NCBI GenBank assembly: GCA_964036045.1
Contig: OZ038386.1
Location: 19,182,225-19,246,224 of the forward strand
Source of the DNA: Eutreptiella sp. 'Long Island Sound 2002'
Lineage: Eukaryota; Euglenozoa; Euglenophyceae; Eutreptiales; Eutreptiaceae
DNA: 64,000 nt
Direction of reading: 5' to 3'
Shown: one piece after another, positions 1 through 64,000 of the stretch
Numbering within the stretch: position 1 is the stretch's first letter
How the letters are laid out: every line of letters starts with the position of its first letter
Translations under genes and position numbers: made by a program
Notes under the pieces: model-generated
Told to the model about the DNA's origin: nothing
Database searches by the model: none
The model's input: the letters and a program-made list of their open reading frames with translations, nothing else

Positions 1-3000
1 CCTTTCACCCAAACATGGTCATGTTCACCTGCCTACGCGACCACAGAACGACGAACTATTGCGGCATCTCCTCGAACATCTTACCGCACCCCGAGCTAAT
101 GGTTATCAGCTATCAAACACGCCAAAACAACAGAAATGGGGGACAAAGTACAGCTAGCGACTTGTCGTCTTTTTGTGATTGCTTCTTTGATGGCATTACC
201 ACCACCAAAAATTTGCTTGCAAAGGGGGGTTGGGGACGGACACTAATCACCAATGCATCATAGCTCCCAACCACACGGCATACCAAAAAGGCAGAATACA
301 ATGAGCATTTTTGTGCCCTTTGATTGATGTTGTGTTGATCATGCTTGGTGCTCATGTCTTTCTCCTACCTCTACCTCGACACTTGATTTGTTGCTCGTTG
401 GTGCGACGGCATGGCTGGCAATAGCCATGCCACAGTGTCCACAAAGCGGAAATGCTAACAACACGGTTTGACTTTATTGAAGCGTTCCCTTGCCCCCAAA
501 TCCACCGAATTCTGCGCATTGGGGGTGCAATGTGTATCAAGCGAAAATAATGCTGTGTTGGATGTGTTTTCCCCGATACTGCTTCATCCATCACTATTGT
601 TCGGCCAAGTATGGTGATGCATTTTCACAGTGCTGACTGCACCACCTCATCTCCTTAGACCCACTTTCTCATTCTCCATGGATCTCAATATTGGGGATAG
701 GATGTTATACACCCGCTTCAACGGTGTGCAAGTTCCTGCTAGATTGGTTGAGAGTGCATTAGCACTTGGAATGGTATCAAGGTGTGGGGAAGTGTGGGGA
801 AGGTGTTGAATCGGGACTGTCACCCCAAGTTCCCATTGGCCACCTCAATTTTTCACCGAGCCCTCGATTTTGATGCAAGGCAGGGCACAAATAGTGGGAT
901 GCGATAACAAATCCTCAAAGACGTATGAAGAAGCTCATGTCCGTGGGGATGTGCCTTGGTACTATTGGTACCCCAGTACTGCCCCCGTCCAAAATTGGGT
1001 GCCTTCCCTTTTCATTTCATCCCCCTCCTCCCACCCCCTCCCCTTGTTGCTAAATAAAGGCTTGACTTCACCGGGCGTGGTTCAATTTTTTTTTTGAAAA
1101 CGATCCTTTTGTTTAAGTGTAAATTGTTAAGTAGTGTCATTTCCAATCCTCACTTGCTAAATGCCGCAAGTGTACTATTCAATGTTCTTGGCCTCCCCCC
1201 TCCCGCTTCAAGTGGCACTAGTGGCTAGTGGCACACGGCACAAACACTTTAGCCCGCAACCCTATGCACATTGATTGGGACACTTCCAAATTGAGCAAGA
1301 GTGGAAGGCAGTGATATGTTGCAGAATTGGGGGCTTCGGTGACAAAAGGGGCAGAATGTTCCACTGAAAACCCTCAGTGTGCCACAGCGGTTGACTGTCC
1401 ACCATAGTGTGTTCGGACGTGGTGGGCGGTTTTAGGTGTAGGAACGGGATGGGGTGGTGGCGGGTGGGGGGGGGGGGGGTTGCGTCGAGGCCTTATGCCA
1501 CAGACTGTGCATTGCACGCCGATTAGCAACACTTTTGTGATGGCACGTTGCACCTCTCATCAAGCATAACCTCGTACGAAGTATCTGAATGGAGCAATCC
1601 TCCGAACAAAATTTGCAAACCTACATAGATTTATTGGAAGGCCCTATCCGTGGCATAGGCACAAGGATATCCGCAGATACCCGTGGTATATGCCACAGGA
1701 TATCGCAGCGGATATGGTAGTGGTGATATCCCGTGGCATAGGCACAGGATACAACGGATATCTTGTGTCAACCTTTGTAGTGGTTGATATCAAAAAATTT
1801 TGACAGGTCAATTTGCACGAATTCTCAAGATGCATGTGCCAGACTGCAAACACCAAACATATATGCCGCATGTTTTCATGGAACGCAGTGGTTTTTTTTG
1901 CCAAAATAAGCATTTGAAATGCAAAAGAAAAACACACAAAATGTGGCATTGTACATGTGGAGTGCTACAAGCATTGTGTGGACAACAAAGTTGCAGGCAT
2001 TTGTGACCCATGGAGTGGCACTGACCCGCGATTTGTGATTGGTACTGTGCATTATGAACAGATCATTTTCCAAGGTGACCGATAGCTTGATCGAAACCTT
2101 TGCCCTCCTGATTTGATTGGCAACGAGTCAAACCCGGGAGAGCAGAACGGAACGGGTCAGCTGTTTGGTCCATAACACAATGCATTATTTCGTGAGTGCT
2201 CAAAGTAGTTCGTTCACTTTTTTCGAGGCATGCCGGTCTCCCGCTGAGACAATGCAACAAGATGACATCAATCTCACAAGGAGAACGATCGGTGCAATTG
2301 ATGACACGCCACACACACGCTCCAACCCAGCCTGCTACAGAGCCATCATGGCTTCCCGGACGAAAAAGTAATGAATTGATATTGCCACGTAGGATTGATA
2401 ATTTTGGTCGTATAACTGTCTGGATTGTCACTGAAAAGAAAATGGATTCTTGTATTGGACCTCATCGTTGTGGTTATCTTAGTGGTTGGATGTGTAAAGT
2501 GAATCACAATGGGAGTGGTGGCAACTGCAGGGGGTGACTCCAGTGGGTCCCGGTGGCACCACTCGAAGTCAAGGTATGTGCGCGTGTGTCTCGTGCCTTG
2601 ACGAATGCAAGTGAGCATTTGTAAGATGCGCCATCCGCTCTTTTCGGGTATCGCCCCCTTCTTTGAGCCACCAAATTGTGACCACCTTTGAATTTAGGCG
2701 CAATTTTCAAGCCCCACGGTCCAAAGTTACACCCATTGTCTGGACGAGAGCCATCCCCCTGATTGCGCGCCGGACGCGCGCGCACACACATATACGATGG
2801 GAACGCAAGCACGACAAGAGAAGGTAAAGCGGTGGAAAAAAAACTCCTTACACGCACACACACACACACGCACAAACCTGCCGGCACAGGCAGAGGCACA
2901 GGCACACACAGGTGCAGGCACAGACATAGGCAATGCCATGTTTTGCATGCTAATTTCATGGTGAGTACTGAGGCCGAGGCTGTGCCATGTGCAGTGCTAC

Positions 3001-3269
3001 TTCAACGTTTGGCCTGGAATCTACACGCTTGCCCCCGGTGGTTGTTGGCAATTGGTCACTGCATTCAGCCAACAGGCAAAATGGCAAGCCAACTCAAGTG
3101 ATGAATGTCACCATAGTCAATGCCAATATCACAAAAGTCAGAGTCAGCTGTTTTGCAGATTGCAGGGATGTTTTGTGCATCCATCATGCGCCCGCCATAC
3201 CATACCGTGCCATACAGTTTATTGCAGGGCTTTGTCACTCCAGTTTGCTGCTGGGGTTGTCAGCATATT
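1..3269. other. Non-coding stretch upstream of Hv1
   Basis: I recognise no gene here. All open frames are short and resemble no family I know. It contains G/C homopolymers near 1469, a CA-rich tract near 2850 and the local repeat described separately. The last few hundred bases should hold the Hv1 promoter and 5' UTR, but no motif can be assigned. Confidence 0.4.
1645..1755. repeat. Local repeat of a CCGTGGCATAGGCACA unit
   Basis: The phrase CCGTGGCATAGGCACA followed by GGATA occurs near 1649 and again near 1730. Related GGATATC and GTGGTATATGCCACAGG palindromic phrases lie between them. It looks like a short degenerate repeat cluster rather than a gene. Confidence 0.5.
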
Positions 3270-6200
3270 ATGGGGCTTGACAGCTTGCCGACGACGAAGC
3301 ATTCCGTCAAAGATGACCCTGAGCCAGCTACCCAAAGGACATTGGTGGACGTAGCGCATGACGTTTACCACGCATTCTGTCATGGAGTACAACATTTTTT
3401 CCATGACAAGAGAGTGCACCAGTGTCTGATGATATTGCTTCTGGTTGACGTCTGCCTGGTGGTGTCCGAGTTAATGATGGACACCCAAGGTGAATGCACT
3501 GCAGTGGCGTTGCGTTGCAGTGAGAGCTGCAGTGCGTCTCAGCAAGCCACCTGTGGCATAGGTGTTGCCTTCACACACCATGATGATGGTTGTTTCGGGG
3601 CAGTGAGGTCTAGCCTTGTGAAGTTTGTTGGAGAGGGTTCATGGGGCTTTTTCAGGGTCAGTGATGACGATTCATGGGCTGTTCGCGGGGATTCATGGGC
3701 ATCGCCGGCCCCTGGTGCGCTCCAGTGAATTCGGCCACATTACCCCTCTGCAGTCCCCTGTCATTTTCTGTGATTCTGGGTCCTCATTCGCAGCACCATT
3801 ATCCTGTCAAGATGCCAATACCTTTCAGGTCCAATACCTTTCAGGCCAAATACGCAGTGCATCTTCGGCACTTCTGTGGGGAGAGGTTGATCTCAAGAAC
3901 TACGTTGCATTTTGGCACCACTTCCGAAATCCCCAACGCTCAAACGCATCCTCGTGTTACACACTCGTGTTACACGTCGTACACACTCTGGAATATGTGT
4001 GCTAAGGGCGATAAGAACTGAGCAGCCTCCGATTCCAGCTTTCAGACATGAAACTCCGCACAACACTGCCACCCTGAATTGGTACCCCAACAAATATTGG
4101 TACTGGAAATCGCATGTGCCAGGGCGGGGATTTCAGGCGGGGAGATTTCTGTGTCACCATTTGTGTTTAAGGAGGTGGCGAAAATTTCTCCGCCAAAAAG
4201 TTTCGGGTCATGGGGCAGTCCACCAGCATCAGAAAGCACTGTTGACGGTTGAGTGGACGGTTTGAAAGCGTTTACATCAACACTGCTTCCCAAGCTACAA
4301 AAAAACGAGAAGCAGGCAACCATAGGAACCAACACCTGTGGGCGCTCTGGGATGAGAAACACCGGTCTACGTGGACGTGCACTATCCGTCTGCGTAGACC
4401 ATTACAATATTTCTTCTTGAAACATCATCATACCTCTCCTCAGACGATTGCGATCCATTTGTGAACAGTTGGTGTACGTAGCACGGGTCCCTTATTATGC
4501 CGCTAAGGGGTTGACTACCAGGTCAAAGAGGGATTACATGAGTCCCCTGAGAATGCTGTTTTACTTTCTTTACAGAAGGGGAGGAAAGGGCGCAAATTTC
4601 AGTATGGTTACTCCCAAAACGATGTGTCTGCTGGTGAAATTATTTGCCAGAACAGCGCGCGTCGTGGCGGCAGTTCCTGTACTGCTGTTCGCATTGATTC
4701 TCAGCTCCAGTGTTCAGATTTTAACAACGATGATCCATCGATTGGATCTTCATCCACTCTTCAAACACTTGAAACGTTCTGCTGGCGGACAACTTCCTTG
4801 CTTGTTTGCACGCAGGGAGCGTGGGAGGAAGCTCAACCTTATACAGCAGAAATCAGGGGATTTTTTTTTTGCTGAGAGAAGGATCTCCAGTGATTGGAGA
4901 GTTGATTCAGGTGGTTCAGGAACCCGTTTCTTGCAACACTTGCTAGCCAATATGCCTAGCAAAAAAAGTATCCTGTTCGGCAAACAATGTAGCGGGGGGG
5001 GGGGCACTTTGTGAACTCAGCTGATTAGCCGTAAATTTCACAGTTCTATCTGTTCAGGTTCAATTTTTAGACTGTGGCATAAACTCATGCTGCCACATCA
5101 AGTGCAATTTATTGGCCGAAGATCTGGTGCCTCCAGCTTATTGTTACACCCATTTTTGCTTTATGGGACGGCCTATTTAGCCCGTTTTCAGAGTGCTTGT
5201 GTGGCAGTTTGAGCTTTGAGAGTTTCACGGATGGCAGAAATTCCCTGCCCGAAAACCTCCCTGCCACCCCCCCCCCCCCGGATGGTATTTGTGGTCCCTT
5301 GCCATGCTTGCTGCCAGGGCTAAAGCTGTCCTGCTGCTGGGCAACCGTGGCCCAAGGATGTGCTGGCACTGTGGTGCAGTCTTCGGAGGGTCTATGAGAG
5401 GTGTTGAGTGGAATTTAGGGTTGCGGATGGTTGTGAGAGGTGTGCAAGGGCTTCGGGGCTGCTGAGGGTTGCAGAGTGCCTTGGGAAGGTTGTCCAGGAG
5501 GCATTGAGAGCGGGACGCTTTTGCCGGAACCAGGCGCCCTCCACTGGCGTGTGCACAGTATGCAGCCGCCGCCCTGTTGACTCGGTTACTCTGTTTGTGC
5601 AGACGCTTGGCAGAAAGCACTGCATCACAAGACACACGACGCACTTGACGACCACGAAAATCAGACCGACCACAATCATCACGACCACGGCGACAGTCAT
5701 GATCCTGATCACGACCATGGCCATGGTCATGCGGTGTTCGCCCGCTTTGCGAACGATGTTGCCAGCGAATTGATGTGCAGCGGCGAGGCTTCAGTGCAAG
5801 TGTCCATGGAACTGTCCATGGCCCCGTGGCTGCACCACTGGCACGCTCCCATACACGTCCTTTCGGTTGGCATCTGCGCAATATTTTTTATTGAGTGCGT
5901 GCTCGTCATGCTGGCCGAGGTATGTCCCTCCAATTGTGCCGTCTGTCCAATGGCTGTGTGAGGTACGCCCCATCTAATCTTGTTGTCAGACGTAGGTCGC
6001 ACGCCCCTGCATTCTGGAGACCCAAAAAACCATCAGAACCTAATGATGTCGGTATAGAGAAGGAGAAGGGAATCCACCCTCCCTTGTGGCACCCAAGCCC
6101 AGATTTGCCGTTATATAAGGGTTCAGGTTGCGCGACCGAACTGTGGCGCAAACGTAAATGCGTGGTGCTGTGCCCCCTCCAATAATGATAATGCTGTGTG

Positions 6201-6924
6201 GAGGTCCGCGTCATCATTCTGTGTGAGGTATGCCCCCCCCATCATCCTCTGAGGGGTACCGCCCGGCAGGAAATCAATGTTCTCGTGTCCACCATGCTTA
6301 GACAAGGCCGTGGCAACATCAGCCATGGGTCCCAATTACATGCTTGCATTATGCACGCTCCGGCCCCTCACTCCCTGTCTTTCCACACACATTGGAATCT
6401 AATGCCTGCACCGATTCTGGGTCACATCGATGGCGGTCCCAAAAAAGACGGTAACACGAGGTCGTTCTGCTTAGACAAGGTGGGATACCGGGGGTGACGG
6501 CCATCGTCGGATTATGGCTAAGCACGGTGACCCCGTGTTATCGTCCTTTTCTGGGGCTGGGGCCGTGGCTGCGCAAGATGCTGTATGAGGTACCGCCGTT
6601 CCATCATGCCCTTCCCATCATGTTGTGCGAGGTTTGCGCATTTTCTTGCAGGGGGCCAAATGGTGGGGAAATCCGCTCTTTGTTTTGGACCTGTTCGTTG
6701 TGGGTCTCTCTTTGTATTGTGATCTAAAGTTGTCGGATGGCGCGACAGGGGGCTTGCTGCTGTTTGTCCGGCTCTGGCGATTCGCTCGCATATTTCATGG
6801 AGTGTTCATGATGGTATGCTATTGCTTACTCTGCCACAGACAGGCGATTTGGGAACGCAGGGGGCTGGCCAGGGTGTCGGAAGCTCAGAATACCACCGAA
6901 TTGTCACCCAGTGACATTTTGTGA
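3270..6924 (+). CDS. HVCN1: Voltage-gated proton channel Hv1 (three exons)
   Basis: Predicted plasma- or vesicle-membrane voltage-sensing proton channel, which opens on depolarisation and lets H+ out. Proposed exons are 3270-3489, 5603-5919 and 6652-6924. Junctions are CAAG/gtgaat, tgcag/ACGC, CGAG/gtatgt and tgcag/GGGG. Phases agree and give 269 residues. S1 is about residues 51-70 with Asp60 in LLLVDVCLVV, where the family keeps its selectivity Asp. S2 is 156-179 with Glu171. S3 is 187-203 with Asp192. S4 carries VRLWRFARIFHG with Arg219, Arg222 and Arg225, the Hv1 signature. The S1-S2 loop (74-117) is extraordinary, with about 13 His and 10 Asp. I chose ATG 3270 because the sequence upstream is Cys-rich and unlike the family. 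A 30-base stretch at 6814-6843 has GT..AG ends but is in frame, so I read through it. Splicing is predicted from sequence only. Confidence 0.88.
4448..5014 (+). other. Long open frame inside Hv1 intron 1
   Basis: A 188-codon frame opened by TTG, not ATG, lies wholly inside the 2.1-kb first intron. It has one hydrophobic segment near its middle (AAVPVLLFALILSSSVQIL). I know no family for it, and Hv1 phases work without it. It could be an unrelated fossil, a nested gene or chance. Confidence 0.2.
5957..6640 (+). repeat. Repeats in Hv1 intron 2 that mimic its 5' splice site
   Basis: The motif CTGTGTGAGGTAYGCC, often followed by C-runs and CATCAT, recurs near 5955, 6220, 6582 and 6624, with a weaker copy near 6195. 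Each copy contains GAG/GT like the genuine donor at 5919/5920. The phrase TGCTTAGACAAGG occurs near 6294 and 6468, and the same phrase marks the subterminal direct repeats of the family-2 transposons elsewhere in the window. The intron is therefore probably built from decayed family-2 elements. Confidence 0.55.
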
Positions 6925-8239
6925 GAGGCATTGATGGGGACCCAGGATTGCATTTTGTGGGGTCCACCCCTGCCCCAAGAAGCCGGGGGCTGAGTGGGTC
7001 GCAGATAAAGGAAATTTGGAAGCTTCAAATTTCCTGCCCGCCAAGTCAATTTGGTTCTCCCCCTGGAGGAAAATTTGCCTGTGTTGGTTTCTGGCCAGGA
7101 CTCCATTCTGTCGTCACCCCCTCCACCTCCTCCAGCCCGAAACCTGCCAAGCAATTATTGTGACAGTGACAGTGACAAGCTTGTCGATGCTGCTTATGTC
7201 GTATTGTCTCTTTTGATTTTAATGTCCTCCTCACAAAATGGTGGTTGAAAAGATTTGGTTTTGGCCCTGAAGGCGCCCATGTAATGGCACCATTGCATTC
7301 GAATCACAATCACAATGCGTGCTATTGTTCAGTTGTCGATGCCGATCCACCGAAGGAACTACCCTGATGCCCTTTGGGACGCCGATACAAAATTCCTGAA
7401 AGCCCTTGATTCCTAATGCAGCTTTCTGCTTGCTCTTTTTTCTTGTTGCCTGAGCCCGTGTAGGATGCTCGTCGATGCGTCTCACAAGCTACCATTATGA
7501 CCTCTAAACTCAATGCAGCACAGATGCATATTGTAATTCAGATTTGAATGGGATGGTAACATATGCGTGGTTTCATGGTCAAAATAGAGTGATGTGATGA
7601 GGGGACTGAACGCAGTGATAAAGGGAATGGAGCAGTGATATGATAAGGGGAGTGATCGACAAAGTAACGGAAGCATGATGCAGCCCAGGGTTCATGAGTA
7701 TCAGGTTTGTCGTCTGTTAAACTTATTTTAGTTACTTACTTACTTGGCCTTTATGGCACCCCCCCCCCCCTTCTCCCACCCACCTGTCTCTGACCGACAC
7801 CGCCCGCAGTCTATGCGTCCCCCACTGATGGACACCCCTTCGAGCCAATATGCACTACACAAGGGAAAGGACAGGTTCTTACGCAGTACTGTAAGAACCC
7901 CTGATAGCAGGCAGGGGCAGGAAACACACGTATTACGACCCCCGCCCCCACAGCCCCAGCCCCCAACACCCACACCATTCTGGCCCACCACCGACACAGC
8001 ACCAACACCAACACCAACACCAACATCACCACCACCAACTGGTGTGCCACCGACTAAGGGACGTTCGGGTGCCCGAACGCAAACCGACCCCAAGTGGCAA
8101 TTCTGAGTCTGTAAATCAGCATTTTCGGCGGGGATTCAGCTTCTTCTTCAACTTCCTCTTCAGGCCACTTCAGGTGCTTGAAAATGGATTTTGCTTCTTT
8201 TCCGTCATGATGAGATGGTATCCATAGCATTCAAATTAG
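6925..8239. other. Intergenic, simple-sequence rich
   Basis: No recognised gene. A Pro/Thr-rich open frame from ATG 7744 to 8106 is largely low complexity (CCCCCA and ACCAAC repeats). A frame around 7051-7190 with a Ser/Pro stretch is also unassigned. Confidence 0.4.
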
Positions 8240-8830
8240 CTATTCCTGACCATACTTAGATGTGCCTTTGGTGGACAATGGTTGACTATCGATTTCCCAC
8301 CCAAGTTGTTGGAATTTTTGTTCAAATGCCTCAAGACCAGCTCTTGTGGCCGCTTCAATCGATCTGCATGCCAAAAACAAACCCCAGTAGACGTTCAAAA
8401 TCACGTTTCAATGCAATCTTTCCACTTGAGTACACAATTATTTCAGCATCTGCAAGGTTAGGGGGACAGGAGATTCATCATCAACATCATCATCATCATA
8501 TCCATCCATCCATCCATGCCTGAAAACATTGTTCTGCTTGTTGTTATTATTTGTCTCTTCATCAGCTTAGATGCCACATTAAAGGCCCCCAATCCCATTC
8601 CGCCTCCTCCTCCTCCACTGGAAATAAAATTGTGTTCACTTTGGCAATTGGCCCACCGTGGTACTCGTTGGTATGTCTGCCTGAGCTCAATTTAATAGTT
8701 GAAGGGAGCTGTCGTCAGTATCTGCAGTTGTCAGCATTTTCATCAGGAGTTTGATCAAGTGCATCCAGATGTCTGAGATGGTTCCATTGCGGCCCCTTGA
8801 ATGAGTCGGCATGGTGAGATGAACAAAGGA
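8240..8830 (-). pseudogene. Coding-like fragments, unidentified
   Basis: Minus-strand pieces look protein-like but no single frame joins them. One runs from about 8456 after a good acceptor (ccttgcag) and contains AEIIVYSSGKIALKRDFERL. The next, one frame over, contains SIEAATRAGLEAFEQKFQQL and ends at a TAG near 8241. Upstream pieces (8560-8820) are open in two frames. A 19-base GT..AG segment would join the last two pieces in frame, but so would a frameshift. I cannot name the family. It could be a decayed gene or a gene with very small introns. Confidence 0.25.
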
Positions 8831-9024
8831 ACATCCTAATGTTCAAAAAATTGCGGTGGGGGTGCTATTCTGGCCTTCCTGGGGTTTTGGCCTACCCACC
8901 TACCCACCAGACCAGGAAAATTTTCCTCAGGGGAAAAACGAAATGTATCAAAGGAGCTGGAAAATGGATGCCAATTTTAGGTACACAAACTTCTTTGCGG
9001 CCTCAGCCCCCCCCCTCACTAAGC

Positions 9025-9063
9025 ATGATGATGATGATGATGTTGTTGTTGTTGTTGTTGATT
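9025..9063. repeat. GAT/GTT trinucleotide microsatellite
   Basis: A run of TGATGATGATGATGATG passes into GTTGTTGTTGTTG. Related CATCAT and CCAT runs occur near 8478-8515 and ACCAAC runs near 8000-8035. Confidence 0.9.
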
Positions 9064-9181
9064 TCGATGGCTGGGAAGTGGCCTGGCCTTCTTTCAGGCC
9101 TCCGTTCCCCTTCTTTTTGACAACGCCCTTGCTATGCTTCACACTGACCCGAGTGCATTGCTCCTTTTTTGTTGTTTGCAG

Positions 9182-9701
9182 ACCTATGGTTATGGAGAGC
9201 AGCGCGTGCACCACGAGAGTCTGCGCTTGGTCACCCTTTTCCTGCAAGAAAAGCACCGCGCCAACATGAAGATGCACAAGCTCACCACCAAGACCCAGAA
9301 GCAAGAGCAGGCCCTGCACCTCCTGAAGCTGCAGCTGCTGGAGGTGGAGTTGCGGAGTGAGCTGGCGAGGTACAACGAAGCTGTACCCCCACTCCCCATG
9401 GAACAAGACCCTCTCCTGCGGATCTCAGGTATCTTACGTCAGCTCCTTTCCATCTGTCTCTTTGTCTTCTGCAGCCCCAGCTGCGGGTTTGCTTCAGCGC
9501 TTGTTGAAGGTACCAGCGTTCCGTGCCGCCAGTCCGGATCACCAATCCCCTCGGTTGCTTCCTGACCTCCTGTGGTCACTGCCCGCTCACCATTGACCAT
9601 CCAACCGCAATTCAATCCTTGGCACGAAACTGATTTTTGTAGCACAGGACATAGAGTTGCATCCCAAGAGGTACTCATTTGTCAGCATTGTAGCCTGTTG
9701 A
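9182..9701 (+). CDS. Coiled-coil gene fragment, three exons, 5' end missing
   Basis: Exon 9182-9428 follows a textbook acceptor (gttgtttgcag) and ends TCAG/gtatc. It encodes a helical, Lys/Gln/Leu-rich stretch including HLLKLQLLEVELRSELARYN, a likely coiled coil. Exon 9475-9509 (35 bases, acceptor cttctgcag) restores phase and reads GLLQRLLK. A third exon from 9648 (acceptor gtagcacag) stays in phase and stops at TGA 9699-9701. The first intron would be only 46 bases. I do not recognise the family. Upstream exons should lie between Hv1 and 9182, but none is convincing. Confidence 0.4.
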
Positions 9702-10430
9702 TCGTGCCAGGTGAGTACTCAGCAGGGTGCAACTCCATGGGCTGTGCCGCTCAGTACCACTCATTGACTGGTTGTGTCCCGGTATTAGTCATTGCGATAA
9801 GACGGACCATTATTGGACAGCACAGGGCACGGCGTTGCATTCTTGCAGAAAGGCTTTTACTGATGAAGGAAAGTAGAAATACTGCGTGCGGTTGCATCCT
9901 TGTCGGTGTTGATACGAACACCTCGGCCGCCGTTCATCACACTTGACCCCAGCCACGTCAAGAGCTCCATCCAAAGGGAAACCAACAGTGCAGTGACTTT
10001 TGTTTGGGGTCGGTCACTGTCACTGCGCACCGGGTGGTGAAGCAAACCCTCTATCACCCCCCCTCGCCTCTCTGACATGCCTGGAAATGCTGCGCTCCAG
10101 AGATGTGTATCGCTTGGTGATCCGGAACCCCCTGGCCTGTGTCAACAGCACCACGAAAATGCGTTTCCCACCGTCGGGGTACAAAACCTTCTCTTCAGAT
10201 TCCAAAAGTCTGGTCTATCGCGCACATCCGGAAGTAGCAGCCGGCATGTTTGCTTCGCGTTTATGACAACCCCCCCAACCCACCCTCGCCTGCATCCCGC
10301 TTCTCTTTGAAGGTAAGTCCCTTTGAGTGGTTGCAATCCAGTAGCTCTTGGTGGGTGGCTGTGTTAAACAGCCTAAGTCTACCGAAGGTTCCACCGACAC
10401 CTACACCTAGCTCACCTTTATTAGGCTTTA

Positions 10431-10482
10431 CCCCTGCCCTGCCCTACCCTGCCCTGCCCTGCCCTGCCCTGCCCTGCCCTGC
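10431..10482. repeat. CCCTG pentanucleotide tandem array
   Basis: About ten copies of CCCTG with one CCCTA variant. It has no coding interpretation. Confidence 0.95.
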
Positions 10483-10499
10483 ATCATGCTCCATTTTAC

Positions 10500-13318
10500 C
10501 CGTTGACCACGCGCCATACTGCGAACCTGCCTCTTCCAGAGTCAGAGCAGCCGGGGCCTGCCTCCCATCGATGCGCCGAGAGCTTGGAGTCCGGCTCTGC
10601 GCGACTGACAGACCGAGTCTCCCAGGGTGGCCCATTGACAAGCCGCACGTCAGCGGCTGAGGCACCCAGCGGCTCAGGCCGGCCACGCTTGGTGAGGCGG
10701 CAGAGGCGACACATCGGATCGCAGACGCCTACGTTCAGGCTACCGGGGGCATCTGCGTCCAAGTCTGCACCGGCAAGCCCCACGAGGAGGCCGTAGATGC
10801 CCATGCTCCATGTCCTCGCATTGCGGCTGCCAACGGTGCGCCGCTGATGCCTGGGCACCTCATTGCGCAGCGCCGTGTCATTCTATCTCCAGATGGTCCG
10901 CTGCACTCAGCCGCGACCGCTGCACCTCCAACGGCAACCGACCGTCCCCCCCCACCACCCTGCCCCTCTTGGGAGGGGTTTGGGAAAAGGACGTTGCTCA
11001 GCGGACGGGGTTCTTTCCCCCTCCGTTGTTATTCTCATAGACAAGCGCCACCCCCGATCCAACCAGCGTCTCACCTGCCCAACCCGATGCTTCCTCTACA
11101 CCCCTCCCCCGCCCCTCCACTACCTCCGGACGATGCACAGCGTCTGTGCATCTTGCTGACCTCATGAAATTTGTGGGGCACACTGTGTCTCAGCGCATGC
11201 CCTTGGGTTGGTCGCCTAGTCCAGTGAGTTCAGGCCCGCCTCGGGATTATGTCGTCCACTGTGATCGCTCCAACCAAAGCAGTATCGGATTTGCCGGGCC
11301 GCGGCATGATTGGCACGGCCCCACCGTGTACGCCTACTCCAGCAGGCACCCCCGTGGCCGTGTTGCTCTATGCCTCAGGGCCCCCGGTCAGGACCATGGT
11401 TGTGTGGGTGCCTTCGTGGGTGTGCCAGGCTCCACGCACCTGTGTCGGACAGCTTCAGTGGCGGCCTTAGGAGCAGCGCAGGGAGACCCGCCACGCCCTG
11501 GTCTGTCTCAGTGGCAGCCCGAGGTCCAGATCGCGTGTTGAGCACTGCCCCATATGACCCCCACTTCCCCCTCGCGTTCCAAGCTCGCCACAGACAGCAG
11601 GATTTGGTTTTCTTTTCTTTCAAAAATGCCTGGTCGGGAGGGCCTGGTTGGGATCCCCCATAAGACATGCCAATGGCAGGAGAACTGTGTCGGCAGGAAC
11701 CAGCCCCATACCTTGGGCCACTCAATAATACCCGCTTCTGCCGCAACCGGAACCCAGCAGGAATCAGCTGCGTCCCGTGTCCAACTCAGTAGGATTCAGC
11801 TCCTGCGCATCACGTCTGACCTGATGGACGCTGGCAAGTCTGGCCCACATTCCGCCTGGGTAACCCCCCGCACGTGGTCACAGTCTCTTGCCTCGGTTCA
11901 GATTCAGCTCTGTAACGCGAGACCCTTTCCTTGGGGCTCCCAATACGTCGTGGCATGTGCCATTGTGACGATGTCACTCTGGCCGAGACTTGATGCGCCC
12001 TGCGATCACGTGCGACCCCTCACACTGGCCAGAGCAGTGTGCACCGCGGAACAAACAGACCGGCAGGATCCTGGCGAAATGTCCAGGAGCCAGTTGTTAA
12101 TTGCCAACCGCCATCGGCTGATCAAGTGCTGCTGGATAGCCAGCCCGCCTATGCGTCAGTTGTGCCGAGTGCCATGGGCCGATTGCCAACTGCTGCCGTA
12201 TGACTGCCCCGTTGTATCTGGCGTGATGGCGCAGAATTTGTCTGTTGATGGAATGCTCATCTCCTGCAGTACGACGGCTTGTTCTTCGTCGGTTCCTGAG
12301 CGCTCATTTTACGAAGTCTGTTGACCACCAGATCTCTGTGGCCTGATTTGGCCTCCTTCGTGAGAATTAGTTGTTGCAATTAGATCTGCGACAATCTGCG
12401 CGTGCCCGAAGAGCAGCATCGATATGGCGTAGGGGAACGAACGGCGAGTTGGACCAAAGCTTTTGGAAGCCGGGGCCTGTCAGGAGGGCCAGCGCCCCCC
12501 CCCACCAGACAGCCAACAGAAATGGTCTTAGAGGCCCACTCCCCCAGTGGTGGTGGGTGGCACTGTGTCTACAAAGAAGCATCTACGGCGTCTAAGACCA
12601 GCTTAGCATCTCAGTTCAGTGCTGGTCCTCCGCAGGTCGTCCCTTAAGAGCGTATACAGTTCTTTTTTTTTTCCTTTGTCAAGGAACGTACACGCCCCAG
12701 GCCGGTGGTTACTGGCCAACCGTTGTCAGGTAACCGCCAACTGCTGACAGTTACCATCCATAACCACCAAACAGCACCGTCCGTTAGCTGTCAGCCGCCG
12801 TCGGTTGACCAGCGAGCGGCCCTTTGTTTTCGCCCCTGAAAGCGGACGACATTATTTTTTTCTTCATTCAGGAACCTCTTGCGTTCGCCGGGTTGTGTCC
12901 AGGGGTCGTTTCTGCTTCGCCAGAGCACAATGCCAGAGAAGTGCATTGGAATAAAAGGCAGTAGACCGCAGGAGTTCCGCTTTCTGCTGGCCCGCCGACG
13001 CGTCGGAAGAGATTGTGCGCTGGTGGCGTGGCGGTACCTGAGTCTGGTCGCAGGGAAGGTGCTGGCACCTGCACGTCGAAGAGCAATGCCAAGCAAACGG
13101 ACCGCAGTGAGGCCCTTCGCCTTTCCAGGGCCTTTGGGAATCAGAGTCATCGCAGCCAAAGATTTCACAGCTCGTTGACCAACGTCCTAACACACCAGCA
13201 GCCGAAGAGCCGCTGCAGCGTCCTCCACCTGCACTGTGTGTGCAGCGCGGAGGTGCTGTCTTGACACAGCTACTGCAGGCGTTTGTGGGGATTCAAACAT
13301 CTTTGCAGATGGTGCGTT
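10500..13318. other. GC-rich stretch without a recognised gene
   Basis: It is GC-rich, with several open frames in both directions. The longest is 11554-12324 (+). None shows a known motif, and the frames overlap without a consistent story. A Gln/Leu-rich frame from about 13180 is cut off by the element beginning at 13322, which suggests the insertion interrupted an older coding region or retroelement remnant. Confidence 0.35.
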
Positions 13319-13321
13319 TCG

Positions 13322-14081
13322 GGGGGCGCCTCAAGCGCAGTGCAGCGCGCAGTGCGCGCGCAGTGCAACTATTTGGGTGTTTGGCCGTACTAGAGACCCA
13401 TACTTTGAGATACTAGGGGCCCCTAGGGGCATCATGGTGACCCCTAGCGGAGGTTTTGATTTCTGATTTTGTCCCCCTTTGTTTGGGGACCCCCGAGAAT
13501 GCAAGGGTGACGTAGCATTTCCGCCCTCTTTCGGGCCCCAACCTTCCGGTGCTATTGAGGAAAGTGAAGGGACATTGTATGGATTATGAGATTGGCACCA
13601 TGGATGGTGCATACAAGGGGCGCCTCCATGTGGCATGGCCATTTATCGGTCGAAAGACGTTGACCGAGCGGCAAAAGGAGTACAATGATGTTCATGGTTT
13701 CTATAGGGCACGCATTGAGCACTTGTTTGCATGCATGTGGCACTGGGGCATCGTAAGGAACATATGGAGGGGATCCGGTACGGAGTTGCATGAGTACGTG
13801 CGTGTACTCTTGCATTTGCAGCAATTTTTGAATCTAAGACAGGTGGAACAGAAAGACAGTTCTGTGTTCTTGAGGGTGGCGACCAATGCGCTGTTCATGG
13901 CTTTTCCAGTTGTGCATGATGTGTGTTATGTGAAGGGAAGGTAGTTTGCAGCTTTCTTGAGCTAGGGCAGTTTGGGTCACCTAATTCTAAGGGCGTTTCC
14001 AAGGGGTTTGCTCGGGGGCTCTTCGGGGGGAACATAGTCTAAAAGTAGCGCGCAGTGCGCGCGCAGTGCAAAGACTCCCCC
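13322..14081 (+). mobile_element. Family-1 (PIF/Harbinger-like) element, TSD TCG
   Basis: The element is 760 bases, flanked by TCG at 13319-13321 and 14082-14084. Termini are GGGGGCGCCTC and, inverted, GGGGGAGTCTT. Just inside each end lie two copies of GCGCGCAGTGC, both in the plus orientation. It encodes part of a DDE transposase (separate entry). Its right end, reverse-complemented, matches the left end of the 54729 element over about 100 bases (TACTTTTAGACTATGTTCC and beyond), yet the 11-bp unit there is different. Confidence 0.85.
13549..13944 (+). pseudogene. DDE transposase, C-terminal half (DDE_Tnp_4 / Harbinger type)
   Basis: The motifs DGAYKG, PFIGRKTLTERQKEYND and FYRARIEHLFACMWHWGIVR match the second Asp and the catalytic Glu region of PIF/Harbinger-type nucleases, which cut and join element ends. 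The first catalytic Asp and the N-terminus are missing and only about 130 codons remain, so this copy is non-autonomous. A 32-base motif related to the 53-bp repeat at 20071 lies just upstream, near 13482-13515. Confidence 0.75.
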
Positions 14082-14084
14082 TCG

Positions 14085-14578
14085 GAGCCTTCTGTTGTGC
14101 CTCACTGTGGCTTTAGAGATTCTGTCAGCATGCAATAGTCGGGGAACTTCAACTGATGTGACCGGTCAGGTGCCCTGGGTGTTTGACTGGGAACACATTG
14201 GCTATGCGGGACTCGCGTGCATCGTGTAGCTGGCGTACAACGCCCAGTCCGTTCAAGAGCACACCGGTACGAATGGCGCGACAAATCAGGGTGACTGCCA
14301 CCAAATTCGTCACATGCTAGAGGGTGCGCTGGCCAGGCTAGATCCAGCCCAGGGGGGGTGGGATGAGGGGACTACCGGATTTTTGTATCGCGTGTCCCTT
14401 TTGGGCGCTCGGGGAGCTCAACATATTGTTCACCATCCCCACGGAGGATGGGGTTAATGGGATAGGCATGAAAGTCACCACGCATTTAGCACTGCCATCA
14501 TATGCCACCTAATAATGGACAGATTGAACTGGGTGGCTCTTCCTCTTGCTTTAACGATGCTGCCTCTGCAGTCGTTTT
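14085..14578. other. Unassigned sequence
   Basis: I see no gene, repeat family or RNA here. Confidence 0.4.
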
Positions 14579-14990
14579 CCCTCTTGCACGGCGTCTTTGC
14601 TGTCCGCAACGAACCGCATATCTCCGGCTCCTGCCGCAATGCCCCGCCAGAACTCATCTGCCCAAATGCAGACTGCTTTATGCAATCGCACACGGCTCCT
14701 GTGACCACGTTTCGCTGGCATTTTGGCTCTTCCCACAGTTGGAGGGGGTGTTACATGAGGAGTGAGGGGTCGATTCCCGCTGCTACTGCTGTTGCAGGGC
14801 TACGGATGCCACAGGACATCTGGAACGGCGCATGCCCGGTGAGCCGTGGCACAGGATTATGTGTCATCGGCACAGGTTCTTCTCGGGGTACAGGGGACAC
14901 TTCATGCTTGTGGGGGCACACGTGGTACTGTGGAAATTGTATCGATATTGTGGGACCGCCTCAGACTCAGTGGGGTGCCTTGTGGTTTTT
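14579..14990 (+). repeat. 412-bp direct duplication, copy 1
   Basis: The same sequence recurs at 15952-16363, offset 1373 bases. I see one difference (gtcgattccc against gtcaattccc). Open frames cross it on both strands, including a Cys-rich plus-strand frame, but none resembles a known family. The near identity implies a recent duplication. Confidence 0.95.
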
Positions 14991-15951
14991 GAGAGCGCAG
15001 CTCGAAAACAGACCGCATGGTGCAGCCGGTGTAGCAGCCCTCAATCACCGGCACCTGGACTGCCACATTCCAAGGTGCCATGTCACAGGTTTTCTGCCTG
15101 CCAATCGTTCCCAAAGAGAGGGGCCACCTTGAAGTGAAACCCAGAAGGAGATTTGAGGGGGCAGGAGATCGTAGGCGGTGGGAAGGGAGAAAGGAAGGCG
15201 TTACCTGTTTGGGTGATTTGCATTCAGGTGATCTGGGTTGCATGCAGTGCCCCCCCTCTGGCGCACATGGCGCCCCTCTGTCTAAAGTCAACAACCCGCG
15301 TGACTACTTTTTTCTCCATCCTGAAATGTGTGGTCTAATTATTCGCAGACCTGAGGGGAAAGCTACACCGCAGCAGTGCGCGGCAGTACACAATATCTCA
15401 GCCCAGAAGGACACAGTGGGATGTAGCAGTTCTCAGCATTTTACCTGAAACCCACCTCAACTCTCTTCCCCCTCAGCAATCCTCAACGAGGACCCCGTTA
15501 CGAGCCCCCCTAGTGGTACGCAGCAGTGCACAGTAGCTCAGCCCAGCAGGACGTAGCACACAGGGGGAAATGCTAGCGGCATGCAGCAGTACACGTACTG
15601 GTACAACCTCAGGTCTGGTAATTAGGGCTGCGCCAAAACTCTATCGTTTTGTTGCCGATGCTGTGGACCTTCGTGAAGGCTTTGTAAATGTCTGTCCTTT
15701 GTACACAAAAAGGGCCTGTCTTGGGAGTCTCACCAGGTCCCTTCTCACAGTGCTGTGCAGCAGCTGCTGGTCTTTTGTTTTTTAGGTAAGCTGAGTTTCA
15801 TGTTTGGGGGGTGTTCTGCCTTTTGCCGTCTCTGGAGGGCACAAATGCCTTAATGCCTTGGCACAGAGTGTGCGCATGCACACATGATGCACAAAGTATG
15901 GGGGACATCCAAACCAAGCCCCATACCAGCCGCCCAAACAGTAGTCCTTTG

Positions 15952-16363
15952 CCCTCTTGCACGGCGTCTTTGCTGTCCGCAACGAACCGCATATCTCCGG
16001 CTCCTGCCGCAATGCCCCGCCAGAACTCATCTGCCCAAATGCAGACTGCTTTATGCAATCGCACACGGCTCCTGTGACCACGTTTCGCTGGCATTTTGGC
16101 TCTTCCCACAGTTGGAGGGGGTGTTACATGAGGAGTGAGGGGTCAATTCCCGCTGCTACTGCTGTTGCAGGGCTACGGATGCCACAGGACATCTGGAACG
16201 GCGCATGCCCGGTGAGCCGTGGCACAGGATTATGTGTCATCGGCACAGGTTCTTCTCGGGGTACAGGGGACACTTCATGCTTGTGGGGGCACACGTGGTA
16301 CTGTGGAAATTGTATCGATATTGTGGGACCGCCTCAGACTCAGTGGGGTGCCTTGTGGTTTTT
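15952..16363 (+). repeat. 412-bp direct duplication, copy 2
   Basis: Second copy of the 14579-14990 segment. The boundaries fall in short C- and T-runs (CCCTCTTGC on the left, GGTTTTT on the right), and I see no terminal inverted repeat or target duplication. The 961 bases between the copies are unique, so this is a segmental duplication rather than transposition. Confidence 0.95.
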
Positions 16364-17588
16364 TTTATGCTGCAACGATCGTGGCTCACATCCCTGTCAC
16401 ACCACCGCAATTCATCCCTTTGTTTGGGCCCGTCACTTTTTGCATCAGAAGTCTGACCATTTACCTTTTCCGCCAAGCTGGTCGCTGGGATGGGAATGGA
16501 GGGGGGGGGGTTGGGAAGTGCTGGTCTACCCTGACCCTCGACCCTGGGACGCATGGGCGGCCTGACAAACGCATGCGCACGTCTGCGCATCTCACGGCCA
16601 GTACGCGTCCCTGTTCAGCAGACCGACACATGACCCTTTTGGCCCCCCAGAGAGGCCATCATTTGGTGTGGATGAATATTTCAAGCCCTCACGCGTGCTT
16701 CATACCACCCCGGTTGGTAGGCTGGTGGGCTGACCTGGCGTGCGTCAAGGCTCTGGTGCAGAGGCTGGGGTTCCGATCCATTCTCTTGCCATTCGCCCAT
16801 CTCCGCCCCGTCTGAGTGATAGTTAAGTCTGTTGCTAGCTCTCTTCAATTCGCAAGTACCAGTCGCTGAGCTGCTCCAGTTGTTCTCAAAACTGTCGGCT
16901 GGCCCAACGTCTTGTTTTCCCGCAACTGTGGGCGCAGCTTTTTTTATCTGTTTTGACCCCACACCTGCGTTGGTTGCACCAAGTCAACCGGCGCTGTGCA
17001 ATCCATTTGTCAAGAATTTGGCTCGTTTTCTGTTTTTTTTTCTTCAACACATTGATCAAAGCAGTTCTTGCTGGGTTTCCCCCCGTGTCTAAGAACCAGC
17101 AATGTTTTGCTGTGGAACCAGGGGTTGGCTCTTGCGCACTATTTCCCGACCAAAAAGTGCTGCGGAACCAGTGGTCGGTTCTTGCGCATGGCCATGCGCA
17201 GCCCCGTTGCTGCCTTGGGCTTGGGAGCTGACTTAGGCTTCGGCTTCGGCTTGGGTTCTGGGACCTTAAAATGCTTGGGGACTGCATTGTCATTCATTGC
17301 TGCCCTGCATCCACCGCAACCATGAAAAACCCAATTCTGTGGAAAAAAAAGTAGCGCGGGCAAAGTGCCCAACCAAAGCGGAACCAGGGGGTGGTTCTTG
17401 CGCAAGGCAGTTTCTAGACACAGGGGTGGGGGGTACGTCCCAACCACCGTCTGGCACCACACTTTCGCAGTGATTGGTGTGGCTATGCGGAGCCGCTTTA
17501 TCAAGGCTAAGTAGTTTTCAGCTGTTATGAAATGCCATGGAGACATCTCTTGTGTCTCTTGTGAGGGTCTGGCTTGACTCGGGACATA
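16364..17588. other. Unassigned sequence with a 27-bp repeat
   Basis: No recognised gene. The phrase GCGGAACCAGTGGTCGGTTC followed by TTGCGCA occurs in variant form near 17114, 17161 and 17380. A minus-strand frame near 17210-17290 encodes a PKPKPK-rich stretch, probably from the local repeat. Confidence 0.4.
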
Positions 17589-18271
17589 GGGAATGCCGTG
17601 CACGCAGTGCCCACGCAGTTCGCACGCAGTGCAAAGTTTTGTATGTCGGCAACCCCTTGAACCCTAGTTTTGGCCCCTTTTCACAAGTTTGTTGTTCCAT
17701 AACGGGGTTTTGCGCTTCTTGTGCATTGAGGATATGGCACCCATTTTCACCCATTTTCAGCCATTTTAGCCCATTTTCACCCGGTTTTGCTGCATGTTCT
17801 TTGTTGTGGGTGGATGGTGGATTATGATGATGAGGAATCATCGGACGTCCTGTACATTCACAATGCAACAAATTGGCAGTTGGGTTGTCACACACTCATA
17901 AGCGGATTCCAACCTTCATGGCCATTGCCTTGCTATCTCAAGGAAACAATGTCCTTTATGGATCCTCTGTATGAGCTTGCACTTGAACCCCGCATCTGCA
18001 CTCTCGGATCATCGCGAATCAATAGCATGGCTTATCAGTAACGGCCCACATAGTGTTGCATACTACTACAAGTTGGGCCCCAGTTGGGTCAAGGCAGAAT
18101 GCCTATGTCCCCAGAAGGCTGCCACCATCTTCCAACACACTGACGCCACAACAAACTGTGCTTGGCCACAGCCACCAACCACCAAGGATATGAAGACCCT
18201 TGTGACACCTGCATAGATGCAGGGTAGTTTCCTCCCTTCCTGCAGTGCGCACGCAGTGCAACAACATCCCC
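17589..18271. mobile_element. Family-1 element, TSD ATA
   Basis: The element is 683 bases, flanked by ATA at 17586-17588 and 18272-18274. Termini are GGGAATGCCG and, inverted, GGGGATGTTG. The subterminal unit GCACGCAGTGC appears at both ends in the same orientation (three degenerate copies left, two right). The left interior (AAGTTTTGTATGTCGGCAA, then TTTTGGCCCCTTTTCACAAG) is shared with 19880 and with the right end of 33952-34651. No transposase motif is visible, so it is non-autonomous. Confidence 0.8.
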
Positions 18272-19660
18272 ATACGTTATGATCCTCGTTCAGCCCCCGA
18301 TCTGAATCGGAAACCGGGCACTATTGGTTGGGCTGCAGGGCTGTTCAGCATCACATTTCAGATTTGCACTCTGATGTGAACACTCGGTGCCTTTCCCAAG
18401 CGTCATGACATGGTTTGCTGTGCTGGTGATGGGCTTTAGCCGCTGTGTGTTCCATTGCTACGCGCCACCACATTTGTTTGGTTGCCTCTCTAAAACCTGC
18501 GGCACGCCAGCCCAGTGGACACGTGGCGACTGGACAAGTTGACAGACCGGTGAACCATGGCTGATGTGGGTACATTTTGTTCAGCTGACTGCCTGACCTG
18601 CAGCCCGATCTGCAGCAGTGCAGACAGGAACACTGCCAACTGCCCCCCCCCCCGCCCATTTTTTGGCACCATTTTCCTGTTTGGATTTATGCTGTCTCAG
18701 ACTGCGCTGCAATAGGCAGTATGTTGCCTTGTTGGACACCAAAAGGCATTTTGTGTTCCACGATGCTGAGACACAGCCTGCAAGCAAGATTGGTGCATTG
18801 CAAGACTATTTCTGACCAGATGCATAGTTCCAAATCATAGGAATCATATTTGAAGAGACCTCAGGACAGTATGTACCCTCTGCTTGAATGAGTAGATTGC
18901 CTCCGAACCAGTTCACAAAATGCGCATCGAAAAAAATAACCCTCACCAATGTAGCTGTGAGGGAGCAAATCAGCTGCTCCCTGATGTTCAATGACTGAAG
19001 GACAATTTGGACAGGAACACACAGCTTCCTATTGTTGACTGACAGCCTCTGGCCCACATGTGGCATTTATGGGGTTGGTTCTTGTAAACTTACCCCCTTA
19101 CCAGGTGCGAGGTGCAAATTCCTTCATCGTGGAGTTGATAAAGGTGAATGTATTTCCCTTTCATGTTGCATTGTGGGTGTGCAAATGATTGGCAACAATG
19201 GGCAATGTCACAGAATTGAGAGTGGTTTCAAACCTAATTCAAATTGACGGATATGTTCTGTGCATTGTGGTTGTAAGTGTTGGATTTGCAATAGGGGGTG
19301 CTTTTTCTAAATGGGTATTATATATGCAACTGATTGAATAAGGGATGCTTCGGCATGGCAGTACCCGCTGCACTACCATGCGCCAGAATACTCTGCAGAC
19401 ACATGAGTAATCATGCGACTGAACTGTACTCTGCAGCAGTGGTGTAGAGACTGGGCAATCAGCCCGAGCGCCTTACTGCTACTCAGCACAGGCCTGATGT
19501 ATATGAAAAAAAGGTGCTCAAATACGAGCAAATTGATGCACAAGGTGTTCAAGATGGTTGATGCCCACAGTAGACTGTGATCCAAAATATCACGTGAGTG
19601 CTGACGCTTGGTTGCTGGTTTGCAAGTGTCCAGAAGGCCTCTAGCATAGCTTAACAAGTA
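18272..19660. other. Unassigned sequence
   Basis: No recognised gene, RNA or repeat beyond short homopolymers (C-run near 18645). Open frames are short. Confidence 0.4.
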
Positions 19661-19771
19661 CCCAGGGGGGTCCCCCCCCGCCATGTTGCTGACCCCCTTT
19701 GTCGCTGGCCCCCCCTTGCAGAACAAAGAAACATGGCCCCCCTAGCCGCTGCCCCCCCCTGCCCCTGGGGG
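19661..19771 (+). repeat. C-run-rich short repeat, copy 1
   Basis: It shares ATGTTGCTG/ATGTCGCTGGC, ACATGGCCCCCCTAGCCGCTG and several C-runs with the inverted copy at 23140-23275. It is probably a small non-autonomous element, but exact termini cannot be set inside the homopolymers. Confidence 0.55.
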
Positions 19772-19879
19772 TTTTGCCTAAAAGCAGCCAATGCCGTCAG
19801 CCAATGCCGTGCATTTCTTGGCTCCCCATTGTTAGAGGATGCGCATGCAAAATTCTTTTGCTCGTACAGTTGATACTGA

Positions 19880-20460
19880 GGGAATGCCGTGCACGCAGTG
19901 CGAAGTTTTGGATGTCGGCAAATACTCGGACCCTACTTTTGGCCCCTTTTGACAAGTTTTTGGTTCCATACTGGGTTTTTTTGGTTCCTATGCATTTGGG
20001 ATGTGGCACATTTCAATTGTCACCCTTCATTGCTCATTTTCAACCATTTTCACCCATTTTCCATCCCCCATATTGAACTCTCCCCACTATGGGGACCCCG
20101 AGAAGGCAGGGGTGATGTAGCCATATTGAACTCTCCCCACTATGGGGAACCCGAGAAGGCAGGAGTGATGTAGCCATATTGATTTATCCCCACTATGACG
20201 GCGCCTATAGGGCTGCTTGCACACCGCTGTACGCTATATTGGTCGGAAAACTTTGAGTGAAGACCAACAAGAGTATAACGATAACAAGAGCATAACAATG
20301 TGCATGGTTTCTATCATGCAAGGGTGGTGCACCTCTTTGCACGGTTGTGGCAATGGGGGATTGTCCGCAATGTTTGGACACGCTCTACAACAGAGCTGCA
20401 TAGCCATGTGCGTATTTTGCTCCACCTTACTCAGTTTTGTATTCGCGGGTTAATTTGACA
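19880..20460 (+). mobile_element. Decayed family-1 element with transposase remnant
   Basis: It begins GGGAATGCCG with one CACGCAGTGCG unit, then the same interior as the 17589 element, then a 53-bp tandem repeat, then a broken DDE frame (20196-20455). Fragments GRKTLSEDQQEYND, HARVVHLFARLWQWGIVRNV and SHVRILLHLTQF fall in different frames. I find no matching right end, so AT-rich DNA beyond 20460 may have replaced it. Confidence 0.65.
20071..20200 (+). repeat. 53-bp tandem repeat next to the DDE region
   Basis: Copies start at 20071, 20124 and 20177 (the last partial). Each contains GGGGA-CCCGAGAAGGCAGG then GGTGATGTAGCC. The same core lies just upstream of the DDE frame at 13490, and inverted or variant copies occur near 30320, 57230, 57800 and 63855. 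It therefore seems to be a family-1 internal module. Confidence 0.85.
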
Positions 20461-23139
20461 GCTTTGACACCTAGCAAGTACTTGACGTCATCTAATGTTG
20501 CGATGGTTTGGGCAATGTTGACAATATTAGCCCCTTCCGGCCCCATAGGCATATGTGGCACAATTAGACTACTTGGACGATCGGTGTACTTTTTGAAACT
20601 TGGTAAGCTTCATCCTAATGTGGCAATGTACACAATCATGTTTTGGAATCTTTGGCAGCATTGTTGGATTGGACAACTTTGACCATTAGTCCACAATGGC
20701 TCACTCTCCAAGTGTGACACAATTTTGAGTGATGTCAACTGTATCAACATCCTCTATTACGTATTGCTTCATTTGCAAACGAAGAAGTTTATTTGCCTTA
20801 AATTGATGTTCATCTTTTGTCGTAGTTTTGAGGACATGTGGTGAAACCATGTGTTTTATGATGGCCAACAAGCAAAATGACATTCAAGTAATGCATGCGA
20901 AATTCTTTTCTTACCAATTAATGCTTTTACAATGTGCAAGCTTTTGGTGTAGGTTCTATGAATACTCCAATGTGTACTCTACGAAACTAGCTGCAGCAGT
21001 GCACCAAAGGATGTTACCTACTTACTTTGTGGGTGTGGGAACCGAAGATGAGACAATTCAGAATCAAAAAATCTTTTTTTTGGTACTTTTTATTACAAAA
21101 CATCTCCAAAGGAAAGAAAAATGCGAACTTGGGACCTGGGACGTTTGTTGCTTTATTGAAAAATTGAACACAAACTTTGCTGTTCAAACAAGAAAAATAT
21201 GTCCAAAAAAGAAAATGAATTGCTTTGTAGTATTCCGGATCATAAGCCGGAACATTACAAGATTTATGTTTTTAGCGCATGAACACGGTTTGGACAATAA
21301 ATGGGGCGAAAAAAAATCTTGGCATCGTTGTTTTTGCAAAGAAAACATTTCATACACACTATTTTTTCTTTTTGGATTTTTTGGCCAAGCAAAAAAGCAA
21401 CAAAATCGAAACACGGCACCATCGGGATCAAAACTGCCCAATCTCGCAGTGGTGCCAACCGTGTGTTCACTTGATGAATAATCCAAACATTTGTTGGAAT
21501 ATTTTTAGCATCATGGAGATCTTCAACATAACGAGTGTAATTGGGCCTTTAGGTAGTTTTGGCATCCTGGGCAACATTGCAATTGTGCAAACTTTGTCGG
21601 CGGCATTGTTGGCAGCCTTCCTAGTAGGAACGGGCGCACGGTGCGCGCACGGTGCGCACCGTTTGGGGCAATTACACAGCTTTCAACCTCCAATTGGACC
21701 CTTGGAGAAAATTACTAAGCAGCCACATTGGCACTTAGAAAACAACGAGGAAATGGGTATCACATGAGTTTTGTGCCGTCTGAATTCAATGCAAAGCAAG
21801 TGCACAATGCTTAACACGACATGGACCTTAATTCACACAAAAAGATCTTGTAAATATTCATATGCATGAAGAGGTTTGGTGAAGTGCAATATGCCATTAT
21901 TACCACAAAGGCAGATACCAATGAAAGGCATCATATGCAAAACGATCACAAATATGTTTTCAATGGTTCATGCATTCACTTGTGTGCAGGCTATGCGTGT
22001 CAACAAGCATTGCTCAACTCATTGAATCTTATGCTACAAAGCTATTGCTACCTGCCGTGGTTGGTAGAATGCGATCCTTTTTAAGGGAGAAGCAACCTCA
22101 AGCACACTGTAGTAAACAGCTGTCATAACAGCACTCAATAAAATTCTGCAGTCTCAAGTAGTAAAGACACCCCCTTTGGGATATCTATATATTGTACATC
22201 AATCATTTTGCTGTGTGCAATCTAGATGTGCACCCGACATTTGTATTGCGGTTGTTCTTCTGTTCTGGATATTTGAAGACCGGAGTAGTATGTAGTGTGT
22301 TCTGGTCTTTTGTGCCGTTGCTTTGTGTTTTGTGTTTGCCTTGCCTTTTGTTTTTGTTATAAATCCGGTAGATCCTGCCTCTTGGTAGAATCCACGGAAG
22401 CATGCGTTTATCATGTTTCTAGGGTGTGCTGTGACCATCAGGTTCACATTGGGAAAACATTCAAAGTGATGCGGATGGGCTCCAAATGCGGAACTCGTGG
22501 CGGTGCAGTGCAACAGCACCATGAAACACTGCCTTCCCATTCACCTCATAATGTATGCGTAGGTGATCACTAGGGCGTTGCAAACCAAGACTAGTAGCAG
22601 TATCTTGGTCATTTGCATTGCTGCGGTTGTAGAAGATAGCGGTAACGGCTTGAACCCAAGACATACACATTGTGTTGTTGAGCTATTGACCAAAAGACAA
22701 CATGTAAAATGTTGTCCTCAAAGCATGCAAAGTGAAACGGGGCAGGAACTCCGCAACACGGCACCTTACGGAGCAACAGCAAAGCAAAACCATGGCGTCA
22801 AGTAAATTATCTAAATTAAAAAAGATGCACAGTACGTGCATGGTGTGTGCCGGTGCCCCTTGAGTTGCACGTTCGCGGTGAAAAGCATCCTGAGAACATT
22901 AGAACCGATAAAGACTCCAGAAACTCTGTACAACTCAGGCAATTTTAGCATCTTCAGCAGTTGACAACATCAGCATTGTTTGCAACTACAACATCTTTGG
23001 CAATTTAAGCCAAAAAAACCTTTTTTTGCCGGCAAAGTTTTTAATGTGTAAATAACTTGAATGCAAAATGTATAAAGTTCTCGGTCTAAATATCCCACAA
23101 CCGATCTTTGTCCAGATATTCCAAGTTGCGTACCAGCAG
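20461..23139. other. AT-rich stretch, no recognised gene
   Basis: Base composition drops clearly compared with both flanks. A 217-codon open frame (20828-21481, +) is long for such AT-rich sequence but has no motif I know. An orphan family-1-type end (two GCACGGTGCGC units) sits at 21633-21661 without a partner. Confidence 0.45.
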
Positions 23140-23275
23140 TGGAGGGGGCACCCCCCCCCCCCATGTCGCTGGCCCGAGCCATAATTCTCATTTCTGAAAA
23201 GGGAGGGGGGCAGCGGCTAGGGGGGCCATGTTTCTTATTTCCGGGTGGGGGGGGCAACGACATGCCCCGGGGTCC
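23140..23275 (-). repeat. C-run-rich short repeat, copy 2 (inverted)
   Basis: Inverted relative to 19661-19771. It shares ATGTCGCTGGCCC, GGCAGCGGCTAGGGGGGCCA and TGTTTCTT, with homopolymer termini. Confidence 0.55.
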
Positions 23276-23448
23276 ATTCCAAAGCCTTCCAAGAGTTTAC
23301 AACCACAGCTCTCCCGAGAATTGACACTTGTCATTGCATTAATCAAAATCAAGGTCGCGCGCTCCAACACAATGGTCACAACAATTTACATCAATTCGCA
23401 GGGGCTGCAAAATGGGTCGTCGTAAGGATTTCTTCAACAATTTCAATG

Positions 23449-24660
23449 TTTCCAGAACATTTCAATGCATTAGCACAAGAAATCGCGAATATTACAGCGT
23501 CCCTCAATCTCGTTCCGCAGGAGTGGAGGATTGACGTTCTGTTATTCGTGAATAAACTTATAGCGAAACATAACGCCGGCACGAAAATCTGCCCGTATCA
23601 GAACGATTGTCGTTTCCAAAAGCTTTGCTAGTACCAACACCACACGCCAACTACTCATGACCCATATGCAACTTCTCCTTGTTTTTCTTCAAGGAAACGA
23701 GCTCCACGCGACAGCGCGACAACGCTACCGAGCAACTTCGATCAAATCAAACCTCAGAATGTGTCTCCACCAGGTACTCTCTTACCCTCAGCGAGCACAG
23801 CACTTGGACGCACTAATATATATTCACCGCCCGAAATTACTTCTTCACACCAAGACGAGCCGCAAAGCGACACAAGTTCCTCATCCGTCAAATTTGGGAA
23901 GTGGACTCTAGTTTGCAAAAAACCAAACCTTTCTGATCATCGAGCTCGCCAACCATGTGTAGATGGAGAACATGAAACGCCTTGCAAAGACTGCCGCGCG
24001 ACTTTCACCCAATCCGAAGATACAAAAAACTGGTATCTCGCCCGTGGTCTACACATACCTCTCCGCTGTGAAGCCTGCAGGCTTCGAAGGAAACAACAAA
24101 CCACTCAAGAGGAAAAAAAACCAACACCCGCGAAAATCATCATTTATCAGCCTTCGCCGCCAACCGGAAAAAAATGGGCAACAGATCTCACGGCTCCTAC
24201 CCATTTCTCAGGCTCAAATAGTACACATCAAACTGTAGAAGACCCTGTAGAGGAGAACGAGGTCGCCCTTCCATCACAATCACACAGCGCAAGTGCAACC
24301 GAAGTGGGATCAATTAACAACACTGCAACTGAAGCAAAGCTTGATGACCCTGAAGACCATGAAATTGGAACCAACTCTTCGTCATCAACACCAATCTCAA
24401 AAAGAGACGATGACTCCGACGATGAGAGCTCCCAAAGCACCCCCGTTGAAAGAAGGAGCGGTACTTCATCCATGCCCCAACTTCAAGACGACTCCAGCGA
24501 CTCCACTGAGAACAACATGCCTTCCATTCAAGACTGGCACTTTAAAGACCCTCGACTTCGCCAAAAACTACAAGCCACCCTCAACAGCCCACATGAAGCA
24601 ATCCTTCTAAGCGCCCTGGATTGGACTAATGAGCAAATGAAAGAAAATGTTCCATACTGA
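23449..24660 (+). pseudogene. Zinc-finger ORF (CCCH plus zinc-ribbon) with internal TAG
   Basis: One frame runs from ATG 23449 to TGA 24660, broken by TAG at 23629-23631. The TAG falls inside a CCCH finger: CPYQNDC, RFQKLC, then TAG-Y-Q-H, giving Cx5Cx5Cx3H exactly. Downstream lies a second zinc-binding module, CKDCRATF followed by GLHIPLRCEACRLRRK, like the probable zinc-ribbon family (zf-trcl). A Ser/Asp-rich tail follows, and an amphipathic C-terminus ends in DWTNEQMKENVPY. Nucleic-acid binding is likely, for example a LINE-type ORF1 or a host RNA-binding protein. No reverse transcriptase follows. The stop is probably a nonsense mutation, and readthrough is possible. Confidence 0.5.
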
Positions 24661-25356
24661 GCCAGACATGCAGACCTGCTCCTGAGGAGATTCAAGTTCA
24701 CTGCACCCCAGTAAGGACACACCAGCACTTCACTGTCTTTTGGTCCAGTGCTTCGCTTGCTGTTTGGGTTAGAGTCTGGAATTCTCCCAAGTTTTCACTT
24801 TTCCAACCATTTTCCAAAATCTAGAGCCATCAAACTGTCCTTTCTTGACACATTCAGTTCATTTTTTCACTTCGGCCAATTGTATGACTTAGCAAATTGC
24901 CGCATTCGTGCATAGCACAACCTTTGCATCTTTGGTACATGCAGCAAACAGCCTACCAAATTTTGGGAATGTTGGCACATGACCTATGTTGACAACTTTG
25001 GTAATCAGGAAATACAGCTGCTTTTTCAAAAATTACAACTTGTTGACTTGTTGTGAAAACAGTAAAAATTTGAGAACATGTCTTTGAAACTTTCGCAAAA
25101 GAAGCCCAAATAAAAAGTAGTGGTTGAAAGCCCAAAGACTTACCTTTTTTCCACAAAGTAAACTCATATCATCCCGTACCTCCAAAACCAATGCCATCGA
25201 TCAATTCATTCATTTTGTGGTGGCTCATACTCCCAACCGAGCAAGTCCATATGAATTCCAAGAAAAAACAAAGTACTGATGTGTGTGTCGCCCGAATGGG
25301 TACAAACAACGATGGTAATGGGCTTGAATTAGTTGTTTCTGCAGTTCCTTTCGTGT
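24661..25356. other. AT-rich, no gene seen
   Basis: I recognise no coding sequence or repeat family here. It ends at the 8-bp target duplication of the next element. Confidence 0.4.
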
Positions 25357-25780
25357 TAAGGTTTGGAACCTGCTAGTTTTGAAAATAACCGGTTTTAAAC
25401 GATTATTTTTACAAAAATAACCGGTTTGGCCGATGAATAGTGTTCAAAATAAACGGTTTTTCCGATTAATTGCCCTTTACTAACCAAAATCTTGCAATCG
25501 GCAAAAAAGAGCCCATACAAGTCAGAGCACAGTGATGAAAACTACGTCGGAAGTTGTAATTCACCATCGGCCATCGCTTGTTGCTACCAAAGCCTCTGCT
25601 TAGTGCAAAAATTGGACAAAATGTACTGCCGAAAAGAACCTAAAAAATTTGGAACCATTCCGATTAATTGGTTTAAATCGGTTTTCAAAATAACCGGTTG
25701 TGCCAATTGGTTTGAAAATCTCCGATTATTGCCGATAACCGGTTTTTCCGATTAATTGGTAAAGCCGGTTCCGAACCCTA
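25357..25780. mobile_element. Non-autonomous hAT-like element, TSD TTTCGTGT
   Basis: The element is 424 bases, flanked by perfect 8-bp copies of TTTCGTGT at 25349-25356 and 25781-25788. Termini are TAAGGTTTGGAACC and, inverted, TAGGGTTCGGAACC. The interior is full of AACCGGTT and CCGATTAATTGG palindromic motifs, as in many hAT-type miniature elements. It carries no coding sequence. Confidence 0.9.
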
Positions 25781-27162
25781 TTTCGTGTTACATAACTAAA
25801 ACACAGAATAGATGACAACCTACCATCGCTTTGTGAAAGAAAGTGCTGTAAATGAAGAACATTGGCTAAATTGCTGCCTTCGGGGGCTTTTGGGATTTCC
25901 AAGCATCATTTTTGCGTAAGAGTTGAAAATGAAATCACCGTAAAAGAGAAATAGATGCTAATAGCTCACATGGAAACTCACTTTGGTGACTTCAGCAACT
26001 CTAGAAACCTTTCAAGCGGTTGAGCGGAATTACAAATATGATGTAGGCCAAGATTTTCTTTTTCAAATTACAGCACACAAACAAGCTTTAAAGTAAACAT
26101 ATAAACTTTTTACACTTTCTGTCATGCAAAAAATTATGTGCTCCTTTTGAAATTCACCATGAAAAAGTAATTTTGAACGTGTAAAACCCCTTCAGTGGCA
26201 TTGATCTAATGTATTTTGAAAAACAATCACCTCGAAATATGAAATGGTAAAATAGAATGGTAAATATAGCAGAAAAGGAATATTTGTGTGTTAAAAGATT
26301 CCATGTTTGTTCTATCAACCTTCTTGTGTTGTGTGGCATGTAAAATCATTTTTATTGGTTGAATTGTTTTTTTTTTCCCTTTCCTACTTCACTTCTACGT
26401 ATAACATAGCATATTGGTGCGCGCCGAGACAACCACCAAAGCACTCCATAAAATTTCATTTTGAGGGGAAATGGCTGAAATAAAACACGTAATGAACATC
26501 CATTTGACAAAACACACAAAACAACGAATGACATATCATTTCAAAAAGAGTGGTGGTGGTGGTAATAATGTGCTGGGGGTTGACGGGGGATAGCCAAAGA
26601 GATTTCATTTGGTGATGGGGGTGGTGGGGTGGCGGGGGGGGGGGGGGGCGGGCAAAGAGGAATCAACAATTGGTTGGGCCCCATTTCAATAAGGTCGTCA
26701 AGATAACTTGCTGATGAAATTGATTTGAGGTGTATCTTTCTGTGTACGTGTTAAATTGTTCACAACACTTTGATCACAATAACCAAGAATGTATGCAAAA
26801 TGGGACAAAAAGGTAAAAGTATATGCGTCTCTGCAATTGCTTTCCAGTGCACATTGATTTTCGACATGCCAATTAAGTCAAAAAACCAAATCACACTGCA
26901 AAGCAATTACCTAGACTGATAGAATTAGAATTAGAATTCAATCAATTATGTACAAAATTTCAGCCACCAATCTTCTACAAGGGTTCGCCTGCTGTTGCCC
27001 ATGTGGTACAGACCACCAATGGTGGTGGTTGCTTCCCCTAACACCATTCTTTAAATTATTCTTTGAAATTATTTGGCTGTGTTTGAATACTTTCCGACAA
27101 TCATTCGCTGGTAATTGAACAATTGTTTAAAATCTGAAAGAGCCCTTATTGCAAACCTTGAA

Positions 27163-27164
<2 letters not shown>
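25781..27164. other. AT-rich, no gene seen
   Basis: It holds a long G-run near 26635 and no open frame above about 60 codons that looks real. Confidence 0.4.

Positions 27165-27225
<61 letters not shown>
27165..27225. repeat. (AC)n microsatellite
   Basis: About 30 uninterrupted AC dinucleotides. It sits close to where the AT-rich region ends. Confidence 0.98.
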
Positions 27226-30077
27226 ATGAGCGTGCAGATGGATTAGCTAAGGCAGGATGCCCCAGCCATTTGGGTCGGCTGCAGTTTTTGTGCGAGCGTG
27301 AGTCTCGTTAGGGGCTCTTGCCAATTGTCCTGCCATCAGAAATGGCGCCTGTTGGGACGTGGATAATTGTGTTCCTGACCGCCCTGCCTCCTGATGTGGT
27401 TTTTTGGCTGCGGTGTTTCCGCAGCATATTCTGTGCCATCCTGTTACACCTTCTCCCTCGATAGTTGGTTGGTTGGCAGGCCTTGAAACCAGCAGGGCTG
27501 ATATGGAGGCTTGCTCATGTCAGTGCTCATGTGACAGCAGACCGTGGGCTGACAGTTCGGCGCTCCCCCCCTCCCCCCCTCCTGAGACGTCTCCAGGGAT
27601 GCAAGGGGCCGGGCTGTGGGGAGCCTTAGGGCACACATGCATTCAATGTTTGTCTTGTTGCACCGTGGAGGGGCCCAAGGGACACTGTACATATGGAGAT
27701 CGGTGATGGGCTAGTGGGTAAATATGGGGTAGCGATTTGGTATTGATGCGGGAGTAACGGGCCAGTGGGGTCAAATATGGTGTAACGATGAGTCAGTGAT
27801 TGGGCATCGGTGCAGCAATACTAATGTCCAATGCCTCTTGGTGTCAGAAATGGCGGGGTTGTGGCGATCACACAATCCCCCATTGCAACCCCCAGACAGT
27901 GATGTAGGCAAACCCCAGGCCACAGCATCATTCAACCAGGCAGTATCAATGGGGGGAGGGCCTCCAAATACTGAACAGCCTCGATATCACCGCTGCAGAC
28001 CTCTGCTGTCGGGTTGGATTCAGTCCGCCCTCTCAGGCTCGTAGTAGGAGAACATCTGCAGGAGAGAGGGACCAAGCGGTACGGGCAGCTGGGAGGACAA
28101 TGTACTGGGGGGCCAGGGGCAAGGAAGCAGTGCAGTAGGGCTGTCACGGCACCAGACGTGGAGGCTGTTGCACATTGTGCTGCCTACTTTGAGGGATCGG
28201 CGCTCGCCAACAGTCTGTCGGCGCATTTGGGGGGGGGTAAGTGCCACGCAGCGGTGGTGTTGGCGACGTACAAGGCGGTTGCGGTCTGTGGACAGTGATG
28301 ACGAGTGGCTGCAGGCAGGAGTTCTGCTGTTTGTCAATGAGAAGCACTTTATGCCAACAGGTTTGGTGCACGCGCCAACAGACTGCGGCAAGAGGCCAAT
28401 GACATCGAAAGACTCTAGTGTGAAGAAGAACCCTGTCCTACTACCCATCCACAACCCAATAGGAACTGGGATGCTGTCCAGCATTGTAGGGCGTTGAGTC
28501 ATTGCTGCAGCGTTAGTGAACGATGATTCATGTGCCTTCGGGTGCTTGCGACAATCCTCGTGGGCTCTTACAGGACAACCGGCAGCCAGTTGAGGATGGG
28601 GATAGCCGACGGTAATCCGAGGGTACTTGAACGGGGGCGCATCATGACATCACTTAGGACACGTGCTTGGAGCATAGTGGACGCATAGAGGGTGCAGGGA
28701 GGGCACATAGTGGACTCATAGAGAGCGCATAACAGTGGACGCATGGAAAGCGCGTAGATCCAACAGCTACTGGCCGCGGTGGGGCGGACGGTAGTTGGAG
28801 GATACGTGACGAAGATTGGAGGATGACCGGGGGTGGCTGGAGGATCACCAAAGGGTTATGGCGGTAATGTAAGGGTGGTCCTTCAGACAGCGTGTCCTCA
28901 GAGATCTCCCTGAGGTTATTTTTGAAAGCCTAACCCCCCTTCCCCTGTCCCGTGCCATGACCGCAGCACAGCCCAGGGCGGCTTCTGCAGTGTTTAGGTT
29001 GGGGTTCCCCCCCCTCCCCCCCCCCCTGCAGGGTAGACTGCGCTCGCCGAAAACAGTGCAGAGCGCAGAGGGTGAAGGAAAGGAAAAAAGGGAAAGAATC
29101 ATTGTGGTTGTTAGAAGCCCTTGTCAGAAAAATTATCCTGCAGATGCACACCCCAGCGTGCACAAGTCAGTGCTGGAGTCGGCAAACCCGGCATGGACTC
29201 GGAGTGTGCATCTGGATGCACCTGGTCAATGGCATGGGGCAACAGCCCGTCTCAGGGACAGCCGACCCTGGAGTAGTCAAACAGGACAAGTCATCCAGGG
29301 GCTCCGTTGACACAACCAAAACACGTTCGGACCCACAGAGGGTCAGAATGAGCTGTGGCGAGAGGCCAATAGGCGCTGCCAAAGGCAAACAACCTGATAC
29401 CGAGGCCTTGTGCCACCCCCCCACCCTCCGCCGCCTCCCCTTCCTGCCGCCAGACATGTGTCTGGCAGGGCTGCATGGGTCACCCCAGACCAGATATCAA
29501 CAAATACTTCTGGCATTCGGATCAATTGTGAAGTGTCCCTGAAAGGCCCCGTACTCAACCCTGACCCCTTCAGCTTCAGTGCACAAGGCGTGACAGGGGG
29601 TGGGGGGGGGTGCGGGGGGGGGGGGGGTGATGAAGGTGAGCCAAGCGAAAATGCGGTGGAATCTTTGGCGTGTGTGGGGGGGTTCAGGGTACCTCAGAAA
29701 AAAAGAAAAGAAAGGGCGCTCCTGAGGCTCAGGCATCCCGACACAAGACGCGTACTTCCGGCGGATCTGCGCGCCCCCTTTCGTTCACGACGCGCATGGG
29801 AGGGGGTTGGGCACACATGAGGCGCACCACGCCCAATAGGTCTGGTGTGGGCCCTCAACTGTACTGCAGCCGCGTCTGTTTGCACACGGCCTTAATTGCA
29901 ATCATAGGCGCACCGGGGGTTGGCGCACACAGGCGGCTCAGATGTGGGGGTGGTGAGGGAGAGGGTACAGCAGTAGGGGTACCACATTGGATTGTCGTGC
30001 AACCGTGAACAGTTGAGTAACGTCCAATAACCAACGGCCAATGTTACCCATTTTGGGTTGCCTACCTGGGAAGGGTA
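27226..30077. other. No recognised gene
   Basis: Mid-GC sequence with many short overlapping frames and G/C runs. A plus-strand stretch near 28150-28240 reads VEAVAHCAAYFEGSALANSL and is followed by GGTAAGTG, so it might be an isolated exon or gag-like scrap. A cluster of AGTGGACKCATRGAR repeats lies at 28676-28760. Confidence 0.35.
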
Positions 30078-30265
30078 ACCCCCATCCCCCCCGTACAAGA
30101 ACATGCGCATGTTCTTATTTATTTGCGGGTTTGAAAGAGCCCCCTGTGGCATGCATCAGACTGAAAATCAAAAATTGCTGGTATGCAAGCAGGGGCCGGC
30201 AGGTGCAGAAATTGCGACCCTAGAACGTTTGGGCTGGCTGCGTGTTCTTATTTTGGACTAACTAA

Positions 30266-30843
30266 GGGGGAATGTTTGCCCGGCACGCTACTTTCCTGTT
30301 AACTATCCCGACTTCAGCATTCTCGGGGGTCCGCAACAAAGGGGACAAATTCAAAAGTGGCTACATAACCCCTGCCTTGGAAAAATAGATTCATGATGAG
30401 GCATTGGCAAAAAAAAAAAGGAAAGAAATGTTTCCCTTCCATACCACCCCTATCACCTTGTGGCCCAATGCTGCCAGAATCAGGAACTGAACCAAGGGCT
30501 TTACCATTGCAGGTGCAGTGCACCACCAACGACCATCTCTGACAGCTGGTGGTCAGAGATGGGATAATAATTTTGTGCTACCTGAAAAGTGCCAAGTTTT
30601 GCCCATTTTTGAATTCTCCTACAAATTCCGAGTATACCGAGTATAGACACATGGGGTGAACACACATTTCTTTACCCTTTACAATAATGCCTAGTATTAC
30701 AAAGTATGGGGTTCTAGGACGGCTACATGTCCAAATAGTTGCGCTGCGCGTGCACTGCGCTTAGTACACCCCCTAAAAGGTCACCGGTGGGGCACGGGTC
30801 AAAAAAGATGCCTGGCGCGTGCCCGGCACGCTAACGCTCCCCC
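30266..30843. mobile_element. Mosaic family-1 element nested in a family-2 element
   Basis: The left end GGGGGAATGTTTGCCCGGCA closely matches 54729. The right end matches the 54729 element's right end (CACCGGTGGGGCACGGGTCA and on), and the 11-bp unit GCCCGGCACGC is the same at both ends. A second, different right-type end, with units GCGCTGCGCGT and GCACTGCGC and a CCCCC terminus at 30769-30773, lies inside. TAA flanks 30263-30265 and 30774-30776, so one reading is a 508-base element ending there. Outer target duplication is unclear. Confidence 0.55.
30532..30561. repeat. Short perfect hairpin
   Basis: CCATCTCTGAC and GTCAGAGATGG form an 11-bp inverted repeat around an 8-base loop, inside the nested family-1 mosaic. 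I assign no function. Confidence 0.8.
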
Positions 30844-31365
30844 CCAAATAAGAACATGCATGCGTGTTCTTATTTTGACTGCGTGTTCTTGTAGAGGGGG
30901 GGGGGTATGGGTATTGTGCGGGCAGATCCATCGGCATCGGGCCGTCCCGTTATTCAGTTGGTGGCTGGGGCAGGGAGGGAGGAGGTTGACGGGGAGGGGC
31001 GGCGGTGGGTACAACAACCCATGCCAAAACACCGTTGTTATTCAGGCCAGAGTGCCACTTGGCATTGCTGATTGCACTGCAGTGCACATGGCACTCCTTT
31101 GTGGGACCTCCGGGTAAAGTTCCCCATGGTAATCCAACTTCGAGGTCCCACAAACAGTGCCATGGGGGTTACAGGCTGTCGCGCCATATTTCAGGCTGGG
31201 GGCTGGCGCAGCTCAAAAATTTGGCTCAGGGGGGGAAGGGGGCTGGGGTTCGCGCACGAGGCACATCGTTTGACGAGGTGCGCGATTCTAGTGAACCACT
31301 CACAATTAGAGCATGCATCGCACATCCGTATGTGCCCTTCAAATGAAATACAAAACACAACACAC

Positions 31366-31810
31366 CAGGGATGGATATAGTGAGGGGGGGTGGTCCCCCC
31401 CCCCAAGAGCCCCCCCCCCCCCCGATAATGAAATGACAATGACGAAATGCGGACGGCCAATTTTGGCCAGTTGAATTGTTACCACTTTTGACCATCGAAA
31501 AAAAAAGGGTGATTTATGGCCCCCACCACATACATCTTCGCGTTCAGCACATTCCGCTGATCATTTTAACGGGCCTTGTGACATTTTTTGAGGGAAGATT
31601 TTTTCCAGGTTGTGGACCACTTTTGGCCCCTCAGAAAAAAATTCGGCGGTTTCAGCGCCAAAATTCAGCAGTTACCATAGGAGGGACAAAGGAGTTTCGT
31701 AATCGTCATTTCGTCATCTCGGGCCACTCAGAGCCCCCACCCCAACCCCCACCCCCACCAAAATAATTCGGTCACCATCCCTGCAACCGAATTATTTCCA
31801 TCCATCCCTG
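31366..31810. mobile_element. Non-autonomous hAT-like element, TSD CAACAYAC
   Basis: The element is 445 bases, flanked by CAACACAC (31358-31365) and CAACATAC (31811-31818), 7 of 8 matching. Termini are CAGGGATGGATATAGTG and, inverted, CAGGGATGGATGGAAATAA. The subterminal CCGAATTATTT motif appears inverted near the right end, and long C- and G-runs lie near the left. The right end is read as the last codons of the LYR gene. Confidence 0.75.
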
Positions 31811-32951
31811 CAACATACAATGTCAGACTTCATCTTGAGCACTTTCTCCAGCTGCAGCCGCCCGTACTCTATCTTCCATTCGATGGCGTCGAATTTGTTG
31901 CGCGGTATGCCACGGCCTTTGTCAAACTCCGCACGAATATACTTTTGAAGGCTCTGCCTGAGGGAAAAATACTCCACATCCGACTGAATAGGCACTGCTG
32001 CAAGCGACGACGCGAATCCATGACCAACGGGACGATGGTCCGGGGGGCTGCATGAACCCCCCACGGCGTGCACAACCGCCGCCTGGCCCAACGTGCGCGT
32101 TCCTACACCAACGGACACGGCAACGCTCCCCTCAGACGACAAAACATGCCCCATCAGCAGTGATCCTGCCAACATCACTGGAGTAGAACTGCACTCACAC
32201 ACTGCGCCGAAAAATGCACAACGAACAGCTTTAGCCCTCATTGAATCTGCGGAGCGCCACCGTGTGCCTGTTTCCCCACAGCACAGGACACTCATCTTCC
32301 AACGCTTCTTTTGCTTCATGGCTCCCAGCTTCTGACAGGCCCTCCTGCCCCTCTCAGCCAAGAAATCAAGCAACGAAGCACGAGACGCACATGCGGGGAG
32401 GGGGGCATGATTCTCACATCCCACGAGAATGGGCAGTCCACACGCCGGTAACTTTGTCTTTGTCATATCCCGTGTCAAGCGCCACGTGATGCACCTCAGC
32501 ACACCATGCCAACCACTGGGGGGTGATACACTGAAAATTAAGTTTTGGTATGGACTGGACATTGCAGAGTGATAGTCGTGCCCCGCGCCAATTCCCCAAC
32601 GGATGGCGATGGCACCCGAGATGGCAATGTTGGCAGCAATTACAAGTCGGGCTTCCAAGGTTTTCGGGGGTTGACACCGAGGTCTCCCGAAGCCCTCCCC
32701 AGGCGTCTACCCTCAGGCCTCAATGCACCGCAGATAGGCTTGGGATGCATGGTCTACACAATGGGTTCAAACACCCCCCTCCCCGAGCCCTCCATCCTTC
32801 ACTTGCCCCTCGACAGAGCAAATGATCCGCACGACCCGCAGCCGCAATGCGCAGCGTTTGCAAAATACCTGGTCTGCAAATCGTCCTTTTTGGCCACTGC
32901 CCTCAAAAACTCACGGTACAACCGTGTTACTTCGAGTTGCATCGGTGACAT
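31792..32951 (-). CDS. LYR-motif protein, SDHAF1-like (two exons)
   Basis: Predicted mitochondrial assembly factor of the LYR family. Members bind acyl-ACP or iron-sulfur delivery proteins, and SDHAF1 helps mature the iron-sulfur subunit of succinate dehydrogenase. Exon 1 (32951-32869) encodes MSPMQLEVTRLYREFLRAVA and so on, with the LYR tripeptide. It ends ACCAG/gtatt. Exon 2 (31957-31792) follows tttttccctcag and encodes KYIRAEF then GIPRNKFDAIEWKIEYGRLQ and LEKV, matching the second half of SDHAF1-type proteins. The split Arg codon AG/G confirms phase. The product is 82 residues from ATG 32951; an upstream in-frame ATG at 32981 would add ten. Its last five codons and TAA come from the hAT-like element at 31366-31810. 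The 911-base intron holds no other recognised gene. Confidence 0.8.
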
Positions 32952-32981
32952 CTTCTTGAAGAGTGGTCGCGACCACTGCAT

Positions 32982-33669
32982 TGTGAAGTGTTATGCTCGA
33001 GCTTCGAACATATAAGTGCCTCTTACCTACGCAAGAAAGATAACACGAAAGGTAACATAGAGGGAGTATATGTTGATTACGTGGGTAGAATAGGGGCCTT
33101 TGCACACTCTGCACTTTGTGCGCTGCATGGATACCGACAAATAGTCACCGTCACGGATTGCCCGCTCCACCTACCCACGTTTTGGGAACCAGCCCTCGCT
33201 TAAAAGGGTGTCTCGTGGAGCAAAGATCATGGTACACGCCGCCATTCCTAGGGCCACCATCAACACAGAATGGCATGCCTTGCCTACTTCATGGGGATCT
33301 CGCTGTTCTTTGGCCAACGTTGGCCACTTGGAGCCACTCAGGAGAATCTTCCTTCAAACTTGTTTTTTTTTCCTTGCTCCTGTGTTGTGCTTCTTCTTCT
33401 CCGAGTGTGTTGTCCCAAAAGCAACAATGCTCTGACTGGAAGGGGGGTTAAGAGTGCGTAGGCACCACCATTTCATGTTGTGGATGGCCAACAAATGTAA
33501 GGAAAGTGCAATTTGTTCCGAAGGGCGGCGGGCATGTTGGCTGCATGGCAACAATGATGTGGTTGTATCTGGAGCTGGCTCTAGTTGTAGTACCGTGTGC
33601 CTACCTATTGGTGATAGCTTGCTACTTGCACAGCGTTATCTTAGGCACCGAAGGAAGCCCAATGGTCAT
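32982..33669. other. Upstream of the LYR gene, no gene seen
   Basis: No recognised coding sequence. It should contain the LYR gene promoter on the minus strand, but no motif is identifiable. Confidence 0.35.
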
Positions 33670-33830
33670 CGGAACCTGACGGCGCTGAGGCTCGGCGGCG
33701 CTGTTGGCTCGGCCGAAAGCGATGTCGTCAACGGCGGTGTTCCGGCCGGCCGAGAGCGCCGCAGAGCCGAAGTGCCGGAGCCTAATCGGGCGAGCCGAAG
33801 CGCCGCCGAGGTCAGCGCCGGCTGGTTCCG
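33670..33830. mobile_element. 161-bp foldback element
   Basis: The arms CGGAACCTGACGGCGCTGAG and, inverted, CGGAACCAGCCGGCGCTGAC continue into GGCTCGGCGGCGC-like sequence, giving about 35 bp of imperfect inverted repeat. It is very GC-rich against its surroundings. No target duplication is clear. Confidence 0.6.
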
Positions 33831-33951
33831 TCCAGGAGCGGCACGGAAGGTCCTTCTTTCAAAGGAGATAGCGTTTCCAAATTCTTCTCTCCCTCCATAC
33901 TGCTTTCACAAACTACCTTAGAAGCCCCACTGACCCCAAAGTAGCTCCGTG

Positions 33952-34651
33952 GCTAAGTGTTTGCACTGCGTGCGCACTGCGTGTGCACTGCGTGCGCACT
34001 GCGTGCATATTGCGCACGCAGAGGCTAGGATACTCACCCAAGAATACCTGTCACCTGTTTACTAGAGGGAAGACTGAAAGGTGTCAATACCATAGGGTTG
34101 GCTAGGTGTCCATCGATACTTCTGGTTGTAGTTATAACCAACAGCAGCGTCGAAGAAGAATTGTCCGGTCTTGGTGTCGACTCGCCACCATCGAGTATCG
34201 GCGATCGAGAGCCTTCGAGCGACGATGACCACGTTGACTTCTCTGCAGTTGTGGACGTGGCCATACCGATCGATGATCTTGAGCATCTCAGTTCGAGAAT
34301 CACCTTGAAGTCGACCAAGGTTTTGGTGCACGTACTATCTGTCGGGAAGAGTACTCTGCGGGGCGAATTGAACCGCCTCTACGGATACGAGGCTCGCTGC
34401 AGTGTCGGCAATGACGACGTCGAGATCCGGGCCGTGTTGACTATGTACACTTTGTCGATGGGCCTCTTCTAGGGGGAAATGGTTGACAATTCAAATATGC
34501 CACATCCTAAATGCTTGGGAAGCCAAAAAAACCCTGGTACGGAACCAAAAACTTGTGAAAAGGGGCCAAAACTAGGGTTCGAGTATTTGCCGACATCCAA
34601 AACTTCGCACTGCGTGCGCACTGCGTGCACACTGCGTGCATGGCATTCCCC
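33952..34651. mobile_element. Family-1 element, TSD GTG
   Basis: The element is 700 bases, flanked by GTG at 33949-33951 and 34652-34654. The left terminus GCTAAGTGTTTGC is decayed. The right, inverted, is GGGGAATGCCATGC. The unit GCACTGCGTGC occurs about four times at the left and three times at the right, in the same orientation. The right interior is the inverse of the left interior of the 17589 and 19880 elements. It carries an open frame instead of a transposase. Confidence 0.7.
34098..34472 (+). CDS. Unidentified cargo ORF in a family-1 element
   Basis: This 124-codon frame ends in TAG. Its second half has a regular beta-like pattern, with VVDVAIPIDDLEHLSSRITL and LRGELNRLYGYEARCSVGND. 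I know no family for it. The opposite strand is also open over part of this stretch (YNQKYRWTPSQPYGIDTF), so the true coding strand is uncertain. It may be a captured host fragment. Confidence 0.25.
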   Translation: MARCPSILLVVVITNSSVEEELSGLGVDSPPSSIGDREPSSDDDHVDFSAVVDVAIPIDDLEHLSSRITLKSTKVLVHVLSVGKSTLRGELNRLYGYEARCSVGNDDVEIRAVLTMYTLSMGLF

Positions 34652-34839
34652 GTGAGCACACTTGTCACCAATCATTTCATAAGAGTGTGATTCATGCTGA
34701 CCTTCAGGTCTACCAATATGTTCCATAAAACTCCAATGAATGCTTTATACAAAAATCTACAATGCGATCACAAGGAAAATCATCACAGCACTGTTCTCCA
34801 ACATGAAGGTGCTATTTTTTGTTCACATCAGGGGTGTCC

Positions 34840-36897
34840 TTAACGGAAAAAAAAAAGTGTCCCGGTACCAGTTTGCACAAGCAGAGCACAAGAAAACTGC
34901 ACAGGACTTGACCTCAATTGCCGCCAGGCCTCCCCGCCCGGCGCCTGCCAGGGCTCGGCCGCCAACGCCACCAATGTTGCGAGGCTGCCCAGCATTTTCA
35001 GGGGGAAGCCCTGGGCCGGCTGTTTGACCCCCCCCACCGTCCTACCCCAGCGCAACCAGCAGTAGGCGCCCGCCGCGAAAGGGCAACCCAATCCCCTCGG
35101 ACGCACATGCCAATTCAGCAAACCCAGGAAGCTTTGGAGGTGCCGGTCGTTGCCTGCACCAACCGCCAGCCTCAGCCATCCCGCCCACAACTGGAGCAGT
35201 GCTTGTTCATGGCTCCTGATCCGCCTGGCCTGCAAGTCGAGCTCCTTCCCCAGGAATGACGCCACAGGCACCGGGTCTAGGACACTCTTAGGACTTATGA
35301 GGAAACCAGCCTCGATCAGGGCACGCACTGCCACTCGCCCCGCCTCCCTGAGCACCTCCCTATCAGTGAAGACGAGCAAAAAGTCATCGAGGTAGTGCAC
35401 AAGGAGTATCTCGGGGGGCAGTACCCCCTGGAGAATGCGTGCCAAACTCGTCTGGCACAGATAGGGGCTGTATTTCCAGCCAAACGGTAGGCGCGACAGC
35501 GCCACAGGTGGAGCCCCGGGGGCGGGCCGGAAGCGAAAAACCTGGCGCGCACCCTGGGGCAAGCAAAAGCTCCAGAACGCATTTTTGAGGTCAATGTGGA
35601 GGCCGTAGAGGTCCACATCAGGCGGGAATGCCGACAAGGACCTAGCCAAATCCTCCCAGGAATCCAATCTAAAAGTGGGGGGCTTGCCCCCGTCACTCTT
35701 GTTGATCTTGACGCAACTCAAGATCAAGGAGACCTTCTCGGATGATTTGGGGATGACGAAGGGGTAACACGTGGGCGGGGGGGGGGGGTCAGCCGGCTCC
35801 TCGTAGACCCCCGCCCCCCTCAACGCATGCACTATCCTCTGGACCTGCTGCGACACCCACCTGGTTGCCCCTCGGACCACCCTATCCCCGTCCTGCCACT
35901 CTTGCTCGACGTCAAAATCCTGGAGCCCTCCGTGGTAGAAGGGCGGTACGACAACGTCCCACAGATCGTCCGGTAGCTGGTGGGAGCCTACCGGTCCCAA
36001 TCCCCGGTCCAAAATGGCATCCTCGACCCCCCCCATGAACCGCGGAATGGGGGAGGTGTTGATATGGAGGCATGCCTCCCAGGCGTCCGGGTGGAGCTTG
36101 CGCAAGGCGCCCAGGAGAGCGGGTAAAGCCCCTTGCAAGCGGAAATCCTCGGCTGTATCGAATACTCTATTCAACCACAAATCCACCCTCTTCGCAACCA
36201 TCCACAAGCCACAACGTTCCCGCTCGGCTATCCAATGAAAATGGGGGGTGATCGTCTGCATGAACTCCAGGAAGAGGGGGGGCTGTTCCTGCACCCTCCC
36301 ACCCCTGTCGGGACCCTTACAGAGGGGGGGGGGGGGCGACGCCACTGGGCCCGCCCTCCCCCAAGCCTGGGCCTTGAGACGCTCAGCTGCAGCCACGAAG
36401 GCACCCTCCACCGGGCCTTGCGCCTCCGGCGTCCGGACACGCCCGCCCTGCCCGAGCTTGATGCGCTTGGGCTGCGGCGTTCCGATCTGCTGGGCCAAAC
36501 GAGGTCTCCCAGCTTGACGGCGTGCGGGGGCTCGGGATCGCACGGCCTGCGTACCATCCAGGACCACCTTAGCGCGACGCGGCCCCGCGTATGTGCGGTA
36601 GACACGGCCCACCACTCCAGCTTTCGAGCCCGCCGCGGGTCCTCCTCTGACTGGGCCAACGGCTGCCCTGGAGGACCACGGCTTACGCTCCCGTCCAACG
36701 AACCTGGCAATTCCGGCCTGTCGACGCCCGGGGGAGCCCCTGGCGCTGCCGACTGCGAATTCGCCAGAGGGCTCGCTTCCGGAATCCTCGCTGTTGTCGT
36801 CGGTGTCCACGTCGGAATCGACATTGATGGGCCCGGCTGCCGTCCCCGGCCCGCACGCCCCCCCCCCACGGCCACCAAAGGCCCCGCCACCGTGCAC
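34840..36897 (-). CDS. Reverse transcriptase, DIRS-like, truncated before RNase H
   Basis: The product would copy element RNA into DNA. The N-terminal 200 residues are Gly/Arg/Ala-rich linker. The catalytic core shows LYGLHIDLKNAFWSFCLP, LPFGWKYSPYLCQ and the YLDD box at 35383-35394 (residues 502-505), typical of DIRS1-type RTs. After the palm and thumb the frame continues to CALLVQTGTGTLFFFR and stops at TAA 34840-34842, within the element's left terminus. No RNase H domain follows, so the 3' part is lost. The frame opens after a TGA near 36938, and the GTG at 36897 is only a nominal start. It overlaps the recombinase frame, so expression would need frameshifting or splicing. Confidence 0.85.
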   Translation of the reverse strand: MHGGGAFGGRGGGACGPGTAAGPINVDSDVDTDDNSEDSGSEPSGEFAVGSARGSPGRRQAGIARFVGRERKPWSSRAAVGPVRGGPAAGSKAGVVGRVYRTYAGPRRAKVVLDGTQAVRSRAPARRQAGRPRLAQQIGTPQPKRIKLGQGGRVRTPEAQGPVEGAFVAAAERLKAQAWGRAGPVASPPPPLCKGPDRGGRVQEQPPLFLEFMQTITPHFHWIAERERCGLWMVAKRVDLWLNRVFDTAEDFRLQGALPALLGALRKLHPDAWEACLHINTSPIPRFMGGVEDAILDRGLGPVGSHQLPDDLWDVVVPPFYHGGLQDFDVEQEWQDGDRVVRGATRWVSQQVQRIVHALRGAGVYEEPADPPPPPTCYPFVIPKSSEKVSLILSCVKINKSDGGKPPTFRLDSWEDLARSLSAFPPDVDLYGLHIDLKNAFWSFCLPQGARQVFRFRPAPGAPPVALSRLPFGWKYSPYLCQTSLARILQGVLPPEILLVHYLDDFLLVFTDREVLREAGRVAVRALIEAGFLISPKSVLDPVPVASFLGKELDLQARRIRSHEQALLQLWAGWLRLAVGAGNDRHLQSFLGLLNWHVRPRGLGCPFAAGAYCWLRWGRTVGGVKQPAQGFPLKMLGSLATLVALAAEPWQAPGGEAWRQLRSSPVQFSCALLVQTGTGTLFFFR

Positions 36898-37259
36898 AGC
36901 TGACCCGCATCTTCCCGAGACACGGCGCCGCGCTCAATGGCAGAGGCCAAAGGAGGAAGTGGAGGGGGGGTAGGAGCTGTGTCAGGCCCCAGGCCCACCT
37001 CAGCAGAGCCGTCGCCTGGGGATTCCTCCAGCTCGGCCGCGGTTTGGTCTCCTTCGCCTCCTCCCCCAAGCGTGCCGCTCGCAGTGGATTCCAGCTTCTG
37101 ACCTCGCGGAAGTCTCGGCTTGCGCTTGGTCGGGGTGTTGAGGGCGCTCGCGATACTGGGGAACATCGGGGATCCCCACAGGGCCAGGACGCCCACGCGT
37201 TCCGGAGTCGGCAAAGGCCCCTGGTCACGGGACCATGCGGGCAGCACCGTAGGGGCAAC

Positions 37260-38168
37260 GACTCCCGGGTCTGACCATTTGGTGCCGTATTGCATCGCCA
37301 CGGCCGTGCTTTGCCATCTGCCCCACCATTTGTAGTAGGCGAGGTCTGGCTTACGGGCCCAAGTCGCTGCGGCGCCTCCCCTGCGCAGGGCGTGCCACCT
37401 GGCCCGGAAGTGGGCGGTGCTCGCCAGGGCGTCGGCCATGCCTGCCTCCAATCCCGCTTCCCCTGACTGCCAGACGAGCATGTCTGAGGACCGGCCCAGC
37501 GAAACCATGTGGCCATGAAGCCACGCCCGGACGCTGTCCGCATACCTGTACAGGGGGCGGGTGGTGTACCCCTCCTCCCCTGTCTTGGAGTTCCAAAACT
37601 GGACAAAGCCTGGCATAGCCAGGTCAGTAACCCTGATGCCAGCTGCTTCGCCCACCCGCAGGTAGCATACCCAGCTGATGATGGCCAATGCGCTGAACAC
37701 GGCTCCGTGTCTGGAGTCTCTGGCCTTTTCGACCAGCTGGACCAAGCCTGCTGGGGACAGATAGGGCTGAGAGCCCGAGGATGCGGCTCCCGCCGCGATC
37801 CGTTTGTGCAAGGTGGTGACTGTTGGGGGCAGCCACTGGAGGTCCTCCACGGCTCTGACCGCGGAGGTAATACCCCGCAGGGCTGACGCTGTAGCGCCGG
37901 CTTGCGCCCGCTCCGCCAGGAGGCCTGCCAGTGCTGCGGCTGTATCAGGCGGGCCCGTGCGGTCCGCGTAAGCCGCCTAGGCCCGGAGTCGGGACGCGTA
38001 CTGCGAGCGGGTTCTCGGTCTCCAGGACTGCATGGCACTTTCCTCCGGTGAGCAGGGGTCGTCTGACCGGGCTGCTGTCTCCCACCGGCGGGCGAGCGCC
38101 CGCAGATCTGCCGCCGTGTCCGCAACGCCGGAGCCCGGGGCGGCCGGTCCGGGCTCCAGTCGGTCCTG
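37260..38168 (-). pseudogene. Tyrosine recombinase of the DIRS/PAT type, one nonsense codon
   Basis: This would integrate the circular DNA copy by strand exchange. The frame continues from gag after TGA. The N-terminal SAM-like domain includes PDTAAALAGLLAERAQAG. Catalytic residues, counted from codon 37850, are Arg65 (CYLRVGEAAG), His153 and Arg156 (WHALRRGGA), GRW at 177-179 and Tyr188 (AMQYG). A TAG near 37975 interrupts ASRLRA-AYADRTG where Trp (TGG) would fit, so a single base change probably killed it. The frame stays open past the domain to 36228 without further homology. Confidence 0.8.
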
Positions 38169-38801
38169 TCAGGACCAGTGTGGGCATCTAAAGTGCCAGT
38201 GGCGTTCGTCGGGGGAGCCCCGCTGCGCGCATCTCTGGCACCCCCCGCTCGGCGGCGAGTCCACAGGGATCCACTCGCCCTGCCTCGACTGCCATTGCAG
38301 TACTCCTCCCACCTCCCTGAATTTCACGCTCCGCCACGTGAACGCCGATCCTTGTTCCTTCCATGCCTCCTCCAGCGTGGTGTACTGGTTGGACTCGGAG
38401 CTGGTTTTTCCATGCGTCCCTGCATACCTTCGGGCATACGCCGCCTGGGACTGGGACACGCAGTCCCAGACCCTCCACGCCAGCTGCTCTCCTGGGTCGA
38501 CTGCGGCCTCCGTCGCCTGGCCGCCAAACTCACTTGGTCGGGGGATCTCCCCCACCTCACCAGCTCTAAGGCGCACGTACGCCTTGATGTTGGACAGCAT
38601 GAGTCTCATCCACTGTGCCAACTGGGGCTTCTCGAGGGCTCGGTTTACTTCTGGTACGCTCAGTGGGGGCCGGCGGGGCCCCTCCTTCACTGCCACTCGG
38701 GCGAGTTGCTCTCTGAGTTCTTGAATTTCTTTGGCTTGCGCCGCCAGCCGCTCCTCGGCTGACTCGTGCTGGTTCTGATTAGGCTGCTCAACCCCGTCCA
38801 T
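38169..38801 (-). CDS. Gag-like protein with C-terminal zinc motif
   Basis: A 210-residue ORF from ATG 38801. It opens with a coiled-coil-like segment (EERLAAQAKEIQELREQLAR), continues with a helical middle, and ends in a Cys/His cluster (CQRCAQRGSPDERHWHFRCP). This arrangement suits a nucleic-acid-binding gag-like protein. The TGA at the end is directly followed in the same frame by the recombinase, so a gag-recombinase fusion by readthrough is possible. Confidence 0.65.
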   Translation of the reverse strand: MDGVEQPNQNQHESAEERLAAQAKEIQELREQLARVAVKEGPRRPPLSVPEVNRALEKPQLAQWMRLMLSNIKAYVRLRAGEVGEIPRPSEFGGQATEAAVDPGEQLAWRVWDCVSQSQAAYARRYAGTHGKTSSESNQYTTLEEAWKEQGSAFTWRSVKFREVGGVLQWQSRQGEWIPVDSPPSGGCQRCAQRGSPDERHWHFRCPHWS

Positions 38802-38926
38802 GGGTTAACAAAAACAAAGACAGGAAAACTGCCTAAACATTGGAGACGCAAACAAAAGTTGAGACGAGGCACAACTAGTGTTTTCCCAAAAAAGCCCGCG
38901 GGCACTGCATGTGCTCAACCATGGTT

Positions 38927-39185
38927 GGTGGCAGTTGGCGGTTGGCGGTTGGCGGCGGTTGGCGGTTGGCAGTTGGCAACTGGCGGTTGGTGGCGGTTGG
39001 TGGTGGTTGGCGGCGGTTGGTGGCTGGCGGTTGGTGGTTGGAGGCGGTTGGCAGTGGTTGGCAGTTGGCGGTTGGTCGCCGCTGGCGGTTGGCGGCGGTT
39101 GGTGGCTGGCGGTTGGTGGCGGTTGGTGGTTGGCGGTTGGTGGCGGTTGGCAGTTGATGGGAGTTGGCGGTTGGCGGTTGGTGGT
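38927..39185. repeat. GGCGGTTGGT-type minisatellite
   Basis: About 25 degenerate copies of a GGCGGTTGGT or GGCAGTTGGC decamer lie between the gag start and the right terminus of the 34829-39252 element. Long open frames across it are repeat artefacts. It may act as a subterminal transposase-binding array. Confidence 0.9.
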
Positions 39186-39190
39186 CCCTT

Positions 39191-39250
39191 GGGGCGGTCC
39201 TTAAGGGCTGTCGTTAGCAAAAAAAAAATCTCGTCCCTTAAGGACCCCCC
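39191..39250. repeat. Terminal hairpin of the 4.4-kb element
   Basis: GGGGCGGTCCTTAAGGG and CCCTTAAGGACCCCCC form inverted arms around an A-run. The outer arm is also the element's right terminus. Confidence 0.8.
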
Positions 39251-39260
39251 TGGTTCACAT

Positions 39261-40314
39261 GTTGTTGATGTTCATTCCACCAATCTGAATTGGTCGCCTA
39301 TCGCCGCATCTGGCAAGCTTTTACCCACTAATCTTTGCCGTGTTCTTGATAATCACGCAGAGAGGCACAAGGACAGGCTCATTGCATATCCACCACTTCA
39401 CCTCTAAAAGGGAGGCGTTATTGAGTCCCGGATCCCAAGCGCAGCTGGCACCCAACAACATGATTGAGGCGGCCCGATTTGCGCGCCTGAGCCCATTTCC
39501 TTGAACAAAGAACAACACCAATTACGGGTACACCCAGCCACTTGAATGTGTGCCAGTTGTTGGATGTGGTGCTTGTGACTGGCCTAAGTGCTGGGTTGCT
39601 TGACTTAGTGTGGGGGCAAATTCCAAACTATTGTATGATCAGAGCACATTACCCCACGCTGCTTTTTTGTGTGGTTGGTGCGATTCTTATCTTGGGACTC
39701 GGTTGCCACAAAAGACCATGAAATTCCCAAAAATAGTGAAATGGGCAGCCTGAAACGAAAATTGACCGTTCTTGGCAATCAGCTTTGCACCTGAAGTGTG
39801 CGACCTTTAGAACTCCTACTCAGCCTTTCTTTGCATCATCAACCTGGTGACAGTGTGAGACTCCACCAAATGAAATGATCATATCCAAAAATAAAAATAA
39901 AACCAATCCAAATGCAGTCGGAACCTGATTCACTCCTTTGAAAAATGTGTAACGTTTGGAACCGGTTTTATGAATGGATGAAAAAACATGCGTCGCCCAT
40001 AATTAAAAATAGAGGTTATTTTCAGAACAATTGGCACAGCCGGTTGTTTTGAAAACCAGTGGCAACCAATCAATCATAGTGAACACAATATGTCAAAAAC
40101 TTGTTTGTCGGCCTTGGCGGGGTGAAGTTCTCTTGTGGCTTCGCAACTTCTAAAGCATGCTTGTTGAACCTCCGGGGCAAAACACTGCTGCCGTCACTTT
40201 CGGTGTGTGTTGGGATTGTAGCCATGTTTGCCAAATTCTGTGAACCGACATATCCCATTGCTAAAATTGCTCACCCGCCTCTTACGCAGCAGATGCACGG
40301 AGAAGCAGCAGGAA
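39261..40314. other. No gene; hAT-like remnant
   Basis: No recognised gene. At 39945-40080 the phrases GTTTGGAACCGGTTTT, AGGTTATTTTCAGAACAATT and CAGCCGGTTGTTTTGAAAAC resemble the interior of the 25357 element, suggesting a decayed copy. Confidence 0.45.
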
Positions 40315-40462
40315 GATGGTACCACTGCAGCTAAAGCGCGATTAGTTGCACGGGGATTTGAAGAAGATGATACTTCACTGGAGGGGGCGAGTCCTACGGT
40401 TAGCCGGAGTATTTGGAGACTGGTGTTGGCGGTAACGGCGCTGTATCGTTGGGTGCCTGTAT
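40315..40462 (+). pseudogene. Ty1/copia-type reverse transcriptase fragment
   Basis: The motif DGTTAAKARLVARGFEEDDT followed by SPTVSR.IWRLVLAVTALYRW matches the start of the copia RT domain (KARLVARGF, then SPT, then R.l.alA). Only about 50 codons remain, and neither integrase nor LTRs are visible. Confidence 0.65.
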
Positions 40463-40899
40463 GTATACCGGAACTTGTTGTCACCCCTCACTACCAGCCT
40501 TGTGTCACACTATTGTGTGCAGCAACAGCGCATACTACCTCCTTTGATGACCACAATAGCAAAAATGAACTACCTTCGTTTGGCAGCGATTGTTGTCCAA
40601 GTCTGGGACACAACCATCAAATACAAGAGGAACCTCAACGATGCGCCTAGCTAGTGCCAAAGCCTCGTATGTGTCCGCCTCATCCTCACCTGGACCGGGG
40701 GGGGGGGAAGTGGATTGCACGAGGGAATCCACGTCAACCTCCGGGTTTCCACTTGTAGTACAACCACGCATCCTCATCAGCAGGGATGCGGCCTCGCATA
40801 GGGCATTCGACTGTGGTCAGGCAAAAACTGGGGAGTCCATCACCCCAACTCAAGGGCCCACACCAAAGTGTGGGAGTCCATGATGAAGATGAGCAAAAG

Positions 40900-41052
40900 A
40901 AGTGTGAAAAGGGGTGGAAATGGGTGAAATTGGATGAAAATCCAACAAAGCCATATCCCCAATGTGAAACAAGCATCAAAACCCATGCTAGGGGCAACAA
41001 TGATTCCCCTAGTATCTCAAAGTATGGGTCTCTAGTACGGCCAGGAGCCCAA
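40900..41052 (-). mobile_element. Family-1 remnant, left-end type, inverted
   Basis: Read on the minus strand it matches the 13322 element just inside its left repeats: CTATTTGGGCTCCTGGCCGT, ACTAGAGACCCATACTTTGA and CTAGGGG. Its own terminus and 11-bp units are replaced by the element that begins at 41056. Confidence 0.65.
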
Positions 41053-41055
41053 ATA

Positions 41056-41546
41056 GGGGGCGTTTTCGCACAGCGCGCGCACAGCGCCAGTTATTACGGT
41101 GTTTACCCCGGTATTAGCCCTGAAAACCTGCCACCTCTAGAAGCATGCATGAGCAATTCAAAACTCCGAAATTCAAATGTGTCGTGTTCTCAGAAATATC
41201 CAATGTCCAAAACAATGCAATGTAGACAACAAAATTGTCTTGCGGGTGTTACTCCTTGATACCCGTAGCCTCGGAATCCAAGTCCACGTTGATATATGAA
41301 CGGATGAATTGAACGAAAGGAGTCCGAAAAAAAATAGACACTCAGAAAGTGGAGTGATGGACTCCTTCCCCGATTGTCAGGTGGCGGCGAAGGGTACATA
41401 CACGCAAGAAGGGGGAGGGTTGATGCTACAAAGATACACAATGGCAATAGTACCCTGCGGCAATCCTACACCCAAAAAGCTGCCTACCGGTGGTGGAGAA
41501 TGGCCTACTTTTCGTACAGCGCGCGCACAGCGCACGGTACGCCCCC
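41056..41546. mobile_element. Family-1 element, TSD ATA
   Basis: The element is 491 bases, flanked by ATA at 41053-41055 and 41547-41549. Termini are GGGGGCGTTTTC and, inverted, GGGGGCGTACCG. The unit GCACAGCGCGC lies near both ends in the same orientation. No transposase is present. It is inserted into an older family-1 remnant. Confidence 0.85.
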
Positions 41547-41549
41547 ATA

Positions 41550-42384
41550 GTTACACTGCCCGCGCCATGTGCTGAGTGCGCCCCCAGAACAAAATTAAAC
41601 AATGATCAACCCCCCCCCCCACCACCATCAACTACAACGCTGCAGGTCTCGGAGCGACAACCAAAAACTGTACCCCCTGCCTTCATGGGGCACCTAATAG
41701 TGGGGATAAAACCCTCGTTTGGGGTGAAAACCCCTCCAAAAGGGGTGGTGATGAAACGCCCCTTCCCAAGGTACGGAAATTGGCAACAACAAGACTATGG
41801 GGGGGGGGGGGGGTGCTATTTCCACTTTTTTTTGGGGGGGGTTTGCCTCCGACTACTTTGCGAACTGTGGTGAATCTGCATCCCTGATAGCCCAACAATA
41901 CACTTGATAGAGGACAATATCATTACAAATCCATAGAACTGTGTATTAACCCGTTCTCCCTAACTGGAATGCAAGAAAGATGGCGCGGTGCAGTGTGGGG
42001 AGCTTGCAATCACACAGTGGGTGTGCATTGATTCATCTGTGCAGTGGTGGAACATTATCATTACACCGATCCCACTTGCGATCTAGTTGCCACCTTCTCG
42101 TTGAAAGCATCACCTGGGGCATGGGTGGTGAAAAGAGTAGCCGGCAATGTGCCTCCTTCCCAAATTGCTATTCAACACCAAACATGCAAAATAACGAACG
42201 GTCACTGATATTTGTGTTGGAAGCATGGGGTCTTGGGAATGGCGAGCACCATCTATAATTTGGAATACTTCGTCACAGCAGGCTTTGCATGTTGCTTGTA
42301 AACACAATCGGCCCCCTTATTTACGCCCTGTTTCCTAAAAAAGCTTCCCAAGTACAAACTGTAAAACCCAAAAAAAAATTATAC
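41550..42384. other. Unassigned
   Basis: No recognised gene. C- and G-runs occur near 41610 and 41800. A GCATCCCTGATAGCCC phrase near 41880 resembles an orphan end of the 31366-type hAT-like element. Confidence 0.35.
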
Positions 42385-43056
42385 TACCCTCCCCCCCCCC
42401 TTGCAAAGTCCCCCCCCCCCCCCGGGACACCGTCACTTCCATGTTTTTCTAGTTAACATGAATTGTGCTGGTTTGTGTTGCCCATCTGCTTTACGCATGG
42501 CCTTGCATTGCTTTCCCAGTACTACCTCATCATCGGGTTCCACATCTAGTGATGAATCGCGACAAGAGGACTCCGATGTGGACTCCATGTCTTCGAGTAG
42601 TGAGGAGGAAGAGAGGTAATGATGTGGAAGTAGTATGGGCAAAGAGTGCACGTGGAGTTTGGGGCTTGGGCCATGTGTTTGATGGGAAACTGTACTTCAC
42701 TCGTGATATATGTGAGGAAAAGTGGATCCCTAAGGATTTGGTGCCTCCGAAGAAGTCGGTGGCTGCCCCCAAGGCAAGAGGAAAGGCTGCCCCCCAGCCA
42801 AGAGGAAAGCCAGCTGGTTTGGCTGTGCAAGCGGGCGCTAAAGCGGCTGCCAAACCAGCCCCGCGCGCCATTGCCTCCTCCTCCTCGGCCAGTTCTCTTT
42901 GCTTGCGTCAGTGGAGGGTACCACAGTTTGCCTTGAGATACCCTTGCAATCTCCCCCCCCCCCCCCCGGGACACCGTCACTTGGTGACCGTCTCCCCCCC
43001 CCACCCGGGAGACCGTCGCGCGCTACCACGGGACTTTGCAAGGGGGGGGGAGGGTA
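42385..43056. mobile_element. Family-2 element with coding-like cargo
   Basis: It is bounded by TA at both ends. Termini are TACCCTCCCCCCCCCC then TTGCAAAGTCCC and, inverted, TACCCTCCCCCCCC then TTGCAAAGTCCCG, nearly 30 bp of inverted repeat. CCGGGACACCGTCACTT is repeated inside both ends. The interior carries the cargo described next. Confidence 0.8.
42509..42930 (+). CDS. Cargo coding fragment: acidic Ser/Glu run plus WAKSARGVWGLG segment
   Basis: One frame gives an acidic tract, SSDESRQEDSDVDSMSSSSE. One base over, the next segment reads GNDVEVVWAKSARGVWGLGH, then FTRDICEEKWIPKDLV and a Lys/Ala/Pro-rich tail (PKARGKAAPQPRGKP). It looks like a piece of a nuclear, chromatin-associated protein, but I cannot name a family. 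It lies wholly within the transposon and changes frame, so it is probably a captured fragment. Confidence 0.3.
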
Positions 43057-43381
43057 TGAGACCTGAACCCCCCAAGAAAATACCAAAAGCTTCCCTCCTT
43101 TACCCGCCCCCTCCACCCCATCTCTCCTTTTCAGAAAATTCTTTCACGTGCGAGCAACCTGTTCGGGCACAATGGAGCGAAGAAGCCTCATGAAGCCAGT
43201 CATGGTCCCATGTGTAGCCAAAATCGGCCTCACCCCCCTTATTTGTTGTTGTCAATAGCCACAGTAGTGTTGTCAGTAGCCTCAGGGAAGCTCATCGAAC
43301 CACATGGACTCTGATGAATGCTGAGATGGCTTGGAAACGTACGAGCAACCTGCCACATGCATCCAGCAGCCCAATGACTTA

Positions 43382-44168
43382 GGGGGCGTTGTCGCACGGT
43401 GCGCGCACGGTGCGTGCACGGTGCGCGCACGGTTCAATGTTTTTGGGATGGTTGCCCAACTTGTACCCCGTTGAATGGCCCCCATAGAAACACACCCAGG
43501 GTCCTGATTTCTGCACCTTGCAGTCCATACTGGCATACCAGGATTCTTCAATTTTTAGTCTGATGCTTGTCACAGGTTCCAGGGTCCTATTTTCTGCACC
43601 CTGCAGCCCCTATTGGCGTACCGGGAATTTTTTTTTTTTGAATCTGATGCTTGTCACAGGTTCCAGGCTCCCAATTTCTGCACCTTGCACGCACCTCCGT
43701 AACAAACCATGCACAGGCGACAACACAAGCGACAACACTGGTTGGGTTACGGGAATTTCAATTTCATCCGCCACAGCATTCTGGCTCATGATCATCAATT
43801 CTAGGGGCTTCAGCTTCCACTTCAGGTAATTGGGGCTCCAGCAAAGCGTCCATCGGCGCCTCCTGGTGCACAGGTTGGGGGGAATCGGGGCTCTCAGCAG
43901 TCACAAATTGCAAACTCCAACCGCTCCTCGGGTGCATGCTCATACAAGACCTCTTCACCACCCAATTCGTACCGAATAGAGACGCGACTCCCACCTCTTG
44001 GAGAAGGGTCAACGACAGTGGCCGACACCCTATCCCCGTTGGAGCGGTGGTAGTACACAGGCAGTCCGGCGACAAGCTAGGGCAGCTCAGATTCAGGCAT
44101 TGTGGATCTGGTGGACACAGAATACGCAAAAGGACGCACGGTGCGCGCACGGTTCAGGCAACACCCCC
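43382..44168. mobile_element. Family-1 element, TSD TTA
   Basis: The element is 787 bases, flanked by TTA at 43379-43381 and 44169-44171. Termini are GGGGGCGTTGTC and, inverted, GGGGGTGTTGCC. The unit GCACGGTGCGC (with GTGCACGGTGC variants) is present about four times at the left and twice at the right, in the same orientation. It contains a tandem repeat and no transposase. A minus-strand Glu/Pro-rich frame (43764-44150) is unassigned. Confidence 0.88.
43497..43690. repeat. Tandem repeat of about 85 bp inside the TTA element
   Basis: Roughly 2.3 copies of a unit containing TTTCTGCACCTTGCAG, TGGCATACCAGG and CTGATGCTTGTCACAGGTTC. A single inverted copy sits at 30145-30230 in the nested element cluster. 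Confidence 0.8.
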
Positions 44169-44171
44169 TTA

Positions 44172-46064
44172 TCTGTATTGCAATAGGAAGAAACGGAATG
44201 TGTGATTAAAAGTGTACTATGGGTGCCACCAAATGACAGCATGGGAGGATGCATCATGCAAATGATACCGGGATAGTCGGATGGGAAAAGCTGAAGACCT
44301 CCATACCCCCCCCCCCTTTTTGCTCAGACGTGTGCCTCGTAAGTGCTCGGTAAATCGGACCGGATCATGCTGACAGTCTAAGTACAACATATGTGTCCTG
44401 TGTGAAAAAGTTCACACGCCGCTTGCAGCGGTGGGACGTATATTTGGACTCTGGATTCCTGTCACCTGAGTATGCAGCTGTACGTTGCCGCCACGCCCTG
44501 TGGGCTTACATGAAAGTCAAAATGCCAACAAACATCAGCCTGTAGTGTCCTGTCTGTTCTGATCTGTGACTATTGTGTGGGTTCTCTGGTGAAGACCTTC
44601 ATATTTCTTCAATGAAAAAGAGAAAACCACATAGAAATGCGTGTTCTGCTGCACTTCCTGTGAAGGGCACGCCACTAGATTTATAAATATACTTACCCAC
44701 ACCGGTGGGGCCATGCACATGGAATGAAGAAGGAGACGAGAACCACCGGTGCACAGGATAGAAAATTCCTTTGTGGTGCTACACCCCCGTGTCATCCCAG
44801 TTGTCAAGTTAATGTCGACACAATTTATAATTATAGTTGCAGGTTGAGGCAGCAGCAGGTTCAACAAGGACACATTTCCTCGGATGTTTTCCGACTGAAT
44901 GTCAGAGGCCGATGCAATGGCTGTTTTTGTAGGCACTGGCGGTGTATTGCAGTACACAGGCGCAAGAAGCCATGCATTTTCTAAGTATCCTCCACACATG
45001 CACCTATCATTGTCTCTTCTCACACGCACCCCTATCGACAGATGGACACGTGCTTGTCTTTACATGGAGCACAAAAATGCACCGCAGGCAGCTTTCTCAC
45101 CCTGTAAGTTCCTATGCAAAAAAAAAAAGCATTTGCATGCAAAAATCCAGGGGGAAATGATGCCATTGATGATTACCATCTTTGGCGAAGAAATATCAAG
45201 ATTGTATTTTTGCAATCTGTCAAATGTTGCTGTGTGCTTGCCTGACATCTATCATCCTGCACAAGCGTTGTTTGTGCTGTTGGAAGAGCGCAAACCGTGA
45301 TGTTGAACCAAAATTATCTCTTTCGCTTTTTAATTGACGCAATTGCACAAGCAGTCTAACCAGCATACCTGTGCATGCAGGAGTGGCCCATAAGAAGAGA
45401 GCTCTGTGGCGCTGGTACCACTGTTCCCTCTTCGGTGGCCCCTCGACGGTATGACACCAACATACAATACTTCGGTGCTTGGCAGAGTGCCCAGCACCAG
45501 AGAGCACCAGAGAGCACCAGAGGTTGCGGGTGATTTTAGAGGACTTCCTATCTGGTGGGGTTTACCAAGCATGCACTCCCCCCACGTGGGGTGGGGGAAG
45601 TGGCAGGTGTCAATGGCCGGCCGCTGTTCACCTGCCCCCAGGAGGTCCAGCGACATCTGCTGCGCCTGCAGCGGTTTGGTGAATGCCGATGGGCAGCACA
45701 AAAGCAGGTTTCGGCGAGCTGCCAGTGGAGAAGGAGACAGCGGGCAACAGAGGATTCAGGATCCACGGTGAATGAGGTGGCCGGAGGCAGGACAAAGATG
45801 CACTACCCAGGGAAAGGAAAACCTGACACTCTGCACAGTAACTACGTGACAAACTTCTATGCAGAGCTGACAACAGAAGCGTGTCCAGGGCACAAGCAAT
45901 TGGATTCAGGATCCACGGTGAATGAGGCGGCCGGAGGCAGGACAGAGATGCAGTGCGCAGGGTGAGGGGTCAGATCCAGGGATCCGTGTCTTCTGGTGTG
46001 GCTGCTGGACTCAGTATGGCGGTGATCCCACATGTGGACTGACCCTGCTGACCCATGTCATACA
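44172..46064. other. No gene; one dispersed 58-bp repeat
   Basis: I recognise no gene. GATTCAGGATCCACGGTGAA followed by TGAGGYGGCCGGAGGCAGGA occurs at about 45750-45811 and 45901-45962. A lone family-2-like terminus (CATACCCCCCCCC then TTTTTGC) is near 44305. Confidence 0.45.
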
Positions 46065-46436
46065 TACCCCCCCCCCCCCTTGTATAAGCTACGGCAGAGT
46101 ACCAAATTAATACGGTCCCTACGCCTACTGTAGCTTGAACAAGGCCGTAGACGCCCAGGTTCAGAAAGAGAATATTGCATGGTGAGCTGCTGCAAGAAAT
46201 GGTATATGGTATAATGCACAAATATCCCCAAAACCAGAGCTATGTGGGTTCAATCGGGCAAACAATCACAACAAATGTGTCCATGACTCTATGTCGCTGG
46301 CAAATTTGTCACCAAACCCATGTCTCATGTCGCTGCACGACACTTGTACCAAATCAAATTAGGTACCAAATTAATATGGTCCCTACGCCCGCTGTAGCTT
46401 GGACAAGGGCGTGGGTTATACAACGGGGGGAGGGTA
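46065..46436. mobile_element. Family-2 element, short copy
   Basis: It is bounded by TA at 46065-46066 and 46435-46436. Termini are TACCCCCCCCCC then TTGTATAAGC and, inverted, TACCCTCCCCCCGTTGTATAAC. A block of about 55 bp (GTACCAAATTAATAYGGTCC then CTACGCC, GTAGCTTG, ACAAGG) is directly repeated at 46097-46160 and 46359-46420. Confidence 0.7.
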
Positions 46437-46968
46437 CTGTTTGCTGCCCCATCTGGTGGAGCGCATTGCCCCTTGTGCATAAGATTGTGAATCAGGTGAT
46501 GCACTTTTTGATTGCACAGAATGGGGAGCACGGGTTGTGTGTGCCAGGACACGTCGTGGCGTATTTGACGGGGCTGTGTCTGCGTGCAGTGCAACGACAT
46601 TCCCAGTGGCGGACCTGAGTGAGAAAACAATTCTTCCAATGCCCTTGCAACAACTACCCAATTTGTATTGCCCCCATGTGGCTTTTGCATGAGTGTGCGG
46701 TGCAGCCTCTGCATGCAGGTGCCAGATTGACCAGTATTATTATCACTGCCCAAGAGGCCTAGAACACCTGGACGCTGCAAACTCGTTCGCGTGCCAGAAG
46801 CCCTGCAGCATTCGTTGCGTGTGTGGGTGACCTGGTGGGAGAGTGCAGCTGGCCTGGGGAGGGGAAAACCATGGGGACATATGCCTCAGAAGGGCTCAAA
46901 CAAGGCACAATAGTAACCATGCACGGGTTACTATCACTTACATGCACAAATTGTACTGTGTTTGGAGA

Positions 46969-47546
46969 CCCCCCCCCCCCCCTCGCCTTGCGCAAACACG
47001 CTGAAAGTCAGGAAAACAACGGTCAGCGGGGTCCCCGTGCTTGGACAAGCCAGCTTGCACGGGATACGTAGTACCAAAAGAATGTACGAAGCGAAAATCT
47101 GCCCAAACCTCACCCTAACCACAATTGGGTTGAGTTGGGAAGAGGAAATTGGACAAAGGAGCATGACGCTCAGTCTCATGCCCATTCTACATGTACTTCA
47201 CATGAAAGGAATCACCTCCCCGAGTAGAAGCACCAATAATTGTGGCGGGCACATTTTCATCGGTGGACCGGATGTACGTAACAGCCGTGCCAGCGATAGC
47301 AGCATCAGCCATGGCTAAAAATTACACCAAAACAAACAGCATTGGGTTGCAGTTGCAGGCAGAATGTTGGTATGAGCAGGAGAAAGTACCACAAGCATGA
47401 GCCAGCCCCCTTTTCCCTCGACAATTGGAGCACAACTGCGTCACATTACATTTCTGACCACAAAAACCGCGGTCAGAAAAACCCAGCTAAACAATGGTTA
47501 GATGTTGCCGTGCTTGGACAAGCCTGTGCTTGCGAAAAGGGGGGTA
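46969..47546. mobile_element. Family-2 element, decayed left end
   Basis: It is about 578 bases and homologous end to end to 58666-59252. The left end is a C-run then TCGCCTTGCGCAAACACG. The right end, inverted, is TACCCCCCTTTTCGCAAGCA. CGTGCTTGGACAAGCC is directly repeated near both ends. A shared interior includes CTCACCCTAA-CACAAT. Confidence 0.65.
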
Positions 47547-48388
47547 TGTGCAGGTCGCCTCCGCCCCCACCCACCCAGCGTCGGTGCCCCTTCCCCAACC
47601 CAGTCCCCTCTGGCCTGCCAAGGTGGTCCCACTATTTTTGAAGCGACCCCCCCCCCCCTCCCCCCTTGCATGGGCATAGAGCCTTCCCAGGGAAAAGTGT
47701 AGGTGACAGGATGACAGGAGAAGACCACAGTGCCATCGATCGCAAAAAGAAATGGGATCTCGGGGCTTGCTGTTCTATGTGTGCACACTTCACTGTTATA
47801 CCGGCAAAAACTAAGAACCACTGACATGATCACTTGGTGTGAGCAAGGCAAAATGAGGAACTGGCAGAGCAGCCCCGAGAACGCCAGAGGGCTACCTCGC
47901 CAATGTTGTGTTGGATGCTGGGCATCTGCTGTGGTGAGGACATAAAGTGCTGCTGTCCAGGATGGTGATGTCCTTGAGTAGTGCACATACTGCACGAATA
48001 CATGCACCTTGCGGTGTCCAATGAGAATTCACCCCCCCCCCCCAGCCTCATCCCCTAGGAAAACCTTCTACTGGCCCCCAAGAAAACACACACAGAGCAC
48101 AGCACAGCACGGGCTGGGGGGTGGGTGGGCATCAGTTTGGGAAGGAAGGCCATGCAACTTGTGGAGCAAATGACCGAAATCATCACTTTCGACAAAAGGT
48201 TTCAGCCCGTCACCTGCCGCAGCCTCTTATTGAAACCCCAAAGAGGTCGCAAAAAGCGATGATATCAGCAAGACATGGCGCATGAAGCCATGCATAGAAC
48301 AGGGCGGTCCCTAAAGCAATAAAAAAATTGTTGCCGCCAGTCAACGTCAGGCCGGAGGTTGGAGGGTGCTGTTGGTGTCCAATCATGT

Positions 48389-48600
48389 CTGTTGAGGCGC
48401 AGGGGAGGGGAAAAAAATGGCAGGACAACACTTGATCTTCAGGGACAACCAGAAAATGGAGCCACCAAATTCCACGGTTCCTAGGTCATGGAAACAACAA
48501 TCTGTGTTGTTCAGACAAGGGTGTGGTTCTCGCGAGGAATGGGGTTTGCCCGAGAGGCTGAGTAAGTGAGGAAGGGGGGGGGGTTTCAATACATGGCATT
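48389..48600 (+). repeat. Dispersed repeat, copy 1
   Basis: About 200 bases shared with 51993-52180, including TTGATC then GGACAACCAGAAAATGGAGC and CACCAAATTCCAYGGTTCC. Terminal features are unclear, so it is perhaps a decayed element interior. Confidence 0.8.
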
Positions 48601-49087
48601 TCGGGACATAAGTCCTGTTTCTAAGGACCACTCACCAACACTCCAGTGCACGACTGGGTGTGTTGCCAACCATCGGTGTCAAATCAATGGGTGCAAACCC
48701 TCGGGCATGGATCTTTGGAAGTGTTCGGAGGGTGCAGCTTCACCCTGGCGCTGGTCGAGTGGAACCTTCGAGTCTTAGCGGAACCAGGGGTGCAGAAATC
48801 ATGCGCTGTAATCTCTCGACTGACCGGAGTGCCTCGGCGGAATCGACGGCGGTTGGGGAGCAATTCCGGCGGCCTGAAGTGCGGTCCTTAATGGAAGAAA
48901 AACAAACAAACTGTGACCGCCGTGACACAGAACGGCAATCGTATAATGGGACTCCACAACTCGTCGTACTTACCCAACCAAAAGTGCATGGGGCTTTCAA
49001 CGCCATCGAAAGGGCAGAGGGCCCGGGGGAAGGGGGTAGGGCCTACCCTTCCGACCAGATGACAGAGGCATGGCACACAAACGGCAC

Positions 49088-49305
49088 TTGCCCAGTTATC
49101 CCACAGGAATGGAATTGACAGAGGGTGAATCAGTGAAGCAACCCAAAATCATCACCTTACACACTGCACCATGTGACACATATATGCACAGGTCACCAAG
49201 TACTGCAAACGTCACAGATGCCAATGTTGCCCATGTTATCCCACAAGAATGGGATTGGCAGAGGGCAGAGGGCAAATGATATAGTGAAGCACCCCAAAAT
49301 CGTTG
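49088..49305 (+). repeat. Two tandem copies of a 70-bp block
   Basis: GTTATCCCACARGAATGGRA then TTGRCAGAGGG and AAGCA-CCCAAAATCRT recur at about 49097 and 49236. Coding potential is not evident. Confidence 0.75.
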
Positions 49306-49879
49306 TGTTTCTAGGCTGTCAAATGCTTTTGTACTTTCTCAGCCAACATCAATGAGTCTCAAATTTGTGCAAATTGTGTTTGTGGAGCACCTGTGGGTTG
49401 GGTCAAGTGCACATTAGAACCACAAAGGTTTTGAAGTAGTGGTGAGCCCCAAATTTCCTCCCTTTGCATTTCTTCTCAGATGATTGCCTCCAATGATGAT
49501 GGCTTGCAGTAGGTGCGGAGTGCACTGCACACCCTAACTGCACTTTTTTTTTGTTCCGGCGCCACATGAGTTCAGAGTTCGCAGAGGAGCTATGAACAAT
49601 GAAGACACACTTAGGCGATTGCCTAGCATATGTACAACCGCTGAAACCATAGCCACAGACTTCATGCAGGTTATGCATGTCCACAAATGGACATCTATGA
49701 GGGAAGGTGACGACACGCATCGCTTGCCATGCCAGTGCAGACCCTAACCGCACTTTGCAAGGCATAAGAGGCGAGTGTTGATCGCAAGCAACATGAGTTG
49801 GCTCTGCACAGGCGGGCCCTGAAGCTTGTCCTGGAGGACGTTCACACTTGAAACCGAGATCAGGTTGACGTGAAGTTCC

Positions 49880-50502
49880 TTGGACGTTGGTGGGACACAT
49901 TTCTACGTGGCAGCTAGTGTGATGCGGAGTCGGGGCCTAAAGTATTTCTCAGCCATGGTGGATTTCCCATGCACAGAAGGGTCCTATGAGTTCATTGACC
50001 GTGATGCAGATAAAATTGCACTCACATTTCATTATCTGCAGATCAGATCTCTGCTTGTGCCTCAGGATGTAATGCAATGTAGTGCATTGCAGTGTGAGGC
50101 GCGCTTCTGCTGTTTGTCAGAATTTGTCATCACAAAAAGTGTTTGGTCATGGTGCCATGCCCTTGGACATAGGTGATGTTGGTCCTGCCCATGTGTATTG
50201 TGAAGAAAAGCTGTGGCAGAAGTCGCCATCTCTGCAACCGCCATCAAACTGTCAGGTGCAACCTTGTCGTAGACCATTCAAGCTGACCAATTTGGGTGGG
50301 TCCGTTTCTCGCTGGTGAGGTGGAGTTGGAGAAAGTAGTTGCGCAGATGCTAGCATCCCACCGTGCCTTGTGGACGGCTGTGAAGGAGAAGCATAAGAAG
50401 CATCATCTGAAGTCGTTCATGAATTTCATCAAGAAAAGTGCGGAGTTTGAAATTGATTGTGCGGCTGAAAGACAACTGCAGCGGAGCAGCGAAACCCGCT
50501 GA
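49880..50502 (+). CDS. BTB/POZ (T1/KCTD-type) domain fragment
   Basis: The frame from about 49880 reads LDVGGTHFYVAASVM, KYFSAMVDF, GSYEFIDRDADK, LTFHYLQIRSLLVP and ALQCEARFCCLSEF, which follows the whole T1/BTB core of KCTD-type proteins. Members oligomerise and often serve cullin-3 ligases. No ATG is in frame at the start, and the preceding residues VKF are one frame off, so the 5' end is broken or spliced. After a stop at 50176, a helical, Lys-rich frame (50296-50502, including KHHLKSFMNFIKKSAEFEID) may be the next exon. It could be a gene remnant. Confidence 0.5.
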
Positions 50503-50608
50503 GAAATGGTTGCATAGTGTCCAGGGAGAAGATTTGTATTTGGGGATATCATGCGGCATAACTGACGCCAAAGAGTCCCCAAAGGAGTTGCATGTGCGCG
50601 CACCTAGG

Positions 50609-50848
50609 TCAGAAGAGCCTGCGGCCGCTCATCTTCTTGGGCCTCTTCAAATTGAATGCACCGGGCCTCTTCAAGTTGAATGCACCACAAAAGCAGATCC
50701 ACGCCGCAAGGCCAAATCCTCTGAACGCCTTTCTGGCGATGGTGTTGTCAGCATCCGTGAAATGGAAACAGCCTGCAATGGCCGAGCAGATCAAAAAGGC
50801 AATCACCGGGACGTAATGCCAGCCCAAATTCTTTAGCTTCAGCCCCAT
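50609..50848 (-). CDS. Possible small single-pass membrane protein
   Basis: A 79-residue ORF from ATG 50848. LGWHYVPVIAFLICSAIAGC is a likely membrane segment, followed by a basic stretch with KAFRGFG. Size and layout recall B12D/NDUFA4-type complex I or IV accessory proteins, but the match is weak. The C-terminus carries an eight-residue duplication (GAFNLKRP twice) from a 24-bp tandem repeat. It could be chance. Confidence 0.3.
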   Translation of the reverse strand: MGLKLKNLGWHYVPVIAFLICSAIAGCFHFTDADNTIARKAFRGFGLAAWICFCGAFNLKRPGAFNLKRPKKMSGRRLF

Positions 50849-53630
50849 GCCTCCCTATGAAACGGGCCAGTAGAGAGTGATGGAAGAGAGGGACGGTATG
50901 GAGTAATGGTATAGAGTGACGGTTTATAGTGGCTGTTTTGGTCCCCCCAGTTCGTGGGGGGTCATGATGTCAGGTTTTAGCATAGCCAGCATGGTCCTGA
51001 TCCCTTGCCAGACTGATGCAGTCCAAGGTAACGTTTCTAGCAATTCATCCAATGTAACACGCACATACACATCATTGTCCTATGGCAATGGGTGGTACTA
51101 CTGGTCAGTTTGCTATGATGCATTCATGCTGGCTGGTTGGCCACAGCCTTGCAGGCATCCTTGCTGAATATGTGTTGTATTGTGCACCACTGCATTGCGC
51201 AACCCATTAAGCAGCATGAGAGCGCGCTGTGTCTAACATGCCAAGGAGGATTACTTGCACCGTGTGCGCACCGCGTAAGGTGTTGGAACAAACTATGGGG
51301 AAAAGGTCATTTCTTGGTTCCTTGATTACTCGATGCTCACGTACTGCCCACACTCGAGGGCGGAGATCTCGGTGGCAAGCACCCTAACACCATTTGATCG
51401 GATGTAGGTGGCAGTGATGCAAACAGGAAGCAATGAAAGAGACATGGTTGAACTGTCAGGGGACACCGTGCAGTATGTACAATGGTAGTAACTTTTACAG
51501 CTTGGAAACACATGCACTTCGCTGAGGAATGCGTGGGTAGGTCTACGAAATCACTCCAATACACAGTACACGTGTAGTACTCCCTCCAACGCCAACCAAC
51601 CATATCAAAATCTGTGCGGGCACAGTGTGCTGTGGAAGTTCGATCGATGGATACGTTGCACGCTTGTGATGCGATGCAGGAAGCAGATCCCACCTCTCCC
51701 CTGCCAAATGGTTGTTCTAGTCATGACATCCACCAACAATGTGATATGGTGGATGACATACAGTGCGGTTGATACACTGATCCAAAAACCGTGCTCGCAG
51801 TTCAAACATGGATACCGGCTGAGTACAGATGGCAATCGACGCCTAGCCCCACCCCCCTGCGAGAACATTTAGAGCACTGAAAGCGACGGAAACAACGCCT
51901 CCTGTTGTTCTGACAGGGGCATTGTTTAAATGCACCCTGAGAAAACTCAAGCAGTAATGACAAAGCAAAGCATCATTGAGGTCCACACAACCGTGTTTGT
52001 TGAGGCACAGAGCAGGGGCAAAAAAGTGGCAGGACAAAACTTGATCGCCCTGGACAACCAGAAAATGGAGCCACCAAATTCCATGGTTCCAAGGTTGTCG
52101 TTGTTCTGACAAGGGCGTTGTTCTCACGAGGAGGGTGTTTGCCCTAAAGGCTGAGTAAGTGAAGAAGGTAATTTCAAGATATAAAAGCAAGGAACTCGTG
52201 GTGTACATCACATGACAGGGCAAAAGGGCCTAAAATATACGCAAACGAAGAATGAAACTGGTTTCAAGCCCGTTTAAATTGATTTGGGATTTACATGGCA
52301 TTGATGAGGGGGTCCACATACATCATCCTCAGAGCACGTAATAATAAGGCAGTTTTGGAAATCCTCTGGGATTTCACATTGCCAGCCTCACACAATGGTA
52401 GCTGATGTTTTTCTTTTTGTGTTTTCTGTTTGTGTTTTAAAAACATCTGTTTTCCCTTGCTGCACCTTCCAATTCCTGAGGGATGGGCCGGTCATCAGCA
52501 CATATGGATCAGTGGCAGAGGATGATGAGAAAAAGAATTATCAGAACACGTTTCATGCAACGACGGCATGTACAATACCGTGATGCGCAGAACTGCAAAC
52601 TTCCACACGAATTCTTTGGCCTGTGGGCGCGTATACATGTGCTGACAGGCTTGTCCATTGACCCCATGCGACTACACCTTTTGCTGCATGGCTGTGGACA
52701 AAGAAGACGCCTGAGGCAGTACTGCTGGACCTTTTTTGTGTGTGTGTGTGTGTGAGATAGTAGAGCCAGTCAGTCAGTCAGTGAGTTGGTCAGCTAGTGA
52801 GGCAGGAAGGAGGGGGATGGGCAGAGTTAATAGACAGCCCTAGAACACAAACAGCGGTGCGGGCCAGCACAACATGCAGAGTATGCGTGACACAATCTTG
52901 ATGGATGCCCAAGGATGGCAAACGCCTCCCTGACATGCAGCTCATTCCATTCAGCCTTTGCTGTTTCACTCTGGTGCACCCAAAGATTATGAAAAAGGAA
53001 GCTGTTGCTGGTGTGAAGATTGCTATTAGAAAGATTGCTAATTGAATTATCATGCATTTTATTGTGTTCGGACTTGTAGAAGGCCTTGTTGTATCGTGTT
53101 GGCAACAATTTTGCATTTGCTACTTGTCCAAGGTGCACTCTCAGGGGGGCTAGGATCAGTGAATGCAAGTCCATCCCCTCATGTCTGTTCCGGTTTGCTT
53201 GGACCATTCCAGCCCACAAGCTCTCTTTTCTGTTGCAGGCCCGTAAGGTTAAACAAGGGGGTGGGCCCATGAGTTGGGAAGTGATGATTGTTTTAGTTGT
53301 GAATCAAGCTACGGTGGTCCACACATTCTGAGTCCGCCTTTGCTGATGTCCTATGCACAACCATCTCCGGTCACATGGAGCAAATTTGTTCCTGCCCTGT
53401 GACTGTGTTTAGTGCGTGCGCACCATAGGAAGGGCATGTATCAACCAGCGCATATGGCAACCGCTGCATTGCAGTGTGTGGGGTTGTAATAGGAAGCACC
53501 ATGGCAGGGGTGCTGCAGAAAGCATTGGCATGGTGCATGTAGTGCGCATGTGCGAGCCTCTGGACGTGACACCTGCGAGGCAACCCCAGAACATATTCCT
53601 GGAAGTATTGCAGTTTGTGGGCTCTGCAGC
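50849..53630. other. No recognised gene
   Basis: It contains an orphan family-1-like end at 51257-51282 (GCACCGTGTGCGCACCGCGT), a (TG)n run at 52738-52754 followed by CAGT repeats, and a dispersed repeat at 51993-52180. Short frames only. Confidence 0.4.
51993..52180 (+). repeat. Dispersed repeat, copy 2
   Basis: Matches 48389-48600 with scattered substitutions and small deletions, in the same orientation. Confidence 0.8.
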
Positions 53631-53633
53631 TAG

Positions 53634-54328
53634 GAGGGTGCCTCGCGCACAGTGCGCGCGGTGCGGGTGCACGGTGCGCCGAGGCCTGGTTGGCGTAGAA
53701 CGGCAGTACCGTGGAATGTTGCCCAAAAGCTGCCATAAGGGCTGTAGCATTCCAAATGGGTGGCCCATTGTCGTGTTTGGGTGGAATTAACAATGTTGGG
53801 GTCTAAGATTGGGCAGCGGGGCACCACGTGCATTCAAAAATATCCATGTGACTATGTTTTACCGGCTTAGCTTTCCACAGTACACATGGCAATGAATGCT
53901 GACCTTTTGGCACTGGGCAGTAATCTCTTTTACTTGAGCGGCACCACAGGGGAGCTTGTGCCTGCCAGTGTTGTGGGCCTCTCATCAAGTGTGTCACCAT
54001 CAGCTATGAGCGCTTAGGCCATATTCAGCTTTGCGGTGATTGCTCCGTGAAGCGTCTCACCTTCCCCATTGTCCGCGCAGAGTCTCCCGCTTCCGAAAGT
54101 TGTGCGTCCCCACCGCCTACCGCCCCCTGTCCGCCCCCTGTCTGCCCTCCTTGGTAAGGCAGGTGGGCGGCTGCGGCCATCGACTCCCTAGGGATGAGAT
54201 CCTTGGATTGGAGTGGACCGTTGATGCATGCTAGCCGCTTAGACCACCGCGTCCCTGCCTAAAAAGGTTGTGCAGTGCACCGGTAAGTGACACGTCTACC
54301 TCAGCGCGCGGTGCGCTTAGGCACCCTC
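53634..54328. mobile_element. Family-1 element, TSD TAG
   Basis: The element is 695 bases, flanked by TAG at 53631-53633 and 54329-54331. Termini are a perfect inverted GAGGGTGCCT. The unit GCGCGGTGCGC lies inside both ends in the same orientation, alongside ACAGTGCGC and GCACGGTGCGC variants at the left. No transposase is present. Near the right end is a tRNA-like segment. Confidence 0.8.
54158..54259 (-). tRNA. tRNA-like pseudogene
   Basis: The minus strand begins GGCAGGG and contains GTGGTCTAAGCGGCTAGC, like the D-arm of type II tRNAs. It ends ACCTGCC, pairing six of seven acceptor bases. No proper T-arm (GGTTCGAATCC) is present, so it is at most a decayed or SINE-like tRNA sequence. Confidence 0.2.
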
Positions 54329-54728
54329 TAGGCTCTGCGGCCGGGATGTGCAACTGGCCTCTGCAACCTTGGACCATCAGGACCCCCCCACAAACAGGTT
54401 AGGCAAAGTGAGGGGCTGTCCTAATCAGCATCCCTTCAAAGGGTCCACAGCCACAAGCGCGCATAGACATTGGGTCCAGAGCCATGTACAACCTCCATCT
54501 TCGGACCTGTAGTTTCACACCGGGTGAGGTGTGTCCCAAGAGGGACACCACAAGGAGCAAGACTTGGACCGTTGAACCACATGTTTGCTTCCCTCCATAT
54601 CGCTCTTCTACAGCCAGAATGAGAGCTTTCGGTTGACGAGTTGGAGAACCCAAGCCCTAGACACAAGGTTGGGAGGCTGCAATCATATTGCTGCTGGCCC
54701 AAAGGGCTGTCCCTAAGGGGCTATCCTA

Positions 54729-55508
54729 GGGGGAATGTTTGCCCGGCGCGCGCCCGGCGCGCTACTTTTAGACTATGTTCCCCCCGAAGAGCCCCCAAGC
54801 ACACCCCTTGCAAACGCCCTCAGAATTAGGTGACCCAAACTGCCCCAGCTCAAGAAAGTTGCAAACTGGGGTACACAGTACCACTCTCGCTCCTTTAAGG
54901 GTGATCTTGGTCAACACCTTAGCAAGCTGGGAGAATGGGGGGTTAGGATAGCACAACCGCATAGATCTCCAGTAGAAGCGATAGGCGTTATTGAGGTATC
55001 GCGAACAGTAGAGCTGCATCATAACATTGGTCCCACAAGTGTGGGTGTCAATACATTCAGTACAATAGTGCTCCTTACACTCATCACAAACTGCGACGGT
55101 GGAGCGTTCTGGCAACACAACACACACACTTCTGCCTCATCCTCTGCCTCATCTTGCGTGCCACAACCGAGCAAACAGCTGCTCAATGCGTGCCCTATAC
55201 CACACGTGCACGTCATTGTAACATTGTTGGCGGGCTGTCAAAGTGCCATTCTTTCTTCCAATGAATGGCACAACGACATGAATCTGGCCCTTATAAGCAC
55301 CATCATGGCCCCCAACTTCGAAATCAAAGAAAGCACCTCGGGTACGAGAAGGTCCATACCCATCCCAAATCAAAACATCTGCTGATGTCCCGGGGGCCAA
55401 GGGGCAAATCCATATAATGTTGCCCAACATATCAATGGCAACAGTCCACCGGTAGGGCACGGGTCACAAAAGATGCCCGGCGCGCGCCCGGCGCGCTAAC
55501 GTTCCCCC
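54729..55508 (-). mobile_element. Family-1 element, TSD CTA, with transposase part
   Basis: The element is 780 bases, flanked by CTA at 54726-54728 and 55509-55511. Termini are GGGGGAATGTT and, inverted, GGGGGAACGTT. GCCCGGCGCGC occurs twice at each end, in the same orientation. It is homologous to the 13322 element in inverse orientation, but every 11-bp unit differs from that copy in the same way at both ends. Confidence 0.9.
54768..55460 (-). pseudogene. DDE transposase remnant with C-terminal zinc-like motif
   Basis: From 55460 the frame reads WTVAIDMLGNIIWICPLAPG (first Asp), DGAYKG (second Asp) and RARIEQLFARLW (Glu), so the DDE triad region of a PIF/Harbinger-type nuclease is present. 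Two TGA codons interrupt the linker near 55130-55150, where a neighbouring frame holds an acidic DEAEDEAE stretch. The original frame resumes with VCDECKEHYCTECIDTHTCG, a Cys-pair pattern like a RING or B-box. The N-terminal domain is missing. Confidence 0.75.
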
Positions 55509-55682
55509 CTAAGTGAAAAAGATATGTCGTTGGTGTAGGATAGCCTTGACAGCCCCAAACCCTCCACAACACTCAGCAATGAGTGTGACCCCTCCATCTT
55601 TGCCCAAAGCTAGCGCAACACCATAGTGCAGTTGTGGCAAACGTTCGAGGTGACTGTGCGGGAGGCGCTCGGCCCATTGGCC

Positions 55683-55766
55683 TGGGACCTAACACGACCT
55701 AACCGGGACCTCACGGGAACTAACCGGGCCTAATGGGTCCTAATGGGACCTAATAGGACCTCCCCA
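55683..55766. repeat. GGGACCTAAT-type short tandem repeat
   Basis: About eight degenerate copies of a decamer such as GGGACCTAAC or GGTCCTAATG. Confidence 0.85.
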
Positions 55767-55865
55767 CAACACGCGATGACCCTCCGGTATCCAGTATCCA
55801 GTATTCAGCATCCCTCCACTATAGCCCCCACCCACCATCAACCGCCCACATGAAGGTCACAAAGC

Positions 55866-56069
55866 CCCCCCCCCTCCCAATCTAGCCCCCTCTGATGACT
55901 AGAGACAAGGCTTAGATGCATGCCCTTGGGTCTTATTTTTCCGCACACAATGGGCTCAAATTCTTGTGACTTTATATTTTGGACCAAAAGCGGATCCCAA
56001 AAATGATGGTAACATAGAGACGTCACGCTTAGACTAGACTATGCTTCCGCAAGGGGGAGCGGGTAGGGT
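55866..56069. mobile_element. Possible short family-2 element
   Basis: The left is a C-run then TCCCAATCTAG. The right end, inverted, is TACCCGCTCCCCCTTGCGGA. GACAAGGCTTAGATGCATG and CGCTTAGACTAGACTATGC lie inside the two ends. The match to the family is partial. Confidence 0.4.
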
Positions 56070-56837
56070 AGGACTAGGCCCTTGATGTTGTGTTACATGT
56101 TGCATGATGGCCAAATCCCACCAACAAGGCTATCCCCAAAAATACCCACTAGCCCCACACACCTCAGCTAGTAATCCGTCCAAGCGCTTCGGGACCTCTC
56201 CTCTTGTCCCACACACTTGTGCCTACAAAAAAGCCTGCACCAAGAAAAGTAAAAACGGCACTACCAAAGAAACCCCCCAAATGGTGTCAAACCCCCGCCC
56301 CCCTTTGAACCAAACACCCCAATACTTACAACCCCCCCCCCCCAAAAAAAACCTCCCAATTGTGCAGAGACACCCCCACCCCCACACAGACACCCACAAA
56401 CCATGCAACACAACAAGACACAAACTAGGGGGGGGGGATTCTACGAGACATGAAGTCATGAGGTTTTGCCTAAGATTGGACAAATCGAAAAAAAGGGGGT
56501 GGTTCCCCTGTTGCGCGCAACCGAGTTTCCCAAAACTCACCACCGGGGGGGTCACCTTGGACGTGCACAAGTGTGTATTTGTCCATTTTTTGGATCATGT
56601 AGAAGAAATCTGGGGCTGATTTGCTTCAAAATGATGGACCTTTGCACGCTTAGTTGGTGCCGCAGTTTCCCATATGATGTGTGGAAGGGACGTGGTGGCC
56701 TAAGGGGTGAGCATTCAACAACAGAGGCCTCCACTCTACCTCCTCATCAATGCCATGGTGGTTGTAGCCGCCCACATCCCCTGCTGGAGGGGGTCATGGA
56801 CGAGTTCTCTTCGGTGCGGCCCAACACGGAATAGGGT

Positions 56838-57010
56838 GCCTCATGGGGTGCCCAACCGTCACGTTTTGCGTTTCGGATCACCGCTTCATGGGGTGCCCAA
56901 TCCCACAATACGGTCGTTTCGAATTGTTCCACGTCAACGATCACCACTTCATGGGGTGTCCAATCCCACAATGCGGTTGTTTTGAGTTGTTTCATGTCTC
57001 ATGAGTGCCC
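56838..57010. repeat. Degenerate tandem repeat, about 63 bp
   Basis: TTCATGGGGTGYCCAATCCC followed by ACAATRCGGTYGTTT recurs at about 56885 and 56948, with partial copies at 56838 and 56999. Confidence 0.85.
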
Positions 57011-58665
57011 AACCCCGGAACTTCATTTGTGCAACAACAAGTACATCATCTGTTCATAACCTCAACTTGGGGGGCCACGCCAAAGCATGGGAGTCCATAA
57101 CCCCAACTCGAGGGGCCTCCAACGCGGAGGAGAAAATTTTGAACCAGTTATGCTCAATAGCACCGGAAGGTTAACCACCATTGGCACAGTTTCCTCGATA
57201 ATAACAATAATGAATGAATGTTGAGGCCCAAAAAATGGGCGGAACGGCTACATAACCCTTGCCTTATTGGGGGTCCCCAACACGGCGACAAACAAGGCCC
57301 GCGTCGGGCTGGTGCAAAACTGCCCTCAAGGGTGGTCCTTTAAGAAAAGGCTGCCACCTGAAGAACCCCCTTAGTTTCAGGAGCCCATTGGACTTGTGGA
57401 GTGTAAGTGCATATCCTCAACCCAAGGGGCAACATTTGTCCAATTGGAGGGGTACTAGACGGTGGACTGAGCAAATCCTTCACAAAAAAAGGGGGCTTTC
57501 GGTTATATGAAACCATTACTTTTGCATAAGAATCTGGGCAACGAAAAAGGGGGGGGGTATGTAAACCCCCTCATACTGTCATTATCCTTAGCACCCCTCC
57601 CCCTCCGCCGCCCCAACACAACCACCCTCACCAGCTCCCACCCTCGATTGACAAAGAGCAGGGCAGCAAACATGTAAAAGGCGGTTGCGGAAACTGCACT
57701 TGTCCAAGCATTGTAGATGTGCAATATGTACATGAAAACAAAAAAACCTGATTGAGTGCCTGCATTTGGCAGCTTGATAACAACAAGCGATCTCGGGGAC
57801 CCTGGAGTGCGGACAGGTCAAAATGGCTGCATCACCCCTGCCCACTTGGTGTCCCCATAATGGGGAGGACTGAAACGGCTACATAGCCACCGAGGTTACC
57901 CATACATATCCTCAAAGGAAGGGTTCAAGATGCGAATGCTTTTTTTGGTACAAAAACGCGGGGGAGTCTGGTACCACCGCTGTATAATGACCAGCAATGC
58001 TTCACCAGCGGCAGCGGGTGGTCGTTGGACAATGGTTTAAGGCAAAAGAGCGCCGCTTGACCAGGGGCTGGTCGTTGGACACACCCGTAGAAACAGTGGT
58101 GGTGTCACGAATTGCGTCATCCTGACCATAAGTTGGTAATTGCGCAAAGCAATTGTTGCGCAATAGGGGGGGGGGGGTACGCACCAGTCCAAAAGCCGTC
58201 CCTCGCCCCAGCTGTGATTCAGTAAGCCCGAAGCATCAGACACAGTGCGTTCCACGCGGCCGCGCATCATGCATTTGCATTCAGAGGCCGGGGACAGCAT
58301 GTTCGTTGCTTGGGTGCCTCCAATCGTGGCCGGGGTGAGAGATGTGCCACACAAACCCAGAGGCTGCCAGGCCCGCAACGCAGCCCAATCCCTCGGATGG
58401 AGTCAATCGGAAATGTGTATACACAGGGCAGTGGCAATGCCGTGACGTGGAAAAACACTCACAGTCCGCTGGGAGAGACAGAACCTCTTGGGCAGCACAT
58501 GCCCCACTGCACACCAAGTGCTTGCGCAGGAGGCCGCTTATGCACAGAAAACCCCCAGGTCCTGCACAACCTTCGTCTACAACCTCAGCAGCTTTAGTCT
58601 GGCACCTGCTGGAGACACTCAGACTCCTGTGTTGCTGCCTTCATGACAAATGGCAGAGACTCGCA
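57011..58665. other. No gene; scattered transposon modules
   Basis: Inverted forms of the 20071-type module (GGCTACATAACCCTTGCCTT and relatives) occur near 57245, 57815 and 57865. The phrase GGGAGTCCATAACCCCAACT (57088) recurs near 40839 and 62925. Lone family-2-like ends lie near 57550 and 58165. Confidence 0.45.
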
Positions 58666-59252
58666 TACCCCCCCCCCCCTTGCGCAAGCAGCAGCCAGGT
58701 CAGGAAAGTGACGGTCAGACCAGGTCCTGGTGCTTAGACAAGGCGGTGCAACCGCGCAACGCGCGGTACCAAAGAAAGCATGTCCCAAAAACCTGCCCAT
58801 ACCTCACCCTAAGCACAATAGTCACAACACGGCCCTAGAACACAATGTGCAGGCAAATTTCAGCAAGTTCTGGAGGTCCTCACTGCCCATCAGGGGCATC
58901 AGGAGCTTGGGAATGGTGCATGTGAATGGTGAGGAATTTGCTTGGTGTCCTTCAGGTGTTTGGTCTTTTCAATCACCCCTGGAGCAAAGAGTTCCTCCAT
59001 CTCAATATTCATTTTTTTGCTCACCTCATAATTGTCACATGCCTGAGACCCAAGCAGAATGTTGTTATGAGCGTGAGGACGCATCACGAGCATGAAACAG
59101 CCCCTCTTTCCCTCTACGATCGGCACACAATCACACTTTGCCTACTTTCTGACCGCAAAAAGCCGTGGTCAGAAAATTCGGTAAAAGTGACGGTCAGACC
59201 GGGTCCTGGTGCTTAGTCAAGGCGGTTCTTGCGCAAGGGGGGGGGCGGGGTA
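58666..59252. mobile_element. Family-2 element, best-preserved copy
   Basis: It is bounded by TA at 58666-58667 and 59251-59252. Termini are TACCCCCCCCCC then TTGCGCAAGCAG and, inverted, TACCCCGCCCCCCCCC then TTGCGCAAGAAC. AGTGACGGTCAGACCRGGTC then CTGGTGCTTAGWCAAGGCGG is directly repeated near 58707 and 59187. No transposase is visible. Confidence 0.82.
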
Positions 59253-60967
59253 AGATTTCACAGTCAACGTTGCCCCTTACTCATTGTTAGAACATAGTCG
59301 GAATGACCACGAGCTTGACCAACAGTGAATGGGGGGCATTCAAGCAAGGGCCATCGGTGTGACTTCTCATCAAAGAGACGTGGTTGCCAACTGAAACAAT
59401 CACCATCAGCTGGCGAAGACAGAAACGGGGTGCTGCTGTTCAGAAACACTCGGACCAACTGGCTGAGACCCAACACAGTGGTCACCCCATATTGAAGTTG
59501 AGGACCAGGGGGGAAAGCATGTGAAGGAGAGCATTGACTCCACCCGATCTTCTTTCGCCAAAGGCTGGAGCCTCTGCAGCACTTCGCCTGCCCCAGATCC
59601 TATTTTGATACAAGGGACTTTGTCAACGCGCAGACAATCAGCTGACCACGGTGGCCGTTTGGCCAGCAATTGCCTGTGCACAGGAGCGCAGTTCTCCATC
59701 AAAGGGCGAACACTGTGCTCAAAAAGGGTTTGCAGTGGTGCACATTATTATGGCACGAGCACAGGGCAGGGGGTCACATGATGCGCCAGCTGAGAGGGAG
59801 AATTGCCGACCATTGCTGCATATGCACACCAGGACGTGCATGTGTGGAGCGCCTTTTCGCCTGCGTCCGGACTTTGGAAGTAATAAACGTGGCCCCGTTT
59901 GCCACTGGCCCCCCACAGAGGAATGAAGAACCAGGCTCAGGCCATTGGCATGGGGGGGGGGGGGGGGCGCAGTGCTCATCTTGGCCCAATTCCCCGGCCA
60001 ACTTTTGAGCAGGTTGAGCACACATTGACAACGCTGTGATAATCCGTTGGACCCGAAGTGAGCACGTTGAACGTGGGGAGCACATGTTGAATGCAGAGTG
60101 AACAGCTCAGTGTTCACCGAGTCGGGTCTCTGTGAGCATTGGAAGGCGGTACCTTTTGTAGTTGTACCACCTTTTCCTGCTACTAATAAGTTGCTATGTG
60201 CCAAGTGTCTGGGGAGATGCACAGGCGACGTGGAGAGGGTTGGCGGATGTGAGGTGAGGTGGCGGCACTTTTTCTGGCTGCATGCAAATGCTTTTTGGCA
60301 GTCTTTCATCACTTTCAGACATCAGTTCTTTTCTCTGTTCGAATTGCTTGTGCCAGCACCTCCTCGACGCTGGGTAGCGCTCTGCATGCAGTGTGTCGTG
60401 ATGGCTCACTGTTCGCGCCACCTGTTTTGTATTATATTTATGCTGGTGAATAAATGCATCTGTGCAGGTACATGTAGGCGCGTACGTTCTTTTCCCATGT
60501 TGCGTTGAAAACACCACCAACATGGCTGACTCAGTCACCCCCCTCTCCCTGCAGCTCGAAGAGGCCAGCTGGGACCCGTCATCTGCAGCACGTCCGCTTG
60601 CAAGTTGGTTAATTGGGATCTGCATATGGGCTTATGTACCGCTTTCCACTGACACTGGCCATTGTTCTTGTTCGGCTGGACTTTTTGTTGACCCAAACAG
60701 CCGGCCTGCATTCAACCACTTATTCCTGAGCGCCGCCAGCAGGCCCTGCTCATGGCTGGCTTGATCGGCCAGGCCAAAGGGGAGGGGGTGAGGAAGGTCC
60801 ATTGACCTGGGGAGGGGATGTATGTCTAATGCAAGGCGCTGTTTCTCAAGAAGATCACCCACGTCATCATGAATCCAACGTCCAAAGTGAAAGCCACAAG
60901 GCTGAGATCGAACGAGACATTGACCGCGCAATGTCGGCGTGTCGCCAACAAGAAATGTCGACTCCCC
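59253..60967. other. No recognised gene
   Basis: Open frames exist on both strands but none has a known motif. The minus-strand frame at 60630-60931 lies just downstream of the methyltransferase and may include its 3' UTR. Confidence 0.4.
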
Positions 60968-62401
60968 TTAGAACCCGCCCTCTGGTTTGCGCACCGTGAA
61001 CATGATGTACTCGCGCTGCCGCATGGCCTCGTAGCCCACCAGCCCTACACTGCTGCACAGGCTCTTAAGCTCCGCATCCTCCCACCACTTGAAGCCCCCG
61101 GACCCGACCCCGGGCATCAGGGGCGACACGACCGTGGTCCGCACCGATGCCGGCAACACGTCCTGCCCGGCCACCAGGAAGGTGGAGAACACCGCGACCC
61201 CGCCCGGCCGCAACACCCTCGCAATCTCAGCCATGGCCAGCGCCGGCTGTGGCCAGCAATGCAGGGCCGCCCCGGCGTGCACCGCCGCCAGCGTCTCGGA
61301 CTCGAAAGGCAGGCGTGCGATGTCGGCGCGCACCAGCTCGAGCCCGGGCACCGCGGCGGCGGCCGCGTCGTTGCGGACCCCATCGCGGGTCTGCTGCAGC
61401 ATCTCCTCCGAATAATCCAGCGCGAACACTCTGGCAAACTCTCCGGAGGTCAGGAAGCGGCGGGTGAACAGCCCCGACCCGCAGGAGGCGTCCAGCACCG
61501 CGCCCCCGCGCCCCGCGGGCAGCAGCCACCGCAGCGCCTGCGCGAACTCCTCGTCGGGGCCCGGGGCGCCCGCGACCGCGAAGCTCTGGCGCCAGCCGCG
61601 CTCGTACACGCCCGCCACCAGCGGGTTCTCGAAGGTGGCGGTGCCCAGGGTCTGGCCCTGGCTCTGCGCGCGCTCGCCACGCAGCACTTGGCTGAGCGTG
61701 GGCAGGCCCCCGGGCGGCGGCGGCAGGGCTTGCTCGACGGCGTCGATCACGGGCAGGACCTGCTCGGCGAATGGGAGGCCGGAAGCCCCCGGGGCATCGC
61801 CCTCAACCTCCGCAGCCCCCAGCGGCCGGCCACTGGCGGGCGTGAGGTCGAGGCCAGGCCCAAAGTCCCGGTATTGCAAGCTGCATCGGGGGCAGACGGA
61901 GCCCGTAAGCGGCTTCAGGCAGGCAGGACAGCACAGGCGGGGCTCGGGGTCACAAGTAGTCGCTGCCGCAGCGCTGTCTTCTGGAGTGGGGTCCATGCTG
62001 CCCAGTGGCGTGGCAGGCTCATCTGACTCTCCCGTAGCCGCCGCGGTGTCTGCAGCCGCCGCAGCGACGGAGCCAGCGTCGCCGGCAGCACCATCGGCCT
62101 GCACAGCGGCCGTGCGCCATGAGATGCGTGAGTGTGGCGATGCTGGCCGTGAGACGCGCCAGCAAAGGATGAGCGCCGCCAGAGTGAGGGGCAGCGAGAG
62201 CACTTTCGCAAGGGTCATGACCGCGGTCCCTTGTGCTCTGGGAAGGTCTCGAGGTTGGGATGTGTGGTCGCCAGCTGGAAGCGTGCGCACATGAGGTGCT
62301 GCGTTCATGCTGCGGGCAACAGGATTCCGGTGGAAGACTGCATGATTCCATGCCGTGGTTCGCGGGAGGTTCGTGTGGCTGACAGCGGTGGTACTCCGCA
62401 T
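60968..62401 (-). CDS. Chloroplast-type SAM-dependent methyltransferase
   Basis: A single-exon methyltransferase of the plant plastid family represented by Arabidopsis At1g78140 and At2g41040, whose substrate is not firmly known to me. From ATG 62401 it is 477 residues. The first 60 residues are rich in Ser, Thr, Arg and Ala and poor in acids, fitting a transit peptide, followed by a hydrophobic LSLPLTLAALILCW. A zinc-ribbon-like CCPACLKPLTGSVCPRCSLQ comes next. The SAM fold shows motif I VLDASCGSGLFTRRF, VFALDYSEEML, VRADIARLPFESET, VHAGAALHCWPQPALAMAEI, ARVLRPGGVAVFSTF and the C-terminal REYIMFTVRKP. GC content and G/C-ending codons are far above the surroundings. Later ATG 62218 is an alternative start. 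Confidence 0.92.
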   Translation of the reverse strand: MRSTTAVSHTNLPRTTAWNHAVFHRNPVARSMNAAPHVRTLPAGDHTSQPRDLPRAQGTAVMTLAKVLSLPLTLAALILCWRVSRPASPHSRISWRTAAVQADGAAGDAGSVAAAAADTAAATGESDEPATPLGSMDPTPEDSAAAATTCDPEPRLCCPACLKPLTGSVCPRCSLQYRDFGPGLDLTPASGRPLGAAEVEGDAPGASGLPFAEQVLPVIDAVEQALPPPPGGLPTLSQVLRGERAQSQGQTLGTATFENPLVAGVYERGWRQSFAVAGAPGPDEEFAQALRWLLPAGRGGAVLDASCGSGLFTRRFLTSGEFARVFALDYSEEMLQQTRDGVRNDAAAAAVPGLELVRADIARLPFESETLAAVHAGAALHCWPQPALAMAEIARVLRPGGVAVFSTFLVAGQDVLPASVRTTVVSPLMPGVGSGGFKWWEDAELKSLCSSVGLVGYEAMRQREYIMFTVRKPEGGF

Positions 62402-64000
62402 GGTAGCGCCCTTGAGTTGTAGTGTGGCTGTTGGGAGACTCAATGCAAGCCCAGATCCACAAAAGAGACCCAGCGCGATAGCACAACAGTATGTCCAGAC
62501 ATGTGCCGAGCTTTGCGCCAGGTGCTGGGTGTTGTGTGCCTTGATGGTGGACAATGGGAGGTACTCATCACGATGCATTGTGTAAATCTGGTGACAAGAG
62601 CAGACACTGCAGGATATTGCAAGATGATGCACGGACCTTCCTTCTTCGTCATTCCCTCTTTGCTTCAAAGGCTCAATGAACTTCAGTATGCAACACGTCC
62701 ACACGTATGCAGCACACTCTTTCAGTGCGTGTTACAGGCCCGGAAGCCCACCCATCCTGCCACAAACACTGCCAGCGAACAAGCGAAGCTCAATGTCTTG
62801 ATACACCTATGGATATCGGCGCAAGTAGCCTTATGTGCAACAAGATGTGTGCGACATTTTGCAAAACATGATACAGACATTGCAGTCTTCAACCCCAGCT
62901 CCAGGGGGCATCATTTGTGGCATGTGAGTCCATATCCCCAACTCAAGGCCACCACTTGTGGACTGTCCATATCCCCAACTCAAGGGGGCCACTCAATATG
63001 GCAACTGGATTTCCACAAGTGCAGTGCAATTTTGAGAGGGCAAACAAGGTGGGCTCATATACACAGCAGGGGGCGGTCCCGAACACGGGCCAGGACATGT
63101 TGGGACACCATAAACAGAAAAACAGACAACACAATACCAGCAATGGCCATGAGGATGTGACACGTTGTCACTGGATGGGGTGATTACCTTCATTGAATGA
63201 AATTTGATCCTATGTCACATAGCTGTAGACGAGTTAAGTTAAGTTTGTGATCTGAATTGTTGGTGTGCATCCTAGCCATGTTTTTTTACACTGGGTTATG
63301 CGCCAATGCCAGGAGGTGCAGGAGGAGCTGCTTCCAACGCATTCAGAAATACAGTATTTTTGACATGGGTGCTGGGGAGTGCATTGAAGGTGTAGCCGGT
63401 ATGGGACAAAGGGATGGGGGACAGGAGGCCCCACCCAGATAGCTGGAAGCCAAAGTGCAAAAAAAAGAGAGGGATGGGACACGACCGTGTGACACAGAGC
63501 TGGACTGTGTCATGCACGGGGGGTCGTCTCCTCGCTTTTAGACACGACCCCCCCCAGTAGAAGTGGGCCGAAGGCCCCCAAGGGGGGGGGGGGAGGCTGG
63601 CCGCCGAGGAGGGCTTCTCTAGCGGACTAGCTAGTCGCTGCTCGTTGCTAAGGTGGGGGGGAGGGGGGCTGGGGGAGAGGGTTAGCAGAGGTCTAGTCCA
63701 GTCTGGCAGAGACGCGGTGGCCTCAGGGGTTGTTCTACAATAACGGGGCCTCCACTCTATCTCCTCACCAGTGCAATGGTGGCTGTAGGCACCCACACCC
63801 CTTGCTTGGGGAGGGCCGTATATGTATGCTGTTCTAATCAAAAGTGGCCATCTCAAAATCAATAGTGGCTACCTCACCCGTGCCTTCTCGGGGGCCCGCA
63901 AGTGGGCGGAAATGCTACCTAACCCTTGTATTCTTGGGGGAACCCAGCAGAGGGGACAAAGTTTTCGGGCGCCTTCGGCGCCACCCTATGTATGGCCCGT
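62402..64000. other. No recognised gene; dispersed repeats
   Basis: Two phrases GTCCATATCCCCAACTCAAG lie at 62926 and 62966, related to 40839 and 57088. A block at 63715-63830 (GTGGCCTCAGGGG, GCCTCCACTCTATCTCCTCA and on) matches 56694-56800. A 20071-type module (GGCTACCTCACCCGTGCCTT) is near 63866. The long plus-strand frame 62501-63160 shows no domain. Confidence 0.45.

Follow-up and report, generated by a model that had tools for sequence, protein, structure and literature searches.

This locus raises the question of whether an 11-bp, GC-rich unit found just inside both ends of several transposons is a property of each single copy, as the preliminary description proposed, or of the family to which the copy belongs. 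In the window (the whole 64,000-nucleotide stretch of DNA analysed here), seven such elements had been recognised. Our analysis confirms that 11-bp units match between the ends, but shows them to be traits of families rather than of single copies, the unit being constant inside every family examined. The 3-bp target duplications reported for all seven elements are correct (Table 1), and the termini are mostly G-runs, with the exception of the 33952 element, which begins with GCTAAG. A unit in direct orientation at both ends is found exactly in the 13322 (4 matches), 17589 (3), 33952 (5), 43382 (3) and 54729 (4) elements; the case is weaker than claimed for the 41056 element, in which the exact unit occurs once, at the left end, and the right end carries one-base variants, and for the 53634 element, with the exact unit at the right end only and related variants at the left. 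The units of the 17589 and 33952 elements, listed as different, are reverse complements of one unit, because the elements are inverted copies of one family. The target duplications at the two ends of an additional, mosaic element (30266..30843) do not match. Scans of the window with Rfam (gathering scores) and for tRNAs yielded no matches, and scripted de novo element detection, which listed known families only, was excluded from the counts.

Table 1. Transposon features in the window, with strands and target duplications (TSD).
Feature	Coordinates	Strand	TSD	Remarks
Family A non-autonomous element	13322..14081	+	TCG	Derived by deletion from transposase-bearing A elements
A left array	13335..13366	+		GCGCGCAGTGC units, one extra A separating units
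Open frame	13549..13944	+		Remnant DDE_Tnp_4 piece, decayed; matches P0169 at 93% across 96 aa
105-bp block	13943..14047	+		Common to 13322 and 54729 elements; native to A transposase-bearing L144, L145
A right array	14048..14069	+		GCGCGCAGTGC x2
Family C element	17589..18271	+	ATA	Unit GCACGCAGTGC; old family
C-like left end	19880..20061	+		Without located second end
Lone array of E-type unit	21634..21657	+		Without bounded element
Additional mosaic element	30266..30843	-		B-like ends, GCGTGCCGGGC and variants on minus strand; A-like left-end sequence internal
Family C element	33952..34651	-	GTG	Reversed orientation
Family D element	41056..41546	+	ATA	Unit GCACAGCGCGC
Family E element	43382..44168	+	TTA	Unit GCACGGTGCGC
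E left array	43393..43436	+		44 bp; T-variant junction recurring in other copies' long right arrays
E right array	44135..44156	+		Short form, 22 bp
Element F	53634..54328	+	TAG	Imperfect units
Family B non-autonomous element	54729..55508	-	CTA	Deletion derivative of B, carrying A-type block
B array	54741..54762	-		Adjoins A-type block; GCGCGCCGGGC on minus strand
A-type block within B element	54763..54867	-		Family consensus 99% to L144 and L145
Transposase-gene remnant	55023..55445	-		94-95% to B element in L132
B array, opposite end	55475..55496	-		

Each genome query yielded 1,186 to 19,165 first-look candidates, most of them unscored, and the families of the 13322, 54729, 41056 and 43382 elements (A, B, D and E, respectively) were sampled by taking, for each search, the 40 copies that scored best in similarity to the window copy. 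Ends could be cut in 101 of the 103 sequences, window copies included (20-39 usable copies per family); the two dropped were L055, without a right anchor, and L083, in which the left terminus was unrecognised. All 101 usable sequences, obtained by a ranking that favours copies with the same ends, carry the unit of their own family (at least 9 nt) at both ends, and the 7-base unit cores of the other families occur in none of them. Target duplications are identical in 89/101 copies, and nearly all fetched copies of the four families have GGGGG...CCCCC termini. Against shuffled ends, the match between the ends of the 101 copies is far beyond chance at the level of the family (P = 0.0002), and similarity between left and right units nearly vanishes between different families (0.046). 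Within a copy, however, the two ends are not more alike than those of different copies of the same family (0.848 versus 0.836; permutation P = 0.25), the result named beforehand as refuting a copy-specific unit; taken singly, no family reached significance (P = 0.35 for A, 0.76 for B, 0.34 for D and 0.06 for E). Members of the old family C, at 84-89% identity to the window copy, also retain degenerate arrays of their unit at both ends. Two of the sampled sequences, L076 and L085, have common flanks and are probably one duplicated insertion; the L020 element has the unit GCGCGCAGGGY at its right end, and its left end could not be bounded.

The elements are PIF/Harbinger-like transposons, moving by cut-and-paste, from a euglenid-like protist: they combine DDE_Tnp_4 (PF13359), 3-bp target duplications and short terminal inverted repeats with G as the first base. 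Five of eight related proteins match DDE_Tnp_4 above the Pfam cut-off and three below it, as do the pieces inside the 13322 and 54729 elements, also below the cut-off. Elements with type A transposase (P0169) carry GCGCGCAGTGC at both ends, those with type B (P0127) carry GCGCGCCGGGC, and those with a third type, J, 78% identical to P0127, carry GCGCGCAGGGC. Both ends were found for L144 and L145, which bear A transposase (1403 and 1446 bp; target duplications TTG and TCA; AGTGC units), for L132, which bears B transposase (1904 bp; TAT; CGGGC units), and for L136 (transposase 78-79%), which has AGGGC units at both ends and a target duplication off by one base. Right ends could be read at 12 of the 14 P0127 loci and are of the CGGGC type; most of these loci gave no left end, and L132 alone passed the scripted both-ends test. 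Transposase identities of 78% (B-J), 64% (J-A) and 62% (B-A) go with unit differences of 1, 1 and 2, respectively. Over these three unit-transposase pairs, the unit belongs to the family and its transposase and not to the single copy. The co-evolving transposase site once suggested for each copy is retained at the family level, for three pairs only. L137, L141 and L142, which have CGGGC units and 75-76% identity to P0127, were considered as exceptions and rejected, since a frameshifted tail lowers their identity and they are of type B. L147 has one AGGGC unit adjoining AGTGC, and units are therefore not perfectly fixed in older copies. L131 has a long open frame upstream; a stretch of the longer frame in L131 is missing from L132, which may therefore not be the active master.

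We consider it likely that each family has a matched pair of terminal modules, in which the units are putative docking sites of the transposase. At each end, the module consists of a short G-rich/C-rich terminus and an array of 11-bp units; in types A and B, transposase-bearing elements and deletion derivatives have the same unit, identical at both ends, and the unit differs between the three types with differing transposases. The units would be bound by the transposase, or an accessory protein, of their own type, and mobilisation would be limited to elements whose two ends match; selection through transposition would therefore maintain the match between ends even as the interiors decay or recombine. 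Array length changes, presumably through slippage or gap repair, and array pieces may occasionally move from end to end, a transfer that direct orientation would permit.

The 13322 and 54729 elements form a puzzling pair, whose flanks were said to agree while the units differ. This agreement is confined to one side (139 nt at 91%; the 105-nt block), the remaining inner flanks being different. The apparent swap of tags arises because 54729 is a chimera, namely, a B deletion derivative that has a 105-bp A-type block adjoining its right array and has retained the B array and terminus. Its 105-bp block differs from L144 by 1 base and from L145 by 2, and is absent from all 12 right ends read at B loci; at L133 and L135, a copy of the block lies elsewhere within the fetched stretch. 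The junction falls within 13 nt common to both types (AAAAGTAGCGCGC), inside which a B derivative probably switched to acquire the A-type subterminal block. Aligned to transposase-bearing elements of the same type, the derivatives match at 93-98% in several distinct blocks; the exception is the left end of 54729, with an 81% match and a different number of units. Between A and B, the terminal module (6/34) did not differ significantly from the inner block (7/110; P = 0.08); bounding the block at the start of homology, a boundary chosen after inspection of the alignment, gave 6/34 versus 3/105 (P = 0.007). The pair shows how a chimeric element can mimic a coordinated change of sites.

Alternatively, gene conversion or template switching between the direct arrays, rather than selection on mobilisation, could keep the ends alike. 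In family E, the T-variant junction of the left array recurs in 7/21 right arrays, 6 of which match the 44-bp left array exactly, and L106 has a private variant common to its two ends; in family A, an extra-A junction is found in 22/39 left and 6/39 right arrays, the latter scattered on a poorly resolved tree. However, the long E right arrays cluster in a single region of the tree that also holds two short-form copies, and therefore perhaps reflect one event; alternatively, the short form may have arisen by deletion. In addition, the left and right T junctions of family D are not paired in our reading, and none of the four families shows significantly better matching within copies. Exchange between ends, also raised in the preliminary description, finds partial support as an occasional passage of array pieces; as the main force, we regard it as possible but rather unlikely. 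A link between left and right array types in family A was considered and rejected (Fisher P = 0.23, with a pattern that misassigned L032 and L059). Dyad symmetry of the units, considered as a reason for their direct orientation, was rejected: 4-5 of 5 pairs are symmetric, which is not beyond shuffles or composition (P 0.12-0.85, seven units), and the orientation is not explained by unit symmetry.

It is improbable that the arrays are functionless, neutral minisatellites inherited from founder elements. Array length does drift within families (18-64 bp for A left arrays), and inheritance alone accounts for uniformity in young families, but the old family C keeps its arrays at both ends, the chimeric 54729 element retained its B-type array and terminus, and the arrays occupy the same place in transposase-bearing elements. 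An address newly written, or re-templated, at every insertion, which the several different units among the seven window elements seemed to favour, is practically out of the question, since one unit per family persists at both ends of copies at different sites in four families and the comparison within and between copies refutes it.

Comparable end repeats are known from other transposons. In the soybean CACTA subfamilies Tgm1 and Tgmt*, subterminal repeated motifs differ by subfamily, and a joint divergence of these motifs and the DNA-binding protein of the element has been proposed (PMC2613891). The elements described here share such subfamily-differing repeats and the 3-bp target duplication; CACTA elements have their own termini, tnp2/TNPA-type proteins and longer motifs that occur both directly and inverted (PMC2613891), unlike the DDE_Tnp_4, G-run termini and 11-bp GC-rich units in a single orientation seen here. 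None of our elements has CACTA-starting termini; they work like CACTA without belonging to it. The Medicago PIF/Harbinger-like subfamily MtPH-A6-4, of the same superfamily, also has subterminal tandem repeats in variable number, deletion derivatives and mosaics, a variation that has been ascribed to abortive gap repair; its repeats are 60 bp long and, when present at both ends, run in opposite directions (PMC2213677), whereas the units here are 11 bp long, direct at both ends and family-specific. The Foldback-like Tetris (PMC4079207) and, reportedly, Galileo (PMC3688188) resemble our elements in near-end tandem repeats, with additional sites for the transposase and a possible homogenisation inside single elements, but their repeats sit inside long inverted repeats; no such inverted repeats hold the direct arrays described here.

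More tentatively, and with considerable doubt, the ends could form an exchangeable code, in which each transposase lineage would read its own unit only, single-base steps (CCGGGC, CAGGGC, CAGTGC, then the C and D variants) would become fixed throughout the arrays of both ends, spread by exchange between direct repeats, and interiors would shuffle freely from lineage to lineage provided that the two ends retain one code. Subterminal repeats that differ by subfamily are already known in CACTA. The large protist genome offers young families, transposase-bearing relatives and units differing by single bases, and the joint change of a transposase and all its end sites is therefore testable here; the long-standing question of how transposase and sites change together at both ends could be addressed by sequence and a simple assay.

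The elements are PIF/Harbinger-like, and we read 3-bp target duplications at all seven, as had been described from the sequence. The direct orientation of the 11-bp units near both ends also stands, with exact units in 5 of the 7 elements and imperfect ones in 2: the right-end units of 41056 are one-base variants, and 53634 has an exact unit at its right end only. Elements 17589 and 33952 (family C) are inverted relatives, and hence they share one unit, read as its reverse complement in one of the two.

Further copies were sought in the 2.28-Gb assembly (2205 contigs), with 40 places scored per search among the first-look candidates for 13322 (family A; 5072), 54729 (family B; 2264), 17589 (3510), 41056 (family D; 1186), and 43382 (family E; 1487). 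We fetched 39 loci for 13322, 30 for 17589 (including the window's own), and 20 for each of the remaining three. Mean pairwise identity is 98.3% in family A (40 sequences) and 98.5% in family B (21 sequences), and these fetched copies are young; copies of family C are 84% to 89% identical to the window copy, and this family is old.

Left and right arrays could be delimited in 101 of 103 sequences from families A, B, D, and E, window copies counted. Each of these 101 carries the unit of its own family, over at least 9 nt, at both ends; none contains a 7-base core of another of these families, and the own core is absent from a single left end, in family D. Comparison of left and right 8-mer profiles gives a similarity of 0.848 inside single copies, 0.836 across copies of the same family, and 0.046 across families, and permutation of the ends gives P = 0.0002 over all 101 copies but P = 0.25 within families. 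The copy-specific unit proposed in the preliminary description is thus not borne out in these four families, the ends of one copy being about as similar as those of different copies, an outcome which that description had itself named as refuting it. Family C, inspected at 30 loci, agrees with a family-fixed unit, although its units are degenerate (a script placed the right end in 24 of the 30 loci, wrongly in L018, and did not find the left terminus in 2). The unit is thus fixed in each family covered here.

The unit type is also linked to 3 transposase types. Frames within 13322 and 54729 have DDE_Tnp_4 matches that fall short of the cut-off. A database search returned 262 related proteins, with source "ena" for all of the 120 listed; of 8 related proteins tested, 5 score above the Pfam threshold. 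Genome searches with the type B protein P0127 (19,165 first-look candidates, 123 scored) and the type A protein P0169 (16,815 candidates, 143 scored, 4 fetched) revealed open frames at many scored places. Three transposase-bearing elements have both of their ends as well as target duplications: L132 of type B (1904 bp) and L144 and L145 of type A (1403 and 1446 bp). By reading, a CGGGC-type (type B) right end lies within approximately 250 bp of the gene at 12 of 14 P0127 loci, L136 has AGGGC, and no right end was found at L138; fewer than half of the 14 had a recognisable left end. The L136 transposase is 78% to 79% identical to P0127, and in its element the units are AGGGC at either end, the right terminus is degenerate, and the two copies of the target duplication differ by one base. 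L146 and L147, 89% and 85% identical to P0169, have AGTGC (type A) right arrays, with one AGGGC unit among those of L147; their left ends were not found within the shorter fetched stretch. A long open frame with PKP-rich repeats precedes the transposase at L131, and P0127 has a cysteine-rich C-terminal motif with weak Pfam zinc-finger matches only; both are possible candidates for DNA-binding parts.

Element 54729 is a chimera. Families A and B differ at 3 positions over the 105 bp adjoining the right array, versus 6 of 34 positions over array plus terminus. The B version of this block is 1 base off L144 and 2 off L145, both of which match 13322 at 93% to 98% identity; L146 and L147 have more diverged forms at the corresponding position, and the block is absent from all 12 type B right ends read at P0127 loci. 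The block is native to type A transposase-bearing elements. Outside it, 54729 is 94% to 95% identical to L132 over two blocks and 81% over the left end, which differs in the number of units; the final 34 bases of 54729, comprising array and terminus, are the same as in L132. Thus, 54729 is a B derivative carrying an A block, with a junction within AAAAGTAGCGCGC, common to both types. L132 itself has two stretches 90% to 91% like the left subterminal region of A, so block sharing goes beyond one direction; L133 and L135 hold copies of the block elsewhere in their stretch. L040 and L087 display reciprocal nesting: in one case an A element occupies the TAA of a B-type right end, and in the other a B element has entered an A-type right end at that same TAA.

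Array lengths vary in families A (left 18 to 64, right 22 to 45), D, and E, and are invariant in B (22 + 22 in 20 of 20). In A, lengths are scattered over a star-like, poorly resolved tree, and an extra-A junction occurs in 22 of 39 left versus 6 of 39 right arrays. The right arrays of E (n = 21) measure 22 bp in 9 copies, 33 in 3, and 44 in 9; among the last, 7 have the T-variant junction of the left array and 6 equal that array exactly. The long right arrays cluster on the tree, two short-form copies among them, and one private variant is common to both ends of L106. The evidence favours occasional transfer between the two ends of an element, or else founder identity followed by deletion; the within-family permutation result does not require ongoing transfer. 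The right terminus of L117 is unlike that of its own family and resembles the left, possibly through end conversion.

Among 89 copies of A, B, D, and E with identical target duplications, only one has a duplication starting in G and only one a duplication ending in C, a strand-symmetric avoidance.

Other features of the window
Feature	Position	Strand	Remarks
Reverse transcriptase frame	34840-36897	minus	RVT_1, E 9.5e-13; near element 33952
Long GGCGGTTGG-type minisatellite	38907-39225		
Methyltransferase-like protein	60968-62704		52% identity for both of the nearest relatives beyond the window's own, EG_transcript_10965 (a Euglena gracilis label, suggesting a euglenid host) and an MMETSP-labelled protein

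We found none of these families in print in the literature searched. A MITE-like origin has been proposed for euglenid nonconventional introns (PMC4770533). Among comparable systems, repeats are described in foldback elements (PMC4079207), and variable subterminal tandem repeats and mosaics are shared by Medicago PIF/Harbinger elements (PMC2213677) and those studied here. Subterminal motifs of soybean CACTA elements are subfamily-specific and proposed to co-diverge with DNA-binding proteins (PMC2613891), much as the 11-bp units here are family-specific. The arrays are direct, in contrast to the inverted termini, and the near-symmetry of the unit does not exceed that expected from composition. 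Slippage or gap repair may underlie array change, the units would serve as protein docking sites, and selection may act for matched ends.
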